Source: Parasphingopyxis algicola (GTDB lineage: Bacteria > Pseudomonadota > Alphaproteobacteria > Sphingomonadales > Sphingomonadaceae). From it: a stretch of DNA of 64,000 nt. The notes beneath the pieces are model-generated. The model was not told where the DNA came from. It did no database searches and was given only the letters and a program-made list of their open reading frames with translations. Positions 1 to 64,000 of this stretch are shown here, in pieces (position 1 is the stretch's first letter; each line of letters starts with the position of its first letter). Location: contig NZ_CP051131.1 in the NCBI RefSeq assembly GCF_013378075.1, forward strand, positions 2,864,501 through 2,928,500, in the 5' to 3' direction. The position numbers were made by a program, and so were the translations under genes.

Positions 1-170
1 CGGCGCCGGCGCGTATGCAGGAATATCCCGGGCGTGACGGTGCGCCGCCGATCCGCGTTATCGGCTGCAACATTTTCGATCCGGACGGCAATCTGATCGA
101 AATCAACCAGCTGCTGCGCGAAGGCGAGGACGTGCCAGCCAGCCTCCAACCGAACGAGACAGCCGAATAA
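1..170 (+). CDS. VOC (glyoxalase/bleomycin-resistance) family protein, C-terminal part
   Basis: Only the last 55 codons lie in the window; the 5' part is outside. The visible end contains IFDPDGNLIEI, the typical last strand of the vicinal-oxygen-chelate fold, whose Glu is usually a metal ligand. It ends in TAA at 168-170, which shares its last base with the ATG of the next gene (TAATG), so the two are probably translationally coupled. The substrate cannot be inferred. Confidence 0.7.
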   Translation, partial: APARMQEYPGRDGAPPIRVIGCNIFDPDGNLIEINQLLREGEDVPASLQPNETAE

Positions 171-1426
171 TGGCGGGCTGGCCGCTTCTGCTTGCCGGTC
201 TGTTGCAGGGCGGCGTCATTGCGTCCGAACCGTGCACCGATCCAGTCTATATGGTGGTGGCCGGCCCGACCCATGACCGCGAGCGCATGATGGCCTATGG
301 TCAGGCGATCGCGGACTCGCAGATTTACGACCGCCTCGGCGCCTATTACATCAATTCGCCGCGCGCCGTCGCGACGTTCGAGGGCGATGCGCCGCCCGGC
401 TATGCGACGCTGATCGTGCGATTTCCCTGTCTCGCCAATGCCCGGACCTTCTGGAACAGCGATGTTTATCAGAACGAGATCTTGCCGCTGCGCCAGAATC
501 CGAGCGCGGGGGATTATTTCGTGACCGTGTATCCGGAAATGCCCCTGCGGCCGGAGATGGTCGGCAAGGTCGGAGAGGCCGAATATCTCGTGCGGTTCGA
601 GGGCGGCGATATTCCGGAACGGCCCGTCTATGCCGATCCGCCGGGCCTCGTGCTCGGTGTCGATGCGGATTCGGCGGAACTGGCCGCGCCTTCGCCCGGT
701 TGGCCAGCGGCGCGTCTCTTGCGGCGCGACGAGACGACCGGCGAATCATGGCGGCTCGCGGCTGAGCGGGCGTCGGACTTCGACGGCGGCGTTGCACCGG
801 CGCTGACCGAGATTTACGTCACGCGCGGATCGATGCGCTTCGCGCGGGTCGCGCTCGGTCCGGGCGACTATGCGCGGCTCGGCACCGGTTACGATATGGG
901 CGAAGTCCGGCTCGGCGAAGACAGCGCGGTGCTGCTGTTTCGCTATCCGGACGGCGCGCCCGCCAGTCCGCAGCCCGAACCGCTGGTCGTCCGCGAAGCC
1001 GATACCGAATGGACGGCCGGAACCGTCGCGCGCGATGCCGGGGCCGAGGCGCGCGATGCCGGGGCCGAGGCGCCGCTGATGATCCGGCGGCTTTTCACCG
1101 ATCCCGAAACCGGCGCGCGGACGCATCTCGTGCGGCTGGCGGCGGGCGTATCGGTGCCCTGGGAAATCCATACCACGGCCGAGGAGGGCTATCTGCTCGA
1201 GGGCGATTACGTCCTTGCCGAATGCCTGCCGAGCGGGCGGCGCGATTACGACTATACGCCCGGCGGCTATTTCTACCGCCCGGCCGGTATCTTGCACAGC
1301 GGCCCCGACTCGACGACAACGACCGGCGCGACCTGGCTGATCCGGACGCCGCGTACGCTCGACGCGCTCTTCTACCCGGCCTGTCCGAGCGCGCCCGCAT
1401 CCCTTGAAGAGGAGGAAAGCCCATGA
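170..1426 (+). CDS. Secreted DUF1330-cupin fusion protein
   Basis: This 418-residue protein has a likely signal peptide (residues 1 to about 20, hydrophobic run WPLLLAGLLQGGVIA). Residues about 25-130 look like a DUF1330 domain (YMVVAGP, then PGYATLIVRFPCLANARTFW). The remainder looks like two cupin-type halves; the last, about 305-405, resembles DUF4437-type cupins (HTTAEEGYLLEGDY, then RPAGILHSGP). A 21-bp tandem repeat at 1030-1071 encodes DAGAEA twice in the linker before the last cupin. It overlaps the next gene by ATGA, so it belongs to an operon with the methyltransferase. No enzymatic function is known; the domain calls are by eye. Confidence 0.7.
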   Translation: MAGWPLLLAGLLQGGVIASEPCTDPVYMVVAGPTHDRERMMAYGQAIADSQIYDRLGAYYINSPRAVATFEGDAPPGYATLIVRFPCLANARTFWNSDVYQNEILPLRQNPSAGDYFVTVYPEMPLRPEMVGKVGEAEYLVRFEGGDIPERPVYADPPGLVLGVDADSAELAAPSPGWPAARLLRRDETTGESWRLAAERASDFDGGVAPALTEIYVTRGSMRFARVALGPGDYARLGTGYDMGEVRLGEDSAVLLFRYPDGAPASPQPEPLVVREADTEWTAGTVARDAGAEARDAGAEAPLMIRRLFTDPETGARTHLVRLAAGVSVPWEIHTTAEEGYLLEGDYVLAECLPSGRRDYDYTPGGYFYRPAGILHSGPDSTTTTGATWLIRTPRTLDALFYPACPSAPASLEEEESP

Positions 1427-2607
1427 CCCCGACCCTGCAGCATGCGATGAAACCCGAGCTGACGGTGGAAGAGGCCGCGCGCGGCCGGTTCGTCTCGGGT
1501 ATCCGCAGCCTGATCCTCAACGATCTCGCCGCCGATATGCGCGCCGGTTACGACAAGCGCGCCGAACCGGCATTCCGCCGCGAGCATGGCCGCGCGCCCG
1601 AAACGAGCCGCGAGGCGCATCTCGCGTTGCGCGGCGACCCGGCTTTCAACATCTACAGCGCGATGCGGGTCCAGGCGCAGAAGATGGTCTGGGCGAGCGT
1701 CGCCGATATCGTCGAACGCGATCTGGAGCGGATGGAAGCGGAAGCGGCGAAGGTTTCCGATGCGCCGGGCTCGCTGACGCTCGATGCCGATATGGCCGTG
1801 CCGCGCAATGTCGATGCGATCGACGTGCACCTGATGCCGGGCTCTTATACGCGCGGCGCGGATTCCCTCGAGGCCGGTGCGGTGTACGATCAGGGGCTGG
1901 CGGTCTTCTCGATGGGGCTGATGGGCGCCAATCTCGACGATATCGGGCTGTCGATGGCGCGCTATGTTCGCGGCAAATATCCGGACTTCGCGCCGCGCGA
2001 CATTCTCGATACGGGCTGCACGATCGGCCACAATACGCTGCCCTGGAAACGGGCCTATCCGGATGCCCGGGTCGAGGCGATCGACGCCGCGCCGGGCGGG
2101 CTGCGCTACGCCTCGGCGCGGGCGAAGATGCAGGGGCAGGAAGTGCATTTCCGGCAGATGTCGGCGGACGCGCTCGACTATCCCGACGAAAGTTTCGATC
2201 TCGTCTGGTCGTCCATGTTCCTCCACGAGATCTCGAAAAAGACGCGCGCCAAGGCGTTCGAGGAAGCGTACCGCGTGCTGCGGCCCGGCGGGCTGATGTT
2301 GCATATGGAATTGCCGCCCAACGACCAGATGGACGCGTTCGACGGCTTCTATCTCGACTGGGATTCCTACTATAATTCCGAACCCTTCTACAAAGGCTAT
2401 CGCGACGAAAGCCCGCCCGAGCTGTGCCGGCGCGCGGGATTCGCCGAAGAGGATTATATCCAGTTCGTCGTGCCGAGCATCGGCATCTATGGCGAGGAGG
2501 CGGTCGCCGATGCGATCGCGGCCGGGGAGGGCGAGGCCGTGGGGCAGGAAACCACCGGACGGCTCGCCGAAGGCGTGATGTGGTTCGGCTTCGGGGCGTG
2601 GAAATAA
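1423..2607 (+). CDS. Class I SAM-dependent methyltransferase (paralogue A)
   Basis: This 394-residue protein has an N-terminal helical domain of about 185 residues followed by a Rossmann methyltransferase domain. Motif I is DILDTGCTIGHN (about 193-204); an acidic residue ending the next strand (EAIDAAPG) and the FDLVWSSMFLHEI segment fit SAM binding. The N-terminal part carries VHLMPGSY, shared with the methyltransferase at 7276-8499 (IHCMPGSY), which also shares TIGHN and the C-terminal NNEPF/NSEPF segment. The two are paralogues of the same unusual long type. The start overlaps the upstream stop and the stop overlaps the next ATG. The methyl acceptor is unknown. Confidence 0.82.
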   Translation: MTPTLQHAMKPELTVEEAARGRFVSGIRSLILNDLAADMRAGYDKRAEPAFRREHGRAPETSREAHLALRGDPAFNIYSAMRVQAQKMVWASVADIVERDLERMEAEAAKVSDAPGSLTLDADMAVPRNVDAIDVHLMPGSYTRGADSLEAGAVYDQGLAVFSMGLMGANLDDIGLSMARYVRGKYPDFAPRDILDTGCTIGHNTLPWKRAYPDARVEAIDAAPGGLRYASARAKMQGQEVHFRQMSADALDYPDESFDLVWSSMFLHEISKKTRAKAFEEAYRVLRPGGLMLHMELPPNDQMDAFDGFYLDWDSYYNSEPFYKGYRDESPPELCRRAGFAEEDYIQFVVPSIGIYGEEAVADAIAAGEGEAVGQETTGRLAEGVMWFGFGAWK

Positions 2608-2864
2608 TGCGCGGCGAGCCACCGATCAAACCGGAGGATGCGCCGGACAGCATTTATGGTCCCGACGGCAAACCGCGTTTCTTTGCCGAGCCCGGCATGG
2701 ACCGGTTCGTCGCCGTCGTCATGAATCTCGCCCAGGAAGTCTGGGTGCAGGAGGAGCGGCTGATGGCGCTCGAGGGCGAGAAAGCCGATCCCGAAGCGCG
2801 CGACGCGAAGCTCAAGGCCTTTATCGACCGGGTGTTCGACCCTATCCGGGAATCCGACGCCTAG
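2607..2864 (+). CDS. Small helical protein paired with methyltransferase A
   Basis: This 85-residue acidic protein starts by TAATG overlap with the methyltransferase stop. Its middle part, FFAEPGMDRFVAVVMNLAQE, followed by a run with VQEERLMALE, resembles the segment FLADPEEEKMLSMLMAVIGE then VLRERLDTVE in the 121-residue protein at 6810-7175. That protein also sits beside a copy of the same methyltransferase. The pattern suggests a coiled-coil partner or subunit of the enzyme. No known family is recognised and the function is inferred from context only. Confidence 0.7.
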   Translation: MRGEPPIKPEDAPDSIYGPDGKPRFFAEPGMDRFVAVVMNLAQEVWVQEERLMALEGEKADPEARDAKLKAFIDRVFDPIRESDA

Positions 2865-2908
2865 GCGTCTGTAACCGCGACGGGCAGAGGCGCGAAAGAC
2901 ATTCAGCC

Positions 2909-3571
2909 ATGCGCATCAACGCCGATTTTTCCCAACGCGCCGTCGTCCGCCCGGGCGATGTCGACTGGGTCGCCTCGCCGATGGCCGGCGTCGAGCGTCA
3001 GATGCTCGACCGGGTCGGCGAGGAAGTGGCGCGGGCTACCTCGATCGTGCGCTATGCAGCCGGTTCGCGTTTCTCCGAACATGTCCATGGCGGGGGCGAG
3101 GAGTTCTTCGTGCTCGACGGCGTTTTTTCGGACGAAAGAGGCGATTATCCGGCCGGCACCTATGTCCGGAACCCGATCGGCACCCGGCATGCGCCGCATA
3201 GCGAAGACGGCTGCACGATCTTCGTCAAGCTGCACCAGTTCGACGATAAGGACACAGCGCATTTCTCGATCGACACGCGCGCCGCGGAATTCCGGCCCGG
3301 GTGGGCCGAGGGGTTGAGCGTTCTGCCGCTCCACGCATTCGGCGCCGAGTCCGTTGCGCTCGTCCGCTGGGAGCCGGGAACGACATGCACCGGCCGCCGG
3401 CATCCGGGCGGCGCGGAAATACTCGTCCTCGACGGCGTATTCCAGGACGAGCAGGGCGACTATCCGGCCGGCAGCTGGATCCGCCACCCGCATCTCGCCG
3501 AGCATCGCCCGTTTTCCGAGCAGGGCTGCCAGATCTACATGAAAACCGGTCACCTACCCGACATCGCCTGA
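2909..3571 (+). CDS. ChrR-like double-cupin protein
   Basis: This 220-residue protein has two similar cupin modules, about 45-105 and 150-210. Module 1 has HVHGGGEEFFVLDG and later TRHAPHSEDGC; module 2 has RRHPGGAEILVLDG and AEHRPFSEQGC. Module 1 keeps the His/Glu metal-ligand pattern of the cupin domain found in the anti-sigma factor ChrR, but no N-terminal zinc anti-sigma domain is present, so this is not a classical anti-sigma factor. A metal-dependent sensor or dioxygenase-like role is possible. It starts 44 bp after the previous operon and may be transcribed with it. Confidence 0.75.
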   Translation: MRINADFSQRAVVRPGDVDWVASPMAGVERQMLDRVGEEVARATSIVRYAAGSRFSEHVHGGGEEFFVLDGVFSDERGDYPAGTYVRNPIGTRHAPHSEDGCTIFVKLHQFDDKDTAHFSIDTRAAEFRPGWAEGLSVLPLHAFGAESVALVRWEPGTTCTGRRHPGGAEILVLDGVFQDEQGDYPAGSWIRHPHLAEHRPFSEQGCQIYMKTGHLPDIA

Positions 3572-3685
3572 GGGCTGGCCGCAATCCGGTCGCGGCGTCG
3601 CGCTGTGGACGAGCGCATGGCTATTCGGCCCTTTCAAGGATATCAGCGGCTTGGGGGTCGTGTTTGCGTGGGGGGGACCGTGTCC

Positions 3686-5284
3686 ATGAATTATGGCAGC
3701 TTTTTCTATGACTATACGCCGCATGGCTATTGTATCCTGTGGCAGCCGGAACTGGTCTGGACCCATGTCGTTTCCGATGCGCTGATCGCGCTCGCCTATT
3801 TTTCGATACCGATCGCGATTCTCTATTTCATCCGAAAACGTCCCGATATCCGGTTCGGCTGGATCGCGACGCTGTTCGCCGCCTTCATCCTCGCCTGCGG
3901 CGCGACGCATGTGATGGGGATCTGGACCTTGTGGAACGGCGATTACGGCATCCAGGCGCTGATGAAGGCGTTCACGGCGCTCGTTTCGGTCATCACCGCC
4001 ATCGCCCTCTGGCCGCTCGTGCCCAAGGCGCTCGCGGTGCCGTCGGCCGCGCAGCTGCAGAGCGCCAATGACGAGCTTTCGGCGCTGGTCGCCGAACGCG
4101 ATGCCGCGCTGGTTCGATTGCAGAGCGAAGTCGAGGAACGGACAAAGGCCGAAGAGGCGCTGCTGCAGGCGCAGAAGATCGAGTCGATCGGTCGGCTGAC
4201 CGGCGGCATCGCGCATGATTTCAACAATCTTCTGCAGGCCGCCTCGGGCAATATCGAACTGATCAAGACGCGCGGCGGCGAGGATGAGCGCGTGTCCCGA
4301 TGGGTCGGCAACGCCGGTGCGGCGATCGAGCGGGGCAAGCGGCTGACCTCCCAGCTGCTCTCCTTCTCGCGGACGCAGAAGATAGAACTCGAGCCGCTTT
4401 CGGCGGGCGAGGTCGTCGACGAAGTCGCCGAGATGATCCGCCGCACCATCGGGCCGCAGATCGATCTCTCGATCCGCACGGCGCCGGCGAACACGGGGGT
4501 TCTGGCGGATCGGACGCAGCTCGAAATGGCCATCCTCAATCTCGCGATCAATGCGCGCGACGCGATGCTCGAGGGCGGCCGGCTGGAGGTTGCGGTGCGC
4601 CCGGTGGAGCTGCTGGTGAGCGAGCGGGATCTGCCTGCCGGCGACTATGTCGATATCATTGTATCGGATACCGGCACCGGCATCGATCCGGACATCCTGG
4701 CGAGAATATTCGAACCCTTCTTCACGACCAAGGAAACCGGGCAGGGGACAGGTCTCGGCCTTTCCATGGTGTTCGGCATGGCGCGCCAATCGGGCGGGAC
4801 GGCGTTCGTCGAATCGACCGGCGAGAGCGGAACGACGATCACGATCCGCCTGCGCCGGTCGCACGAAGACAATGCCGAAGCCGATCGCGACGCCGAACGG
4901 GTCGCCGGCCCCGCCACACTGCCAAATCTCGAGATTCTGCTGGTTGATGACGAGGACGATGTCCGCGGGGCGGTCGCCGATATGCTCACCCATCTCGGCT
5001 GCCAGGTCATCCAGGCGGCGGACGGGGAGGCGGCGGTGACGGAGATGTTGGGCGGGCGGTTCGATCTCGCGCTGCTCGACTTCGCGATGCCGGGCCGGTC
5101 GGGCGGGCGCGTGGCCGAGATGCTGCGGGTGATCCGGCCCGATCTCCCGATCGTCTTTATCAGCGGCTATGCCGATACCGACGCGCTCGAACAGGCGGCG
5201 GGCGGGGATTACCGTCTGCTTCACAAACCGTTCAGCGATCACGAACTCGCTGCAGCGATCCGCGCCGCGATGGCCTCGGGTTAG
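3686..5284 (+). CDS. Hybrid histidine kinase with ethylene-receptor-like membrane domain
   Basis: With the ATG at 3686 (GGGGGGA eight bases upstream; GTG at 3680 is an alternative) the protein is 532 residues. Residues 25-110 form three transmembrane helices that closely match the plant ETR1 ethylene-binding domain (DALIALAYFSIP, then FILACGATHVMGIWT). Asp31, Tyr38, Ile41, Pro42, Cys71 and His75 correspond to ETR1 D25, Y32, I35, P36, C65 and H69 at a constant offset of six; Cys65 and His69 bind copper in ETR1. A coiled coil follows, then the HisKA H-box (GGIAHDFNN, His177), an HATPase (DTGTGI, GTGLGLS) and a receiver domain with phosphoacceptor Asp465 and Lys514. No output domain is present. 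The ligand is unproven. Confidence 0.88.
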   Translation: MNYGSFFYDYTPHGYCILWQPELVWTHVVSDALIALAYFSIPIAILYFIRKRPDIRFGWIATLFAAFILACGATHVMGIWTLWNGDYGIQALMKAFTALVSVITAIALWPLVPKALAVPSAAQLQSANDELSALVAERDAALVRLQSEVEERTKAEEALLQAQKIESIGRLTGGIAHDFNNLLQAASGNIELIKTRGGEDERVSRWVGNAGAAIERGKRLTSQLLSFSRTQKIELEPLSAGEVVDEVAEMIRRTIGPQIDLSIRTAPANTGVLADRTQLEMAILNLAINARDAMLEGGRLEVAVRPVELLVSERDLPAGDYVDIIVSDTGTGIDPDILARIFEPFFTTKETGQGTGLGLSMVFGMARQSGGTAFVESTGESGTTITIRLRRSHEDNAEADRDAERVAGPATLPNLEILLVDDEDDVRGAVADMLTHLGCQVIQAADGEAAVTEMLGGRFDLALLDFAMPGRSGGRVAEMLRVIRPDLPIVFISGYADTDALEQAAGGDYRLLHKPFSDHELAAAIRAAMASG

Positions 5285-5293
5285 GCCGACCGG

Positions 5294-6019
5294 CTAGGAG
5301 CGATCGAGTTCGACGAGCTCGTAGCGATTCATCATATAGCCGTCGATGCTGCCCTTCACGAGCAGCGAATCCGCGTCGGCGGTGATCCACATGTCGAAAT
5401 CGGGGTGCTGCGTGCCGCCCATCCCCGGGCCGTCGTCATAATAGCGGTAATGGCGGCATTCGAAGGTTCCGGCTGCGACCGTCACTTCCTCCTCGCCGAC
5501 ATATTCCATGCCGATATTGACTTCCGAGATCAGCGGCGGCGTCGCGCCGCGATGGTCGGGCGAGGGGACGAAGACGCGGATCATCCGCCGGTGCGGCCCT
5601 TTGGCGAGGTCCATGCATTGGGTGAGGAATCCGTCGCCGACGACCGGGTGCGTGCCGAAGCCGTCGATCGCCCCGTCCATCGGCATGCGCTGCGAGAGCC
5701 GGCCGATCGACGGGCCGAAGCTTTCGCACTCGATGACCTGGCTGTCCCAGTCGGCATGCAGCCAGCCCGATCCGAGGAATTCGTCGCCCAGGGTCAGATG
5801 GACGTGCAGGTCCTGCGGCCGCCGTTCGGCGTCGAGATGGTAGATGATGTCGCGCAGCACCGTCGGCTCGGGTTCCTCGATCTCGCAGCGCGCGCGCATG
5901 ATCGTCGAGCCGTCGCCATGATGGGTGAAGGTGAACCATTCGCGCCCGCGCTCCCGGCCTTCCCATTCGGGTTTGACCGACGTGTAACTGATCTTTCCGC
6001 TGACAGTGCGATGTTGCAT
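5294..6019 (-). CDS. Uncharacterised 241-residue protein
   Basis: No family is recognised. The protein is soluble, with no signal peptide or membrane helix, and appears rich in beta strands, with an HxH pair (LHVHLTLGD) and repeated Tyr/His-rich stretches near the end (CRHYRYYDDGPGMGG). The start is set by AGGGGAGT just upstream of the ATG. An 18-bp palindromic operator lies 59 bp upstream in the divergent promoter shared with the membrane protein at 6121, so it probably belongs to the same regulon as the catabolic genes. Lipocalin-like or hydrolase-accessory roles are possible but unsupported. Confidence 0.75.
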   Translation of the reverse strand: MQHRTVSGKISYTSVKPEWEGRERGREWFTFTHHGDGSTIMRARCEIEEPEPTVLRDIIYHLDAERRPQDLHVHLTLGDEFLGSGWLHADWDSQVIECESFGPSIGRLSQRMPMDGAIDGFGTHPVVGDGFLTQCMDLAKGPHRRMIRVFVPSPDHRGATPPLISEVNIGMEYVGEEEVTVAAGTFECRHYRYYDDGPGMGGTQHPDFDMWITADADSLLVKGSIDGYMMNRYELVELDRS

Positions 6020-6078
6020 GGGACTCCCCTATCTGATCGCATCGGACCATGCCCGTGCATTTAGGGCTTGCCAAGTGA

Positions 6079-6096
6079 AATTTGTCCGGACAAATT
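6079..6096. promoter_or_regulatory. Palindromic operator, site 1 (perfect)
   Basis: AATTTGTCCGGACAAATT is a perfect 18-bp palindrome between divergent genes, 24 bp before the ATG at 6121 and 59 bp from the start at 6019. Identical or near-identical copies lie at 8530, 14422, 15213 and 34741. The GT(N4)AC core fits GntR-family operators. The likely ligand is the GntR/UTRA protein at 20485-21222. Confidence 0.85.
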
Positions 6097-6120
6097 ACGG
6101 CCAATCAAAGGAGGGGCGCC

Positions 6121-6813
6121 ATGGAATTTCTGACGGCCAACGAGCTGAGCATCCTGCGCTGGGTGCATATCATCGCCATGGTCTATTGGCTGGGCGGCGA
6201 ATGGGGTGTGTTCCAGACCAGCTATCATGTCACCAATCCCGCGCTCTCGCTCGAGGAGCGCCGGCGGCATATGGAGACCGCCTATCGCATCGACATTCTC
6301 GCGCGCACGGGCATCGTCCTCCTGCTCCCGCTCGGCCTGCATATGGGCAAGCTCTACGGTTTCGTGCCGATCCTCGAGGGCGCCGGAATCTGGTGGATGT
6401 GGCTGTTCTTCGCGATCTGGCTAGCGATGACCTGGACGGCTTACATCAAGCGCGAGACCGATATCGGGATCAAAGTGACGCGGGCGGAGGAACTGCTGCG
6501 CTACCCGCTGATCGCGGCGCTCTTCGTGATCGCCTTCATGGCCTGGGGCGGCACGGGGCCCGTCGAGTCCGGGCCGGGCAATTTCTGGTATCCGGCGAAG
6601 ATCGGGCTCTACGCCTTTGCGCTGTGCATTGGCCTCTTCCTCAGGCTCGTCATGCGCCGCTGGACGGTGCGTTTCCGCAAGCTCGCCGAAGGGCCCGACG
6701 CGGCCGAAGAGGCGGCGCTGGCGCGCGAGATCGGCCAGGCGCGGATCTCGGCCTATATCTACTGGATCACGATCGCGGGCGTCTGCTTTCTCGGGGCCGT
6801 GAAGCCCTTCTAA
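6121..6813 (+). CDS. Six-helix integral membrane protein (paralogue 1)
   Basis: This 230-residue protein has about six transmembrane helices. Helix 1 contains LRWVHIIAMVYWLGG; a His followed by W-L-G in the first helix recalls CopD-like and related small heme or copper membrane proteins, but this is weak. It is a paralogue of the 227-residue protein at 14489 (VHLLLFVLWLGADVGVF against VHIIAMVYWLGGEWGVF; both end in a KPF/KPVL tail). The start follows AAAGGAGG at 6108. It lies directly downstream of operator site 1. A transport or redox role is possible; none is shown. Confidence 0.78.
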   Translation: MEFLTANELSILRWVHIIAMVYWLGGEWGVFQTSYHVTNPALSLEERRRHMETAYRIDILARTGIVLLLPLGLHMGKLYGFVPILEGAGIWWMWLFFAIWLAMTWTAYIKRETDIGIKVTRAEELLRYPLIAALFVIAFMAWGGTGPVESGPGNFWYPAKIGLYAFALCIGLFLRLVMRRWTVRFRKLAEGPDAAEEAALAREIGQARISAYIYWITIAGVCFLGAVKPF

Positions 6814-7175
6814 CTGTCCCGCAACTCGTCGACTACATCCTGGACCGGCGGTTCGAACTCTTCGAGCGCCTGTAGCGCCTGTTGCGGGCCGCGCATCACC
6901 CGGGCGATATATTCGCGGATCATCTCGCCGCGCTCCTGCCCGGCCTCGCGATCGGGCTCGTAGCGCTCGATATCGTCGCGGCTGATCGTGCCCTTCGCGT
7001 CCAGCAGCCGTTCGACCGTATCGAGCCGCTCACGCAGCACCGAGATCTCGCCGATCACCGCCATCAGCATGGAGAGCATCTTCTCTTCCTCGGGATCGGC
7101 GAGAAAGTCGGGCCGCTTGCCCTTGGCCTTCAGATTGGCTCGCGTCATCCAGTCGATCGGTTCGTTGCTCATCAT
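6810..7175 (-). CDS. Small helical protein paired with methyltransferase B
   Basis: This 121-residue protein is highly charged and probably mostly helical (VLRERLDTVERLLDAKG). Its central part resembles the 85-residue protein at 2607-2864, which accompanies the other methyltransferase copy. Here it lies downstream of methyltransferase B on the same strand, separated from it by a short repeat element at 7181-7268. The stop overlaps the convergent gene end at 6813. Either of two adjacent ATGs (7175 or 7172) may be the start. The function is unknown; a partner of the methyltransferase is inferred from the duplicated pairing. Confidence 0.7.
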   Translation of the reverse strand: MMSNEPIDWMTRANLKAKGKRPDFLADPEEEKMLSMLMAVIGEISVLRERLDTVERLLDAKGTISRDDIERYEPDREAGQERGEMIREYIARVMRGPQQALQALEEFEPPVQDVVDELRDS

Positions 7176-7180
7176 TTACT

Positions 7181-7268
7181 CCGTTCGGGCTGAGCCTGTC
7201 GAAGCCCTGCCCTTTCTTTGAACCCGTGCAGAATAAGAACAGCCCTTCGACACGCTCAGGGCCAACGG
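7181..7268. repeat. Palindromic repeat, CTGAGC-TGTCGAAG family (copy 1)
   Basis: Inverted arms CCGTTCGGGCTGAGC and GCTCAGGGCCAACGG, containing TGTCGAAG and CTTCGACA, flank a spacer. A second copy lies inside a coding sequence at 22691-22776. This is a REP-like element of a type common in sphingomonads (family knowledge). Confidence 0.8.
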
Positions 7269-7275
7269 GAAAGGG

Positions 7276-8499
7276 CTACTCGGCTGCCTCCTGAATGGCT
7301 TCGGCATTCTTCCATGCGCCATAGGCGTTCCATACCGCCGCGCGGCCATGGTCTTCGGATTCGCCGGTCGGCGCTTCGGGGAAAATATCGGTGTCGACGA
7401 CCGCGCGGACGCCGACGGTGAACAGCTCGTCGCGCCCGAAACCGGCCTTCACCATCTCCTCCTTGAGATCGAGCGCATGCATCGCCGACCAGAAGGGCTC
7501 GTTATTGTTGAAGGCGTCCCAGTCCCGGATGAACTGCTCGTAGAGCGGCATATCGTCCGAATATTGCGGCTGCTCGACATGGAGCATCAGCCCGTCGTCC
7601 GCGAGCACGCGATAGCCTTCCGCGATGATTTTCGGCAGCGCCTTGCCGGACAGTTCATGCAGGAACATCGTCGTCTGCACCCAGTCGAAAGTGCCGTCCT
7701 CCCAGCGCGAGAGATCCTCGGCATTGGCCTGGATGAAGCGGATATTGGTGGCGCCGAGCGCCTGGGCGCGGGCATGGCCGTAGCGCAGCGACGGTGCGGC
7801 CGTATCGATCGCGAAAAATTCGGTGTCCGGGAAGGCGAGCGCAAGCGGCACGACATTATGGCCGATCGTGCTGCCGATATCGAGCACGCGCCGGGGTTCC
7901 CAGCCGGGCCGCTCCTTGCGGACCCACTCGACAAGCGCCTGCCCGCCGCCATCGTTGAGCGCGCCGAGCGCGCCGCCCGTTGTCGCGAACAGGCCGCAAT
8001 CGTAATTGGCGCCCGCCGAAACGTCGTCCGGCCGTTCCTCGCCATGATAGCTGCCCGGCATGCAGTGAATGTCGACGGCGGCCTGGTAGCGCGGCACCGC
8101 GACCGAGGGGTCGAGTTCGAGCGTATCCTTGCCGTCGTTGAATGCGCGCGCCTTGGCATCGAGTGCGTCGAGCTGGCGCAGCACCATCGCGCGGCCGTTC
8201 TGCTGGCGCATTTCCATCGAGTTGCGTTTCAGCGCCGACCAGAAGCGGTGGAACGGGTCTTCGTTCATCGCATGGCGGATCTCGAACCGGTCCTTGGGTT
8301 CGCGGCCATGCTCCTTCACGAAGGCGGGCAGCACGCGCCGGTCATAGGCCAGCTTGTTGCCCGGGCCGAGCGTACCGGCGAGAAACTTGTTGAGGTTGGC
8401 GAGAAAGTCGAACCGCGCCGCCTCGTCATGGCGGGGTTCGGGAAACATCTCATGCCGCGATACGGCGGTATAGGGCGGGGCGACGTCGATCTTGCTCAT
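7276..8499 (-). CDS. Class I SAM-dependent methyltransferase (paralogue B)
   Basis: This 407-residue protein is a paralogue of the enzyme at 1423-2607. It has the same long helical N-terminus, IHCMPGSY, motif I VLDIGSTIGHN (about 205-215), FFAIDTAAPSLRYG for the SAM ribose-binding strand, and TFDWVQTTMFLHEL. A palindromic operator lies 30 bp upstream of the start codon, so repression by the regional GntR protein is likely. The helical partner gene lies downstream. The substrate is unknown; the shared MPGSY motif lies outside the Rossmann core and could shape the acceptor site. Confidence 0.82.
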   Translation of the reverse strand: MSKIDVAPPYTAVSRHEMFPEPRHDEAARFDFLANLNKFLAGTLGPGNKLAYDRRVLPAFVKEHGREPKDRFEIRHAMNEDPFHRFWSALKRNSMEMRQQNGRAMVLRQLDALDAKARAFNDGKDTLELDPSVAVPRYQAAVDIHCMPGSYHGEERPDDVSAGANYDCGLFATTGGALGALNDGGGQALVEWVRKERPGWEPRRVLDIGSTIGHNVVPLALAFPDTEFFAIDTAAPSLRYGHARAQALGATNIRFIQANAEDLSRWEDGTFDWVQTTMFLHELSGKALPKIIAEGYRVLADDGLMLHVEQPQYSDDMPLYEQFIRDWDAFNNNEPFWSAMHALDLKEEMVKAGFGRDELFTVGVRAVVDTDIFPEAPTGESEDHGRAAVWNAYGAWKNAEAIQEAAE

Positions 8500-8529
8500 C
8501 TATCCTCTCCGAGATTGTCCTCGACTCAT

Positions 8530-8547
8530 AATTAGTCCGGACAAATT
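8530..8547. promoter_or_regulatory. Palindromic operator, site 2 (one mismatch)
   Basis: AATTAGTCCGGACAAATT differs from the perfect palindrome at one left-arm base. It lies between divergent methyltransferase genes, 30 bp from the start at 8499 and 73 bp before the start at 8621. Confidence 0.82.
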
Positions 8548-8620
8548 TCCATACCATGATCTGGATCAAACGGAAATCTAACCGTTTCCCGCTAAAAAGG
8601 CTATGCAGGGAAAGGCGCAC

Positions 8621-9379
8621 ATGACCGACAGGCTTTGGGACATTTTCTTTGACATTCACTCCGGCCTCCCGCGTCAGGGGCCGGGCGACGACGAATCGAC
8701 GCGGCGCGCTCTGGCGGCGTGCGATGGCCTTCCGGACGGGCCGGCGATTTGCGATATCGGTTGCGGCCCGGGCATGCAGACTTTGGCTCTCGCCGAGGCG
8801 CTGTCCGATGCCGGGATCGTCGCGGTCGACTTCCACCAGCCCTATCTCGACGATCTTGCCGAACGCGCGCAGCGGGCGGGCTGCGCGGAACGGATCGAGC
8901 TATGCTGCGCCGACATGGCGGATTTGCCGTTCGACGCGGCGCGGTTCGATCTGATCTGGTCCGAGGGCGCGGCCTATGTGATAGGCGTCGATGCGGCGCT
9001 CGATGCGTGGCGGCCGCTGCTGCGGTCCCGCGCTTGTCTCGCCTTTACCGAGCTGGTCTGGTTGACGTCCGATCCGCCCGACGAAGCCGCGGCCTTTTTC
9101 GCGGAGGAATATCCGGCGATGCGGGGCGCCGATGCCGTTGCCGCCGGGGTCGAGGCCAAAGGTTATGAAATGCTCGGCCGTTTCACGCTGCCCGATGCGG
9201 CCTGGTGGAAGCATTATTACACGCCGCTCGCCGCGCGCCTGCTGGAACTGGAAAAGAAATATGCCGGCGACGCGGAAGCGCTCGGGATGATCGCGACGTC
9301 GGAACGGGAAATCGAAATTCGCCGCCGCTTCGGCAATTCCTATGGCTATGAGTTTCTCGTCGCGAGAAAAGCCAGCTAG
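8621..9379 (+). CDS. Class I SAM-dependent methyltransferase (UbiE-like)
   Basis: The ATG at 8621 is preferred because AGGGAAAGG lies six bases upstream; an in-frame ATG at 8603 overlaps that site. The protein has 252 residues, with motif I ICDIGCGPGMQT, an acidic residue after the second strand (VAVDFHQPYLDDL) and FDLIWSEGAAYVIG. This is a compact Methyltransf_11-like enzyme, unlike the two long paralogues nearby. It is divergent from methyltransferase B across operator site 2 and ends by overlapping the convergent nitrilase-fold gene by four bases. The acceptor is unknown. Confidence 0.8.
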   Translation: MTDRLWDIFFDIHSGLPRQGPGDDESTRRALAACDGLPDGPAICDIGCGPGMQTLALAEALSDAGIVAVDFHQPYLDDLAERAQRAGCAERIELCCADMADLPFDAARFDLIWSEGAAYVIGVDAALDAWRPLLRSRACLAFTELVWLTSDPPDEAAAFFAEEYPAMRGADAVAAGVEAKGYEMLGRFTLPDAAWWKHYYTPLAARLLELEKKYAGDAEALGMIATSEREIEIRRRFGNSYGYEFLVARKAS

Positions 9380-10521
9380 ATCAGCCCCTCGCGCACCATC
9401 CGTTCGATCACCTGTTCCTGTGCGCGGCGGAAATAGTCGCGGTCCGGCACCTGCGGCGTATCGCCGTCCATCATGCCGTTGGCGGCGTGGATTTCGGTGC
9501 CGCTGTAGACCGGCGCGAACAGTTCGAGCCGCTGGCGTGCGAGGAAATTGGTCATGCTCGGCGTCCGACGGCCCGCGCGCAGCGCGTCGATATCGACGGT
9601 CGCAAAGGCGGTGAAGGTCTCGCCCGTGTTCGATTCGGCGACGACCCGGCCCTTCCAGTCGACGATCTGGGAATTGCCGTCGGCCGAGGCGAGCGGCAGC
9701 GCCGCACCCTCTATCCCGGCTGTGTTGGCGGAGACGACATAGGCCATATTCTCGAATGCCCGCGCCTGTTTGGCGATATCCTTGGGCGTGTCGAGCGGCG
9801 AGCCGATCTCCGAGGAACTGTGGACGAAGATCTCCGCGCCGCGCAGCGCATGGGCGCGGGCGATCTCGGGATAGAGGATCTCCTCCGACGCGATGGCGGC
9901 GAGATTGCCGATCTCGGTCCGCGCCACCGGAAACACGCCGTCGATGCCGTAAATATCGAGATAGCGCGACCAGACATCGTGCGGGGTGGGCGCGAACATC
10001 GAATTGAGCCGCCTATAGCGCAACACGACTTCGCCCGAAGGCGCGATCACGAAGCTCGTCTGGAAATAGAAATCGGGAAAATTGCTGTCCGCCTCATACG
10101 CATTGCCCGCGAGGAACAGGTTCAGCCGTTCGGCCACGCCGCCCAGCGCTTCATATTCGGGCCCGTCGATTTCGAGCGCCGCCTTGTCGGCGAAATCCGG
10201 GATCGAGATGCGGCCCGGATAGCTGGTCAGGAGATATTCGGGCAGCACGGCGAGGCGCACCGGATGGCCGCCATATTGCGCGATGAAGCCGGCGGCCGAG
10301 CGCAGCTTGGTCTCGACTTCGCCGATCATCGCCATCATCTGGGCGCGCGCGGCGGCGCGGTCGGGCGTCGCCTCGACGGAGCGAGCGGCAAGCTGGAGCG
10401 CCAGGGCGGAATAGAGTGGGGTCTCAGGCATGGCTTCTTCCTGCGCCATCAGGGCCGCATTCGGCAAGGGCAGCATGCTCGCGAGCATCGCCGCCATGAT
10501 CTGCCGTCGGTCCATATACAT
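9376..10521 (-). CDS. Exported nitrilase-fold protein with altered catalytic residues
   Basis: This 381-residue protein starts with a twin-arginine-like signal (MDRRQIMAAMLASMLPLP). The carbon-nitrogen hydrolase fold is visible: LPEYLLTSYPG holds the triad Glu (Glu95), YRRLN holds the Lys position as Arg (Arg171), and ASEEILYPEIARAHALRGAE holds the nucleophile position as Ser (Ser212) where the family has Cys in CYDxxFPE. Two of three triad residues are therefore changed. It is the last gene of a minus-strand operon with an FAD oxidase, an MFS carrier and a DUF1838 protein. It may be a binding protein or an unusual amidase. Confidence 0.75.
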   Translation of the reverse strand: MYMDRRQIMAAMLASMLPLPNAALMAQEEAMPETPLYSALALQLAARSVEATPDRAAARAQMMAMIGEVETKLRSAAGFIAQYGGHPVRLAVLPEYLLTSYPGRISIPDFADKAALEIDGPEYEALGGVAERLNLFLAGNAYEADSNFPDFYFQTSFVIAPSGEVVLRYRRLNSMFAPTPHDVWSRYLDIYGIDGVFPVARTEIGNLAAIASEEILYPEIARAHALRGAEIFVHSSSEIGSPLDTPKDIAKQARAFENMAYVVSANTAGIEGAALPLASADGNSQIVDWKGRVVAESNTGETFTAFATVDIDALRAGRRTPSMTNFLARQRLELFAPVYSGTEIHAANGMMDGDTPQVPDRDYFRRAQEQVIERMVREGLI

Positions 10522-10527
10522 GATCGA

Positions 10528-12087
10528 TCATCCGAGCCCGAGCGCGCCGGGGTTCATCCGGCCGTCGGGATCGACGGCCCGTTTCATCGCTTCGAGCAGC
10601 TTCCAGGCCTGCGGGTCGCTGCGCTCGGCCAGCGGATAGGTGCGGCCGATCTGGAAATGGACGCCCTCCATCTCGCCGAAGATATCGATGACCCCGGCGC
10701 GCAATTCGCCGACCAGCGCGCGCGATTCCGCGTTCGCCGGGAAGCCCTTGAGCTTCGCGAGATGATCGGGTTCGAGCGAGCGGCGGTGCAGTTCTTCCAT
10801 CCGGTCGGGCCAGTAGAAGACCGGCTCGATCAAGAAACCGGCACGCCCGACGGTCATGACGAGATAGCCGGCGCCGACGCCGAGTTGCTCCATCTCCGCG
10901 CCACGGCTTTCGAACAGCGCGGTAATCGCGTCGATCGTCGCAAGCGCGCGCGAATGGCGGACGACGCCGTGGACGGGCACCCAGCGCTCGCCGTCCGGCC
11001 CGACCATCGAGTTGACGGGCGGGAAGGGGTTGGCACGCATCACCTTGGGGATCGTATTCTCGGCCTTGGTGCCGCCGACCTCGGCGACGATCTCTTCGAC
11101 GCGTCGCATGTCCGCATCGACAGCCGATTGATGACGGCCCTCGCAGATCAGATGCGCCGAGAAGGTCGCCTCGTCGAGGAAGGAGCGGCCGGCCGCAACG
11201 ACCTTCGCACCTTCCTTCAGGCCCTTCCAGAAGCCGCCCTGGCTTTTCATCATGCCGATCAGCTGCTTCGCGTCCTTGGTCAGGCTGTCGCGTTTCATCC
11301 GCTGGGCCTGGAGGAAGGGGTCGAAGCCGAAACATTCGCTCGCCAGCCCCTCGCGCGCCACCTGGCTCATCGCCGCGGTGATCCGGGCGGGCGTATCGAA
11401 GGCGAAAGACCCATACGCGAACGCGGTCGCGTCGCGCATCAGCGGCAGCGTGATCTTGGCCTTCACGCCGAAGCTGCCCGCATCGGCGGCGAACAGGCCG
11501 GTGAGATCGGGGCCGAAGGGGCGCAGGAAATCGGTGCCGGTCTTAACGATCGTCCCGTCGGCGAGCACGACCTCCATCGAGATCGCGCTCGGCGCGATGG
11601 TGCCGTTGGCCGCGCCCCAGAACAGACCGTTCTGGCTCATCCCGCCGCCGATATGGGCCTTGATGCCGGACAACGTGCCCCAGACCGGGGTGCGCAGCCC
11701 GCGCGGATGAAGCTCTTCGTAGAGCTTGTGCCAGCTGCAGCCCGCTTCGACGGTGACCGTCATGTCGGTCTCGTCGACCTTAAGGATGCGGTTCATGCCG
11801 TCCATGTCGACGATCAGCGCGCCGGCCTCGGGCGCGACATAGCCCGATGTGTAGCTCATCCCGCCGCCGCGCGGGACGATCGCAACGCCGCTATCGGCGA
11901 TAGCCGCGAGAGCGCGCGCGAGCATGTCGGTATCGGCGGGGCGGAACACGGCCAGCGGCTGGGGGCCGAGCGAATAGACGTCCTGCGCGTAGAATGCGCA
12001 TTCCTCCACGTCGGTGACGATCGCGCCGGGGCCGACGGCGTCGGTCAGCTGTGTCAGGCAATCCTTCGGTTCGGGTGCGGTAGCCAT
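10528..12087 (-). CDS. FAD-linked oxidase (PCMH/VAO-type flavoprotein)
   Basis: This 519-residue protein has an FAD-binding PCMH domain at about 50-225: IVPRGGGMSYTSGY, VDMDGMNRIL, VTVEAGCSWHKLYEEL and a GTLSGIKAHIGGG loop. A C-terminal substrate domain follows. Family members include 4-cresol dehydrogenase, vanillyl-alcohol oxidase and D-lactate dehydrogenases; the size fits the first two better. Its ATG overlaps the stop of the MFS gene, and it is followed by the nitrilase-fold gene six bases downstream. It probably oxidises the substrate imported by the MFS carrier. The specific reaction is unknown. Confidence 0.8.
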   Translation of the reverse strand: MATAPEPKDCLTQLTDAVGPGAIVTDVEECAFYAQDVYSLGPQPLAVFRPADTDMLARALAAIADSGVAIVPRGGGMSYTSGYVAPEAGALIVDMDGMNRILKVDETDMTVTVEAGCSWHKLYEELHPRGLRTPVWGTLSGIKAHIGGGMSQNGLFWGAANGTIAPSAISMEVVLADGTIVKTGTDFLRPFGPDLTGLFAADAGSFGVKAKITLPLMRDATAFAYGSFAFDTPARITAAMSQVAREGLASECFGFDPFLQAQRMKRDSLTKDAKQLIGMMKSQGGFWKGLKEGAKVVAAGRSFLDEATFSAHLICEGRHQSAVDADMRRVEEIVAEVGGTKAENTIPKVMRANPFPPVNSMVGPDGERWVPVHGVVRHSRALATIDAITALFESRGAEMEQLGVGAGYLVMTVGRAGFLIEPVFYWPDRMEELHRRSLEPDHLAKLKGFPANAESRALVGELRAGVIDIFGEMEGVHFQIGRTYPLAERSDPQAWKLLEAMKRAVDPDGRMNPGALGLG

Positions 12088-13376
12088 CAGGCTGCCTCCA
12101 GTGCCGCTGGGGACGGTTCGTCGTCCTCGGTTTCCGGAAAGGTTTCGGGATAGCGGCCGAGGAACAGCAGCAATCCGCCGCCTATTACATAGGCGAAGAT
12201 CGCGACGGTAAGGATCGGATCATAGCTGCCCATAGTGTCCCGCACCGAGGCGTAGATGATCGGCGAGGTCGCCGAGGCGAGGCCGAAGGGCATGTAGAGC
12301 ATGCCGTAGATCTTGCCATAATGGAGCATGCCGAAATAGCGGCTGGCGAGATAGGCGATCAGGTCGCTCTCCGCGCCCGCGGCAAAGCCGAGCAGGAAGC
12401 CGCCGAACGCCGCAATCGCAAAATTGCTGTCGGTGCCGAGCAGCAGATAGCTCGATATCGCGGGCAGGCAGAGCAGGGGAAAGGCGACATAGCCGGCCCA
12501 GAATTTGTCGAGCAGCAGCCCGGTGATGATCCGGCCCGACAGAATGCCGAGCCCGAGAATGCCCATCACGCGCGCGGCGAGATCGGACGCGATGCCGTGA
12601 TCGGCGAGGATCGGCACCATGTTGATGAACGCTCCGCCAAAGGCGAGCGCGATGATCAGGATCGAAAACCAGATCAGCCAGAAGCGATAGTCGCGCAGCG
12701 CCTGGCCCAAAGTCGCGCCGGTCAGTTTGCCGCCGTTGCTCGTGATCGCCTGGGGCCGTTCCTCGGGTCGCGGCTCGCGGAACAGGAAGAAGCCGATCGG
12801 CAGCGCGATCAGCAGCGGGAAACCGGCAACGATGACGAACATCGCCCGCCAGCCATATGCGCGGATCGCCCATTCGGCGACCTGCGGCACGATGATCGCG
12901 GCAATGCTGGTGCCGAGCAGCAAGATGCCGAGCGCGAGCCCCTTGCGCTTGAAGAACCACATATTGATCGCGCGGCTCCAGGTGACCGGGGTCGAGCCGA
13001 TGCCGATCAACCCGACAAACACCCACAGCGCGTAATAGATGTACAGCGTAGAGGCGGCCTGGCTCGTCGGCGTCAGTCCGATCGCCGCGAAGGACAGGCC
13101 GAACGCCACGAGCGACCAGAGCGCCACCCGCCGCACGCCATACTGATCGGCCAGCCACCCAAAGGCCGGGGCGAGCAGCGAGGCGATGACCCCGAAAATC
13201 GTGATCGGGATCAGGATCTGGGTGCGCGACCAGCCGAACTCGGCCTGGAGCGGTTCGACCGTGAAGCCGATAACGTTGAACGGGATGGGCGAGGCGCCGA
13301 AGGCCACGCCCAGCACCCCGGCGAGCAGGACCGTCCAGCCGAGACGGAATTCGTTGCGTTCGGTTGCTGAATTCAT
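12087..13376 (-). CDS. MFS transporter, oxalate/formate-antiporter-like
   Basis: This 429-residue protein has about 12 transmembrane helices. The region after helix 2 contains GWLADQYGVRRVALW, the MFS loop signature, and an internal hydrophilic loop near residue 215 (REPRPEERPQ) separates the two halves. The OFA/monocarboxylate type is suggested by the general pattern GWSRTQILIPITIFG. It lies downstream of the DUF1838 gene (61-bp gap) and overlaps the FAD oxidase start (ATGA). It is likely the inner-membrane uptake system for the compound oxidised by its operon partners. Confidence 0.82.
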   Translation of the reverse strand: MNSATERNEFRLGWTVLLAGVLGVAFGASPIPFNVIGFTVEPLQAEFGWSRTQILIPITIFGVIASLLAPAFGWLADQYGVRRVALWSLVAFGLSFAAIGLTPTSQAASTLYIYYALWVFVGLIGIGSTPVTWSRAINMWFFKRKGLALGILLLGTSIAAIIVPQVAEWAIRAYGWRAMFVIVAGFPLLIALPIGFFLFREPRPEERPQAITSNGGKLTGATLGQALRDYRFWLIWFSILIIALAFGGAFINMVPILADHGIASDLAARVMGILGLGILSGRIITGLLLDKFWAGYVAFPLLCLPAISSYLLLGTDSNFAIAAFGGFLLGFAAGAESDLIAYLASRYFGMLHYGKIYGMLYMPFGLASATSPIIYASVRDTMGSYDPILTVAIFAYVIGGGLLLFLGRYPETFPETEDDEPSPAALEAA

Positions 13377-13436
13377 CGTCTCTCCTGATGGGCGGGAGGC
13401 ACCCGGTTACGCTGGAACGGTCGTTGCTGTCTCGCC

Positions 13437-14387
13437 TTATTCGCTATGCCCGTCCGATGGCGCGCTTTCGCCCTCGGCCGCGCGCTGCGCATCAATCATC
13501 TGGCGGAATACGGTCCAGGTCGTCGCATTGGGCCGCGCATCGTCGCCCGGCGGCGGCGCGTTATATTCCGGATAACTGGCCGCGATCTCGTTGCGCAGTA
13601 TTTCGGGCAGCTCGTCATAGCCGCCGCGCAATTTTGCCCCGACGGCGTTGAAGATCATCTGCCCGTCCCGGCTGCGCATCCGCATCCAGGGAAGCCAGGC
13701 CGCCACGCGTACCCAGCTGACCGATGGATAGGCCGTGTTGACCTCGCTATCGAGTATCTCGTCCGCGTTCGCGGCGAAATCGAAAATCTCCATCGCCTGA
13801 TACATATTGCCGACATATTCCTGATAATCGCCGCCGAGCGGGTTCATGTAGAAGAGCGGCACTTCGAACGGGATCAGCACCCAATCGCCGATGCGGCGAT
13901 AGGTCGAGATCTGATAAGGCGACCCATCGCGCGTCACCGGGAAATTCGGCGCGCGCATGTTCACCGGATCGTTGGCGACATGCATCACCTCGACCGTTTC
14001 GCCGGTCCAGGGATTTTCCCATTCGCGCAGAACCTCGCCGGTTTCCGGATCGGTATAGAGCATGATCTCGCGGCTGACCTGGCGATAGCCGGTGCCGCGT
14101 TCCGGATCGGTTACGCTGACGCATTGCCGGATATTCATGCCCTCGAGATTGAACAGGTGCCGGTCGCGCTCGCCGCGCACCCGCGAATAGGCGCGGCCCG
14201 ACCAGTAATAGACGGCCGGTTGGCCATCCTGTTCGCCGCATTGCAGGCGCTTCGAGATTTCGACCGCGTCTTCGGGGACATTGGGATCGAGAGTCCGCGC
14301 TTCGGCCGCCATGCCCATTCCCGCCATCGCGCCCATGCCCGTGATTGCCAGCGCTGCGCAAGCAAAACCGAATTTTCCGATACCCAT
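13437..14387 (-). CDS. Secreted DUF1838 family protein
   Basis: The ATG at 14387 is chosen because GGGGAGAGG lies just upstream and it opens a good signal peptide (GKFGFACAALAITGMGAMAG); an upstream in-frame extension crosses the operator. The 316-residue protein matches the DUF1838 pattern as I recall it: YYWSGRAYSRVRGERDRHLF, NIRQC, then YTDPETGEVLREWENPWTG and HVANDPVNM. No catalytic role is known for the family. It is first in the minus-strand operon that continues with MFS, FAD oxidase and nitrilase-fold genes. A perfect operator lies 34 bp upstream of the start. Confidence 0.75.
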   Translation of the reverse strand: MGIGKFGFACAALAITGMGAMAGMGMAAEARTLDPNVPEDAVEISKRLQCGEQDGQPAVYYWSGRAYSRVRGERDRHLFNLEGMNIRQCVSVTDPERGTGYRQVSREIMLYTDPETGEVLREWENPWTGETVEVMHVANDPVNMRAPNFPVTRDGSPYQISTYRRIGDWVLIPFEVPLFYMNPLGGDYQEYVGNMYQAMEIFDFAANADEILDSEVNTAYPSVSWVRVAAWLPWMRMRSRDGQMIFNAVGAKLRGGYDELPEILRNEIAASYPEYNAPPPGDDARPNATTWTVFRQMIDAQRAAEGESAPSDGHSE

Positions 14388-14421
14388 TATTCCTCTCCCC
14401 AAGGCCAAAAATGCTCCCAAC

Positions 14422-14439
14422 AATTTGTCCGGACAAATT
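14422..14439. promoter_or_regulatory. Palindromic operator, site 3 (perfect)
   Basis: AATTTGTCCGGACAAATT, identical to site 1, lies between the divergent DUF1838 operon (34 bp away) and the membrane protein gene at 14489 (49 bp away). Confidence 0.85.
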
Positions 14440-14488
14440 TTGACTTTGTCAATGGCCCGAGTCATAGCGGAGCGCAAGGGGAGTTTCC

Positions 14489-15172
14489 ATGTCGCTCGAC
14501 GCAATCGCCTATCCGACGCTGGTTTACGTCCATCTGCTGCTGTTCGTGCTTTGGCTCGGTGCGGATGTCGGCGTATTCCTGCTCGGCCAGCATTTCCGCA
14601 AACGACACGATTATACGCTGGAGCAGCGAATCGCGCTCCTCAAGATGCTCGTGCTCGTCGACATGACGCCGCGCAGTGCCTGGGCGCTGATGGTGCCGAT
14701 ATCGCTGTCGGTGCTCGCCGCGGGCAGTTGGTGGGCGGTACCCGGCTGGCTGCTGATCGCGAGCTGGATCGTCGGCGGTTTCTGGCTCTGGCTGGTCTGG
14801 GACGCGCATAATCACGACCAGACGCCGCGCGCCGCGCGCGACCGTAAGATCGAGAACTGGCTGAAATACGGCCTGACCGCCTTCTATCTCTGGCTCGGTA
14901 TCCAGTCGCTCGTTACCGGCGCGCCGATCGACCAGCCCTGGATCGCCTGGAAGGCGGCGCTGTTCGGCGCGATCTTCGCCGCCGCGATCATGATCGACGT
15001 CGCGTTCAAGCCCGTGGGCCCGCAGCTCGGCAAATTGCTGGCCGAGGGATCGAGCGACGAGACCGAGATTCCGCTGCGCCGGACGATGGACCGCACGCGA
15101 ATCTGGGTCTGGATCGTTTATCTGCTCCTGATCGCGACATCCTGGCTCGGCGTGGTAAAGCCGGTTTTGTGA
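14489..15172 (+). CDS. Six-helix integral membrane protein (paralogue 2)
   Basis: This 227-residue membrane protein is paralogous to the one at 6121-6813. Helix 1 is YVHLLLFVLWLGADVGVF, sharing His, W-L-G and GVF with the other copy, and the protein ends with a WLGVVKPVL tail. A cytoplasmic loop near 105-130 is rich in Arg, Asp and His (DAHNHDQTPRAARDR). The start follows AAGGGGAG. Like its paralogue it sits immediately downstream of a perfect operator, so both are probably induced by the same signal. The function is unknown; CopD-like or heme-binding membrane proteins are the nearest visual match. Confidence 0.78.
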   Translation: MSLDAIAYPTLVYVHLLLFVLWLGADVGVFLLGQHFRKRHDYTLEQRIALLKMLVLVDMTPRSAWALMVPISLSVLAAGSWWAVPGWLLIASWIVGGFWLWLVWDAHNHDQTPRAARDRKIENWLKYGLTAFYLWLGIQSLVTGAPIDQPWIAWKAALFGAIFAAAIMIDVAFKPVGPQLGKLLAEGSSDETEIPLRRTMDRTRIWVWIVYLLLIATSWLGVVKPVL

Positions 15173-15212
15173 ACGAATTTGCGGCGAGCGGACCAATCGG
15201 CGCTTGACTTTA

Positions 15213-15230
15213 AATTTGTCCGGACAAATT
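15213..15230. promoter_or_regulatory. Palindromic operator, site 4 (perfect)
   Basis: AATTTGTCCGGACAAATT lies 39 bp before the ATG of the CitE-like lyase and 40 bp after the end of the membrane protein gene. It probably controls the plus-strand CoA-enzyme operon. Confidence 0.85.
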
Positions 15231-15269
15231 GTACCGGCGAGAACGAGAACAGGAGTGGATCGACGGGAA

Positions 15270-16094
15270 ATGGGCGGATTGAGTTCGATATTGTTCGTGC
15301 CCGGATCGCGGCCCGACCGCTTCGCCAAGGCGGCGGACAGCGGCGCCGACCTGATCTGCATCGACCTCGAAGACGCCGTCGCGGAAAGCGACAAGGACGC
15401 GGCGCGCGAGGCCGCCATCGGATCGCTCGATACGCTCGATCCAGCCGCGGTCGCGATCCGCATCAACGGCCTCAAGACGGCCGCCGGGCTTGCCGACCTG
15501 CTGGCCCTGCGCGCGGCCGCGACAAAGCCGCGCCTGCTGTTCATCCCGATGGTCGAAAGCGCGGCCGAACCGGAGATCGCCCGGTCGGTTCTCGGCGATA
15601 CGGCGCCCGGCCTGGTGCCGCTGATCGAAACCGTCAAAGGCCTGCGCGCCGGCGATGCGATCGCCGCGGCGCCGGGTGTTGCCGCGATGATGTTCGGCGG
15701 CGGCGATTTTTCGGCCGAGCTCGGCACCGATCTTGCCTGGGAACCGCTGCTCGCGGCGCGCAGCGCGTTCGTGATGTCGGCCGCCGCGGCCCGCATACCG
15801 GCGATCGACGTGCCCTTTATCGCGCTCGAGGATGAAGCCGGGCTCGAAGGGGAGGTGAAGCGCGCCAAGGCGCTGGGTTTCGCCGCCAAGGCCGCGATCC
15901 ATCCGAAACAGGTGGAGACGATCAACCGGGTCATGCGCCCGACGGACGAGGAACTGGCCGAGGCGCGATCGGCGCTGGACGCCTATGAAGCGGCGGGCCG
16001 CAAGGCGATCCGCCATAACGGAAAGATGCTCGAAGCGCCGGTGGTCAGGCGGTTCGAGGCAATGCTGGGAATGAAGGGAAACAAGAATGCGTGA
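15270..16094 (+). CDS. CitE-like (HpcH/HpaI family) CoA-ester lyase
   Basis: This 274-residue TIM-barrel protein has the CitE/Mcl features: LFVPGSRPDRFAKA at the N-terminus, ICIDLEDAV with the metal-binding Glu-Asp pair, IRINGLKT with the substrate Arg, PLIETVKGL with a metal Glu, and FGGGDFSAELG. Relatives cleave or form malyl-CoA, citramalyl-CoA or similar beta-hydroxyacyl-CoAs. The ATG at 15270 is the best start but its Shine-Dalgarno spacing is long (AGGAG at 15251); GTG at 15255 is an alternative. It overlaps the MaoC gene by eight bases, a pairing typical of hydratase-lyase pathways. Confidence 0.8.
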   Translation: MGGLSSILFVPGSRPDRFAKAADSGADLICIDLEDAVAESDKDAAREAAIGSLDTLDPAAVAIRINGLKTAAGLADLLALRAAATKPRLLFIPMVESAAEPEIARSVLGDTAPGLVPLIETVKGLRAGDAIAAAPGVAAMMFGGGDFSAELGTDLAWEPLLAARSAFVMSAAAARIPAIDVPFIALEDEAGLEGEVKRAKALGFAAKAAIHPKQVETINRVMRPTDEELAEARSALDAYEAAGRKAIRHNGKMLEAPVVRRFEAMLGMKGNKNA

Positions 16095-16596
16095 CGGAGT
16101 TGTCGAAGTCTCACCGGGCCGGTTCCGGGAGACGTTCGGGCGCTATTTCGAGGATTTCGAAGTGGGCCATATCTATGAGCACCGCCCGGGCCGGACGATC
16201 ACGGACACGGACAATGTCCATTTCACCCTGCTGACGATGAACACGCATCCGGCGCATTTCGACTATGAATTCGCCAGCAAGACCGAGTTCAAGAAGCCGC
16301 TGGTCTGCTCGCCATTGACCGTCGCGCTGATGGTCGGGATGAGCGTGTCCGATACCAGTCAGAAGGCGGTCGCCAATCTCGGCTGGGACAAGATCAAGCT
16401 CACCCATCCGCTGTTCCCGGGCGATACGCTCTACGCCGAGAGCGAAGTTCTGGAGAAGCGCGAATCGAGTTCGCGGCCCGAACAGGGGATCGTGACGATC
16501 AAGACGATCGGCAAGAACCAGAATGGCGATGTCGTCTGCACATTCGAGCGTACGATGCTCATCTGGAAGCGCGGCTTCGGCAATACCGACGATTAG
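16087..16596 (+). CDS. MaoC-family (mesaconyl-CoA-type) dehydratase, copy 1
   Basis: This 169-residue hot-dog-fold protein carries the hydratase-2 pattern ITDTDNVHFTLLTMNTHPAH, in which an Asp/His-type dyad is expected, then PLVCSPLTVALMVGMSVSD and NLGWDKIKLTHPLFPGDTL. It resembles the mesaconyl-CoA or beta-methylmalyl-CoA dehydratase group, which works next to CitE-like lyases; the upstream gene is such a lyase. A paralogue is at 41974-42432. It overlaps the lyase gene and precedes the acyl-CoA dehydrogenase by 11 bp. Confidence 0.82.
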   Translation: MRDGVVEVSPGRFRETFGRYFEDFEVGHIYEHRPGRTITDTDNVHFTLLTMNTHPAHFDYEFASKTEFKKPLVCSPLTVALMVGMSVSDTSQKAVANLGWDKIKLTHPLFPGDTLYAESEVLEKRESSSRPEQGIVTIKTIGKNQNGDVVCTFERTMLIWKRGFGNTDD

Positions 16597-16607
16597 GAGC
16601 AGAAAAA

Positions 16608-17786
16608 ATGGCTACCGCCCCCGATACCAGCCGCCCGCCGATGGACCCGGCCGAAGAACAGGCGCTGCTCGATTCGATCCAGAAATGGATCGACCGCGAG
16701 GTCCGCCCCGTCGTGATGAAGCACGACCATGGCGATATCTGGCCCGAGGAACTGGTAAACCAGATGGCGGAAATGGGCCTGTTCGGCGCGACGATCGGGG
16801 AGGAATATGGCGGCCTGGGCCTGCCCGCGACGACCTATGCCAAGATCGTCGCGCTGATCTCGTCCTACTGGATGGCGATCACCGGCATCTTCAATTCGCA
16901 CCTGATCATGGCGGCGGCCGTCGAGCGGTTCGGCACGCCCGAGCAGAAGGCCAAATGGCTGCCCAAATTCGCGACCGGCGAGATTCGCGGCGGGCTGGCG
17001 CTGACCGAGCCCAATGCCGGCACCGACCTGCAGGCGATCCGGACGACCGCGGTGCGGGACGGCGACGATTATGTCATCAACGGCACCAAGACCTGGATAT
17101 CGAACGGCATTCACGGCTCCTGCTTCGCGCTGCTCGTCAAGACCGACCCCAAGGCCGAGCCGCGCTACACGGGTATGAGCCTGTTCATCGCGCCCAAGCA
17201 GGACGGCTTCACGACCGGCAAGAAGTTCGATAAGCTCGGCTACAAGGCGATCGACAGCGCCGAGCTCGTGTTCGACGACTATCGCATTCCCGCCGCCAAC
17301 CTGATCGGCAGCGTCGAGGGGCAGGGATTTTTCCAGGCGACGGGCGGGCTCGAACTGGGCCGGATCAACGTCGCGGCGCGCGGCGTCGGCATGGCCGAAG
17401 GCGCGCTGCGCATCTCGACCGAATATGCCCAGACGCGCGAGACGATGGGCACGCCAATCGCCAACCACCAGGCGATCCAGCTCAAGCTCGGCGAGATGGT
17501 GACGCGCGCCCGGGCGGCGCGCCTGCTGACGCTCGACGCGGCCGAAGCCTATGATCGCGGCGAACGCTGCGACATGGAGGCCGGCATGGCCAAATATTTC
17601 GCCTCCGAAGCGGCGGTGAAAAACGCCGATGAAGGCATGCGCATCCATGGCGGCTACAGCTATTCGAAGGAATATGAGATCGAGCGCTATTATCGCGACG
17701 CGATGCTGATGTGCATCGGCGAGGGGACGAACGAGATGCAGCGCATGATCATTTCGAAACAATGGGTGAAACGGAACCCGGTGTGA
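16608..17786 (+). CDS. Acyl-CoA dehydrogenase, copy 1
   Basis: This 392-residue flavoprotein has the three-part family layout: helical N-domain (GLFGATIGEEYGGLGLP), beta domain with the FAD/substrate motif LALTEPNAGTDLQAI and WISNGIHG, and C-terminal helices with the RYYRDA segment. The classical catalytic Glu is present in IGEGTNEMQ, the MCAD Glu376 position. It probably oxidises a short or branched acyl-CoA. It is third in the operon after the lyase and MaoC genes and is followed by a repeat element before the CoA-transferase genes. Confidence 0.88.
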   Translation: MATAPDTSRPPMDPAEEQALLDSIQKWIDREVRPVVMKHDHGDIWPEELVNQMAEMGLFGATIGEEYGGLGLPATTYAKIVALISSYWMAITGIFNSHLIMAAAVERFGTPEQKAKWLPKFATGEIRGGLALTEPNAGTDLQAIRTTAVRDGDDYVINGTKTWISNGIHGSCFALLVKTDPKAEPRYTGMSLFIAPKQDGFTTGKKFDKLGYKAIDSAELVFDDYRIPAANLIGSVEGQGFFQATGGLELGRINVAARGVGMAEGALRISTEYAQTRETMGTPIANHQAIQLKLGEMVTRARAARLLTLDAAEAYDRGERCDMEAGMAKYFASEAAVKNADEGMRIHGGYSYSKEYEIERYYRDAMLMCIGEGTNEMQRMIISKQWVKRNPV

Positions 17787-17860
17787 TGACAGCGATGACG
17801 CAAATTTCGGTCAGTGTTGCCAGCTTCTCTCCAACACGGGCAATGCCGGGACGGTGTTTT

Positions 17861-17966
17861 CCGTCATTGCAAGGAGGCCCGAACGTGTTTCGGGGCGACG
17901 CGGCAATCCAGGACCGCAAGCGCACCGCCTGTTGCTCTGGATTGCTTCGCTGCGCTCGCAATGACG
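17861..17966. repeat. Palindromic repeat, GTCATTGC family (copy 1)
   Basis: The element begins CCGTCATTGCAAGGAGG and ends GCTCGCAATGACG, with inner arms GGCAATCCAG and CTGGATTGC. Other copies are at 25416, 30143, 39693 and 41813. It occupies the 229-bp gap between the dehydrogenase and CoA-transferase genes; no gene is seen in the rest of the gap. Confidence 0.85.
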
Positions 17967-18015
17967 AGATCTGGCGCAAAGAGGTAACTGTCCAATCGAA
18001 ATGGGAGGGCGCAAT

Positions 18016-19209
18016 TTGACCCGCGCCCTTCCCCTTGCCGGTTACCGGATCCTCTCCGCCGAACAATATGGCGCGGGCCCCTATGGCACGATGTTCCTCG
18101 CGCAACTGGGCGCCGAAGTCATCAAGATCGAACCGCCAAACGGCGGCGATACGGCCCGGATGGTCGGTCCGCATTTCCTGCGCGAGAATGAAAGCCTCTA
18201 TTTCCAGACGTTCAATCTCAACAAGCGTTCGCTGACTCTCGATCTGCAAAGCGCGGATGGCCAGGAGATTTTCCGCAAATTGGCGATGGATGCGCATGCT
18301 GTCGCCAATAATCTGCGCGGCGACCTGCCCGAGCGGCTGGGGCTCACCTATGACGCGCTGAAAGACGTCAATCCGGCGCTCGTTTGTGCGCATCTCTCCG
18401 CCTATGGCCGCGATAACGAGCGCGCCAAATGGCCGGGTTACGATTATCTGATGCAGGCCGAGGCGGGCTTTCTCTCTCTGACCGGCGAGCCGGATGGCCC
18501 GCCGGTGCGCTTCGGCCTGTCGATGGTCGATTTCATGACCGGGACGATGATGGCGGTCGGCCTGCTCGCCGCGCTGGCCGACGCCGAGCGTTCCGGGATG
18601 GGCCGCGATATCGATGTCGATCTGCTCTCCGCCGCGGCGCACCAGATGAGCTATCCGGGCCTGTGGTACATGAACGAAAATGACGTTACGCCGCGCGCGC
18701 CCAATGGCGCCCACCCGACCGCGACGCCGAGCCAGATGTTCCGCACCGCCGACGGCTGGATGTTCGTAATGGCGCAGCTGCCCAAATTCTGGACGGTGCT
18801 GGTCGAGGAAATCGGGCGCCCCGAACTGGCCGAGGATGCGCGCTTCCGCACGCCCCCCGACCGTCGCGCCAATCGTGACGCGCTGACCGGGGTCCTCGAG
18901 GCGGTTTTTATCGAGCGGCCGACGAACCATTGGGTCGATCTGCTCAAGGGCAAGATGCCGGTGGCGCCGGTCAACAGTCTCGAGGAGGCGATGGACAATC
19001 CTTTCCTCGAAGAGACCGGCATGATCGACCATGTCGACCATCCGGACCGCACAAACATCAAGGTGCTGACCAGCCCGATCAAGGTCGATGGCGAGCGGCT
19101 GCCGACGAGCGCCGGGCCACTGCTCGGCGCGGACAGCGACGATATTCTCGCCGATCTCGGCTATGACGAAGCGGCGATTGCGGACCTCAAACAAAGCGGC
19201 ATCGTATGA
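18016..19209 (+). CDS. CaiB/BaiF-family (class III) CoA-transferase, copy 1
   Basis: I place the start at TTG 18016, seven bases after GGGAGG at 18003-18008; ATG 18001 would overlap that site. The 397-residue protein has the family N-terminus (AEQYGAGPYGTMFLAQLGAE, then VIKIEPP), NLNKRSLTLDL and GYDYLMQAEAGFLSLTG with the catalytic Asp. Class III transferases move CoA between acyl groups through an aspartyl anhydride. A second, diverged copy lies just downstream, so the two may use different acids or form a heterodimer. Confidence 0.85.
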   Translation: MTRALPLAGYRILSAEQYGAGPYGTMFLAQLGAEVIKIEPPNGGDTARMVGPHFLRENESLYFQTFNLNKRSLTLDLQSADGQEIFRKLAMDAHAVANNLRGDLPERLGLTYDALKDVNPALVCAHLSAYGRDNERAKWPGYDYLMQAEAGFLSLTGEPDGPPVRFGLSMVDFMTGTMMAVGLLAALADAERSGMGRDIDVDLLSAAAHQMSYPGLWYMNENDVTPRAPNGAHPTATPSQMFRTADGWMFVMAQLPKFWTVLVEEIGRPELAEDARFRTPPDRRANRDALTGVLEAVFIERPTNHWVDLLKGKMPVAPVNSLEEAMDNPFLEETGMIDHVDHPDRTNIKVLTSPIKVDGERLPTSAGPLLGADSDDILADLGYDEAAIADLKQSGIV

Positions 19210-19230
19210 GCGTTTGGCAGGACTTCCAGA

Positions 19231-19366
19231 AAACCTCCCCTGAAAGGGGAGGGGGACCGGCGCATCCGGTGGAGGGGTGTAGCCGTCAGCGGTTCGCAAT
19301 TCGCCGATGGCTATACCCCTCCGTCAGCCCTGCGGGCTGCCACCTCCCCTCGCAGGGGAAGATTCC
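19231..19366. repeat. CCTCCCCT/AGGGGAGG palindromic repeat
   Basis: Arms ACCTCCCCTGAAAGGGGAGG and CACCTCCCCTCGCAGGGGAA flank GGAGGGGTGTAG and CTATACCCCTCC. The element lies between the two CoA-transferase genes. Its right part creates an apparent in-frame extension of the next gene, which should not be translated. Confidence 0.8.
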
Positions 19367-19387
19367 GGTGGCGGCGCGCTAACCGCC

Positions 19388-20476
19388 ATGGCACAGCTCG
19401 ACGGCATAAAGGTGATCGACCTGTCGCTGTTCCTCCCGGGGCCGATGGCGACGATGATGATGGCCGACCAGGGCGCCGAGGTGATCAAGATCGAGCCGGC
19501 CGCCGGGGACCCGGCACGCCAGATGGCGCCCGAGGAAGCGGGCCAGTCGGTCTGGTTCCGCAATCTCAACCGCGGCAAGCGGAGCATCGTGCTCGATCTC
19601 AAGAGCGAGACCGGCAAGGCGCGGCTGCGCGATCTGGTCGCCGACGCCGATGTCTTCGTCGAGGGCTTCCGCCCCGGCGTGATGCGGCGGCTCGGCTTCG
19701 ATTACGACGCCGTGTCCGCGATCAATCCGCGCATCGTCTATTGCTCGATCTCCGCTTTCGGCCAGGAGGGCGCGATGGCGCATCACCCGGCGCACGACCT
19801 CGCGGTGCAGGCACTGACCGGATTCCTGTCGGTCAATGACGGGGCGGACGGCACGCCCGTCGTCCCCGGCGTACCCTCGGCCGATATGGCGGCCGGGCTG
19901 ACCGCGCTCTCGGCGATCCTGATGGCGCTGATCGGGCGGGAGAAATCGGGCCGCGGCGATTATATCGATGCGACGATGTTCGAGGCGATGCTGCCTTGGT
20001 GCGCGCATATCGCCGGCGGTGCGATCGCGGGCGGCGAACCGCCGCGCTCACAATCGCAACGCTCGCTCGGCGGCGCGGCTTTCTACAATGTCTATGCGAC
20101 GCAGGACGGGCGGCATGTCGCGCTCGGCGCGCGCGAGATGAAATTCGTGCGGAACCTGCTCGCCGCGCTCGACCGGCCGGACCTCATCCCGCTCGGCGAG
20201 GCCGAGGCCGGCGAACCTCAGGCCGAACTGCGCGCCTTTCTGGCGGAGATCTTCGCGACCAAAACGCGGGACGAATGGGTCGTATGGTTCGCCGACAAGG
20301 ATGTCGCCTTTTCGCCCGTCCTCGATTTCCGCGAGGCGCTGGACAGCGATCTCGTCGCCGAACGCGGCATGCTGGTCGAGATGGATGGCGCGCATCAGAT
20401 CGCGCCCGCGATCCGGTTCAGGAATATGCCCGGTAGTCCGCCCGGCCCCGCGCCCGAACTGGACGAGCACGGATGA
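19388..20476 (+). CDS. CaiB/BaiF-family (class III) CoA-transferase, copy 2
   Basis: The start is taken at ATG 19388, where homology begins (MAQLDGIKVIDLSLFLPGPM); an open extension to 19307 is repeat-derived. No strong Shine-Dalgarno sequence precedes it, perhaps because the repeat displaced it. The 362-residue protein shows ADQGAEVIKIEP, NLNRGKRSIVLDL and HDLAVQALTGFLSV with the catalytic Asp. It is shorter than copy 1 and clearly diverged. It converges with the GntR gene eight bases away. Confidence 0.83.
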   Translation: MAQLDGIKVIDLSLFLPGPMATMMMADQGAEVIKIEPAAGDPARQMAPEEAGQSVWFRNLNRGKRSIVLDLKSETGKARLRDLVADADVFVEGFRPGVMRRLGFDYDAVSAINPRIVYCSISAFGQEGAMAHHPAHDLAVQALTGFLSVNDGADGTPVVPGVPSADMAAGLTALSAILMALIGREKSGRGDYIDATMFEAMLPWCAHIAGGAIAGGEPPRSQSQRSLGGAAFYNVYATQDGRHVALGAREMKFVRNLLAALDRPDLIPLGEAEAGEPQAELRAFLAEIFATKTRDEWVVWFADKDVAFSPVLDFREALDSDLVAERGMLVEMDGAHQIAPAIRFRNMPGSPPGPAPELDEHG

Positions 20477-20484
20477 GCAGCGGG

Positions 20485-21222
20485 TCAGCCCTCGGCGTCG
20501 ATATGCATCGAATAGGCGAACCGGTCGCCGGGATGATGGCTGGCCGAAATCTCGAAGATCCGGTTCTTCGCGTCGCGATAGGCGCGCAGGATACGCAAGG
20601 TCGGCGCGCGTCGCGAAATGCCGAGCGCCTTGGCGATGTCCGCGCTGGCGCCGACCGCCTGGATATCCTGCGTGACATGGGCCACCTTGACCCCGGCCAG
20701 CTCCTCCAGCTGGCGGAAGATCGTGACCTGGGACGAGCGGATCTCGGCAGCCGCTTCGGCATAGTCGCCATGGACATAGGCGTCGGTGATCGCGATCGGC
20801 TTGGGGTCGCCGAGCCGCGTGCGAACGCCCTGAAACTGGAACCAGTCGCCGCTCGTGTCGCCGCTGACATGATCGGCGATGCGCCGCGGCAGGGCCGTCA
20901 GGCCGACCGGTTTGAAATCATATTGCGTGTCGCGCGCATATTGCAGCAGCTCGCCGACATTGGAGAGCGGCTGGTGCAGCGTGCCGCCGCGCGCCGCCGC
21001 CGGCTGGATGATCGTGCCGGACCCGCGTTTCCTCTGGATCAGCCCCTCGGCGACCAGCCGCCGCAGCGCCTCGCGCACCGTATAGCGGCTCACCCCATGT
21101 TCGCGGCACAGCTCGGTCTCGGTCGGAAACTGGCCTTCCTCGCTCAGATCGCCGCGCAGGATCGCCGCGCGCAGCGAATCGGCGAGCTGGACGTAGCGGG
21201 GCTTGGCGGCGGTGTCGGACAA
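20485..21222 (-). CDS. GntR/HutC-family transcriptional regulator (HTH + UTRA)
   Basis: This 245-residue protein has an N-terminal winged helix (about 10-75: FPTETELCREHGVSRYTVRE, then ALRRLVAEGLIQRKRGSGT) and a UTRA ligand-binding domain (about 95-240). HutC-type repressors release DNA on binding a pathway metabolite. The start is TTG at 21222. The sequence over that codon, TTGTCCGACA, is a shortened relative of the regional operator TTTGTCCGGACAAA, which hints at autoregulation. It is the only regulator of this type in the region and the best candidate for the five palindromes. The ligand is unknown. Confidence 0.88.
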   Translation of the reverse strand: MSDTAAKPRYVQLADSLRAAILRGDLSEEGQFPTETELCREHGVSRYTVREALRRLVAEGLIQRKRGSGTIIQPAAARGGTLHQPLSNVGELLQYARDTQYDFKPVGLTALPRRIADHVSGDTSGDWFQFQGVRTRLGDPKPIAITDAYVHGDYAEAAAEIRSSQVTIFRQLEELAGVKVAHVTQDIQAVGASADIAKALGISRRAPTLRILRAYRDAKNRIFEISASHHPGDRFAYSMHIDAEG

Positions 21223-21263
21223 GTAGGCGTTCCTTTGCGGCTTCGGGCCGGAGCGGTGGCTGT

Positions 21264-22490
21264 ATGAGCGAACCGCTTCTGGCGCAACTTTCGGAAAGAC
21301 TAGCGCGGCCCGTCGGCGAAAGCGATAGGCAGCGCGCCCGGCTCCACCTGCTCGACTGGCTGGCCTGTGTGGCGGGGGGCCGGGAGAGTGCGGTTTCGAG
21401 ACTCTTCGCGAGAATATTACCGGGATATCCGGTCACCGCGGCCATGGTCTCGAATCTGCTCGAAATGGACGATGTGCATCGCACAGCCCTTCTCCACCCC
21501 GGGCCGGTGATCTGGGGTGCGGTTTTCTCGATGTCTTCAGAAACAATGGTTGGCGCGCTCGACGATGCGGTGCGTGGCTATGAGGCGATGATTGCGATCG
21601 GTGCGGCGCTGGACGACCATCACTACAGCCATTGGCACCCGACAGCGACGGCCGGTGTTTTCGGCGCCGCGGCCGCCGCCGGCTCTTATTGGGACTTGGA
21701 TCGCGACAGCATGGTTTGGGCTTTGGCCAACGCCGGTTCCGTCGCCGGTGGCCTATGGCATATGCGCCACGACGATGTGATGACCAAGCAATGGCATGTC
21801 GCCAACGCGATCCGCGTCGGTAACGATACGGCATGGATGGCGATGGACGGCCTCACCGGCCCGGCTGCGCTGCTCGAGGGCCCGCAGGGCCTGTTCGAAG
21901 CCATGACGCAAGAACCCGGCCCGCTGGCCGATAATGGCGATAGCTGGCTCATCCATCAGGTCAGCTTCAAGCCCTTCGCGGCCTGCCGCCACGCGCATCC
22001 CGCGATCGATGCAGCGATAGAGTTGCGCAAGGCCGGCGAGCTCCAGCCGCCTTTCCATGTCGAAACCTATGCCGATGCGCTGGCCTTTTGCGACCGGCCT
22101 GATCCGGTGACCGAACTGGATGCAAAATTCTCACTCCAACATGCGGTAGCGGTCGTCGCCGATGGGCGGAAAGCCGAGCCGGCGGACTTCACCGAAGAGG
22201 CGATAGCCGCGCTGGCCGATCTCCGCGCGCAGGTGACCGTGGCCGAAGATCCTGAGATCACCGCCCGCTATCCGGCGCATTACGGCGTGCGGGTGAACGG
22301 GCTGGAACTGATCGATACGCTTGGCGACCCGGAACGGCCGGTGGACGAGGACGCGATCATCGCCAAGATGCACAGCCTTGCCGAGTGGGGCGGATTGAAA
22401 GCCAGCGACGCGGAAAAGGCTGTCGATGTCGCGCTGGAAGGCGACAATGTCATCGCAGTACATGATCTGCTCCAGGAATGGCTGACATGA
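21264..22490 (+). CDS. MmgE/PrpD-family protein, copy 1
   Basis: This 408-residue protein resembles the MmgE/PrpD (2-methylcitrate dehydratase-like) family: LHLLDWLACVAGG, NLLEMDDVHRTALLHPGPV, YEAMIAIGAALDDHHYSHWH and VSFKPFAACRHAHPAIDA. The family dehydrates or isomerises tricarboxylate-like and related acids, and many members have unknown substrates. It is divergent from the GntR gene with a 41-bp gap, and its stop overlaps the start of a second MmgE/PrpD gene by ATGA. The pair probably forms one enzyme or a heteromer. Confidence 0.8.
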   Translation: MSEPLLAQLSERLARPVGESDRQRARLHLLDWLACVAGGRESAVSRLFARILPGYPVTAAMVSNLLEMDDVHRTALLHPGPVIWGAVFSMSSETMVGALDDAVRGYEAMIAIGAALDDHHYSHWHPTATAGVFGAAAAAGSYWDLDRDSMVWALANAGSVAGGLWHMRHDDVMTKQWHVANAIRVGNDTAWMAMDGLTGPAALLEGPQGLFEAMTQEPGPLADNGDSWLIHQVSFKPFAACRHAHPAIDAAIELRKAGELQPPFHVETYADALAFCDRPDPVTELDAKFSLQHAVAVVADGRKAEPADFTEEAIAALADLRAQVTVAEDPEITARYPAHYGVRVNGLELIDTLGDPERPVDEDAIIAKMHSLAEWGGLKASDAEKAVDVALEGDNVIAVHDLLQEWLT

Positions 22491-23896
22491 CCGCGACCCA
22501 GCACCTTCTCGATTTTGCCGCGGCCGATCACCGGCTGCCCGATAGCGCCCGCGAAGCGGCGCTCCGGCTGTTGGCCGATACCCTGGCGGGCGGCGCGGCG
22601 GGCGCGGCGTCCGACGAAGCGCGGCATATGCTGGCCGCGGTGCGCGGCTGGGGCGAGGGCGATGCGTCGCGCCTGCTCGGCTTTCCTCCACCCGCTCACC
22701 CTGAGCTTGTCGAAGGGTCGTCCTGTTCTTTCGGGCAAGAAAAGGACAGGGCTTCGACGGGCTCAGCCCCAGCGGATCATTTTGAACATGCGCGCCTGCC
22801 CGCACCGTCTGCCGCCTGGTTCAACGGCTTTGCGATCCATTGTCTCGAATGGGATGCGGTGCACGAGCCGGCGGTGGTCCATGCTCTGTCGGTCGTCACG
22901 GCGGCGTTGATCGCGGCGTCGGATCGCAAGGGCGGCAGCGATCCCGACGCATTTCTCGCGGCGCTCGCGGTCGGCGTCGATATCGCGAGCGGCATGGGCG
23001 TCGCGGCGACCGGCGCGATGTCTTTTTTCCGCCCCGCCACGGCGGGCGTGATCGGCGCGGCGCTGGCGGTCGCGCGCCTCGAAGGCCTGCCGTCGGATCG
23101 TTTCGCCGATGTCCTGGGAATCGCTTATTCGCAGGCCGCGGGCACGATGCAGGCGCATGTTGAGGCCTCGGTCGCGCTCCCGCTGCAGATCGCCCATGCT
23201 GCGCGCGCCGCGATCACGGCCGTCGATCTCGCCAGGGCCGGGATGGACGGGCGGCATAACGCGCTCGAAGGCCCGTTCGGCTATTTCACTCTCTTCGAGC
23301 CGGGCGATCTGCGCCGTTACACCGACAGCATCGGCGAACGCTGGCTGATCGAAGAGGTCAGCACCAAGCCCTTCCCATCGGGACGGGCCAGCCATGGCGT
23401 GCTCGGCACGATCGACGATCTGCTGCGCTCAGGCGAGCTCGAGCCGGCGGCCGTCGCAAGCGTCGATGTCGCCGCCCCGCCGCTGATCAACCGGCTCGTC
23501 GGGCGGCCTTACAAGCCGGACATGGCGCCGAGCTATGCGCGGCTCTGCCTGCCGTTCCTCGTGCCGCTGCTGCTGCGCGACGGCATCGTCAATCCGGCCT
23601 GTTTCACCGCCGACCAGTTCGCCGATCCCGCGCTCGCGGCGCTGGGCGACAAGGTCACCGTCCGGCTGAACGATAATCCCGATCCGAACGCGCTCGCGCC
23701 GCAGCAGCTGACGATCATGCTGAAAAATGGCGGCCATATCGCCCGCCAGATCACCGGCAATCTCGGCAGTCCCGCAGCGCCGATGAGCGCCGACCAGACC
23801 AAGGCGAAATATGATCTCTGCCGCGTGCTCGCTTCACCCGATGCGGATGCGCGGCTCTTCGACGACCCCTTACTCTATGCAACGGACCCGCAATGA
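22487..23896 (+). CDS. MmgE/PrpD-family protein, copy 2, with repeat-derived insert
   Basis: Start at 22487 (ATGA overlap with copy 1); ATG 22478 is an alternative. The 469-residue protein has LRLLADTLAGGAAG, FAIHCLEWDAVHEPAVVHAL and VSTKPFPSGRASHGVLG, matching family blocks. Residues about 68-97 are encoded by a palindromic repeat element (22691-22776) that keeps the reading frame and adds a peptide with HPELVEGSS and RASTGSAP. The insert lies in a region before the conserved active-site block, perhaps a surface loop. It overlaps the CoA ligase gene at its end. Confidence 0.8.
   Translation: MTATQHLLDFAAADHRLPDSAREAALRLLADTLAGGAAGAASDEARHMLAAVRGWGEGDASRLLGFPPPAHPELVEGSSCSFGQEKDRASTGSAPADHFEHARLPAPSAAWFNGFAIHCLEWDAVHEPAVVHALSVVTAALIAASDRKGGSDPDAFLAALAVGVDIASGMGVAATGAMSFFRPATAGVIGAALAVARLEGLPSDRFADVLGIAYSQAAGTMQAHVEASVALPLQIAHAARAAITAVDLARAGMDGRHNALEGPFGYFTLFEPGDLRRYTDSIGERWLIEEVSTKPFPSGRASHGVLGTIDDLLRSGELEPAAVASVDVAAPPLINRLVGRPYKPDMAPSYARLCLPFLVPLLLRDGIVNPACFTADQFADPALAALGDKVTVRLNDNPDPNALAPQQLTIMLKNGGHIARQITGNLGSPAAPMSADQTKAKYDLCRVLASPDADARLFDDPLLYATDPQ
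22691..22776. repeat. Palindromic repeat, CTGAGC-TGTCGAAG family (copy 2, inside a gene)
   Basis: Arms CACCCTGAGCTTGTCGAAGG and GGGCTTCGACGGGCTCAGCC match the element at 7181-7268. It is inside the second MmgE/PrpD gene and adds about 29 in-frame codons without a stop. Confidence 0.82.
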
Positions 23897-25254
23897 GCTT
23901 TCCCACCTATTTCGAGGCCTTCGACGCCAGGCAGATGCTGGCCGATTATCCGGTCGGCGAGGAATTCGTCTCCCGCTACACGGCGATGTCGCGCGACGAA
24001 TTGCACGCGATTCAGGATGCGCAGTTTCGCAGGCTCATGAAACGCGGCTGGGAGATTCCCTTCTACCGGCGGCTCTGGGGCGACAAGGGCATCGAGCCCG
24101 GCGATATCGGCGGGCTCGCGGACATCGCCAAGCTGCCGGTGTACGACAAGACGGACCTCATGGCCTCGGTCAACGATCATCCGCCCTATGGCGATTTCGA
24201 CGGGCGCGGCGACAATCCCGTCGTTTTCCACACGACGAGCGGGACGACTGGCCGCCCCCAGCCGCTGATGTTCGGGCCCAAGGGCCGCGAGGTGACCAAC
24301 CTGCTCGTCGGCCGTATGTATCGCTGGATGGGCTTGCAGTCGGACGATGTGATCCAGTCGGTCTACGGCCATGGCATGATCAATGGCGGCCATTATATCC
24401 GCGAAGCCGTGACGCATTTCACCAATTCGCTGTTCCTGAGCGCGGGCACCGGCATCGAGACCCGCTCGGTCAATCAGGTCAATCTGATGGCCGATTTCGG
24501 CGTCACCGTTATGGTCGGTTTCGTCGATTATGTCCGCAAGCTCGCAGAGGTCGCCGAAGCCGAAAAGCTGTTTGACCGCATCAAGCTGCGCATGATCATC
24601 GGCCATCTCGGCACCGAGGATCGCGCATCGACCGAGGACGCCTGGCACGGGGCCAAGGCCTATGACTGGTACGGCGTCGGCGATACCGGCTCGATCGCGG
24701 GCGAGGGACCGGACCGCAACGGATTGTACGTCTGGGAGGACGCGCAATATCTGGAGCTGCTCGACGTCGATACCGGCGCGCCCGTGGCGGCGGGCGAGAC
24801 CGGCGACATGGTCGTAACCTGCCTGTTCAAGGACGATATCGCGCCCTGCATCCGCTTCAACACGCATGACGTGACCGAGGAGCTGACGGGCGCCAACGAT
24901 ACCGGCATGGTCTTCAAGCGCATCTCGGGCTTCAAGGGCCGCAGCGATAATATGGTCAAGCTGCGCGGCATCAACATCTTTCCGCATGCGATCGGCGCGC
25001 TGATCGAGAATCGGGGGGATCTGACCGGCGAATATGTCTGCCGTGTGACCCGCGACGAAAACGGCAAGGATCATATGCGGGTCGTAATGGAAAGCCGGGG
25101 CGGCACGGATCGGGACGAGATCGGCGAAATCCTGAAACGCGGCCTCGGTATCGAGATCGATCTCGACATGGTCGGCGTCGGCGACACCGCTAAGGACACG
25201 CAGATCGACGTCCGGCAAAAACCGATCCGCCTGATCGACGAGAGGAAACTGTGA
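23893..25254 (+). CDS. Phenylacetate-CoA ligase-like acyl-CoA synthetase
   Basis: This 453-residue ANL-superfamily enzyme resembles PaaK. It has the ATP loop HTTSGTTGRPQPLMFG, YDWYGVGDTGSIAGEG, the hinge region with FKGRSDNMVKLRGINIFPHA, and a short C-terminal domain. It should adenylate an acid, probably aromatic or cyclic, and transfer it to CoA. The start overlaps the preceding MmgE/PrpD stop (ATGA). It likely supplies the CoA ester used by the transferases, dehydrogenase and hydratases of the region. The substrate is not determined by sequence alone. Confidence 0.85.
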   Translation: MSFPTYFEAFDARQMLADYPVGEEFVSRYTAMSRDELHAIQDAQFRRLMKRGWEIPFYRRLWGDKGIEPGDIGGLADIAKLPVYDKTDLMASVNDHPPYGDFDGRGDNPVVFHTTSGTTGRPQPLMFGPKGREVTNLLVGRMYRWMGLQSDDVIQSVYGHGMINGGHYIREAVTHFTNSLFLSAGTGIETRSVNQVNLMADFGVTVMVGFVDYVRKLAEVAEAEKLFDRIKLRMIIGHLGTEDRASTEDAWHGAKAYDWYGVGDTGSIAGEGPDRNGLYVWEDAQYLELLDVDTGAPVAAGETGDMVVTCLFKDDIAPCIRFNTHDVTEELTGANDTGMVFKRISGFKGRSDNMVKLRGINIFPHAIGALIENRGDLTGEYVCRVTRDENGKDHMRVVMESRGGTDRDEIGEILKRGLGIEIDLDMVGVGDTAKDTQIDVRQKPIRLIDERKL

Positions 25255-25370
25255 TGCTGCACTTTGGCCAGTACAGTTTTTGCTTTCACCGTCACCCTGA
25301 ACCTGTTTCAGCATCCATTTCTCAGCCTGCGAGGTCGGCGTCGACGGAGAAACGGACCCTGAAACAGGTT

Positions 25371-25556
25371 GGTGCCTATCCCCTTGCGACAAGGAAGCGG
25401 CTGATAAGCCTTCCCCGTCATTGCGAGGAGGTCCGAGCTTGTCTCGGGCCGACGCGGCAATCCAGAGCTACAAGTGCATCGCTTGTCCGCCCTGGATTGC
25501 TTCGTCGCCTACGGCTCCTCGCAATGACGAACCCTTGTCGCAAGGGGATAACAGCC
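25371..25556. mobile_element. MITE-like insertion with 9-bp target duplication
   Basis: The 186-bp segment is bounded by direct repeats AAACAGGTT at 25362-25370 and 25557-25565. Its ends are inverted repeats: GGTGCC then TATCCCCTTGCGACAAGG on the left; CCTTGTCGCAAGGGGATA then ACAGCC on the right, 20 of 24 positions paired. Removing it and one direct repeat restores the host palindrome. It contains a GTCATTGCGAG repeat (25416-25529). No transposase is encoded. Confidence 0.75.
25416..25529. repeat. Palindromic repeat, GTCATTGC family (copy 2)
   Basis: Begins CGTCATTGCGAGGAGG and ends GCTCCTCGCAATGACG, with GGCAATCCAG and CTGGATTGC inside. It is nested within the MITE-like element at 25371-25556. 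Confidence 0.85.
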
Positions 25557-25630
25557 AAACAGGTTCAGGGTGACGAAGCTGGAATTCAGCGTCGCTCGTT
25601 CCCAAGCCATACAAAGGGAACTGACGGCCC

Positions 25631-26941
25631 ATGACCGAACCGCTGCATCGCCACGGCGTCGCCGGCCTGCTCGCGCTCTACCGGGCGGGCGAGACGATGC
25701 CGTCGAGCGTCGTCGAGGCGGCGTTCGATCGGATCGCGGCGCTGAACGGCGATCTCAACGCGTTTGTCGAGCTGGACGAACCGGGCGCGATGCAGGCGGC
25801 CGCCGAGAGCGACCGGCAGATCCTGTCCGCCGCGCCGCGCCCGCTCGAAGGCGTGCCGGTGGCGATCAAGGCCAATATCGATGTCGAGGGGCTGGTGACG
25901 AGCGCCGGGATCGCGGCGCGCAAGGATTGCGTCGCCGCGACTGACGCGAAGGTCGTGGCGGACCTGCGCAATGCCGGTGCGATCGTACTCGGCACGCTCA
26001 ATATGGAGGAAGCCGCGCTCGGCGCGAAGACCGACAATCCATGGCTGGGCGCCGCGCAGAACCCGCACCGGATAGGCCATACGCCGGGCGGATCGTCCGG
26101 AGGCAGCGGCGCGGCGGTGGCGGCCGGGCTGTGCGTTATGGCGTTGGGCACCGACACGCTGGGTTCGGTCCGCGTGCCGTCCGCCTATTGCGGCGTCTAC
26201 GGCCTCAAGCCGACCTATAATGCCATCAGCCAGCACGGCCTCGAAATCTGCGAGGCTTCGCTCGACGCCATCGGCCCGCTGGCGCGTTCGCTGAGCGACC
26301 TCGAAATCGTCTCGCGCGTCCTGATCGACATGGCTGAGCCCCAGACCATCGAAACGCCGGTTACCCTGGAAGCCCTGGGCGACGTCGAGTGCCAGCCGGC
26401 CGTGGTCACCGCCCATGAGAAGGCGGCCGGGCAGCTCGGTGCGAGCGAGAGTTTCGCGCTGCCCGATCCGCTGACCCGCATCCGCTTCGCCGGCTTCATC
26501 CGGGCCTCCCGCGCGCTGCACGATCATCTCGCCGATCTGCGCGCCGCCGACCCGGACGGGCTGTCGGACCATCTCAAATTCCTGATCGATATCGGGCCGA
26601 AGCGATCCGATGCCGATCTGGCCGAGGACGAGGCGGTGCTCGCCCGGACCCGCGAGGCGCTGCACGCGGCCGTCGATGCCCATGGCGCGATCCTGCTGCC
26701 GACCGTGCCGCAGGTTGCCTTCCCGCACAGCGAACAGGCGCCGGTCAACCAGGCCGATTTCACCTGCCTAGCGAACATCGCCGGGCTGCCCGCGCTCAGC
26801 ATCCCGGCAGGGGTCGACGAGACCGGCCTGCCGGTCGCGGTCCAGCTGATCGGCGCGGCGGGCAACGAGGCGGGGCTGTTCGATATGGCGCGCGGGCTGG
26901 ACGTGCAATTGGACGGCTATCGCCCGCCCGATCTATTCTGA
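25631..26941 (+). CDS. Amidase (amidase signature family)
   Basis: This 436-residue protein carries the amidase signature triad: Lys80 in VAIKANIDV, cis-Ser155 in TPGGSSGGSGAAVAAG and nucleophile Ser179 in GTDTLGSVRVPSAYCG; the 24-residue Ser-Ser spacing is as in malonamidase. It should hydrolyse a carboxamide to acid and ammonia. It opens an operon continuing with HapK-like, SDR, GFA, PuuE-like and ECH-like genes. Next to a PuuE-like hydrolase it could cleave the half-amide released from a cyclic imide (inference). AAAGGGA precedes the ATG. Confidence 0.87.
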   Translation: MTEPLHRHGVAGLLALYRAGETMPSSVVEAAFDRIAALNGDLNAFVELDEPGAMQAAAESDRQILSAAPRPLEGVPVAIKANIDVEGLVTSAGIAARKDCVAATDAKVVADLRNAGAIVLGTLNMEEAALGAKTDNPWLGAAQNPHRIGHTPGGSSGGSGAAVAAGLCVMALGTDTLGSVRVPSAYCGVYGLKPTYNAISQHGLEICEASLDAIGPLARSLSDLEIVSRVLIDMAEPQTIETPVTLEALGDVECQPAVVTAHEKAAGQLGASESFALPDPLTRIRFAGFIRASRALHDHLADLRAADPDGLSDHLKFLIDIGPKRSDADLAEDEAVLARTREALHAAVDAHGAILLPTVPQVAFPHSEQAPVNQADFTCLANIAGLPALSIPAGVDETGLPVAVQLIGAAGNEAGLFDMARGLDVQLDGYRPPDLF

Positions 26942-26963
26942 CGAGAAATAAGAGGAGAGAGAC

Positions 26964-27269
26964 ATGCGGATCATCGTGTTGTTCAACCTGAAGGACGGGG
27001 TCAGCGTCGCGGAGTATGAAGAATGGGCGAAGACGCGCGACATCCCAGGCGTCAACGCGCTCGGCTCGGTCGACGGCTTTACGGTTCACAAGGCGACCGG
27101 GCTGTTCGGATCGGACGCAAAACCGGCCTATGACTATTTCGAGATTATCGATGTCAACGACATGGATGCGTTCGTCGCCGATATCTCCACGGACGAATTC
27201 CAGGCCGCCGCCGCGCCGTTCCAGGATTATGCGGACAATCCGCAATTCGTGCTGACCGAAGACCTTTAG
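26964..27269 (+). CDS. REDY-like HapK family protein
   Basis: This 101-residue protein matches my memory of the HapK/RedY family: IIVLFNLKDGVSVAEYEEWA, then VNALGSVDGFTVHKATGLFG, a central YFEIIDVNDMDAFVADI and a final FVLTEDL. The fold is a small dimeric alpha/beta barrel. Relatives act in prodigiosin-type pathways, but similar proteins occur widely in sphingomonad catabolic clusters with no known role. It lies 22 bp after the amidase and 10 bp before the SDR, clearly in one operon. Confidence 0.78.
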   Translation: MRIIVLFNLKDGVSVAEYEEWAKTRDIPGVNALGSVDGFTVHKATGLFGSDAKPAYDYFEIIDVNDMDAFVADISTDEFQAAAAPFQDYADNPQFVLTEDL

Positions 27270-27279
27270 GAGACAGAAA

Positions 27280-28077
27280 ATGGGCCGTTTTTCGGGCAAG
27301 ACCATCGTCGTCACGGGCTCGGGCAAGGAAAAGGGGCTGGGGCAGGGCATTCTCCAGCGCTTCGCCGATGACGGCGCGAACTGCGTGGTGTCCGATATCG
27401 CGATTGACGCCGAGGCCGAGGGCGTGGCGGACGAACTGCGCGGGCGCGGCGCCGAGGTCGCGACGATCGCCTGCGACGTCAGCGATCCGGCGCAATGCCA
27501 GGCGCTGGTCGATGGGGCGGTCGACCGGTTCGGCGGCGTCGACATCATGGTCAACAATGCGGGTATCGGCTTCATGATGACGCCGCTGCTCGATGTGAAG
27601 CCCGAGGACTGGGCGACCGTCATCGCGGTCAACCTCTCCGGCGCCTTTTACTGCACCCAGGCCGCGGCCAAGGCGATGGTCGCGAAAGGCGGGGGCGGGC
27701 GGATCATCAACATCGCCAGCCAGGCCGCGAAGACCGGATTTCCGCACATGGCCTCCTATTGCAGCTCCAAGCACGGGATGGTCGGGCTGACCCGGTCGAC
27801 CGCGCTGGAGCTGGGCGGGCACGGGATCACGGTCAACGCCATATGCCCCAACCATGTGACGACCGGGCTCGGCCAGAAGCAGAATGAGTATTTCTCCAAA
27901 CTGCTCGGCTTCCCCAGCGTCGAGGCCTATCTGGAGAATATGAAGGCGCGCAATCCGATGGGGCGGCCCGGCCTGCCCTCGGACACCGCCGCCGCCTGTG
28001 CATGGCTGGCGAGCGACGAGGCCATCTATGTGACCGGCGAAGCGCTCAACGTGTCGGGCGGAGAGGAAATGCACTGA
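27280..28077 (+). CDS. Short-chain dehydrogenase/reductase
   Basis: This 265-residue classical SDR has the nucleotide loop VTGSGKEKGLGQGI, the NNAG motif (VNNAGIGFM), catalytic Ser in IINIASQAAK, and YCSSK with catalytic Tyr and Lys. It ends with VTGEALNVSGGEEM. The Asp in SDIAI after strand 2 suggests NAD(H) preference. It probably oxidises a hydroxy intermediate. Its stop overlaps the GFA gene start (TGATG). Confidence 0.87.
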   Translation: MGRFSGKTIVVTGSGKEKGLGQGILQRFADDGANCVVSDIAIDAEAEGVADELRGRGAEVATIACDVSDPAQCQALVDGAVDRFGGVDIMVNNAGIGFMMTPLLDVKPEDWATVIAVNLSGAFYCTQAAAKAMVAKGGGGRIINIASQAAKTGFPHMASYCSSKHGMVGLTRSTALELGGHGITVNAICPNHVTTGLGQKQNEYFSKLLGFPSVEAYLENMKARNPMGRPGLPSDTAAACAWLASDEAIYVTGEALNVSGGEEMH

Positions 28078-28499
28078 TGGCGCATTATGCGGGGTCCTGT
28101 CATTGCGGCGCGCTGACGCTCGATTTTGCGAGCGAAAAATCGCCGGCCGATCTCGGCGCGCGGACCTGCCAGTGCAGCTATTGCCGCAAGCATGGTGCGT
28201 CCTGGACGTCGGACCCGGAAGGCCGCGCCGAGCTCGCCGTGGCGGGGCCTGTCAGCCGCTACCGGTTCGGGACGAAAACCGCCGATTTTCTAGTCTGCGC
28301 GACTTGCGGCGTCGTATTGGCCGCAGTCAGCGAGATCGACGGCCGGCTGCGCGGCGTGGTCCGCGTCGATTGCCTCGACGATAGCGCCGCCTTTCTCGCG
28401 CAGGCCGCGCCGATGGATCTCGACGGGGAGGTGTTGGACGCGCGCCTCGACCGCCGGGCCCAGCGTTGGACGCCCGTCGCGATAACGGAAAAAGGGTGA
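28077..28499 (+). CDS. GFA-family (CENP-V/glutathione-dependent formaldehyde-activating-like) zinc protein
   Basis: This 140-residue protein carries the zinc-binding cysteines of the GFA fold: Cys8 and Cys10 (GSCHCGA), Cys31, Cys33 and Cys36 (CQCSYCRKH), and Cys74 and Cys77 (CATCGV). GFA proteins are often encoded near pathways that release aldehydes or thiol adducts, but most have no proven reaction. Start by TGATG overlap with the SDR gene; six bases separate it from the next gene. Confidence 0.83.
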   Translation: MAHYAGSCHCGALTLDFASEKSPADLGARTCQCSYCRKHGASWTSDPEGRAELAVAGPVSRYRFGTKTADFLVCATCGVVLAAVSEIDGRLRGVVRVDCLDDSAAFLAQAAPMDLDGEVLDARLDRRAQRWTPVAITEKG

Positions 28500-28504
28500 A
28501 GAGG

Positions 28505-29371
28505 ATGCAGGAAGAACGGATCGACTGGCCTAACGGCGCGAAGATGGCGCTGAGCGTCGTCGTCAATGTCGAAGAGGGCAGCGAGATGACGGTCGCGCGC
28601 GGCGACAAGGGGATGGAGCCGGTCGACGAACTCGGCATCCATATCCGCGCGCCGATCCGCAATTACGGCAATGAGAGCAACTATCTCTACGGCATCAAGG
28701 CCGGTGCCCCGAGGATCGTCAAGCTGCTGCGTGCATACGATATCAAGGCGAGCTGGACGGTCGCGGCGATGAGCCTCGAAAACCATCCCGAGATCGCCGA
28801 AGCCATCGCCGAACTCGGCCATGAGCCGGTCAGCCATGGCTGGCGCTGGGTCCACCAGTTCAAGCTGGACGAGGATGCCGAGCGCGAATTCATCCGCAAG
28901 GCCGTCGCCTCGATCGAGAAGACGGTCGGCGTACGCCCCTATGGCTGGCTCTCGCGCTATTTCCATACCGACGAGACGCGCCGCCTGCTGATCGGGGAAG
29001 GCTTCGCCTATCATATGGACGATTATTCGGGCGATGTGCCCTATTGGGATCGCGAGACGGTGCCCGGAAAGCCGCTGGTGATCGTGCCGTACCAGCTCGA
29101 CAATAACGACATGAAGATGTGGACCGACCCCGCGCTGACCCCGCATCAATGGCTCGACTATGCCAAGGCGAATTTCGACCAGATCTATCGCGAGGGCGAG
29201 GAAGGCAATGCGAAGATGATGAGCCTCGGCCTGCACCTGCGCATCATCGGCCGCCCGGGCCGCATCTGGGCGCTCGAGGAATTCTTCAAGCATGTCCGCG
29301 CGCATTCGGACGTCTGGGTGACGACGCGGCACGAGATCGCGCAGCACTTCGCGCAAGTGGAACCCGCATGA
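28505..29371 (+). CDS. PuuE/polysaccharide-deacetylase-like hydrolase (allantoinase or cyclic-imide type)
   Basis: This 288-residue protein resembles the PuuE allantoinase branch of the polysaccharide deacetylase superfamily: ELGHEPVSHGWRWVHQF holds the typical HGWRW block, with GWLSRYFHTDETRRL and LGLHLRIIGRPGRI further on. Members hydrolyse cyclic ureides or imides rather than sugars. ATG 28505 follows GAAGAGG. With an amidase five genes upstream, a ring-opening step on a cyclic amide or imide is plausible. Its stop overlaps the next start. Confidence 0.78.
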   Translation: MQEERIDWPNGAKMALSVVVNVEEGSEMTVARGDKGMEPVDELGIHIRAPIRNYGNESNYLYGIKAGAPRIVKLLRAYDIKASWTVAAMSLENHPEIAEAIAELGHEPVSHGWRWVHQFKLDEDAEREFIRKAVASIEKTVGVRPYGWLSRYFHTDETRRLLIGEGFAYHMDDYSGDVPYWDRETVPGKPLVIVPYQLDNNDMKMWTDPALTPHQWLDYAKANFDQIYREGEEGNAKMMSLGLHLRIIGRPGRIWALEEFFKHVRAHSDVWVTTRHEIAQHFAQVEPA

Positions 29372-30132
29372 CCCTCCGCCTCGAAAAGGAGGGCAAGATC
29401 GCGCGTCTGCTGATCGACCGGCCGGACAAGCGCAACGCCTTCACGCAGGAGATGTGGGAGCTGTTTCCGGATCTGCTCGCCGATGCGATGGGCGACGACG
29501 CGATCCGCGTGCTCATTGTCCATGCGAGCGAGAAGGACAGCGCGTTCAGCGCGGGCGCCGATATCGGCGAGTTCGCGGCGGGGGCGAAAGACGCGGAATG
29601 GCGAGCGAAAAACCAGGCCGCGATCCGCACGGTGCAGCACGATCTCGCCCGCGCGCCCAAGCCGACCGTCGCCGTGATCGACCGGGATTGCATCGGCGGT
29701 GGCTGCGGCATCGCGATCGCTTGCGACATGCGGGTCGCCGGGCCGAATGCGCGCTTCGGGATCACGCCGGCCAAGCTCGGCCTCGTCTATTCGTTGCACG
29801 ACACCAAGCTGCTCGTCGATCTGGTCGGACCTTCGCAAGCCAAGCGCATCCTCTTCACCGGCCAGCTGCTCTCGGCGGAAGAGGCGCACGCTATCGGCCT
29901 CGTGACGATCCTCGCCGAGGAGCCATATGAGGAAGCGATGGCGCTGGCCGAAACCATGGCGTCCGTCTCGTCGCACAGCCAGCGTATGAGCAAGGCGATC
30001 GTCCGGCGCATCCTCGACGGCCAGACGGACGATGACGCGGAGACGGCGGCGCAGTTCGACGCCGCGTTCGACGGCGCCGATTTTGCCGAGGGCGTCGCCG
30101 CGTTCCTCGAAAAGCGAAAGGCGAGGTTTTGA
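29368..30132 (+). CDS. Enoyl-CoA hydratase/isomerase-family protein lacking both hydratase glutamates
   Basis: This 254-residue crotonase-fold protein has the oxyanion-hole segments SAGADIGEFA and GGGCGIAIACDMRVAG. At the two positions that hold catalytic Glu in hydratases it has Pro (VAGPNARFG) and Ala (ITPAKLGLVYS). It is therefore unlikely to be a standard enoyl-CoA hydratase and may act as a decarboxylase, hydrolase, isomerase or C-C lyase, reactions known elsewhere in the crotonase superfamily. It is the last gene of the amidase operon; a repeat follows. Confidence 0.8.
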   Translation: MTLRLEKEGKIARLLIDRPDKRNAFTQEMWELFPDLLADAMGDDAIRVLIVHASEKDSAFSAGADIGEFAAGAKDAEWRAKNQAAIRTVQHDLARAPKPTVAVIDRDCIGGGCGIAIACDMRVAGPNARFGITPAKLGLVYSLHDTKLLVDLVGPSQAKRILFTGQLLSAEEAHAIGLVTILAEEPYEEAMALAETMASVSSHSQRMSKAIVRRILDGQTDDDAETAAQFDAAFDGADFAEGVAAFLEKRKARF

Positions 30133-30142
30133 TGACTGTCCC

Positions 30143-30237
30143 CGTCATTGCGAGGAGCCGCGAGGCGACGAAGCAATCCAGAGCCGCAAACGCCATTTTT
30201 AGCCGCTCTAGATTGCTTCGCTGCGCTCGCAATGACG
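30143..30237. repeat. Palindromic repeat, GTCATTGC family (copy 3)
   Basis: Begins CGTCATTGCGAGGAGC and ends GCGCTCGCAATGACG, with GCAATCCAGAGC and GCTCTAGATTGC inside. It fills the 127-bp gap between the ECH-like and VOC genes. Confidence 0.85.
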
Positions 30238-30259
30238 AATCTTTTGGATCGAGTGACAT

Positions 30260-31153
30260 ATGAAACACGGAACCATTCTCGGCGGGGTTGTCGCGACACC
30301 CGATCTCGATGCGGCGCTTGCCGATTATGAGGGCATACTCGGCCTGAAACTGATCGAACGCGGCGCGCTGCCCGATGACCTTGCCGCCAGCTGGGGCGTG
30401 CCGGCGAGCGCCGGCCGGCCGACGGCGATCCTCCAGCCGCAAAGCGGCGCGCCCTGCTTCATCCGTCTCGTCGAACAGCCCGACCATCCCGATTTCATGC
30501 CGACCCGCACCCATGGCTGGGCGGCCTACGAGCTCACCGTGCAGGACGTGTTCGGCTGGCCGGACCGGCTCCAGGGCAGCGGTTTCGATATCGTCGGCCC
30601 GCCCAAGGAACTGGAAGGCCTGCCCTTTTTCGTGCCGATGCAGGTGACGGGGCGCGGCAAGGAGATGATCTATCTCAACGAGGTGCGCGAGAACACGCCC
30701 TCGTCGGACCTGCCGCATGCACAGTCGCCGACCGACCATATCTTCATCGTGATCCTCGCAACGCCCGATCGCGCGGCGACGGTCGCCTGGTATCGCGAGC
30801 GGCTGGGCCTAGACGAGGGCGACACCTACACGCTCGAATATTCGATGATCAACGACGCTTTCGGCCTGCCCGCGGGCACCCAGTCGGATTTGACCATGGT
30901 GCAGAACGACCGGCTGCCGATCGTCGAGGTCGACGATTATCCGGCCGAGGCGACGGACCGCGCCCGGCATGATGGTATGCTGCCGCCCGGCAACGCGATG
31001 GTGACCCTCGCCGTCGACGATCTCGATGCACTGGCGTGCGAATGGATAACGCCGCCGACAGCCCGGCAAGGTCCGCTCTATGACGGCCGGCGTGCGGCTA
31101 CCGTCATCGGCCCGGCCGGGGAACTGCTCGAACTGGTGGAGACGAAGACATGA
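30260..31153 (+). CDS. Two-module VOC-family protein
   Basis: This 297-residue protein has two vicinal-oxygen-chelate modules, about 1-140 and 155-297: GGVVATPDLDAALADYEGIL starts the first and ILATPDRAATVAWYRERLGL the second, which ends GPAGELLELVE. Such tandem VOC proteins are often dioxygenases or lyases, but the metal-ligand pattern is not clear enough to assign one. It overlaps the YciI-like gene (ATGA) and follows the amidase operon. Confidence 0.8.
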   Translation: MKHGTILGGVVATPDLDAALADYEGILGLKLIERGALPDDLAASWGVPASAGRPTAILQPQSGAPCFIRLVEQPDHPDFMPTRTHGWAAYELTVQDVFGWPDRLQGSGFDIVGPPKELEGLPFFVPMQVTGRGKEMIYLNEVRENTPSSDLPHAQSPTDHIFIVILATPDRAATVAWYRERLGLDEGDTYTLEYSMINDAFGLPAGTQSDLTMVQNDRLPIVEVDDYPAEATDRARHDGMLPPGNAMVTLAVDDLDALACEWITPPTARQGPLYDGRRAATVIGPAGELLELVETKT

Positions 31154-31476
31154 CCAAAGTGATGCCGTCCGCCGCCTATATCGCCTGGTGCAAGGATCTG
31201 CCCGGGGACGAACCCGCCCGTTTGCGCAAGGAGCTGGCCCCGGCCCATTTCGTCCATATCGAGACGATCATGGACAAGATCCGGGTGGCCGGCCCGGTGC
31301 GGAACGAAAATGGCGAGACGATCGGCTCCATGCTGGTCTTCAATGCCGAGAGCGAAGCCGAAGCCCGCGCCTTGCTCGACCGAGATCCCTATGCCGGGGC
31401 CGGTCTCTGGGAAAGCGTCGAGATTCACCCTTTCCTGCCGGCGGCGGGCGAATGGATTGGCGGCAAGATCTGGTAA
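31150..31476 (+). CDS. YciI-like protein
   Basis: This 108-residue protein resembles the YCII-related family: LRKELAPAHFVHIETIMDKI, then VAGPVRNENGETIGSMLVFN and ALLDRDPYAGAGLWESVEIH. YciI folds as a ferredoxin-like dimer, and some members are thought to be hydrolases or muconolactone-isomerase-like. It is translationally coupled to the VOC gene. A repeat element follows its stop at once. Confidence 0.78.
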   Translation: MTKVMPSAAYIAWCKDLPGDEPARLRKELAPAHFVHIETIMDKIRVAGPVRNENGETIGSMLVFNAESEAEARALLDRDPYAGAGLWESVEIHPFLPAAGEWIGGKIW

Positions 31477-31481
31477 TATGT

Positions 31482-31565
31482 CGTCATTCCGGACTTGATC
31501 CGGAATCCAGAGCAGCGAGCGGGATCGCTTTTGGCCCTGGACCCCGGATCAAGTCCGGGGTGACG
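31482..31565. repeat. GGACTTGATCCGG palindromic repeat (copy 1)
   Basis: Begins CGTCATTCCGGACTTGATCC and ends GGATCAAGTCCGGGGTGACG. Copies lie at 35584 and 47200. It holds the stop codon and last few codons of the minus-strand gene at 31549-32166. Confidence 0.85.
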
Positions 31566-32166
31566 TTTTCTTCCCGACAGGAGCATGCTTGCCCGGATTC
31601 CAGTCGGTCAGCCGCTCCAGCGCATAGCTGAGCGGCGCATCCTCGAGCGGGGTCGCCAGCGTGTCGTTCCAGCGGTTGAGGAAGCCGAACAGCGCGATCA
31701 TCGCGACCAGTTCGACGATCTGGCGTTCGCTCCAATGCGCCCGCAGCGCTTCGAAATGCGCGTCGGTCGCCGCGTTGGGCGTCTGCCCGGCGGCGAAGGC
31801 GAGGTCGAGCGCCGCGCGTTCGGCATCGGAAAACAGGTCGCTCGTCCGATACTCCCAAACGGCGGCGACCTTCTCGCTGTCGACGCCCGACATCTGCGCC
31901 GCGCCATGCGCGGTATGGGCCTCGCAATAGCGGCACCCGGCAGCGCTGCTCGCGACCATCGCCATCATCCGCTTGAGGCCGAGATCGACTTCCTGCGATC
32001 CGTAGATCGTCCCGATCAAACCTTCGAGCGCGCCCAGCAGTTCGGGCCAGCGCGCCAGCGTCAGGATGTCGTTCGAGGCGAACCCCATCCGCGCTTCCGC
32101 TTCGCCCAGCCGCACGCGCAGATCCTCGGGCAGCGCGTCGAACGGCAGGGGATCGATCCGCGCCAC
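31549..32166 (-). CDS. AhpD/carboxymuconolactone-decarboxylase-like protein, copy 1
   Basis: This 205-residue helical protein carries the AhpD-type redox motif GCRYCEAHTAHGAA (Cys-x-x-Cys plus His) near residues 75-90, as in peroxidase-related alkylhydroperoxidase proteins. It is followed by FSDAERAALDLAFAAGQTPN. Its last residues (TSPRT) and stop lie inside the repeat at 31482-31565, so its natural C-terminus may have been replaced. The neighbouring gene encodes a close paralogue. It may detoxify peroxides or act on a pathway intermediate. Confidence 0.82.
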   Translation of the reverse strand: MARIDPLPFDALPEDLRVRLGEAEARMGFASNDILTLARWPELLGALEGLIGTIYGSQEVDLGLKRMMAMVASSAAGCRYCEAHTAHGAAQMSGVDSEKVAAVWEYRTSDLFSDAERAALDLAFAAGQTPNAATDAHFEALRAHWSERQIVELVAMIALFGFLNRWNDTLATPLEDAPLSYALERLTDWNPGKHAPVGKKTSPRT

Positions 32167-32168
32167 GC

Positions 32169-32774
32169 CTAACCGTCCGCCGCATGCTTGCCGACCGCCC
32201 AGCCTGCCGGCGCCATCAGCGCCTCGGCGAATTCGCGCGGCGCGTCTTCGAGCGTCGTCGCCATCGTGTCGTTCCAGCGGTTGAGAAAGCCGAAGGCCGA
32301 GATTACGGCGACGATCTCGATGATTGCCCGCTCGTCAAAATGCGCGCGCAGCGCCGCGAAATGCGCGTCCGTGGCGGCGTTGGGCGATTGCCCGGCGGCG
32401 AGCGCGAGATCGAGCGCCGCCTTTTCCGCTTCGGAGAAGAGGTCGCTGGTCCGATACTCCCAGACCTTCGCGACTTTTTCCTCGGCGACGCCCATCTTCT
32501 CCGTCGAGCCATGCGTCGTATGCGCCTGGCAATAGCGGCAGCCGGCCGCGCTGCTGACGACGGCCGCGATCATCTGCTTGAGCCCCGGCTCCAGCACCCC
32601 GCCGCCGCCGAGCACCGTCGCAACGAGCGGCATGAAGCCGCGCACGAGATCGGGCCAGCGCGCCATGGTCAGCAGCGAGTTGGGGATGAATCCCATCCGC
32701 GCCTCGGCCATCGCCAGCATCGGCTTCAGGTCTTCCGGGATTTCGTCCGGCGACAGGGGAGCGACATGGGCCAT
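32169..32774 (-). CDS. AhpD/carboxymuconolactone-decarboxylase-like protein, copy 2
   Basis: This 201-residue paralogue of the downstream gene shares GCRYCQAHTTHGS, the block KVWEYRTSDLFSEAEKAALD, and FGFLNRWNDTMATTLEDAP. The two genes are adjacent on the minus strand with a two-base gap, and this one is two bases from the oxidoreductase gene end, so all three form an operon. Both keep the Cys-x-x-Cys and His residues; they may form a heteromer. Confidence 0.84.
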   Translation of the reverse strand: MAHVAPLSPDEIPEDLKPMLAMAEARMGFIPNSLLTMARWPDLVRGFMPLVATVLGGGGVLEPGLKQMIAAVVSSAAGCRYCQAHTTHGSTEKMGVAEEKVAKVWEYRTSDLFSEAEKAALDLALAAGQSPNAATDAHFAALRAHFDERAIIEIVAVISAFGFLNRWNDTMATTLEDAPREFAEALMAPAGWAVGKHAADG

Positions 32775-33752
32775 CTAGGGCAGCAGGACGGTCGAGCCGA
32801 CCGTCTTGCGCGCTTCGAGATCGCGATGCGCCTGCGCGGCTTCCTCCAGCGGATAGGTCTGGCCGATCTCAACGCTCAGCACGCCCTCGCCGAGCAGCGA
32901 GAAAAGCCGCGCCGCGCCCGCCGCCGCTTCATCCCGATCCGCATAATAATCGAACAGGGTCGGGCGGGTTGTGAACAGCGAACCCTTTTGCGCGAGGATG
33001 CCGAGATTGGTCTCGCCGACCGGCGCGCTCGCATTGCCGAAGCTGATCTGCAGGCCGCGTTGCCCGAGCGAATCGAGCGAGGCTTCCCAGGTCGCCTTGC
33101 CGACGCCATCGAACACGACGCGCACGCCCTTGCCGCCGGTGATCTCGCGGACGCGGGGCGCAACCTCTTCCTCGGTATAGAGGATCACATGATCGGCGCC
33201 CGCCGCCTTGGCCTTTTCCGCCTTTTTTTCGCTGCTCGTCGTGCCGATCACCTCGGCGCCGATATGTTTGAGCCATTGCACGAGCAGCTGTCCCGTGCCG
33301 CCGGCCGCGGCATGGACGAGCACCGGCCAGCCGCTTTCGACCCGCCCGCAGCGCTCGACGAGAAATTCGGTCGTGCAACCCTTGAGAAAGGCCGCCGCGG
33401 CGACGTCGTCCGCCACGCCCTCGGGCAGCGCGAAGAGCCGGTCGGCGGGCATATTCCGCGCGGTTGCATAGGCGCCGAGCTGCGGTCCGAAGGTGACGAC
33501 GCGATCGCCTTGCCTGAAGCCGCTAACGCCGGGTCCGACGGCCTCGACGACGCCCGCCGCCTCGAGACCGAGCCCGGTCGGCAGCTCAACGGGGTAGATG
33601 CCCTTGCGGTGATAGGTGTCGATCATATTGAGGCCGACCGCCTTGTTGCGCATCCGCACCTCGCCTGCGCCCGGATCGCCGAGATCGATATCCTGCCAGG
33701 TGATGACCTCGGGCCCGCCATGTTCGGTTATCTGGGCCTGTCTTGCTTGCAT
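32775..33752 (-). CDS. Zinc-independent quinone oxidoreductase (MDR family)
   Basis: ATG 33752 is chosen because GAAGGA lies nine bases upstream; a closer in-frame ATG at 33761 abuts that site. The 325-residue protein begins with ITEHGGPEVITWQDIDLG, has GLGLEAAGVVEAVGPGV, and the NADPH loop HAAAGGTGQLLVQWLKHIGA. It lacks the zinc-ligand cysteines of alcohol dehydrogenases. It probably reduces a quinone or enone with NADPH. It is the first gene of the operon with the AhpD-like pair. Confidence 0.86.
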   Translation of the reverse strand: MQARQAQITEHGGPEVITWQDIDLGDPGAGEVRMRNKAVGLNMIDTYHRKGIYPVELPTGLGLEAAGVVEAVGPGVSGFRQGDRVVTFGPQLGAYATARNMPADRLFALPEGVADDVAAAAFLKGCTTEFLVERCGRVESGWPVLVHAAAGGTGQLLVQWLKHIGAEVIGTTSSEKKAEKAKAAGADHVILYTEEEVAPRVREITGGKGVRVVFDGVGKATWEASLDSLGQRGLQISFGNASAPVGETNLGILAQKGSLFTTRPTLFDYYADRDEAAAGAARLFSLLGEGVLSVEIGQTYPLEEAAQAHRDLEARKTVGSTVLLP

Positions 33753-33791
33753 GATCTTCATTCCTTCATCGCGTTGGAAAATTTCCGAAGT

Positions 33792-33883
33792 CGTCATGCT
33801 GAACTTGTTTCAGCATCCACTTTTCAACCTGCAACCGCCTTCGCGGATGGAGCGGTGGATCCTGAAACAAGTTCAGGATGACG
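33792..33883. repeat. CCTGAAC-GTTTCAG palindromic repeat (intact)
   Basis: Begins CGTCATGCTGAACTTGTTTC and ends GAAACAAGTTCAGGATGACG. It is the intact counterpart used to recognise the insertion at 25371-25556. It lies in the 157-bp gap between the oxidoreductase and the secreted protein. Confidence 0.85.
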
Positions 33884-33909
33884 AGCCTTGTCGAAACAGT
33901 CCGACACGC

Positions 33910-34686
33910 TCATTCGTCCCCGTTTCCATCCTGCACCGTGCAGCTCGCCTGCATCCAGCGCAGATTGATGCCGATCCGTTCGGCGCCGGGATCGGCCCAG
34001 CTATACGATACCGCGCGGTCCGGATCATCCTCCGTGTGGACATATAGCACAAGGCTCGGCCGGTTGCGGCTCGGGGCGGGCCAGATAACGTTGCGCATCC
34101 GGACGATCGCGACCGGCGCGCCGCTGTCGCCGCCCCCCGCGCGGATGCGGCCGCCCTGATCGTGCATCATCAGGCCGCTATCGAACGTCCATTCGCTCTC
34201 GCCGTCGGATTCGGTCTTGCGCACCGAGATCCAGCAGGAGACGGGCCGCGCGCGGCGCAATTCGAGCGGGCGGCCGTCGGGCCAGGCCATGGCGATTTCT
34301 GCGGGTCCGATACGCTGCATGACGGCGGGCAGATCGTCGCACATGCCCTCGCTCGCATCGAGGACGAAGGCATCGCCTTCGGGGCGGAACAATCGCGTGC
34401 AATCGTTCGAGGACAGGGCCGTCAGATCGCCGCGCGGCACGACGGTCACGGTCTCGGCCGGTTCGACCGGTTCGCCGAACGCGTCGACCGGCTGGAGCGT
34501 GAACGCGCCGTCACCATCGGCGGTGAAGCGCAGGCTGATCCAGCGGTCCTGCGGCTCGCCTGCCTCGCCCTGGAAATAGACCTGTTCGGTGTTTGCGTAG
34601 ATGCCGGGAAGCAGGTCGGCGAGGTCCTGCGCCGCGGCCGGCGCGGCGACGCCCGCCAGTATCGCCATCGTCGGAATGATGCGCAT
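33910..34686 (-). CDS. Secreted uncharacterised protein (weakly CpcT/CpeT-like)
   Basis: This 258-residue protein has a signal peptide (MRIIPTMAILAGVAAPAAAQ). The mature part starts DLADLLPGIYANTEQVYFQG and later has SCWISVRKTE and GGRIRAGGGDSG. A lone resemblance to CpcT/CpeT chromophore-lyase-like proteins (PGIYANTEQ then CW) is weak. The ATG follows GGGGAGGAACG on the minus strand. A near-perfect operator lies 54 bp upstream in a divergent promoter shared with another secreted protein. Confidence 0.7.
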   Translation of the reverse strand: MRIIPTMAILAGVAAPAAAQDLADLLPGIYANTEQVYFQGEAGEPQDRWISLRFTADGDGAFTLQPVDAFGEPVEPAETVTVVPRGDLTALSSNDCTRLFRPEGDAFVLDASEGMCDDLPAVMQRIGPAEIAMAWPDGRPLELRRARPVSCWISVRKTESDGESEWTFDSGLMMHDQGGRIRAGGGDSGAPVAIVRMRNVIWPAPSRNRPSLVLYVHTEDDPDRAVSYSWADPGAERIGINLRWMQASCTVQDGNGDE

Positions 34687-34740
34687 CGTCGTTCCTCCCC
34701 GAACCGTCCCTACAGGCTATCGCGCGGCGCGGGAAATGCA

Positions 34741-34758
34741 AATATGTCCGGACAAATT
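34741..34758. promoter_or_regulatory. Palindromic operator, site 5 (one mismatch)
   Basis: AATATGTCCGGACAAATT differs at one left-arm base from the perfect sites. It lies between divergent genes for two secreted proteins, 54 bp from the start at 34686 and 51 bp before 34810. Confidence 0.82.
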
Positions 34759-34809
34759 TTGACAGGCAGGACGATTCCGGCGAAAAGCGTGAGCGGGAGG
34801 ATGATGACG

Positions 34810-35571
34810 ATGCGCTATTGGATCGGACTGTTGGTCTTTCTCTTTGCCGCGCCGGCGCTGGCGCTTGAGGCGGCGGCGCCCGATGCGCGCACGATCCTCG
34901 AACGCGCGACCGAAGCGGCGGGCGGCGCGGACTGGCTCAATCCCTTCACGTTGCAGCTCAGCGGCCATGCCGTCTTCTACGGCCCCGACAGCGCCGAACC
35001 GCGCAGCCGGTCCGACGATTACCGGATGTGGCGCGTCTTCGATCCCGATCGCACCGCGAGCCATAATGCGCAGGGCAAGGTCCGCATTCGTGCTGGCGTC
35101 GGAGACGGCGTGATGTTCGAGGTCGGCTATGACGGCGAGACGACCTGGACCCAGGACGGGATCATGCCGCGCGAAGAGGCGGACGCCTATTGGGCCTCGG
35201 CCTTCGGCTTCGGGATCATTCGGCGCGCGCTGGGCGAGGGCTTCACCCTGACCCGCATCCCGGACGGCAATTCGAACGGCCACCCGACCTACAAGATCCG
35301 CATCACCGATCCCGGCGGCGCGGAGACGATCTTCGGGATCGACCAGCAGAGCCATTATATCCGCACGATGGAATTCGCGACGCCGCGCGGCTGGCACATG
35401 CGCGTCTATGACGATTTCTACCGGCTCGAGGACCCGGACTGGGTGCAGGCCGGGACGGTGACGCTCTCCTATAACGGCACCGTCTCGAACACCGTCACCT
35501 GGACCGAAACGGTCGTCAACGCGCCGATCGGGGACGATGTCTTCACCTATCCGGGTGGACCAAGCCGGTAA
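34810..35571 (+). CDS. Secreted protein, LolA-like beta fold possible
   Basis: Three ATGs follow GGAGG (34796-34800); 34810 has the best spacing (nine bases) and opens the signal peptide RYWIGLLVFLFAAPALA. The 253-residue protein continues ILERATEAAGGADWLNPFTL and has many paired beta-strand-like segments (VMFEVGYDGETTWTQDG, AETIFGIDQQSHYIRTMEFA), like outer-membrane lipoprotein-sorting or DUF-type periplasmic proteins. No family can be named with confidence. It is governed by operator site 5. Confidence 0.72.
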   Translation: MRYWIGLLVFLFAAPALALEAAAPDARTILERATEAAGGADWLNPFTLQLSGHAVFYGPDSAEPRSRSDDYRMWRVFDPDRTASHNAQGKVRIRAGVGDGVMFEVGYDGETTWTQDGIMPREEADAYWASAFGFGIIRRALGEGFTLTRIPDGNSNGHPTYKIRITDPGGAETIFGIDQQSHYIRTMEFATPRGWHMRVYDDFYRLEDPDWVQAGTVTLSYNGTVSNTVTWTETVVNAPIGDDVFTYPGGPSR

Positions 35572-35583
35572 CGCCAGCACAAC

Positions 35584-35667
35584 CGTCACCCCGGACTTGA
35601 TCCGGGGTCCAGGGCCGTAAGCGATATCGCAGGCAGCCCTGGATTCCGGATCAAGTCCGGAATGACG
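35584..35667. repeat. GGACTTGATCCGG palindromic repeat (copy 2)
   Basis: Begins CGTCACCCCGGACTTGATCC and ends GGATCAAGTCCGGAATGACG. It lies between the secreted protein and DUF1330 genes. Confidence 0.85.
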
Positions 35668-35687
35668 TTCAAATGAAAGGAGCCACC

Positions 35688-35993
35688 ATGCCCGCCTATA
35701 TGATCGTTACCGCGAAGATCGCCGACCGCGACGCCTTTATCCAGGGTTATGGCATGGCCGCCGCCAAGCTCGTCGAGCAGTTCGGCGGCAGATATGTGCT
35801 GCGGGCGCCGGGCGCGGAACTGCTCGAGGGCGATTTCGGCGACGGGGCCTCGATGGTGATCTCCGAATGGCCGGACAAGGCCGCGGCCAAGGCCTTCTGG
35901 AACTCTCCCGAATATCGGGAGGTGAAGAAGCTGCGCGAGGGATGCGCGGAGTGCCAGGTCTTGCTGATCGAAGCGGACTCCATCGCTGGTTGA
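35688..35993 (+). CDS. DUF1330 family protein
   Basis: ATG 35688 is preferred, five bases after AAAGGAG; an ATG at 35673 overlaps that site. The 101-residue protein is a stand-alone DUF1330 domain: YMIVTAKIADRDAFIQGYGM, QFGGRYVLRAPGAELLEG, then MVISEWPDKAAAKAFWNSPE. It is a small ferredoxin-like dimer fold. The same domain is fused to cupins in the protein at 170-1426. It ends one base before the convergent amidohydrolase stop. Confidence 0.85.
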   Translation: MPAYMIVTAKIADRDAFIQGYGMAAAKLVEQFGGRYVLRAPGAELLEGDFGDGASMVISEWPDKAAAKAFWNSPEYREVKKLREGCAECQVLLIEADSIAG

Positions 35994-35994
35994 G

Positions 35995-38007
35995 CTAGTC
36001 CGCCGCCGTCACTTCCGGCGGTTCGGCGAAGGGGCGGATGCCGAAATGCGGATAGATGTCGGCCGGGAAATAGACGGTCCCGTTCGCGACGACCATCGCA
36101 ATCGACTTGATCGCGGAGAGGTCGGCGGTCGGGTCGCCGGGCACGAGGAAGAAATCGGCATATTTGCCGCCCGCGATCGATCCCAGATCCTCGTCCTGGC
36201 CCAGATACTCGGCCATGCCGAGCGTGGCGAGACGGAGTACTTCGGGTGCGCTGTAGCCGGCGCGTTCGAACAGTTCGAGCTCGCGGTGATAGGCGAAGGA
36301 GCCGCCCATATCGGTGCCGGGCACGATTCTGATGCCGCGTTCGCGCATCATCGCGATGGTGCGGATGACCTGGTCGAAGGCGCCGCGATAGCGTTCGTCG
36401 GCGCCCTCCGCCGAGATATCGGCCCAGGCTTCCTGCAGGCTGCGCTGCTGGCCGACCGGCATGTGATCGAAGATATCGGCAAAGCCCGGGGAAACCTCGC
36501 CGTTGCGGCCGAGCAGCAGCGCCTCGTGGATGGCGATGGTCGGATCGATGGCGATATTGTTCTGCGCCATCAGGCCGATCGTGTGCTGGACCGGTTCGCT
36601 GTCAAGATCGAGCGCCGGCAGCCGGTCGAGCGCGGTCAGGCGGAGCAGGGTGCGCGTATCCTCGTGCGGTTCGAGCACCCAGCCCAGCATCACCTGGTTG
36701 ATATGGGTGAGTTCGTCGAACCCGGCCGCGATCATCGCATCGGCGTTGGAGAAGGCCGGCACATGGCCGGCGACGCGCAGCCCCAGCCGGTGCGCTTCCG
36801 CGACGAGCCGTGGCGCCCAGTCCGGCGTCATCGAATTGTAGAGCTTCACCTGGTGGAAGCCGCGCGCCGCATACCAGCGGACCTGTGCGAGCGCCTCTTC
36901 CTCGGTCTCGACCAGTTCGCCGGTCTGCGAACTGAATTCGCTCAGCCCTTCGATAAAGCCGCTGCGCGTGATGCGCGGCCCGGCGATCGTGCCGTCCGCG
37001 ATCCGTTCGATCAGCCCGTCGAGCACGTCGTTCTCGTTGCCCATGTCGCGGACCGAGGTGACGCCGGCGGCGATGTTGAGCAGCGCTACATTCTGCGAGA
37101 TATGGCCGTGCATCTCGTACATGCCGGGCACCAGCGTGCCGCCCGCCCCGTCGATGATCGTCTCACCCTCGGTCGCGGGCGCATCGTTGGGCTGGATCGA
37201 GCTGATCCGGTCGTTGTGCCAGACGACGGCATGCGGGCCGGTGCGCGTCATCGTTTCCGGATCGAAGATATGGACGTTGCGGACGCGGACCGGGCCGTCG
37301 AAATTGCGCGCGGCCTCGGCCTGGATGCGGACGAACCGCTCGGTCGACAGTTCCTGTGCGCGATTCCGCAGCGCTTCGTCGGCCGCCTCGTAACCCGTGC
37401 GGACAATCGCGAAGCGCGGACTGGCAAAGGCGAACAGGCGGTTCTCAGCGTCGAGCGTCACATAGACCGGATTGAGATCGAGCCCGGCGATCTCATAGGT
37501 GGTGGTCGCGACCGCGCCGTCCGGGCCGTCGTGGCTGGCCGTACCGCGTTCGGTCAGCGTTGCGGTGCCGCCGGGCAGCACGGCCATGCTGTCGTCCGCG
37601 TCCGCCAGCAGCGCGCGGGCGAGCAATGCCAGGCTCCAGGGACTGCCATTCTGGTCGATATAGAAGCGCGCATCGGCGATCGCGGTTTCGCGCTCGCCGG
37701 TCGCGTCGCGCCAGCGGGCCCGGCCGTTTTCGAGCACGAACGTCTCGTCGACGAGATTGCCGAACGTCGTCGCGCCCTCGATCTCCCAGCGCAGCGGATA
37801 GCCGTCCGCGTCGAGCGTGATCGTCTCGGCGATCGTCGGCCCGCGCCCGTTATTCTTGTAGTCATAGTCGATCGCGACCCGGCTTCCTTCCGCATCGACG
37901 CGAAGATGGCCGACATCGTTGCCGCCGGACAGGACCCGGTATTCGCGCATCTCGGCCGCCGCCGGCGACGCGAGAATGAGTGTGGCGAGCAGCAGTTTCT
38001 TGAGCAT
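35995..38007 (-). CDS. Exported amidohydrolase with extra N-terminal domain
   Basis: The ATG at 38007 opens a signal peptide (LKKLLLATLILASPAAAE); a long open extension further upstream lies antisense to the thiolase gene and is rejected. The 670-residue protein has about 210 residues of beta-rich sequence before the metal-dependent hydrolase domain, which shows PGMYEMHGHIS, GFHQVKLYN, LRVAGHVPAF, ELTHINQ and IVPGTDMGG, covering the imidazolonepropionase-like metal ligands. It ends with the usual GGKYADFFLVPGDP. The extra domain is uncharacterised. The substrate is unknown. Confidence 0.82.
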   Translation of the reverse strand: MLKKLLLATLILASPAAAEMREYRVLSGGNDVGHLRVDAEGSRVAIDYDYKNNGRGPTIAETITLDADGYPLRWEIEGATTFGNLVDETFVLENGRARWRDATGERETAIADARFYIDQNGSPWSLALLARALLADADDSMAVLPGGTATLTERGTASHDGPDGAVATTTYEIAGLDLNPVYVTLDAENRLFAFASPRFAIVRTGYEAADEALRNRAQELSTERFVRIQAEAARNFDGPVRVRNVHIFDPETMTRTGPHAVVWHNDRISSIQPNDAPATEGETIIDGAGGTLVPGMYEMHGHISQNVALLNIAAGVTSVRDMGNENDVLDGLIERIADGTIAGPRITRSGFIEGLSEFSSQTGELVETEEEALAQVRWYAARGFHQVKLYNSMTPDWAPRLVAEAHRLGLRVAGHVPAFSNADAMIAAGFDELTHINQVMLGWVLEPHEDTRTLLRLTALDRLPALDLDSEPVQHTIGLMAQNNIAIDPTIAIHEALLLGRNGEVSPGFADIFDHMPVGQQRSLQEAWADISAEGADERYRGAFDQVIRTIAMMRERGIRIVPGTDMGGSFAYHRELELFERAGYSAPEVLRLATLGMAEYLGQDEDLGSIAGGKYADFFLVPGDPTADLSAIKSIAMVVANGTVYFPADIYPHFGIRPFAEPPEVTAAD

Positions 38008-38160
38008 GGGCCGAAAGTCCTTGGATCGGGATTGGGGGGAGACGGGATTGCGATAGCGGCCCGTATCGCCCTCCGCAAACTGCTGGCGCCCATCGCAATT
38101 GGCAGTTGCGCTCCGCCGCCGCCTCGTGTTTGCACGCGCACGAACAGCGAAGGACGAATG

Positions 38161-39690
38161 ATGAGCGAGATCGCGGATACCACCCCCGTCATTATCGGCG
38201 TCGGCCAGTATAGCGAACGGCCCGACGATCCGGACTACCGGGCGCTCTCGCCGATGGATCTGGGCGGCAAGGCGCTGGCGGCGGCGCTGGCCGACAGCGG
38301 CGCGACGGACGATGCGGCGGGCGCGATCGATACGATCGCCGCGATCCGCCAGTTCGAGACGTCGGTTCCCGGCGCGGTGGCGCCGTTCGGCAAATCGAAC
38401 AATGCGCCGCGCTCCTACGGCAAGCGCGTCGGCGCGGAGCCGGAGCGGGCGATCCTCGAGATCGTCGGCGGGCAGGGGCCGCAGAAACTGGTCGGCGAAT
38501 TCGCGGCGGATATCGCCGAGGGCCGGTCGGAGGTCGCCGCGATTATCGGGTCCGAGGCGATTTCGACGGTGCTGACCTTGAGCAAGCAGGGCGAAAAACC
38601 GGACTGGTCCGAAGACATTGAAGGCCAGCTCGAGGATCGCGGTTTCGGGATGCGCGGGCTGCTCGATTCGACGCTGATCGCGCACGGCCTCGCCGCGCCG
38701 ATCCCGATCTACGCGCTGTTCGACAATGCACGGCGCGCGGCGCGCGGGGCGGGGCTGGAGGCGTATCGGCGCGAGATCGGCGAGCTGTTCGCACCGTTCA
38801 GCGAAGTCGCGGCGAAGAACCCCCATGCCGCGGCGCCAGCCGCACGGACGGCGGAAGAACTGGCGATCGTTACCGAGCGCAACCGGATCGTCGCCGAGCC
38901 CTATCCGCGGATGACGGTCGCGCGCGACCAGGTGAACCAGGCGGCGGCGATCCTGATCGCCTCCGCCGGCAAGGCGCGGGCGCTCGGCGTGCCCGAGGAG
39001 AAATGGGTGCATATCCATGCCGTCACCGATGCGAAGGAGCTGTCGGTGCTCGAACGGCCCGACATGGCGACCAGCCCGGCCTCGATCGCTTCGGTGCGCG
39101 CAGCGCTGGATATGGCGAGAGTCGGGATGGACGCGATCGGCTATCTCGATCTCTACAGCTGTTTCGCGATCGCGGTCACCAATATCGCCGACGCCTTCGG
39201 TATCGCGCCCGACGATCCGCGCGGGCTGACGCTGACCGGCGGGCTGCCCTTTTTTGGCGGGGCGGGAAATAACTACTCCGCGCATGCGATCGCCGAGGCC
39301 GTCCAGAAACTGCGCGCGGACGAGGACGCCTATGCGCTGGTCGGCGCCAATGGCGGGTTCATGAGCAAATATGCGACCGGCATCTATTCCCGTCGTCCCG
39401 CTGACTGGAGTGCGGAACGGTTCCGAAAACTACCGGATCAGACGGAGAAGCGCGAAGTCCGCGACAGCCATTCGGGCGAAGCGGTGGTCGATACCTATAC
39501 GATCATGCCGGGCCGAAACGGCACGGTCGCGGCGGTCGTCGCGCGGACCGGAGACGGCGCGCGGATCGTCGCCAATGTCGCGCCCGACGATACGAATACG
39601 CTGGCGGTGCTGGAGCGGGGCGAGCCGTTCGGCCGGACGATCGCGGTGGAAGCGACCGATTCCGGCCGCAACCTCTTTACGTTCGCCTAA
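38161..39690 (+). CDS. Thiolase-like protein (acetyl-CoA acetyltransferase family, non-canonical)
   Basis: This 509-residue protein begins TPVIIGVGQYSERPDD, typical of SCP2/thiolase-like proteins. The segment that usually contains the nucleophilic Cys reads VGGQGPQKLVGEFA, with Gly in its place. GGLPFFGGAGNNYSAHAIAE is present where a His is kept. ATG 38161 is preferred (AGGA six bases upstream); 38158 is possible. It is divergent from the amidohydrolase. Related proteins are annotated as acetyltransferases, but the missing Cys makes ordinary thiolysis doubtful. Confidence 0.8.
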   Translation: MSEIADTTPVIIGVGQYSERPDDPDYRALSPMDLGGKALAAALADSGATDDAAGAIDTIAAIRQFETSVPGAVAPFGKSNNAPRSYGKRVGAEPERAILEIVGGQGPQKLVGEFAADIAEGRSEVAAIIGSEAISTVLTLSKQGEKPDWSEDIEGQLEDRGFGMRGLLDSTLIAHGLAAPIPIYALFDNARRAARGAGLEAYRREIGELFAPFSEVAAKNPHAAAPAARTAEELAIVTERNRIVAEPYPRMTVARDQVNQAAAILIASAGKARALGVPEEKWVHIHAVTDAKELSVLERPDMATSPASIASVRAALDMARVGMDAIGYLDLYSCFAIAVTNIADAFGIAPDDPRGLTLTGGLPFFGGAGNNYSAHAIAEAVQKLRADEDAYALVGANGGFMSKYATGIYSRRPADWSAERFRKLPDQTEKREVRDSHSGEAVVDTYTIMPGRNGTVAAVVARTGDGARIVANVAPDDTNTLAVLERGEPFGRTIAVEATDSGRNLFTFA

Positions 39691-39692
39691 AT

Positions 39693-39775
39693 CGTCATTG
39701 CGAGCGTAGCGCGGCAATCAGAGCCGAGCGCGAAACGCTCTGGATTGCCGCGGGCCTTCGGCCCTCGCAACGACG
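39693..39775. repeat. Palindromic repeat, GTCATTGC family (copy 4)
   Basis: Begins CGTCATTGCGAGCGTAGC and ends GGCCCTCGCAACGACG. It is shorter than the other copies and lies between convergent genes. Confidence 0.82.
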
Positions 39776-39801
39776 CCAGCCTGGCTGATCTCGATTGTTG
39801 C

Positions 39802-40323
39802 TCAGTCGAAATGCAGCTCGCGATAGCTGCCGCGATAATAGAGCAGCGGATCGAGGTCGGCGTCGAAACGCACGCGGATGACGCGGCCGAGCAGGATCAG
39901 ATGATCGCCGCCGTCATATTCGGCGAATTTCGCGCATTCGAAATTGGCGAGCGAATCGCCGAGCATCGGCACGCCGGTCGACCAGGCCTCCCAGTCGGTT
40001 CCCTCGAACCGGTCGATATCGGGTGTCGCGAAACGCTGGGCGATTTCCCGTTGCCCGATATGGAGCACATTGACCGCGAAAGCCTCGGCCCGTTCGAACC
40101 AGGGCAGTTGGGTCGATTTGCGGTTCAGGCAGACGAGCAGCAACTCGGGATCCAGCGAGACCGAGGTGAAGCTGTTCGCCGTCAGCCCGACCGGCCGGTC
40201 GTCGCGATCCAGCGTCGTCACCACTGTGACGCCCGTACCGAAACAGCCCAGCGCGTCGCGCAAGGTGCGGCTGTCGGACCCTGAGCGGAGATCGTGCGGA
40301 ACGGCGGGCGGAGCGTCGGACAT
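39802..40323 (-). CDS. Flavin reductase-like protein (HpaC/RutF type)
   Basis: From ATG 40323 the protein has 173 residues (an upstream ATG at 40359 is possible; neither has a clear Shine-Dalgarno sequence). It shows the flavin reductase domain: RDALGCFGTGVTVVTTLD, VGLTANSFTSVSLDPELLLV, CLNRKS, and GDHLILLGRV. Such proteins supply reduced flavin to two-component monooxygenases. No monooxygenase partner is adjacent, so it may serve a distant enzyme. Confidence 0.84.
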   Translation of the reverse strand: MSDAPPAVPHDLRSGSDSRTLRDALGCFGTGVTVVTTLDRDDRPVGLTANSFTSVSLDPELLLVCLNRKSTQLPWFERAEAFAVNVLHIGQREIAQRFATPDIDRFEGTDWEAWSTGVPMLGDSLANFECAKFAEYDGGDHLILLGRVIRVRFDADLDPLLYYRGSYRELHFD

Positions 40324-40365
40324 GCGCCGGGCTATAGGCGGCTGGCGTCGGGAGGCCAAGCGGGC

Positions 40366-40570
40366 GTTGAGAGTCGTTTGTCAGAATTTCGTTAGCACGA
40401 AATCGCCGCACCAGGATTTGATTGTCAGAACATTGCTCGCGCAATGTCGCCGCACCAGCCCTCTCCCCCTCCCGGCCGCCCACAGGGTACACTCATTGGG
40501 AGGTCGGGAGGGGGGAGAGGGCTGGTGCGGCGCTCGACCGACAGGTCGAGTCTGACAAACGATTCTCAAC
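40366..40570. repeat. Composite hairpin repeat element E1 (three units)
   Basis: Outer arms at 40366-40385 and 40551-40570 pair at 19 of 20 positions. Inside are two forward units (40378-40414, 40422-40458) and one reverse unit (40522-40558). Each unit is TTGTCAGA, an 18-nt hairpin with 7-bp stem and 4-nt loop, then CGCCGCACCAG. Stems are ATTTCGT, ACATTGC and CTCGACC, all fully paired. A long imperfect stem (40459-40482 with 40498-40521) joins the last two units. The end overlaps the stop of the acyl-CoA dehydrogenase gene. Confidence 0.85.
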
Positions 40571-41726
40571 TCCGCTGATTGAACCGCCGCCCGATCAGCG
40601 CCGCCGCAATATTCGTCTTCTGGACATCGGTCGTCCCGCCGGCGATGCCCCAGGCGAAGCCGTCGCGGACGCGCTGCTCCATGCCATATTCCTTGGAATA
40701 ACCGTAGCCGCCCATGATCTGCATGCCATCGGCGGTCACTTCGCGGACCATCTCGTTGGCGAAGCATTTGCCGACGCTCGATTCGAAGATATTGGGCAGG
40801 CCCTGCGAGGCGTTGACCGCCGCGCGGTAGATGAGGAGCCGGGAGGCCTCGACCTTCATCGCCATCGCGGCGAGCTTGAGCTGGATCGCCTGGAAATCGA
40901 CGATCGGCTTGCCGAACTGCTCGCGGTCCTGAGCATATTGCGTCGCCTCTTCGAGCGCGGCGGCAGCAAGGCCGAGCGACATCGTCGCATTGCCGCAGCG
41001 TTCGAGGCTGAACGCCTGCATGAGCTGCGCAAAGCCGCCCGCGGGCACGATCATATTGCCCTTGGGCACGCGGACCTCGTCGAGGAAGATGTCGGCGGAA
41101 GGGATACCGCGGAAACCCATAAGCTCTTCGGGCTTCCCGAAGCTGACGCCGTCGCGTTCCTTTTCGACGAGCACCGCGCCGATCCCCCTGGCGCCGGGCT
41201 CGTCGGACAGACGGCAATAGACGATATAGACATCCGAATGACCCGCGCCCGACGTCCAGCGTTTCTGGCCGCTGATCACGATCTCCTCGCCGTCGATACG
41301 GCCTGCGGTTTTCAGGTCGGTGAGCGCCGTTCCGGCCGCGGGCTCGGACATCGAGACGGCGACGACCGTCTCGCCTTTGACGACCGCGGGAATGATCTTC
41401 GCCTTGAGTTCGTCCGACGCGAAATGCTGGATCGTGCGGACCGGGCCGGTCAGCGCCTCGAAAATCGGGAAGGCGACGGCGACCGAGACCATCGCGAACT
41501 GCTCGAGCACGAGCAGGGCTTCGAGATGCCCGAGGCCCATTCCGCCATGCTCTTGCGGAAGGTTGACGCCGAGAAAGCCCATCTCGCCATAGCGGCGGCG
41601 CATATCGAGCGGGACGGGCGTATTGGTTTTCTCGAGCTCGCGCGCCAGTTCCATCGTTTCGGCGCGGGCGAATTTCCGCGCCGCTTCCTGCAATTCGGCC
41701 TGCTGTTCGGTCAGCTGAAAATCCAT
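40566..41726 (-). CDS. Acyl-CoA dehydrogenase, copy 2
   Basis: ATG 41726 (MDFQLTEQQ, preceded by AAGGG) gives 386 residues. The family layout is clear: GFLGVNLPQEHGGMGLGH, VSMSEPAAGTALTDLK, WTSGAGHSD, and the C-terminal GGYGYSKEYGMEQRVRDGF. At the classical catalytic Glu position it reads GIAGGTTDVQ, without Glu, so the base must lie elsewhere (as in isovaleryl-CoA dehydrogenase) or the enzyme is atypical. It stands apart from the other dehydrogenase at 16608. Confidence 0.86.
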   Translation of the reverse strand: MDFQLTEQQAELQEAARKFARAETMELARELEKTNTPVPLDMRRRYGEMGFLGVNLPQEHGGMGLGHLEALLVLEQFAMVSVAVAFPIFEALTGPVRTIQHFASDELKAKIIPAVVKGETVVAVSMSEPAAGTALTDLKTAGRIDGEEIVISGQKRWTSGAGHSDVYIVYCRLSDEPGARGIGAVLVEKERDGVSFGKPEELMGFRGIPSADIFLDEVRVPKGNMIVPAGGFAQLMQAFSLERCGNATMSLGLAAAALEEATQYAQDREQFGKPIVDFQAIQLKLAAMAMKVEASRLLIYRAAVNASQGLPNIFESSVGKCFANEMVREVTADGMQIMGGYGYSKEYGMEQRVRDGFAWGIAGGTTDVQKTNIAAALIGRRFNQRS

Positions 41727-41812
41727 CGCCCTTGCGTCCTTCCGTCCTTGGTCGCGCGGACTGTATGGGCTGGCGGGCAGGGCGCAAGTGCCAGTTTTGC
41801 GAACATTCCGTC

Positions 41813-41904
41813 CGTCATTGCGAGCACAGCGAAGCAATCCAGAGCCGTAAACGATATCACTAGCCGCTCTGGATTGCTTCGTCGCTCCGCTTCTCGCAAT
41901 GACG
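41813..41904. repeat. Palindromic repeat, GTCATTGC family (copy 5)
   Basis: Begins CGTCATTGCGAGCACAGC and ends CTTCTCGCAATGACG. It lies in the divergent gap between the dehydrogenase and MaoC genes; nothing else is seen in the 247-bp gap except likely promoters. Confidence 0.85.
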
Positions 41905-41973
41905 CCGGGCTTTAATAGCGGCGGTGCAGGTTATAGGACGCATGCAAACTGCAATTCGCACAGGAGTATCACG

Positions 41974-42432
41974 ATGGCAGGCAAATGGTTCGACGAACTC
42001 GAAGTGGGGCAGACCTTCGATCATCCGATCCGCCGGACGATCACCGAGACCGACAATGTCCTGTTCACGACGATGACCCACAATCCCGCCCAGCTCCATC
42101 TCGACGAGGAATATTGCAAGAACGAAACCGAGTTCGGCACCCGGATCGTCAACAGCTGCTACACGCTTTCGCTCATGGTCGGCATTTCGGTCGGCGACAC
42201 GACCCTGGGGACGGCGGTCGCTAATCTCGGCTGGGACGAGGTGCGCTTCCCGAAACCGCTCTTCCACGGCGACACGGTGCGGATCGAGACCGAGGTGGTG
42301 GGGCTGCGGGAGAGCAAATCGCGCCCCGACCAGGGCATCGTGACCTTCGAGCACCGCGCCTACAACCAGCACGGCGATCTCGTCGCGAGCTGCAAGCGCT
42401 CGGGGCTCCAGCGCAAGAAGCCGGCGGCCTAG
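41974..42432 (+). CDS. MaoC-family dehydratase, copy 2
   Basis: This 152-residue hot-dog-fold protein shares the pattern [33 protein letters not shown] and [18 protein letters not shown] with the copy at 16087-16596. ATG 41974 follows CAGGAG with seven-base spacing. It probably hydrates an enoyl-CoA made by the divergent acyl-CoA dehydrogenase. It is followed after three bases by a GTG-initiated MFS gene. Confidence 0.85.
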
Positions 42433-42435
42433 CGC

Positions 42436-43716
42436 GTGACGGCGGCGAGCGCGGACGGCGCGGTCCCCGACCGCCGCTACCGGCATTATGCGCTCGGCGT
42501 CCTGACGGTCGTCTATTTCTTCAATTTCGCCGACCGGCAGGTGCTCGCCGTCCTGCTCGAGGACATCAAGCTCGAATTCGCATTGAGCGATACCGAGCTC
42601 GGCCTGCTTTCGGGCCTCGCCTTCGCACTCTTCTATTCGACGCTCGGCATTCCGATCGCCCGGCTCGCCGATCGCGCGAACCGGGTAAAGATCGTCGCCG
42701 GGGCGTGCGCGGTCTGGAGCCTCGCCACCGCGGCCTGCGGGCTCGCCGCGAATTTCGTGCAGCTGCTGCTCGCGCGGATTGCGGTCGGGGTCGGCGAGGC
42801 GGGCTGCGCGCCGCCGACCCATGCGGTGCTCGCCGATTATTACCGCAAGAGCGAGCTGTCGCGCGCGCTCGGCATATTGACCGCCGCGGCGCCGGCCGGG
42901 GCGATCGCCGGGGTGATACTGGGCGGGATCATCGCCGAGACCTGGGGCTGGCGCTACGCCTTTATCGTCGTCGGCCTGCCCGGGCTGCTCGTCGCCGCGG
43001 TCGCCTTTTTCACCCTGCGCGAACCCGAGCGCGGGCGGCTCAGCGAAACGCCGGTGACGGGCGAACGCCCGGCCTTTCTCGCAACCGCCAAGAGGCTGTT
43101 TTCGAACCGGATTTTCCTGTTCGTTACGCTGGGCAACGCGTTCGCGGTGATGATGGCCTATGTCGTCGCCAACTGGGCGCCGCCGCTTTATCGCCGCGTG
43201 TTCGAGCTCGGCGTGGCGGAGGTCGGGCTCTATGCCGCGCTCGGCATCATCATCGGCGGATTGCCCGGCACGGTCGCCGGCGGCATCTTGAGCGACATGC
43301 TGGTCAAGCGCGATCCGCGCTGGCAGGGCTGGATGCCGGCGATCGGCCTGATCCTCGCCTTTCCGCTGCTGCTGACCGCGCCGTTTTCGGCGACGGTGCT
43401 GGGCGCGGCGCTGGTGTTCGCGGTCGGCACCTTCTTCGCCAATCTGTGCCTCGGCCCGGCCGCCGCGCTGATCCAGACGGTCGCGCGGCCCAATGAGCGC
43501 GCGCTGGCTGCCTCGCTCTACATCTTTGTCGGCTCCGGTCTCGGGCTCGGCGCGGGGCCGCTTGTCGTCGGCCTCCTCAGCGACGCGTTTTCCGCGGCCT
43601 ATGGCACGGACTCGCTGCGCTATGCGATGGCCGTGACGAGCGTGCTGACCCTGATGGGCGCCGCCATGTTCCTGATCGCGGCGCCGGCGCTGGGCCGGCG
43701 CGAACCGGCAAGCTGA
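42436..43716 (+). CDS. MFS transporter, spinster-like
   Basis: This 426-residue, 12-helix protein starts at GTG 42436, three bases after the MaoC stop. The N-terminus YFFNFADRQVLAVLLEDI and the motif ARLADRANRVKIVAG are typical of the Spns-like MFS group. LARIAVGVGEAGCAPPTHAV lies in helix 4-5. The close spacing suggests it exports or imports a compound handled by the MaoC protein. The substrate is unknown. Confidence 0.84.
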   Translation: MTAASADGAVPDRRYRHYALGVLTVVYFFNFADRQVLAVLLEDIKLEFALSDTELGLLSGLAFALFYSTLGIPIARLADRANRVKIVAGACAVWSLATAACGLAANFVQLLLARIAVGVGEAGCAPPTHAVLADYYRKSELSRALGILTAAAPAGAIAGVILGGIIAETWGWRYAFIVVGLPGLLVAAVAFFTLREPERGRLSETPVTGERPAFLATAKRLFSNRIFLFVTLGNAFAVMMAYVVANWAPPLYRRVFELGVAEVGLYAALGIIIGGLPGTVAGGILSDMLVKRDPRWQGWMPAIGLILAFPLLLTAPFSATVLGAALVFAVGTFFANLCLGPAAALIQTVARPNERALAASLYIFVGSGLGLGAGPLVVGLLSDAFSAAYGTDSLRYAMAVTSVLTLMGAAMFLIAAPALGRREPAS

Positions 43717-43780
43717 GCACCGGATTGTTTTCGCGCCGAGGCTGTTGCAGTTTGCGGCGCCGCCAACCGAGGAAACGCCC

Positions 43781-44161
43781 ATGCCGATCGACGCCACCCA
43801 GCCCTATGATCCCGACAATATCTTCGCGAAAATCCTGCGCGGCGAGGTCCCCAACGAAACGGTGTATGAGGACGATCATGTCCTCGCTTTCAAGGACATC
43901 AACCCGCAGGCGCCGGTCCATGTCCTCGTCATCCCCAAGGGCGACTATGTGAGCTGGGACGATTTCGCGGCGAAGGCGCCGGACGCCGAGATCGCTCATT
44001 TCGTCCGCAAGGTCGGCGAAATCGCCCGTGATCTCGAGCTGGTCGAACCTGGCTATCGCCTCCTCGCCAATATCGGCCCGCATGGCCATCAGGAAGTGCC
44101 GCACCTCCATGTCCACCTGTTCGGCGGACGGCCGCTTGGGCCTATGCTTGCGCGCGGCTAG
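43781..44161 (+). CDS. HIT-family (HinT-like) nucleotide hydrolase
   Basis: This 126-residue protein has the histidine triad HLHVHLFGG near its end, and NIFAKILRGEVPNE with VLAFKDINPQAPVHVLVIPK at the start, as in HinT purine nucleoside phosphoramidases. ATG 43781 follows GAGGA. It is a housekeeping gene with no clear link to its neighbours. Confidence 0.9.
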   Translation: MPIDATQPYDPDNIFAKILRGEVPNETVYEDDHVLAFKDINPQAPVHVLVIPKGDYVSWDDFAAKAPDAEIAHFVRKVGEIARDLELVEPGYRLLANIGPHGHQEVPHLHVHLFGGRPLGPMLARG

Positions 44162-44203
44162 GCGCTAGATACCGCGCAATAAAAGAATAAGGGGAGAGTA
44201 TCG

Positions 44204-45634
44204 ATGGTAGCGGCAACCCATACGACCAGCGAAGGCTGGTCGTCGCGATGGGCCTTCGTTCTTGCGGCGGTCGGCGCCGCGGTGGGGCTCGGCAATGTCT
44301 GGCGCTTCCCGACGCTCGCGGGCGAAAATGGCGGCGGGGCGTTCGTGCTCTTCTATATCGGTTGCGTCGTCCTGATCGGCCTGCCGCTGGTTCTCTCGGA
44401 AATCCTGATCGGCCGGGCGGGACGCAGCGATGCCGTCGGTAGCGTTCGGAACGTGGCGGCGGAGTCGGGGCGCAGTGGCGGCTGGGCGACCCTTGGGTGG
44501 GTCGAGGTCGTCGCCGCCTTCCTGATTCTCAGTTTCTACAGCGTCGTCGCGGGCTGGGTCATTTACTATGCGGGCGTCATGGGCCGGGATTTTTTCGGCA
44601 CATTGTTCGCGGGCGCGCCGTTTGCCGGGGCGCTGCAAGGCGAGACCACCGAGACGATTCAGCAGCGCATGGGCGACCTGTTCACCAACATCCCGCTGCT
44701 GCTCGCCATGCACACGGTGTTCATGGGCATTACCTTCGCGGTCGTCGCCCGCGGCGTGCATGACGGGATCGAGAAAGCGGCCACCTATCTGATGCCCGCC
44801 TTTTTCGTGCTGCTGATCGCAATTACGATATACGGCGCGTTTCTGGGCAATTTCGCCGAGGCGGTCGCCTTTCTCTTTACGCCCGACTTTTCCAAGCTCA
44901 CCGCCCCCGCGATGAACACCGCGCTCGGCCAGGCGCTGTTTTCGATGAGCCTCGGCTCGGCGGCGCTGATGACCTATGGTGCCTATGTGTCGCGCGAGAC
45001 CAAGCTTGCGCCCACCGCTGGCATGATCGCCTTTGCCGATACGGGGGTGGCAATCATCGCGGGCCTGATGATCTTCCCTATCGTTTTCGCCGTAGGTCTT
45101 GATCCGGCCGCTGGCCCGACCCTGGTTTTCCAGTCGCTCCCGGCCGCTTTCCAGCAGATGCCCGCGGGCTCGCTGGTCGGTTTCCTCTTCTTCGTCCTCA
45201 TTTTCTTCGCCGCGCTGACGAGCTCGATTTCGCTGCTCGAGGCGCCGACGAGCTGGGGGATCAATGAGCGCGGCTGGTCGCGACCCAAATCGGCCTTCAT
45301 CTTCAGCTTCTCGGCCTTCGTCATCGGTATCGCCTGTCTCCTCTCGCTAAGCGTCTGGAGCGATATCCGCCTGCTCGGCTTCTGGTCGATCTTCGCCGAG
45401 ACCAACATCTTCGACACGATCGACGGCTTTACCGGCAAGGTGATGCTGCCGGTCGCGGCGCTGCTGACGGCGATCTTCGTCGGCTGGCGGGCCGACCGGA
45501 AGCTCGTCGAGAGCGAGACCGGTCTGGAAGGCGGGCTGTTCGGCCTGTGGCGCTTCCTCGTCTGCTGGCTCGCGCCGATCGCGGTCGCGCTGATCCTCGT
45601 GTTCGGCCTGTTCCCGGGATTGCTTGGAAACTAG
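44204..45634 (+). CDS. Sodium-dependent transporter, NSS/SNF family
   Basis: This 476-residue protein has about 11-12 helices and the family N-terminus FVLAAVGAAVGLGNVWRFPT, followed by GGGAFVLFYIGCVVLIGLPL. FLFFVLIFFAALTSSISLLE sits in helix 8. Bacterial NSS members move amino acids with sodium. The ATG follows AAGGGGAGAG. The GrpB-like gene starts five bases after its stop. Confidence 0.88.
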   Translation: MVAATHTTSEGWSSRWAFVLAAVGAAVGLGNVWRFPTLAGENGGGAFVLFYIGCVVLIGLPLVLSEILIGRAGRSDAVGSVRNVAAESGRSGGWATLGWVEVVAAFLILSFYSVVAGWVIYYAGVMGRDFFGTLFAGAPFAGALQGETTETIQQRMGDLFTNIPLLLAMHTVFMGITFAVVARGVHDGIEKAATYLMPAFFVLLIAITIYGAFLGNFAEAVAFLFTPDFSKLTAPAMNTALGQALFSMSLGSAALMTYGAYVSRETKLAPTAGMIAFADTGVAIIAGLMIFPIVFAVGLDPAAGPTLVFQSLPAAFQQMPAGSLVGFLFFVLIFFAALTSSISLLEAPTSWGINERGWSRPKSAFIFSFSAFVIGIACLLSLSVWSDIRLLGFWSIFAETNIFDTIDGFTGKVMLPVAALLTAIFVGWRADRKLVESETGLEGGLFGLWRFLVCWLAPIAVALILVFGLFPGLLGN

Positions 45635-45638
45635 TCTT

Positions 45639-46163
45639 ATGGCGTCGGACGCGATCGAGATCGTCGATCCCGATCCCGCATGGCCGGCCAAGTTCGCGGA
45701 CGAGAAACGCCGGGTCGCCGAGGCGCTGGCCGGCGAAACGCTGCTGGCGGTCGAGCATGTCGGTAGCACTGCCGTGCCGGGTTCGGCGGCGAAGCCGGTT
45801 ATCGACATGATGATCGTCGTTCCGTCCGTTGACGAGGCGCGAAACCGTTTCCCGGCCGCGCTCAAACCGCTGGATTATGTATTCTGGGCCGATAATCCGG
45901 ATGCGGACCGGTTATTTTTCGTAAAGGGCATGCCGCCGTTCGGCGATGGGCGAACGCATCACGTGCATGTGTGCGAACCCGGTCGGCTGATGGCGGATCG
46001 CCTGGCGTTTCGCGATTATTTGCGCGCGCACCCCGATGAGGTACTCCGCTATTCCGCTCTTAAGCGCGAACTTGCGGCGCAGCACGGCGAAGACCGGGAA
46101 GCCTATACGCGCGGTAAAGACGGCTTCGTCGCGCGAATCCTGGAACTGGCGAAATCCGCCTAG
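45639..46163 (+). CDS. GrpB/UPF0157-family protein
   Basis: This 174-residue protein has the GrpB nucleotidyltransferase-like pattern: IVDPDPAWPAKFADE, VEHVGSTAVPGSAAKPVIDM and HHVHVCEPG. The His-Val-Gly-Ser-Thr block and paired Asp residues are diagnostic. A TTG at 45624 is an alternative start inside the transporter gene. Function in bacteria is unproven. It overlaps the convergent kinase gene by four bases. Confidence 0.84.
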   Translation: MASDAIEIVDPDPAWPAKFADEKRRVAEALAGETLLAVEHVGSTAVPGSAAKPVIDMMIVVPSVDEARNRFPAALKPLDYVFWADNPDADRLFFVKGMPPFGDGRTHHVHVCEPGRLMADRLAFRDYLRAHPDEVLRYSALKRELAAQHGEDREAYTRGKDGFVARILELAKSA

Positions 46164-47158
46164 CTTAGCCGTTCCGCCACTAGCGCCTTCAGATCGGTCT
46201 CGGGCCGGGGCCCGTAATGCTGGATCACCTCGGCGGCGCAGACCGCGCCCATGACGAGGCTGTCCTCGATTCCGCGGCCCTCGGCCTGCCCGGCGAGGAA
46301 GCCGGCGGCGAACTGATCGCCCGCGCCCGTCGCATCGACGACGCGGTCGATCGGTTCCGCGCCGATTTCAGTGCGTTCGCCGTCCTTGACCGCCAGCGCG
46401 CCTTTCTCGCTGCGCGTGACGACGAGCAGCGGCGTCTTGGCGGCGGTCGCCGCGACGGCGGCCTCGAAGTCCTCGGTTTCCTGCAGCGATTTGATCTCGT
46501 CCTCATTGGCGAACAGGATATCGATCCGGCCATCGTCGAGCAGTTTCAGGAAATCGCCCCGGTGCCGGTCGACGCAGAAACCGTCGGACAGGGTGAAGGC
46601 GACGCGGCGGTCCGCTGCCTTGGCGATGTCGATTGCCCTGTCCATTGCCGCGCGCGGGTCTTCGGGATCCCAGAGATAGCCTTCGAGATAGAGGATCGCC
46701 GCGCTCTCGATAAGATCGGTGTCGAGCGCGGATGCCGGCAGGTGCTGGGACGCGCCGAGAAAGGTGTTCATCGTCCGCTCACCATCGGGTGTCACCAGAA
46801 TCAGGCAGCGCGCGGTCTTGGGGTCGCCGGCGCGCGCCGGCGTATCGAACGTCACGCCGAGCGCGGTGATGTCATGGCTGAAGACCTTGCCGAGCTGGTC
46901 ATCGGCGACCTGGCCGATAAAGCCGGTCTTGCCGCCCAGCGCCGCGATCCCCGCGATGGTGTTCGCCGCAGAACCCCCGCTCGCTTCCACGCCCGGGCCC
47001 ATCTTGGCGTAGAGCGCCTCGGCCTCCTCGGTCGTGAAGAGCAACTGCATGGCGCCCTTGCTGAGGCCCTCGGAGGCGATGAACGCGTCATCGGCCTGGG
47101 CGATGACGTCGACAATGGCATTGCCGATGGCAACGATATCGAGCGTGGATTCGGACAT
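46160..47158 (-). CDS. PfkB-family sugar/adenosine kinase
   Basis: This 332-residue protein starts LDIVAIGNAIVDVIAQADD, has GGSAANTIAGIAALGGKTGF, and ends with the ATP-site motif VDATGAGDQFAAGFLAG holding the catalytic Asp. This set is typical of bacterial adenosine or ribokinase-like enzymes; adenosine kinase is the closest visual match. It stands alone on the minus strand with a repeat in its upstream region. Confidence 0.86.
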   Translation of the reverse strand: MSESTLDIVAIGNAIVDVIAQADDAFIASEGLSKGAMQLLFTTEEAEALYAKMGPGVEASGGSAANTIAGIAALGGKTGFIGQVADDQLGKVFSHDITALGVTFDTPARAGDPKTARCLILVTPDGERTMNTFLGASQHLPASALDTDLIESAAILYLEGYLWDPEDPRAAMDRAIDIAKAADRRVAFTLSDGFCVDRHRGDFLKLLDDGRIDILFANEDEIKSLQETEDFEAAVAATAAKTPLLVVTRSEKGALAVKDGERTEIGAEPIDRVVDATGAGDQFAAGFLAGQAEGRGIEDSLVMGAVCAAEVIQHYGPRPETDLKALVAERLS

Positions 47159-47199
47159 TAAAGGCTCCTGAAATGCTGGACATAACGTCCATAAATGAA

Positions 47200-47283
47200 C
47201 GTCATTCCGGACTTGATCCGGAATCCAGAGCCAAGAGCGACATCGCCCGCAACCCTGGATTCCGGATCAAGTCCGGAATGACG
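47200..47283. repeat. GGACTTGATCCGG palindromic repeat (copy 3)
   Basis: Begins CGTCATTCCGGACTTGATCC and ends GGATCAAGTCCGGAATGACG. It lies in the divergent gap upstream of the kinase and EI24 genes; the rest of the 216-bp gap shows no gene. Confidence 0.85.
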
Positions 47284-47374
47284 GGAATATTATCTGCGCA
47301 CCTAGTCGCCCAACTTCCTTCACGCAACATGTCAGGTGATTGACGAGCCGCATTGCCCGCCCCATCAATCTTCC

Positions 47375-48061
47375 ATGTTCCGCGCGCTGTTCCTATCGAT
47401 CGGCCAGCTCGGCGATCGGGTCTTTCTCAAGGTCCTCGCCAAGTCGCTGGCCTTGACCATCCTCCTGTTCCTCGTGGCCGGCGTCGGCGTCTACTGGCTG
47501 CTGATCTGGCTGTTCGACTGGTTCGGATGGAGCGAGAATGGCGGGCTGGCTGCGGCGGCGAGCGCCGTCATCATCGCGGGCCTGAGCTTCTGGCTGCTGT
47601 TCCGCGCGGTGGCGATGGGCGTGATCAGCCTGTTCACCGACGAAATCGTCGATGCGGTCGAACGCAAACATTATCCGGACAAGGCCGAAGTCGCGCAGGC
47701 GGCCGGCTATGCGGACCAGGTCCGCGTCGGCCTCGCCTCGGCGGGCCGGGCGATCGGCTGGAACCTGCTCGCCGCGCCGCTCTATATCGTCCTGCTCGTG
47801 ACCGGCGTCGGCACCATCGCCCTGTTCCTCGCGCTCAACACGTTGCTGCTCGCCCGCGATCTCGGCGAGCTCGTCGCGATCCGCCACGTCCCGCGCGACC
47901 AATGGCGCGACTGGCGGAGGGAGACGCGCGGCAGACGGATGCAGATCGGGCTTGTCGCGGCGGGGCTATTCGTGATTCCTGTCGTCAATCTGCTCGCGCC
48001 CATCCTGAGCGCGGCCATGGCAGCGCATATGCTGCACGGGGGAGTCAAAGACGATGCGTAA
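47375..48061 (+). CDS. EI24/CysZ-like membrane protein
   Basis: This 228-residue protein has about five membrane segments and the EI24 pattern: LAKSLALTILLFLVAGVGVY, a charged middle with DEIVDAVERKHYPD, and LLAARDLGELVAIRH-like text near residue 170. No Shine-Dalgarno sequence is seen before ATG 47375, so a leaderless start is possible. CysZ relatives take up sulfate, but most EI24 proteins in alphaproteobacteria are uncharacterised. It overlaps the lipoprotein gene by eight bases. Confidence 0.8.
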   Translation: MFRALFLSIGQLGDRVFLKVLAKSLALTILLFLVAGVGVYWLLIWLFDWFGWSENGGLAAAASAVIIAGLSFWLLFRAVAMGVISLFTDEIVDAVERKHYPDKAEVAQAAGYADQVRVGLASAGRAIGWNLLAAPLYIVLLVTGVGTIALFLALNTLLLARDLGELVAIRHVPRDQWRDWRRETRGRRMQIGLVAAGLFVIPVVNLLAPILSAAMAAHMLHGGVKDDA

Positions 48062-48407
48062 AACGATAGCGATTACCGGGGCTCTGGCCGTGGCGGGCTG
48101 CGCGACCACGGTGCCGCCCTCGGTGCCGACCACGACCAGCCGGCCGATGACCAATACGGTGGGGCTGGAACGGGTGATCGGGCGGAGCGCCACCCAGCTC
48201 GTCAGCCTGTTCGGCGATCCGGCCCAGGATTTCCGCGAGGAAGGCGCGCGCAAATTACAGTTTGCGGGCGATGCCTGCGTCCTCGACACCTATCTCTATC
48301 CCGAACGGCGCGGCCGCGAACCCGTCGTCACCTATGTCGACGCGCGCAACGCGACCGGCGAGGATGTGGATCGCGCGGCGTGCGTCGAGGCGCTGGCGCG
48401 GCGGTAG
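48054..48407 (+). CDS. Small lipoprotein
   Basis: This 117-residue protein has a lipoprotein signal peptide ending LAVAGC (lipidated Cys16), followed by a Thr/Pro-rich linker and a compact domain with LERVIGRSATQLVSLFGDP and RKLQFAGDACVLDTYLYPE. The VxGRS and LFGDP pattern recalls SmpA/BamE-like folds, without certainty. It is co-transcribed with the EI24 gene by overlap. Confidence 0.8.
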   Translation: MRKTIAITGALAVAGCATTVPPSVPTTTSRPMTNTVGLERVIGRSATQLVSLFGDPAQDFREEGARKLQFAGDACVLDTYLYPERRGREPVVTYVDARNATGEDVDRAACVEALARR

Positions 48408-48451
48408 CGAAAGACCGGCTGCCCTGGGCTCGTCGAAGGGCTGTATCTTTT

Positions 48452-48485
48452 TTGTCAGACTCGACCGTCAGGTCGAGTCTGACAA
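48452..48485. repeat. Hairpin repeat element E2 (single unit)
   Basis: TTGTCAGA, an 18-nt hairpin (stem CTCGACC), then TCTGACAA; counting one more base each side, a perfect 16-bp stem. Here TTGTCAGA occurs on both sides and the CGCCGCACCAG box is absent. It lies between convergent gene ends in a 92-bp gap. No U-tract follows on either strand, so it is not a classical terminator. Confidence 0.82.
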
Positions 48486-48499
48486 ACAGCCATGGGACG

Positions 48500-49558
48500 C
48501 TAGGCGCTATTCAATCGGCCCATCGCCCACTCCGCCGCTTCGCGCACAATGTCATCCGGATCGTCGAGCAGCGCCCGCACCGGCTCCGCCAGCGCTGCAT
48601 CGCCGCTGTTGCCCGCCGCGATCAGGCAGTTGCGGACCATCCGGTCGCGGCCGATACGCTTGATCGGCGAGCCGGAAAAGACCGTGCGGAACCCCGCATC
48701 GTCGAGCGCCAGCAGGTCGGCGAGCTTGGGCGCGGCGAGTTCGGCGCGGGCGGCGAACAGCTTGTTGGCCTCGGCTTGTTCGGCGAACTTGTTCCACGGG
48801 CAGACGGCGAGGCAATCGTCGCAGCCATAGACGCGGTTCCCCATCGCTGCGCGGAACTCATGCGGGATCGGGCCCTTATGCTCGATCGTCAGATAGGAGA
48901 TGCAGCGCCGCGCATCGAGCCGGTAGGGCGCGGGAAAGGCGTCGGTCGGGCAGGCCGTCTGGCAGGCCGTGCACGAGCCGCAATGGTCCTCGCCCGGCGC
49001 GGCGGGTTCGAGATCGAGCGTCGTATAGATCGCGCCGAGGAACAGCCAGTTGCCATGCTCGCGCGAGAGCAGGTTGGTATGCTTGCCCTGCCAGCCGATG
49101 CCGGCGGCCTCGGCGAGCGGTTTCTCCATGACCGGCGCGGTGTCGACGAAGACTTTGACATCGGCCTCTGCGCCCTGCTTCGCCGCTTCCGCGACGAGCC
49201 AGCGCGCGAGCCGTTTCAGCGCCTTTTTGACGATGTCGTGATAATCCTTGCCCTGCGCATAGACCGAGATCCGCCCGATATCGGTCTCGCCTTCGAGCCG
49301 CAGCGGATCCTCCTTCGGCGCATAGCTCATGCCGAGCATCACCAGCGAGCGCACTTCGGGCCAGAGCGCTTGCGGCCGCTCGCGATGATGGGAGCGGCTT
49401 TCCATCCATCCCATCTCGCCATGCGCGCCCGCGGCCAGCCAGTCGCGCAGCCGCCCGGCGGTTTCGGGCGCGGCGTCGGCGGGCGCGATCCCGCACGCCG
49501 CGAAGCCCTCTTCGGCCGCGCGCGCCTTCAGGCGTTGGGAGAGGGTGGCCATGTCCAT
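48500..49558 (-). CDS. queG: Epoxyqueuosine reductase QueG
   Basis: This 352-residue cobalamin- and iron-sulfur-dependent enzyme makes queuosine in tRNA from epoxyqueuosine. It shows [20 protein letters not shown], two [4Fe-4S] motifs ([12 protein letters not shown] and [11 protein letters not shown]) and a C-terminal HEAT-like tail. Start at 49558; ATG 49552 with better Shine-Dalgarno spacing is a close alternative. Longer open extension upstream is antisense to the ABC gene and rejected. Confidence 0.93.
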
Positions 49559-49639
49559 CACCCTCTTTCCTAGGCATTTGCCGGGAAATGCGAAAGACGA
49601 GGCTATTCTCTTAACCGTCGCGCGGCTAAGGGGCGGGGC

Positions 49640-50574
<935 letters not shown>

Positions 50575-50578
<4 letters not shown>

Positions 50579-51813
50579 CGAGCCATTTCCGCCAGGCCGC
50601 AGTCATCGCGCGGCGCGATTTCATCGCCACGGTCGCGACGCCCGCCTTCCTGATGTTCCTGCTCGCGCCGCTGTTCATGCTGGTCTTCGCCGTGGTCGGC
50701 GGGTCGGGCGCGCGCATGATCGCCGATAGCGGCGACGACGCCCAGCGGCTCGTAATCATCGCCGACGCCGAATATGGCGCGCGCATCGAGGCGGCCGACG
50801 AACGCATCCGGGTCGCATTTCCCCTGGGTATCGCCCCGCCCGCGCTCGAACGGCGGGAACCGGCGGGCGGCGAAGCCGAGGATCAGGCCCGCGCGGTCTT
50901 CACCGAGAGCAGCATCGACGTGTCGGCCGTGCTGTTCGGTCTCCCCGATACGCCGCGCATCCTCTACGGCGCGGGCAGCGAGCGCGGCGCCGACTATCTG
51001 GCCCTGCTCGCCGACACCGCCGCGCGCGACCGGCGCGGCGATCTGGCACCCGGTAAAACCGTCACCGCGATCGAGCGCGAGCCGTTCCAGCGGACGAGCG
51101 CGACGATCGGCGGGCAGCAATCGCTCGGTTTCACCGCGCTCTTCGTCCTCTTCCTGCTGACCCTGCTGCTCGCCGGGCAGACGGTGAGCGTGCTGGCCGA
51201 GGAAAAGGGCAACAAGGTGATCGAGATCCTCGCCGCCGCGGTGCCGCTCGAAGCCGTGTTCCTCGGCAAGCTGATCGGCCTGTTCGGCGTGGCGCTGCTC
51301 TTCATCGCATTCTGGGGCACGCTGGCGCTGCTCGCCATCGCCTCGCTGCCCGACAGCCAGGCGACCCTGGCGTCGCTCGATCCGGCGATCGGGTTCGGCC
51401 CGTTCATCGCGCTGGCGGTCGTCTATTTCGCGATGGGCTACCTGCTCCTCGGCGCGGTGTTCCTCGCCGTGGGCGGGCAGGCCAATTCGATGCGCGAGAT
51501 CCAGATGCTCTCGCTGCCGATCACCTTCTTCCAGATGGGCATGTTCGGCCTCGCATCAGCCGCCGCCGCGCAGCCGGGCAGTTCGCTCGCCTTGTTCGCC
51601 GAACTCTTCCCGTTCAGCTCGCCCTTCGCGATGGTCGCCAAGGGCGCGTCGGATCCCAGCCTCTGGCCGCATTTCGCGGCGATCGCGTGGCAGCTGCTCT
51701 GGGTGTCGATCACCATCGCATTGGGCGCGCGCTGGTTCCGCAAGGGCGTGCTCAAATCGGGGCCGTCGGTATTCCGCCGGCTCGGCGCATTGTTGCGCCG
51801 CAAGCCGGCCTGA
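50575..51813 (+). CDS. ABC-2 type exporter, permease subunit (NatB-like)
   Basis: This 412-residue protein has one N-terminal helix (TPAFLMFLLAPLFMLVFAVV), a large extracytoplasmic domain (about 50-190), then five or six helices with VSVLAEEKGNKVIEILAAAV, typical of NatB/ABC-2 permeases. It overlaps the ATPase gene and forms the transporter with it. There is no downstream partner; the P450 genes start 200 bp later behind their own promoter region. Confidence 0.88.
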
Positions 51814-51888
51814 CAGGTCTCCGGACGGCCGGTCCGCAATTTGTCTCGCCATATCGCGAATGGCGATGCCGATACGGGTTTCCGGCTA

Positions 51889-51913
51889 TTGACATTTGTG
51901 TCAGTTGTGTCAG
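51889..51913 (+). promoter_or_regulatory. Candidate promoter with tandem 9-bp repeats before the P450 genes
   Basis: TTGACA (51889-51894) is followed by two direct copies of TTGTGTCAG (51896-51904 and 51905-51913). The region is AT-richer than its surroundings and lies about 105 bp before the first P450 start. The repeats could be activator or repressor half-sites. No convincing -10 was fixed. Confidence 0.45.
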
Positions 51914-52016
51914 TCTTGTTTTGCTACTGATCGAACAGGGCGAATAGAAGCCCGCAACGGTTTGGATCGCGGCGCGGTGCATGCTCCATGCGCGCAGCGC
52001 CACCGAGGAGAGAGAC

Positions 52017-53351
52017 ATGGCGACGCAACCCGACACCGACGGCATGACGGCCGAACAGAGATATCGCGCGGAATTCGCGCGCGAATGGCGCGAGGGGATC
52101 GACCGCTCGACCCTCGAAAAGCCGCTGGCGACCGCCGATACGCCGCTCGACGAGATCGATGTCAGCCGCCCGGAACTCTACGCGCTCGACCGCTGGCAGC
52201 CGGTGTTCGAGAAGCTGCGCCGCGAAGACCCGATCCATTGGTGCGAAGACAGCGTCTACGGTTCCTTTTGGTCGCTGACGACCTACAAGCCGATCGTCCA
52301 TGTCGAGGCGCTGCCCGATATCTACAGTTCGGACTGGCGCAACGGCGGCTTCACGATCCTCGATTCCACCGATGACGAGGAAATCGCGCTACCCATGTTC
52401 ATCGGCATGGACCGGCCCGAACATACCGCCCAGCGCCGCACCGTTTCCCCGGCCTTCACGCCGAGCGAGATCACCCGGCTCGAGGTCGATGTCCGCCAGC
52501 GCACGCAGGAGCTGCTCGACAGCCTGCCGCGCGGCGAGGAGTTCGACTGGGTCGACACGGTCTCGATCGAACTGACCACGGGCATGCTGGCGATCCTGTT
52601 CGGATTCCCCTGGAAAGACCGGCGCAAGCTCACCGAATGGTCGGACTGGATGGGCGATGTCGTCGCCGCGATGGACCCCGAACTGGGCCCGATCCGCATG
52701 CAGAAAATGTGGGAGGCCGCCGCCTATTTCCAGGAGCTGTGGCAGCAGCGCAAGGCGAGCGAGCCGGCGCCCGATCTCCTGTCGATGATGGCCCATTCGG
52801 ATGCGCTGGGCGACATGACCGAGCGCAATTTCCTCGGCAATATCACGCTGCTGATCGTCGGCGGCAACGATACGACGCGCAACACCATGTCGGCCTATGC
52901 CTACGCGCTGAACCAGTTTCCGGACGAGGCGCGCAAGCTCGAGGAAAATCCCGAGCTCATCCCCAATGCCGGGCAGGAACTGATCCGCTGGCAGACGCCG
53001 CTCTCCCATATGCGCCGCACGGCGATGGAGGATACCGAACTGTTCGGGAAGCATATCAAGAAGGGCGACAAGCTCGTCATGTGGTACATCTCGGCCAATC
53101 GCGACGAGGCGGTTTTCGAGGATGCCGACCAGATCCGCTTCGACCGCGAAAACGCCCGGCGGCAACTCGCCTTCGGTTACGGTATCCACCGCTGCGTGGG
53201 CGCCCGGCTTGCCGAATTGCAGATTCGCGTCCTGATCGAGGAGATGGCGAAGCGCCGGCTGCGGCCCGAGATCACCGGCGAGATCGAGCGGGTGAATTCG
53301 AATTTCGTGCACGGCTACAAGAAGATGCCGGTCCGGCTTTCGGAATATTGA
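52017..53351 (+). CDS. Cytochrome P450, CYP153-like (copy 1)
   Basis: This 444-residue P450 has the I-helix LLIVGGNDTTRNTM, ELIRWQTPLSHMRRTA, and the heme loop FGYGIHRCVGARLAELQ with Cys393. The pattern FIGMDRPEHTAQRRTVSPAF and IRWQTPLSHMRR matches what I recall of CYP153, the soluble bacterial P450s that hydroxylate alkane or fatty-acid termini. ATG 52017 follows GAGGAGAG. It needs a ferredoxin and reductase, neither seen nearby. It is the most diverged of the three tandem copies. Confidence 0.88.
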   Translation: MATQPDTDGMTAEQRYRAEFAREWREGIDRSTLEKPLATADTPLDEIDVSRPELYALDRWQPVFEKLRREDPIHWCEDSVYGSFWSLTTYKPIVHVEALPDIYSSDWRNGGFTILDSTDDEEIALPMFIGMDRPEHTAQRRTVSPAFTPSEITRLEVDVRQRTQELLDSLPRGEEFDWVDTVSIELTTGMLAILFGFPWKDRRKLTEWSDWMGDVVAAMDPELGPIRMQKMWEAAAYFQELWQQRKASEPAPDLLSMMAHSDALGDMTERNFLGNITLLIVGGNDTTRNTMSAYAYALNQFPDEARKLEENPELIPNAGQELIRWQTPLSHMRRTAMEDTELFGKHIKKGDKLVMWYISANRDEAVFEDADQIRFDRENARRQLAFGYGIHRCVGARLAELQIRVLIEEMAKRRLRPEITGEIERVNSNFVHGYKKMPVRLSEY

Positions 53352-53436
53352 GGCCCGGTCGCATGGCGCCGTCGCTCCCGTTTGACTCCTGCTTTCCCAA
53401 AGCGGAAACTCCGCGGGAACACTGAGGAGAGCGAGC

Positions 53437-54714
53437 ATGGCGACGGCGGCGATACCGGAAACGGAAAAACAGGATACCGTGACGGTCGAGGCGCCGCATC
53501 CTTGGGATGTGAGCGTGTCCGACATCTATGTCGAAGACCGCTGGCAGCCGATCTTCAGGGAAATGCGCGAGACCGCGCCGATCAACAAGGTGACCGGTTC
53601 GGCGTTCGGCGACTATTGGAACGTCACGACGCACAAGCCGATCCAGCATGTCGAGGCGCTGCCGGATATCTACAGCTCCGACGTCAGGAATGGCGGGATC
53701 ACCGTCGTCGATGAGAAGGCGCTCGGCATCGCAGAGCATGAGAATTTCTCGCTGCCGATGTTCATCGCGATGGACCGGCCCAAGCATACCGAGCAGCGCC
53801 GCACCGTCGCCCCGGCCTTCACGCCGGCCGAGATGAAGCGGATGGAAGGCGATATCCGCCGCCGCACGGCCGAGATTCTGGACGATCTGCCGCGCGGCGA
53901 AAGCTTCGACTGGGTCGACCGGGTGTCGATCGAACTGACGACGCAGATGCTCGCGATCCTGTTCGATTTCCCCTGGGAGGACCGGCGCAAGCTCACCTTC
54001 TGGTCGGACTGGGCCGGCGATGTCGAGAAGAGCCTGACGCCCGAAAGCCGCGAGGAGCGGATGGGCCATCTGATGGAAATGGCGGGCTATTTCAAGAATC
54101 TCTGGACCGAGCGGCTCAACAAGCCCGAAGCGCCGGACTTGTTGTCGCGGATGATCCATTCCGATGCGATGCGCGAGATGGACGAACTCGAGTTCATGGG
54201 CAATCTCGTGCTGCTGATCGTCGGCGGCAACGACACGACGCGCAACACCATGTCGGGCTATGCCTACGGGCTCGAACAATTTCCCGGCGAGCGGAAACGG
54301 CTCGAGGAGAATCCCGATCTGATCCCCAACGCCGTGCAGGAGGTCATCCGCTGGCAGACGCCGCTCGCCCATATGCGGCGGACCGCGACCGAGGATCACG
54401 AACTGTTCGGCCACGCCATCGCGGCGGGCGACAAGGTGATCCTCTGGTACATCTCGGCCAATCGCGACGAGAGCGTGTTCGACCGGCCCGACGAGATCAT
54501 CGTCGACCGGGACAATGCCCGGCGGCAGCTGGCCTTCGGCTACGGCATCCATCGCTGCGTCGGCGCGCGGCTGGCCGAGCTGCAGGTCCGCATCCTGCTG
54601 GAGGAGATGGCTGCGCGGCGGCTGCGCGCGAATGTGATCGGCGAGCCCGAACGCGTATCGGCCTGTTTCGTGCACGGCTATCGGCAGATGCCGGTCGAAC
54701 TGAGCGAATATTAG
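53437..54714 (+). CDS. Cytochrome P450, CYP153-like (copy 2)
   Basis: This 425-residue P450 shares most blocks with copy 3: APHPWDVSVSDIYVEDRWQP near the N-terminus, FIAMDRPKHTEQRRTVAPAF, LLIVGGNDTTRNTM, IRWQTPLAHMRRTATEDHE, and FGYGIHRCVGARLAELQ with Cys374. The N-terminal block is nearly identical in copy 3, so duplication is recent relative to copy 1. AGGAGAG precedes the start. The substrate is likely a medium-chain or cyclic hydrocarbon, by family only. Confidence 0.88.
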   Translation: MATAAIPETEKQDTVTVEAPHPWDVSVSDIYVEDRWQPIFREMRETAPINKVTGSAFGDYWNVTTHKPIQHVEALPDIYSSDVRNGGITVVDEKALGIAEHENFSLPMFIAMDRPKHTEQRRTVAPAFTPAEMKRMEGDIRRRTAEILDDLPRGESFDWVDRVSIELTTQMLAILFDFPWEDRRKLTFWSDWAGDVEKSLTPESREERMGHLMEMAGYFKNLWTERLNKPEAPDLLSRMIHSDAMREMDELEFMGNLVLLIVGGNDTTRNTMSGYAYGLEQFPGERKRLEENPDLIPNAVQEVIRWQTPLAHMRRTATEDHELFGHAIAAGDKVILWYISANRDESVFDRPDEIIVDRDNARRQLAFGYGIHRCVGARLAELQVRILLEEMAARRLRANVIGEPERVSACFVHGYRQMPVELSEY

Positions 54715-54758
54715 AGCAGCGCGGCGCGCAAGGGCCGCCCCATGAGGAGGAACGGAAG

Positions 54759-56021
54759 ATGGCGACGGCGGTAAAATCGGACACCGAAAAACAGGAAACG
54801 GTGGTCGTTGAGGCGCCGCATCCCTGGGATGTGAGCGTGTCGGACATCTATGTCGAGGATCGCTGGCAGCCGATCTTCAAGGAAATGCGCGAAAAGGCGC
54901 CGATCAACAAGGTCGTGGGATCCGCCTATGGCGATTATTGGAACGTCACCACCTACAAGGCGATCCAGCATATCGAATCGCTGCCCGACCTCTATTCCTC
55001 GGCCAAGGGCATCACGATCATCACCGATCCGGAAAACCTGCCCGAGGATCTCGATATCCGCCTGCCGATGTTCATCGCGATGGACCGGCCCGAACATACC
55101 GAACAGCGCCGGGTGATCGCGCCCGCCTTCACCCCGAGCGAAATGGAGCGGATGACGGAGGAAGTCCGCGGGCGCACGGCGGAACTTCTCGATACGCTGC
55201 CGATCGGCGAACGGTTCGACTGGGTCGACACGGTTTCGATCGAACTGACCACGCAAATGCTCGCGATCCTGTTCGATTTCCCCTGGGAGGACCGGCGCAA
55301 GCTGACCGAATGGTCGGACTGGATGGGCGATGTCGAAAACGCGCTGAGCGAAGAGAAGCGTCGCGAACAGCTTCAGCATATCTACGAGGCCGGTGCCTAT
55401 TTCCAGCGGCTGTGGGACGAACGGCTCGAAAAGGGCGAGGCGCCCGACCTGATCTCGCGCATGATCCATAGCGAGATGCGCAACATGGACCAGTTCACCT
55501 TCATGGGGAATTTGATGCTGCTGATCGTCGGCGGCAACGATACGACGCGCAACTCCATGTCCGGCTACGCCTATGGACTCTCGCAATTTCCCGAGGAGCG
55601 CGAGAAGCTCGAACAGAATCCCGAGCTCATTCCGGCCGCCGTGCAGGAAATCATCCGCTGGCAGACGCCGCTCGCCCATATGCGCCGCACGGTGACCGAG
55701 GATCATGTGATGCTCGGTCATGAGGTCAAGGAGGGCGATGCGATCATCCTCTGGTACATCTCGGCCAATCGCGACGAGACGATGTTCGACCGGCCCGACG
55801 ATATCTGGCTCGAACGGCCCAAGCCCGGCCGGCATCTCGCCTTCGGCTACGGCATCCATCGCTGCGTCGGCGCGCGGCTCGCCGAGCTGCAACTGCGCCT
55901 GTTGCTCGAGGAGATGGCCAAGCGGCGGTTGCGCGTGAACGTGATTGGCGAACCCGAGCGCGTCTCCGCCTGCTTCGTCCATGGCTACAAGAAGATGGAA
56001 GTCGAACTCAGCACATATTGA
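54759..56021 (+). CDS. Cytochrome P450, CYP153-like (copy 3)
   Basis: This 420-residue P450 closely resembles copy 2 (same N-terminal block, FIAMDRPEHTEQRRVIAPAF, LLIVGGNDTTRNSM, FGYGIHRCVGARLAELQ with Cys369). GAGGAGG precedes the start, 44 bp after the copy 2 stop. The three genes form one operon-like row. Differences concentrate before the I-helix and in the substrate-recognition regions, suggesting different substrate ranges. It converges with the adenylate cyclase gene. Confidence 0.88.
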   Translation: MATAVKSDTEKQETVVVEAPHPWDVSVSDIYVEDRWQPIFKEMREKAPINKVVGSAYGDYWNVTTYKAIQHIESLPDLYSSAKGITIITDPENLPEDLDIRLPMFIAMDRPEHTEQRRVIAPAFTPSEMERMTEEVRGRTAELLDTLPIGERFDWVDTVSIELTTQMLAILFDFPWEDRRKLTEWSDWMGDVENALSEEKRREQLQHIYEAGAYFQRLWDERLEKGEAPDLISRMIHSEMRNMDQFTFMGNLMLLIVGGNDTTRNSMSGYAYGLSQFPEEREKLEQNPELIPAAVQEIIRWQTPLAHMRRTVTEDHVMLGHEVKEGDAIILWYISANRDETMFDRPDDIWLERPKPGRHLAFGYGIHRCVGARLAELQLRLLLEEMAKRRLRVNVIGEPERVSACFVHGYKKMEVELSTY

Positions 56022-56026
56022 GCCGG

Positions 56027-57265
56027 TTAGAGCTTGACGCGGTAAATCTCGGTCTCGCCGACGCCCTTGAGGGTCAGCGTTTCGCCGGCTGCGAAGTCGA
56101 AATGCGGGCGGGCCTGGTAATAGGTCGCGGCCGAAACCGCGATGCCGTTATGATCGGCGACGCTCTCTATCCGGCTCGCGATATTCATCGTGTCGCCCCA
56201 ATAATCGTAGGCGAGGCGGCTCGAACCCACGACGCCGCCGATCACCGGGCCGGAATGGATGCCGACCCGGACCTTGATATCGACTCCCTCCTGCTCGGCG
56301 ATCTCTATCGTCTCGCCGATCAATTCGCGCGCGAAGGCGATCGCGGATTGCGCGCCGCCGCCCGAGGACGCCGTGCCGCCCGACACCGCCAGATAAGCGT
56401 CGCCGATCGTCTTTACCTTTTCGATGCCGTGGCGCTCGGCGCACTGGTCGGCGAGGAGGAAGAAACGGTTCAGCGTCTTGACGAGATGGCCGGGCGAGAG
56501 TGTGCGGGCGAGCCCCGAAAAGCCGACAATGTCGACGAAAATCACCGAGACGTCCGAAAAGGCATCGGCGACCGCTTCCCCGGCGCGCAGACGGGCCGCC
56601 ACTTCCTGCGGCAGGACGTTGTAGAGCAGTTCCTCGGTCTTCGCCTTTTCTAAGGCGAGCGCCTCGTTGGCGGCGAAGGTATTGCGGGCGCGGCGATCGA
56701 TGTCCCAGTTCACGAACGTCGCGAAGACGAAGAATGTCGAGAAATTGGTCAGCGTATAGACTTTGGAGATGAACGCCCGGTCCGTCTGGATCAGGAACGC
56801 GATGTAAAGCAGCAGCAGCGTCACGGCCCAGACGAGGTAGAGCCGGGTCGTCGCGACGAAGCCGATCCCGGCGAAGACGACCAATATGCCCATATTGATG
56901 ACGGCCATGCCGAAGCGCGAAATGCCGGTGATGGCCGCCTGTGCCGCCAGCGCCTCGATCAGCATCGCCATCGCGACGGTCAGCGCTGCGAACAGCAATA
57001 GATCGACCCAGGGTTTCTCGAGATAGAAGCGGGTCAGGGTCAGCAGGTAGAAACTGCCCAGCACCGCCATGAACACCGCCGCGGCGATATTGTAGGCGAT
57101 GACGCCTTCGCGCGGGAAATGCATCGGATTGAGCGTGATATATGTCAGGAAGGTCGCGATGCCGATCAGGATCAGCGCCCGGCTCGCCGGAATCCGGGCT
57201 GCTCGCTCGCTCGTCACATAGCGTTTTTCCGTACCGGGATCGTCGAATCGGTTAAGCAGCGCCAT
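56027..57265 (-). CDS. Membrane-bound class III adenylate/guanylate cyclase
   Basis: From ATG 57265 the protein has 412 residues: six transmembrane helices (about 30-190), a short coiled linker, then a class III cyclase domain with metal Asp in VIFVDIVGFSGL, KTIGDAYLAVSG and WGDTMNIASRIES. Lys in KTIGDAY favours adenylate over guanylate specificity. An upstream ATG at 57304 is possible. The membrane part resembles the six-helix sensor of cyanobacterial and mycobacterial cyclases. Its signal is unknown. Confidence 0.87.
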   Translation of the reverse strand: MALLNRFDDPGTEKRYVTSERAARIPASRALILIGIATFLTYITLNPMHFPREGVIAYNIAAAVFMAVLGSFYLLTLTRFYLEKPWVDLLLFAALTVAMAMLIEALAAQAAITGISRFGMAVINMGILVVFAGIGFVATTRLYLVWAVTLLLLYIAFLIQTDRAFISKVYTLTNFSTFFVFATFVNWDIDRRARNTFAANEALALEKAKTEELLYNVLPQEVAARLRAGEAVADAFSDVSVIFVDIVGFSGLARTLSPGHLVKTLNRFFLLADQCAERHGIEKVKTIGDAYLAVSGGTASSGGGAQSAIAFARELIGETIEIAEQEGVDIKVRVGIHSGPVIGGVVGSSRLAYDYWGDTMNIASRIESVADHNGIAVSAATYYQARPHFDFAAGETLTLKGVGETEIYRVKL

Positions 57266-57331
57266 GAGCCCCCAGCCGCCTGATTGCGGGCGGCGTAGTG
57301 CCACGAAATGCCGGGTTGCGCCAGTGGCGGC

Positions 57332-58105
57332 TCAACCTTCGTAGAGCGGCCGCGCGGCTTCGGTCAGTGCGGTCATCGCGTCGCGCCACGGGCCCGGGCC
57401 GTGGCTGATCCGCGCGACACCGAGTTCGGCGAGCCGGGAATGGCTCGGCATCGCCTCGAACATCATCGCGTTGACCGGCAGCGGGCTGGCTTCGCACAGC
57501 GCCGCGATCTCGCTTTCGTCGGTGAGGCCGGGCGCGAAAAAGCCGTTCGCCCCGGCATCGGCATAGGCCTTGGCGCGGGTCACGGCCTCGTCGAAGCGCG
57601 CCGCCTCGGCGACGGTCGAGCGGCCCGCCTGCAGCCACATATCGGTGCGGGCGTTGATGAAGAAATCGACGCCCGCATTCTCCGCCACGGTGCGGACCGC
57701 CGTGATCCGCTCGACCTGAAAGTCGACCGGGTGGAGGCTCTCGCCGCCGATCACCTGATCCTCGAAATTGATGCCGATCGCGCCCGTTTCGATCATCGCA
57801 TGGGCGTGGACGCCGACCAGCACGGGCTCGGCGGCATAGGCGCCTTCGAAATCGACGGTCAGCGGCAGGTCGACCGCCTCGACGATCCGTTCGGCATTGG
57901 TCAGCGCCTGCTGCATCGGCAGTGATTCCGCATCGCTATAGCCGCGCGCACCCGCGACCGAGGCACTCCCTGTCGCCAGCGCCTTCGCCCCGGCCTTGGC
58001 GACCGCGAGCGCGCTGCCCGCGTCCCAGATATTGAACAGGATCACCGGATCGCCCGGCACGTGCAGGGCGTGAAAGGCGCGAGCGCGGTCTTGCTGGTCG
58101 GTCAT
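57332..58105 (-). CDS. Isocitrate lyase/PEP mutase-family protein
   Basis: ATG 58105 follows GGGAG at eight-base spacing. The 257-residue protein has HVPGDPVILFNIWDAGSALA, LPLTVDFEGAYA with metal-site acids, and FFINARTDMWL. This is the small PEP mutase-like group (oxaloacetate decarboxylase, 2-methylisocitrate lyase and carboxyphosphonoenolpyruvate relatives); the nucleophilic Cys loop of lyases is not present (KKCGH absent), so C-C lyase activity is unlikely. Its exact reaction is unknown. Confidence 0.8.
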   Translation of the reverse strand: MTDQQDRARAFHALHVPGDPVILFNIWDAGSALAVAKAGAKALATGSASVAGARGYSDAESLPMQQALTNAERIVEAVDLPLTVDFEGAYAAEPVLVGVHAHAMIETGAIGINFEDQVIGGESLHPVDFQVERITAVRTVAENAGVDFFINARTDMWLQAGRSTVAEAARFDEAVTRAKAYADAGANGFFAPGLTDESEIAALCEASPLPVNAMMFEAMPSHSRLAELGVARISHGPGPWRDAMTALTEAARPLYEG

Positions 58106-58183
58106 GGCAGTGTCTCCCATGTACCGTGTCTACACCCGCGGAAGACCGCCGTCCCCCCGTTTCTTGCGGTGAAGGATGGTGAT

Positions 58184-58319
58184 TTGTCAGACTCGACCTG
58201 TCGGTCGAGCGCGGCCCCGGCCCTCTCCCCCTCCCGACCTCCCACAGGGTATGCTTATTGGGAGGTCGGGAGGGGGAGCGGGCTGGTGCGGCGAACTTCC
58301 GCTAGGAAGTTTCTGACGA
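58184..58319. repeat. Composite hairpin repeat element E3 (two inward units)
   Basis: A forward unit (TTGTCAGA 58184-58191, stem CTCGACC, degraded right box) and a reverse unit (58283-58319, stem AACTTCC, CTGGTGCGGCG box) face each other across a long imperfect stem built from CTCTCCCCCTCCCGACCTCC and its complement. It ends just before the stop codon of the response-regulator gene at 58321. Confidence 0.82.
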
Positions 58320-58320
58320 A

Positions 58321-59121
58321 CTAATGCACGAACCGCGCGACGACATCCCGATAGCTGCGGCTCACCTTCACCTGCGCGCCGCTTTCGAGCACCAGGAAGC
58401 ATTCGCCGTTGGTGTGCGGCTTCACCTGCCGCACTTGATCGAGATTGACGATCGTCGAGCGGTGGACGCGCTGGAAGGTGCGCGGGTCGAGGCGTTTTTC
58501 GAGGTCCTTCATCGTCTCGCGCAGGATCAGCGTGTTATCGCCGGTATAGATGCACATATAGTCGCCGGCGGCGTCGATCCGCTCGATACTCTCGACATCG
58601 ACGCGGAAGATCTGCCCGCGATCCTTGACGTTGATGAGCTTCTCGTAGCGGCTGGCGGCGGGCGCTTCGCCCTCGGCGGCGATTTCCTCGGCCGCGTCGG
58701 GCGCGACTTCGGAGAGCACCTCCTTGAGCCGGGTGATCTCCTCGCTGCTGTTCTTCTCGGCCAGCCGCTCGCGGACCCGGGCCAGCGTATCGGCGAGCCG
58801 GTCGTCCTCGACCGGCTTCATCAGATAATCGACGGCCTGCGCTTCGAAGGCGCGGATCGCGTGATCGGAATAGGCCGTGACGAAGACGAACAGCGGCGGC
58901 TCGATATCCATCAGGCCCTGGACGACCGAAAAACCGTCGAAACCCGGCATCTGGATGTCGAGAAAGACGAGATCGGGCTTGTGCGTCTTGACTGAGCGGA
59001 TGGCCTCCCGGCCATTGGTGCAGGTGTCGACGATCTCGAGATCGTCATGCGGTTCGAGCCTCAACTGCAGGCCCTGTATGGCGAGCGGTTCGTCGTCGAC
59101 GATGATAGCGCGGATGGTCAT
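58321..59121 (-). CDS. LytTR-type response regulator
   Basis: This 266-residue protein has a receiver domain with phosphoacceptor Asp55 (LVFLDIQMPGFDG) and Lys in YLMKPVEDD, a charged linker, and a C-terminal LytTR DNA-binding domain (about 163-263: RGQIFRVDVESIERIDAAGD, RTFQRVHRSTIVNLDQV). It overlaps the kinase gene (ATGA) and is its partner. Targets are unknown; LytTR proteins bind paired direct repeats. The stop abuts repeat E3. Confidence 0.9.
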   Translation of the reverse strand: MTIRAIIVDDEPLAIQGLQLRLEPHDDLEIVDTCTNGREAIRSVKTHKPDLVFLDIQMPGFDGFSVVQGLMDIEPPLFVFVTAYSDHAIRAFEAQAVDYLMKPVEDDRLADTLARVRERLAEKNSSEEITRLKEVLSEVAPDAAEEIAAEGEAPAASRYEKLINVKDRGQIFRVDVESIERIDAAGDYMCIYTGDNTLILRETMKDLEKRLDPRTFQRVHRSTIVNLDQVRQVKPHTNGECFLVLESGAQVKVSRSYRDVVARFVH

Positions 59122-60212
59122 GCGGCTTCCTTTGCCTGTTCGAACTGGAGCGGGATTTCGATTTCGACGCAGAAACCGCCGCCCTCGTTCGCTTTGATTT
59201 CAAATCTCTGTTCTTCACCAAATGCCTGGACCAGACGGTCCCGGATATTGGCCAGCCCCACGCCTGTCGAAGAGTGGCGCGTTACGGCGCCTTCTTGCAA
59301 GCCCGGGCCGGTGTCGGACACGGTGATCTGCACCCGGTTTCCGACCTGTTGCGCCGAAATGCGGATTTCGGCGCCCTCTTCCTGCGGCGTCACTGCATAT
59401 TTGATCGCATTTTCGACCAGCGGTTGCAGCAGCAGCGAGGGCAGGCGGGCGCGGGTTACGCGCGGGTCTATGTCAAAGCTTGGCCGCAGCCGGTCCTCGA
59501 ACCGCATTCTCTCTATCTCGAGATAGAGCTTCAAGGTTTCAACCTCCTGCGCCAGCGGCACCCGCGCGGTCGGCTCGTTGGCGAGCGTGTAGCGCAGGAA
59601 GGAGGAGAGGCGCGAGAGCATCGCATTCGCGCGTTCGGTCTGTTTGAGCAGCACCAGAGTCGATATGGAATTCAAGGTGTTGAACAGGAAATGCGGGTTG
59701 AGCTGATAGCGCAGCATCGCGAGATGGGCGTTGGACGACTGGTTTTCGAGCCGCAGAAGCTGGTCGTTCTGCTCTTCGATCAGGATGTAGAAATTGATGC
59801 CGTAATAGAGGCCCGACCAGGCGACGAGCAGCGTGAAATCGAGCAGGATGGCACCGAAAAATTGCAAGCCTGATGGCATTTCGCCGCCGCGGTAGAAGGC
59901 GGTAAACGCCCAGACCTCGATAAAGGAGAAGATCGCCGATCCGATCAGCACCACGGTGACCGATCCGCCCCAGGTGACGCGCGGCGTCCGGTCGATCAGC
60001 TGGCGGAAGATCACCGCCATGATCAGGGTCAGGCAATAGCCGGTCGCCGTCGCGATCGCGGTCGGCAGGATGAAGAGCGGCCCCATATTGTTGGCGATGC
60101 CGCCGAGCGAGCGCAGGATGAAATAGCCGGACCAGCCGACCGACTGGAGCACCCAGAATGCGCGGTTCTTGTCGACGAAGAACGGCTTTTTGGTGAGGTC
60201 TTCAAGGGCCAT
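59118..60212 (-). CDS. LytS-like membrane histidine kinase
   Basis: This 364-residue kinase has four or more transmembrane helices in residues 20-150, then a HisKA_3/LytS-type His in RYQLNPHFLFNTLNSI, and an HATPase with LLLQPLVENAIKYAV and DTGPGLQEGA. No separate sensor domain is seen, so the helices probably sense a membrane or small-molecule cue. It overlaps the LytTR regulator gene by four bases and is its cognate sensor. Confidence 0.9.
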   Translation of the reverse strand: MALEDLTKKPFFVDKNRAFWVLQSVGWSGYFILRSLGGIANNMGPLFILPTAIATATGYCLTLIMAVIFRQLIDRTPRVTWGGSVTVVLIGSAIFSFIEVWAFTAFYRGGEMPSGLQFFGAILLDFTLLVAWSGLYYGINFYILIEEQNDQLLRLENQSSNAHLAMLRYQLNPHFLFNTLNSISTLVLLKQTERANAMLSRLSSFLRYTLANEPTARVPLAQEVETLKLYLEIERMRFEDRLRPSFDIDPRVTRARLPSLLLQPLVENAIKYAVTPQEEGAEIRISAQQVGNRVQITVSDTGPGLQEGAVTRHSSTGVGLANIRDRLVQAFGEEQRFEIKANEGGGFCVEIEIPLQFEQAKEAA

Positions 60213-60299
60213 GACGCTGTTCTAGTCGATTTCCGGGAAGGCGGGAAGCAATTGCGCGGGTCGATCTCCCGCGCACAAAGGGCAAATCGGCGCAGTCAA

Positions 60300-60328
60300 T
60301 GTAACCCAGTTGTCACATAGATGTCGCA
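60300..60328 (+). promoter_or_regulatory. Pho-box-like sequence before pstS
   Basis: Three 7-bp units at an 11-bp period: TGTAACC (60300), TGTCACA (60311) and TGTCGCA (60322), each separated by four bases. This matches PhoB-type binding boxes (CTGTCAT-like repeats). It lies 64 bp before the pstS GTG start. Confidence 0.7.
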
Positions 60329-60392
60329 ATAGGCTCTGCAAGGGCTGCCCCATCGGGCCTTGCCTTCTTGCACATCAAATATGGAGGAAAAT

Positions 60393-61439
60393 GTGCGCGC
60401 TCCCCTTACTGGACTGATGGCGGCCATGGCCGTGACGCTTGCCGGCTGCGGCGGCGGTGGCAGCGGAGACGGTGGCGTGCGCGCCATCACGGTCGTCGGC
60501 AGTTCGACCGTCTATCCCTTCACCCGCGCCGTGGCCGAGAATTTCGCCCGCAACAATCCCGAGTTCGGATCGCCGGTCGTCGAATCGACGGGTACGGGCG
60601 GCGGCATGGAGCTGTTCTGCTCCGGTGTCGGCACCGAGCATCCCGACGTCGCCAACGCCTCGCGGCGGATCAAGATGACCGAGTTCGAAACCTGCCAGGA
60701 GAATGGCGTCGATCAGATTATCGAACTGCAGGTCGGTATCGACGGTCTCGCGGTCGTGGAATCGCCCGACGGACCGCAGATCGAGCTGACCCGCGCGCAG
60801 ATCTACGAGGCGCTGGCCGCCGAACCCTATGGCGAAGAGCAGACAGCCGAAACATGGTCGGACATCGACCCCTCGCTCCCGGAAATTCCGATCCGCGTCT
60901 ACGGCCCGCCGACGACGAGCGGCACGCGCGACGCCTTTATCGAGCTGATCATGGAAGCCGGTTGCGAGACCAATCCGGCGATCGCCACGCTCGAGGAAGA
61001 GGATGAGGATCGCAAGGACGAGGTCTGCACGACGATCCGCGAGGATCAGGCCTTTATCGAGGCCGGCGAGAACGACAATCTGATCATCCAGCGCGTCGCC
61101 CAGAATCCGGGCTATCTCGGCCTGCTCGGTTACAGCTTCCTCGCCGAGAATGAAGGCGAGGTCATCGGCGTATCGATCGACGGCGTCGCGCCGACCTATG
61201 ACAGTATCGCGAGCTTCGAATATCCGGGCGCGCGGCCGTTATACGTCTATATCAAGGGCAACCACTTGCAGGCGATCCGCGGGCTGCGCGAGTTCGTTGC
61301 CGAATATGTATCGGCATGGGGCCCCGATGGCTATCTGGTCGAGGAAGGCATGATCTCCAACCCCGACGAGGCGCGGGCCAATTATGCGGCGATCGCCGAG
61401 TCGATGACCGCCCTGACGGCTGACGATATCCAGAACTAG
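60393..61439 (+). CDS. pstS: Phosphate-binding lipoprotein PstS
   Basis: Start GTG 60393 follows GGAGGA; ATG 60381 would overlap that site. The 348-residue protein has a lipoprotein signal ending LAGC (Cys19) and the PstS fold: ITVVGSSTVYPFTRAVAENF, ESTGTGGGMELF, and PTTSGTRDAFIELIME. It binds periplasmic phosphate. Genes for the PstCAB channel are not next to it, and a terminator separates it from phoU. A Pho-box-like sequence lies upstream. Confidence 0.9.
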   Translation: MRAPLTGLMAAMAVTLAGCGGGGSGDGGVRAITVVGSSTVYPFTRAVAENFARNNPEFGSPVVESTGTGGGMELFCSGVGTEHPDVANASRRIKMTEFETCQENGVDQIIELQVGIDGLAVVESPDGPQIELTRAQIYEALAAEPYGEEQTAETWSDIDPSLPEIPIRVYGPPTTSGTRDAFIELIMEAGCETNPAIATLEEEDEDRKDEVCTTIREDQAFIEAGENDNLIIQRVAQNPGYLGLLGYSFLAENEGEVIGVSIDGVAPTYDSIASFEYPGARPLYVYIKGNHLQAIRGLREFVAEYVSAWGPDGYLVEEGMISNPDEARANYAAIAESMTALTADDIQN

Positions 61440-61462
61440 GCGGAAATCGGCCAATTTTCGCG

Positions 61463-61495
61463 AAAGGCCGGGCGGGCGACCGTCCGGCCTTTTTT
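61463..61495 (+). terminator. Rho-independent terminator after pstS
   Basis: Stem AAAGGCCGG (61463-61471) pairs with CCGGCCTTT (61484-61492) across a 12-base loop, followed by a T-run to 61495. It lies 24 bp after the pstS stop. Confidence 0.85.
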
Positions 61496-61535
61496 GCCGC
61501 CGGGAACGGGCGATTTGCGCTCGAGTCCAGTTTAT

Positions 61536-61564
61536 TGTAACATAATTGTCATATTTGTTGCGTG
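61536..61564 (+). promoter_or_regulatory. Pho-box-like sequence before phoU
   Basis: TGTAACA (61536) and TGTCATA (61547) at an 11-bp period, then a weak third unit (61558). It lies about 16-44 bp before the phoU start. Confidence 0.65.
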
Positions 61565-61579
61565 ATTGGAGTAAGGCTC

Positions 61580-62278
61580 ATGACGGGCGAAGCAAAACAT
61601 ACGGTATCGGCGTTCGACGACGAGTTGAGCGAGCTGCGAGCCAATATCCTCGAGCTGGGATGGCGGACCTCGCTGGCGATGGCCGACGCTATCAAGGCGC
61701 TCGAACAGCGGGATACGACGCTGGCTGGCGAGGTGGTGAGCGGCGATCGCGAGATCGACAGGCTGGCCGCCCGGATCGAGACCGCCGCGGTCAACGTCAT
61801 CGCGCTGCGCGCGCCGATGGCCGACGATCTGCGCGTGCTCGTCTCCGCGATCAAGATCAGCGCTCTCCTCGAGCGGACGGCCGATTATGCCCGCAACATC
61901 GCGCGGCGCGTCTCCAGCATCACGGCGAAATATCCGAAGAAGCTGCGCAAGACGATCGCCGCGATGAACGATGCGGCGAAGGACATGCTGGTCGATGTCG
62001 TGCGCGCCTATGCCGAAGGCGATGTCGAGCTGGCGCGCGACGTGTGCGAGCGCGACGATGTCGTCGACGACCTGCATGACGAACTGACCAAGATGCTGAT
62101 CGAGTTCATGATCGAGGAGCCCGCGCAGATCAGCCAGGCCGCGCATCTGCTGTTCATCAGCAAGCATCTCGAGCGGATCGGCGACCAGGCGACCAACATT
62201 GCCGAGATGGTGACCTATACGGTGACCGGCGCTCAGCCAAAGGTACGCGATACGGAGAGTGAGAAGCTGGCGGCCTAG
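61580..62278 (+). CDS. phoU: Phosphate transport regulator PhoU
   Basis: This 232-residue helical protein has two copies of the PhoU three-helix unit: ELRANILELGWRTSLAMADA and LRAPMADDLRVLVSAIKIS in the first, and HLLFISKHLERIGDQATNIA in the second, with the E/D-rich metal motif pattern (ERxxDxxxN). ATG 61580 follows GAGTAAGG. PhoU represses the Pho regulon through the Pst transporter and PhoR. Here it lies directly after pstS without pstCAB between. Confidence 0.9.
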   Translation: MTGEAKHTVSAFDDELSELRANILELGWRTSLAMADAIKALEQRDTTLAGEVVSGDREIDRLAARIETAAVNVIALRAPMADDLRVLVSAIKISALLERTADYARNIARRVSSITAKYPKKLRKTIAAMNDAAKDMLVDVVRAYAEGDVELARDVCERDDVVDDLHDELTKMLIEFMIEEPAQISQAAHLLFISKHLERIGDQATNIAEMVTYTVTGAQPKVRDTESEKLAA

Positions 62279-62351
62279 CCGGTTTCCATTCCCGCTGCTG
62301 GACGACGGGCCTGACCTTTTGGTAGGCCCCTTGTCCTGCGGGGAGCGTGTC

Positions 62352-64000
62352 ATGAGACAGCCCGATTTTGCTTGGCAAGGAAAAACGCTGTCCGCGTTGG
62401 TCCTTGCCGTGTTCCTGACCTGCACGGCGATCGCCCAGCCGTCTGAATATCCGCCCAGCGACGTTTCCGGCGACAGCGATGTGATTGAAGGGGTTGAACT
62501 GGCCAATCCCTTTGCCTGGCTCGAACATCTCGATTCCGCCGAAGTCGCCGAATGGGCGGCGGCACAGGACGAATTCGCGCGCGTCAGCCTTGCCTTGCCG
62601 ATGGACGATTCCGCCGCGGTGCGCGCGCGCATGGCGCGGTACGACGAATCCTTCCAGATCAACACGCCGGTGCGCCGCGGCGATCATCTCTTCTTCCTCG
62701 CGGAGAGCGCCGATCGGGCAGGCCGTTCGCTCTACATGTATCGCGACGGCGCCGACCGGTTGATTGCGGGGCCGTCAGATTTCGCAGGGATCGGCATGGC
62801 GGAAGCCCAGATCGACGATTTCCGTGTATCGCCATCCGGGCGCTTCGCAGCCATAGCAGGCGTCGAGGGCACATCGGGACGGCGCGCGGTCCGCATTCTC
62901 GACGTCGAAACAGGCGAATACCGTCCCGATCCGATCGAAGGCGCGGTGTTCGGGGACGAGCCATGGTCGCCCGACGGGCAATGGCTGTATTTTTCAAGAT
63001 CCGACGCCGACGGGGAAGGCAGCGCATGGCGAGTGCGGCTCGGCTGGGGCGAAGAGCAGCGGCTGGCCGGAGCGGGGGATCGAAGATACCGGGTGTCCTA
63101 TGCGGGCGCGCTGGGCGGGGCGGTTATTGTGGAACGCGGGGCTTCGGGAGAGCGCCGTGCATTCCTCGCTTCGGCGGACGCTGCGGCGGCACCGATGGTG
63201 TTGATGGTCGAAGCCGCCGGGCCCTTGAGATTTATCGGCGCTGCCGACGGCCATGGATATTTCTACCAACGCGGCCGGGATCGCATCGTCGCGGCGCGCG
63301 GCGCGCGCGGTACATTCGACACGGTCGAGATTATGGACACATCCGGGCTCTCGGTAACAAGCGCGCACCTTTATGGCGATCGCCTGGTCATCAACGGGCT
63401 GGAGGCCGGGGCGCCTGCGATCATGGTATATGGGCTGGACGGTGTGCATCTGCACACCTTCCGTCCGCCCTTCGGTTTGCTGTGGACCAATTTTCCTGCG
63501 GGGCGCCCGGCCATTCTTGGCGATCCGCAATCCCCGCTCGCCTATGCGAATTCGATCGCGCTCGAATCTCCGGGCGTCTATGAAATCGACCTGGAGCGGC
63601 TGGAAATGCGGCCCTGGCGTCTGCGCGACGGCGTGGAGCCGGGCGCGGTCTCGATCAGTCGCCGAACCTATCGCTCGGCCGATGGACAGGAAGTGCCAAT
63701 GGTCCTCGCACATCGCCGCGACGTCGATCTGGCTTCCGCTCGCGGTGACGATGATGCGCCTTCCGCCCCTGTGCTGATGTGGGTTTACGGCGCGCACCGC
63801 TATACGGCGATTCCCTTTTTCAACGGTTTCTTCCGGACCTTCATCGACGCGGGAGGCGTGCTCGCCATGCCCCAGATACGCGGCGGGGGTGCCCATGGCG
63901 CCCGATGGCATGAGGCGGGGTCGCGGGCGAACAAGACCAACACCGTGGCCGATACCGTTGCCGCGCTCGAATGGCTGCGGGATGAGGGGATTGCCGGGCC
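62352..64000 (+). CDS. Exported prolyl oligopeptidase-family serine peptidase (partial)
   Basis: The gene runs off the window end. It starts with a signal peptide (LSALVLAVFLTCTAIAQ), then NPFAWLEHLDSAEVAEWAAA, the usual S9A N-terminal sequence. A long beta-propeller-like region follows, and the start of the hydrolase domain is visible: WVYGAHRYTAIPFFNGF, IRGGGAHGARWHEAGS and NKTNTVADTVAALEWL. The catalytic Ser, Asp and His lie beyond the edge. It is likely a periplasmic oligopeptidase. No Pho box precedes it. Confidence 0.87.
   Translation, partial: MRQPDFAWQGKTLSALVLAVFLTCTAIAQPSEYPPSDVSGDSDVIEGVELANPFAWLEHLDSAEVAEWAAAQDEFARVSLALPMDDSAAVRARMARYDESFQINTPVRRGDHLFFLAESADRAGRSLYMYRDGADRLIAGPSDFAGIGMAEAQIDDFRVSPSGRFAAIAGVEGTSGRRAVRILDVETGEYRPDPIEGAVFGDEPWSPDGQWLYFSRSDADGEGSAWRVRLGWGEEQRLAGAGDRRYRVSYAGALGGAVIVERGASGERRAFLASADAAAAPMVLMVEAAGPLRFIGAADGHGYFYQRGRDRIVAARGARGTFDTVEIMDTSGLSVTSAHLYGDRLVINGLEAGAPAIMVYGLDGVHLHTFRPPFGLLWTNFPAGRPAILGDPQSPLAYANSIALESPGVYEIDLERLEMRPWRLRDGVEPGAVSISRRTYRSADGQEVPMVLAHRRDVDLASARGDDDAPSAPVLMWVYGAHRYTAIPFFNGFFRTFIDAGGVLAMPQIRGGGAHGARWHEAGSRANKTNTVADTVAALEWLRDEGIAG

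Follow-up and report, generated by a model that had tools for sequence, protein, structure and literature searches.

Organisation of the locus

We examined a window of 64,000 nucleotides from the genome of Parasphingopyxis algicola, a marine relative of Sphingomonas. Within it, five copies of a palindrome of 16-18 bp, written ATTTGTCC/GGACAAAT, lie beside the following genes (window coordinates; fractions give matching bases).

1..3571, plus strand: right end of the g28-g36 run (amidase-like, imidase-like and other proteins)
5294..6019, minus strand: g38, DUF3108-like protein (weak Pfam match)
6079..6096, no strand: putative operator, 18/18, between g38 and g39; identical in congeners G005 and G009
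6121..6813, plus strand: g39, membrane protein, paralogue of g47 (27% identity)
6810..8499, minus strand: g41, methyltransferase, and g40
8530..8547, no strand: putative operator, 17/18, flanked by the methyltransferase genes g41 and g42; variant shared by G005 and G009
8621..9379, plus strand: g42, methyltransferase
9376..14387, minus strand: operon g46-g43 (DUF1838, MFS, FAD-linked oxidase, carbon-nitrogen hydrolase)
14422..14439, no strand: putative operator, 18/18, between the DUF1838 operon and g47
14489..15172, plus strand: g47, membrane protein without a Pfam match
15213..15230, no strand: putative operator, 18/18, upstream of the CoA-enzyme operon
15270..20476, plus strand: CoA-enzyme operon g48-g52 (HpcH lyase, MaoC, acyl-CoA dehydrogenase, two CoA-transferases)
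20485..21222, minus strand: g53, HutC-type GntR/UTRA regulator, proposed reader of the operator; apparent TTG start
21444..31476, plus strand: g54-g64 (two MmgE/PrpD proteins, AMP-binding ligase, amidase, HapK-like protein, SDR, PuuE-type hydrolase, enoyl-CoA hydratase, glyoxalase-fold protein, others)
31549..34686, minus strand: g68, secreted protein; g67, zinc dehydrogenase; g66 and g65, CMD proteins
34741..34758, no strand: putative operator, 17/18, flanked by the secreted-protein genes g68 and g69; variant shared by G009 (the G005 contig stops short of the matching region)
34804..35993, plus strand: g69, secreted protein, and g70, DUF1330

The model of the DUF1838 protein was too poor for use (mean pLDDT 44.8), the predicted g47 structure (pLDDT 75) had no Foldseek match at E<=0.001 among structures already solved, and neither the DUF1838 protein (g46) nor the glyoxalase-fold protein g63 had a solved-structure relative at that threshold. 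A LytTR response regulator and a kinase are encoded at 58321-60212, about 24 kb past the last site.

The palindromic sites are confined to one cluster

The pattern AATTTGTCCGGACAAATT matched the window five times with at most one mismatch, against a chance expectation of none (100 shuffles, mean 0.00), and allowing three mismatches yielded no further site. The positions given in a preliminary description of this DNA were all recovered, with no mismatch at 6079, 14422 and 15213 and one at 8530 and 34741. By our own gene calls, from which all start-codon distances are taken, four of the five sites lie between divergent genes, as had been claimed. The nearest starts are 59 bp (minus-strand gene) and 24 bp (plus-strand gene) from site 6079; 30 and 73 bp from site 8530, or 55 bp for the latter if the ATG at 8603 is taken; 34 and 49 bp from site 14422; and 54 and 45 bp from site 34741, while site 15213 is one-sided, with a start 39 bp away.

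The count of five held for the window and not for the genome, in which we identified eight sites with at most one mismatch. All of these fall within C1:2844110-2899258, or 55 kb of 3,669,801 bases, and the proposed genome-wide scan did not turn up the many randomly placed copies that would have counted against the regulon. One extra site at up to three mismatches lies about 1.3 Mb from the cluster, and the reversed pattern gave no matches in the same scan. The three additional sites fall outside the window on its left side, at window positions -20390, -12491 and -4449. They stand before two genes for TonB receptors and before an operon of imidase/amidase-like genes, the g28-g36 run, whose site is at C1:2860051 (-4449). 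The regulon first described thus retains the genes at the five sites and gains these receptor genes and this operon. For g54-g64, no operator of their own was seen in this genome; some relatives have one in the GntR gap.

The sites follow orthologous genes and the GntR regulator

We surveyed 397 genomes of the family for the exact 14-bp core and for GntR orthologues (E<=1e-60). The core was found in 39 of the 43 genomes with an orthologue, and in 4 of the 343 without any GntR relative at E<=1e-30, both counts being made without regard to relatedness. Three of the four orthologue-bearing genomes that lack the exact core have two to seven sites at up to three mismatches; G164 has the regulator (55% identity) and no convincing site. 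The core occurs without the regulator in G023, G201, G319 and G413, the last two having 17/18 sites.

Across relatives the same genes keep their sites despite shuffled gene order. The CoA-enzyme operon is also preceded by sites in G013, G306, G313, G140 and G309, and in G105 an operon that lies 414 kb away from the regulator retains an 18/18 site. Between P. algicola and the congener G009, site bases are identical at 144 of 144 positions and flanking bases at 570 of 832 (69%), with conservation stopping at the edge of the palindrome. A repeat, mobile element or structural sequence without a dedicated regulator could account for every copy lying within one 55-kb stretch. We nevertheless reject this explanation as extremely improbable, because the sites precede the same orthologous genes through rearrangement, including the operon 414 kb away; furthermore, conservation ends at the palindrome and its presence follows the regulator. 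Sites far from any recognised cluster genes were found in G105 (C1:469711 and C2:134268), in G417 (C4:156905, upstream of an alpha/beta hydrolase) and in G306 (C2:1798296, an 18/18 site upstream of a zinc dehydrogenase and an alpha/beta hydrolase).

The GntR/UTRA protein as the probable reader

The product of g53 combines an N-terminal GntR winged-helix domain (Pfam GntR, E 7e-20) with a C-terminal UTRA effector domain (Pfam UTRA, E 4.4e-18). It had been named the only HutC-type regulator in the region, and this is borne out: g53 matches only itself genome-wide at E<=1e-10, and no second GntR/UTRA protein occurs among the Pfam-scanned gene calls g14-g93 (g16 scanned in part).

We compared site conservation beside orthologues of the regulator, as had been suggested, and at 26 GntR loci scanned the 220 bp that precede the gene. 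Palindromes lie directly upstream of the GntR gene in some relatives (G021, G031, L100, G037 and G365), with weaker forms in L097, L098 and G029 and a variant form in G047. Among the 18 orthologues at >=50% identity, three have a clear site (at most two core mismatches), two more a site at three mismatches and one at four, and 11 have an upstream gap without a site; in G306, the site overlaps the GntR start codon. The promoter of g53 itself contains no recognisable site in this genome. HutC-type regulators often, though not always, have an operator at their own gene; the upstream scan makes autoregulation look weaker in this group than the individual cases suggest.

Two other regulators of the cluster could in principle bind the palindrome, with the GntR protein acting elsewhere: the LysR protein g15 (C1:2843050), which lies 95 bp before one site and whose gene is accompanied by the core in 12 of 13 genomes, and the AsnC protein g21 (C1:2853285), which sits inside the cluster. 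However, LysR is absent (1e-50) from 34 of 46 core-bearing genomes, and the core is absent from 55 of 76 genomes with AsnC (1e-45). Both proteins are missing from the mapped neighbourhoods of G013, G021, G029, G140, G306 and G309, and palindromes stand before GntR orthologues. Either protein thus fits worse than GntR, and we consider this assignment quite improbable. Members of the LysR and AsnC families occur elsewhere in some of these six genomes. The ETR1-like hybrid kinase g37 (3686-5284), also considered, had no match in the neighbourhood maps (E 1e-15 or 1e-12, coverage >0.4).

The claim that the GntR/UTRA protein reads the palindrome is, in contrast, supported by co-occurrence in the 397 genomes, by the palindromes that immediately precede the GntR gene in some relatives, by the relocated G105 operon that kept its operator, by the fit to the DNA contacts of NagR (see below) and by the worse fit of its rivals. 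Judging from sequence, we put at roughly 80% the probability that the palindrome is the operator of the GntR protein at 20485-21222, which would silence the clustered catabolic genes as long as no metabolite is bound. Direct binding of g53 to the sites is very likely on these comparisons. A GntR dimer would occupy the palindrome, on or beside the promoter, keeping the clustered genes off; binding of a pathway metabolite to the UTRA domain would end the repression. Induction by a metabolite is what we infer from the family, and site position together with family makes repression, as opposed to activation, likely.

The placement of the sites bears on this last point. By eye, sites 14422 and 34741 adjoin -35-like hexamers and do not cover the whole promoter, which would suit a GntR protein that activates, and the LysR protein accompanies the sites where it is present, as a co-regulator might. 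Site 15213, in contrast, directly follows a TTGACT hexamer, in the position of a would-be spacer (again by eye), and NagR/YvoA, the closest solved relative, is a repressor (PMC4333415). Activation or co-regulation with LysR is accordingly unlikely. An automatic promoter scan of 5900-15400 called no promoter at the sites.

Catabolic content and a possible substrate

The genes under the putative control of the GntR protein look catabolic from their homologies, including TonB uptake, imide and amide hydrolases, isopropylmalate-dehydratase-like enzymes, CoA-transferases, lyases and redox enzymes. Judged by homology only, one operon encodes relatives of both an imidase and a half-amidase, in adjacent PuuE-type and isochorismatase-type genes. 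In one arm of the pathway, a cyclic imide would be hydrolysed to a half-amide and then to a substituted maleate, to be hydrated and cleaved via a CoA ester; in a second arm, a substituted succinate would be oxidised via CoA esters.

Plasmids pJE1, pTomTYG65b and pSA1 of soil sphingomonads share the imidase-like operon, with orthologues of the hydrolases (one at 83%), an HMG-CoA-lyase-like protein, a CoA-transferase, LeuCD, a FAD oxidase and others. The GntR protein of the plasmid clusters is just 30-31% identical to g53; no copy of the present palindrome (at most two core mismatches) was found in the plasmid-cluster stretches examined, and eleven stretches upstream of the plasmid-borne GntR paralogue gave no obvious shared palindrome. 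Sphingobium TomTYG65 is one of the isolates from tomatine-treated soil, and the passages covered of that report do not mention this cluster (PMC10653915).

It is possible, though doubtful, that the regulon is a switch for eating imide fragments derived from chlorophyll, heme or bilin. In this, our boldest guess, the imides would be hematinic acid, methyl-vinyl- or methyl-ethyl-maleimide and the succinimide of a reduced ring. The three PuuE-type hydrolases would open these imides, with de-amidation, LeuCD-like hydration and CoA-ester cleavage to follow; the acyl-CoA-dehydrogenase/MaoC/HpcH arm would take the saturated ring, and the plasmid-borne clusters would be a parallel lineage with a diverged GntR and the same role in soil. 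No oxygenase of the kind that opens the macrocycle, whether a heme oxygenase or a Rieske enzyme, occurs among the Pfam matches of g14-g93; an unrecognised oxygenase, or a substrate already opened, may be compatible with a tetrapyrrole origin.

Since the regulator occurs in about one in nine of the sampled genomes (43/397), 39 of these 43 with the exact core, the catabolic capability is apparently widespread in sphingomonads. The operator offers a direct handle on it, as a site would flag pathway genes, and the inducer, once found, would name the substrate. The yearly production and breakdown of chlorophyll is on the scale of 10^12 kg, according to the part of the source consulted (PMC7318184), and a chlorophyll-derived imide as substrate, if true, would fill a gap in the return of this pigment to the carbon cycle.

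Comparison with known systems

We found no description of this regulon in the literature searched, which comprised titles and abstract openings, most subscription papers being outside its coverage. Cyclic imide hydrolysis is known for HxnM of Aspergillus nidulans and the imidase of Pseudomonas putida YZ-26. In the account excerpted, a PgdA/PuuE polysaccharide-deacetylase relative opens the ring and amide hydrolysis follows, as proposed for the operon here, whereas the downstream enzymes differ (PMC9304392).

NagR/YvoA of Bacillus subtilis, of the HutC subfamily, shares both domains with g53 and can be aligned with it over most of its length. In the passages available of its structural study, Arg48 reads G-4, Arg38 reads G-5 and the half-sites are six nucleotides apart, a spacing that the palindrome here has in common (spacing TCCGGA) (PMC4333415). 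Arg46 of g53 aligns with Arg48, and both operators have G-4; Thr36 aligns with Arg38, and operator position -5 is T here and G in NagR. Position 46 is Arg in 26 of 26 aligned rows and position 36 in none, and the putative operator here thus fits the published NagR contacts. In contrast to the natural sites of NagR, as given there, the putative operators described here form palindromes that are perfect or nearly so (PMC4333415), and no N-acetylglucosamine genes, as in the NagR/DasR regulon, were recognised among the Pfam-scanned regulon genes.

HutC regulons of Proteobacteria control histidine utilisation, and in the sections consulted the regulator governs uptake together with a catabolic pathway whose genes are clustered, as proposed here (PMC5343134); the Pfam-scanned genes included no recognisable enzymes of histidine utilisation. 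Similarly, the PheR phenanthrene regulon of Sphingobium, as far as the part consulted describes it, has a sphingomonad repressor tying a substrate to a catabolic operon and TonB, although PheR belongs to the IclR family and its motif and genes differ (PMC13273656). The regulon described here would be a local regulon of the HutC family, and as such a known kind of system.

Perfect and one-mismatch palindromes are confined to one stretch of the genome

The regulator and the candidate operators within the window are as follows.

20485-21222 (-), HutC-type GntR/UTRA regulator gene (g53, the GntR)
6079, 8530, 14422, 15213 and 34741, 18-bp palindromes with a 14-bp core

The P. algicola genome is a single contig (C1) of 3,669,801 bases, with the window at C1:2864501-2928500, and genes (g00 to g105) are our own calls across 118 kb. 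All five palindromes of the preliminary description were recovered at their positions, in excess of chance expectation. Across the whole genome, eight sites were found at one mismatch or fewer, every one between 2844110 and 2899258, indicating that the copies are not scattered; allowing three mismatches added one further site, approximately 1.3 Mb distant. The three sites beyond the window lie before the TonB receptor genes g16 and g19, and between g27, an alpha/beta hydrolase, and g28, the first gene of a run encoding an isochorismatase-type amidase, two PuuE-type hydrolases and an aldehyde dehydrogenase.

The sites compared are unchanged in two congeners. All eight, the one-mismatch variants too, agree with those of G009 at every base (144 of 144), against 570/832 in their intergenic flanks (limits from our gene calls); for G005, whose contig stops short of the eighth site, the values are 126/126 across seven sites and 560/733 in flanks delimited in the same way. 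A compilation of 89 sites with at most one core mismatch, drawn from 30 pieces and many of them from related genomes, shows A at position -8, which played no part in selection, in 95% of 178 half-sites and A at -9 in 69%, so that the operator spans at least 16 bp.

Co-occurrence of the GntR and the core

Searched against this genome at 1e-10, the GntR finds only itself; named loci with relatives include Parasphingopyxis, Erythrobacter ani and Altererythrobacter lutimaris. Across 60 genomes, this one counted, the exact core TTTGTCCGGACAAA was found in all seven with a GntR at about 50% identity or above, and in 4/53 without one. In an even draw of 397 family genomes from a larger group, this genome again counted, the GntR (E<=1e-60) was present in 43, the core in 46, and both together in 39 (Fisher values of 4e-42, or 2e-39 without the genus, which overstate independence as the genomes are related). 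The core occurred in three of six genomes with 42-45% identical relatives, in none of five with 30-32% identical relatives, and in 4/343 without a relative at 1e-30; of these four, G023 and G201 match poorly beyond the core, and G319 and G413 have 17/18 sites for which we have no explanation. Four GntR genomes lack the exact core: G248, G365 and G371 have 6, 7 and 2 sites at three mismatches or fewer, and G164 has one weak match versus two for a reversed control pattern. At one core mismatch or fewer, eight genomes with the GntR or a 34-38% identical relative have 3-9 sites each, twelve hand-picked control genomes have none (eight) or one (four), with 0-2 per genome for the reversed pattern in that search. 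Of the 72 sites listed from 21 genomes compared, 63 are no more than 45 kb away from the GntR gene.

Three other regulators lie within the site stretch, a LysR (g15, at its edge), an AsnC (g21) and a hybrid kinase (g37), and a LytTR system lies approximately 24 kb right of the last site. That LysR or AsnC reads the palindrome instead of the GntR is very improbable: at the thresholds used, 12 of the 13 genomes having the LysR carry the core, but it is missing from 34/46 core-bearing genomes, and 55/76 genomes having the AsnC are without the core. The hybrid histidine kinase (window 3686-5284) has an N-terminal domain resembling that of ethylene receptors; within the cluster its gene comes after one for a double ChrR-type cupin, and no counterpart appears in the neighbourhoods mapped for relatives.

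Sites upstream of GntR orthologues and in a relocated operon

At each of 26 GntR loci (L094 apparently repeating G005), we scanned the 220 bp preceding the gene. Clear palindromes, with two core mismatches or fewer, precede the GntR in G031, G021 and L100, with weaker ones in L097 and L098 (three mismatches, reached by 0.2-0.4% of shuffles) and G029 (four mismatches, 3.8%); in G306 a one-core-mismatch site overlaps the GntR start codon. No upstream palindrome was found in the remaining 11 of 18 distinct orthologues at 50% identity or above, this genome included. More distantly, upstream sites occur in G037 (35% identity, one in-frame TAG in its GntR match) and G047 (38%, as the variant AATTTGTACGCACAAATT), and in none of five relatives at 30-34%. 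G365 likewise has a site, 70 bp before its GntR gene. The G047 palindrome (L086:852-869), with its centre changed to AATTTGTACGCACAAATT and outer half-sites unchanged, is possibly a natural operator variant. In P. algicola itself (window 20485-21443 region), the apparent TTG start overlaps TTGTCCGACA, a shortened operator look-alike, which could be chance.

In G105, the g22-g31 operon pair lies 414 kb from the GntR gene, yet the site separating g27 from g28 is still 18/18, a point in favour of a diffusible regulator. Gene order is altered in G013, G021, G029, G306, G313, G140 and G309, and the sites remain with the same genes. G306 also has an isolated 18/18 site approximately 1.5 Mb away from its GntR gene; followed by genes for a zinc-type dehydrogenase and an alpha/beta hydrolase (L109:7294-10041), it may be an extra regulon target.

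By our gene calls, 20-107 bp separate the sites from start codons, that of g28 being uncertain. By eye, TTGAC-type hexamers adjoin sites 14422 and 34741 and shortly precede 15213; an automatic scan of 5900-15400 found no promoter at the sites. Site position and protein family favour repression by the GntR, although neither is proof.

Predicted target genes and a possible pathway

Pfam families in the cluster include those of uptake and hydrolysis (TonB receptors, beta-lactamase-type hydrolase, alpha/beta hydrolase, isochorismatase-type protein, three PuuE-type hydrolases, carbon-nitrogen hydrolase, amidase), CoA and lyase chemistry (CoA-transferases, HMG-CoA-lyase-like protein, LeuC/LeuD-like proteins, HpcH lyase, MaoC, acyl-CoA dehydrogenase, MmgE/PrpD) and redox reactions (flavin amine oxidase, aldehyde dehydrogenase, FAD-linked oxidase), with methyltransferases, DUF1838, MFS and HapK-like proteins. 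The isochorismatase-type protein best matches 4l07 and 4l08, which we take to be the Pseudomonas putida S16 maleamate amidase. With scores of 104-246 bits, the PuuE-type proteins stay below the PuuE cut-off of 424.6, and the two that were searched both match structures of PuuE allantoinases; cyclic-imide hydrolases are akin to the deacetylase/PuuE family (PMC9304392). From this kinship, these matches and the Pfam content, we infer a route in which an imide would be opened to a half-amide and then a substituted maleate, followed by hydration and CoA-dependent cleavage, with a separate succinate arm.

Imides from chlorophyll or heme breakdown are a rather doubtful substrate. Oxidation of both, chemical and biological, yields hematinic acid and methyl-, methyl-ethyl- and methyl-vinyl-maleimides (PMC7318184); imides of this sort would need such enzymes, and the saturated ring the succinate arm. 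Against this reading, no heme-oxygenase or Rieske-type family is among the Pfam matches of g14-g93, and no publication connecting the cluster genes with tetrapyrroles was found among titles and abstract openings. Three tandem cytochrome P450 genes (window 52017-56021), at 17-21 kb to the right of the last site, have no palindrome.

The same imidase-like operon is present on the soil-sphingomonad plasmids pJE1, pTomTYG65b and pSA1 (L121:1285-27570, L122:1285-27570, L124:2321-21799). In two of these, pJE1 and pTomTYG65b, those hydrolases (one at 83% identity) are accompanied by a further LeuCD pair and a gene of the isocitrate-lyase/PEP-mutase family, an arrangement that would suit dimethylmaleate-type chemistry. 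The GntR of the three plasmids is 30-31% identical to this one, and the stretches read contain no copy of this palindrome at two core mismatches or fewer; this is apparently the same pathway with a diverged regulator. Outside the Sphingomonadales, Acidiphilium multivorum JZ-6, which comes from activated sludge, has the same hydrolase, LeuCD and CoA-transferase genes amid transposases on a conjugative-type plasmid (L123:12032-23853).

Comparison with NagR

The GntR had been predicted to read the palindromes, and this is backed by core co-occurrence, sites upstream of orthologues, the G105 relocation and the fit to NagR. Regulator and sites are well supported as a local catabolic regulon of a HutC-type GntR, a known kind; the interest lies in the pathway it controls, apparently widespread and without an assigned substrate. 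NagR (YvoA) of Bacillus subtilis reads G-5 by Arg38 and G-4 by Arg48, with half-sites six nucleotides apart (PMC4333415). Arg48 aligns with Arg46 of this GntR and Arg38 with Thr36, and in 26 aligned rows position 46 is invariably Arg, with T, S, A or N at position 36. Judged against that account, our operator shares the G at -4 and the half-site spacing, but has T at -5 where NagR reads G.
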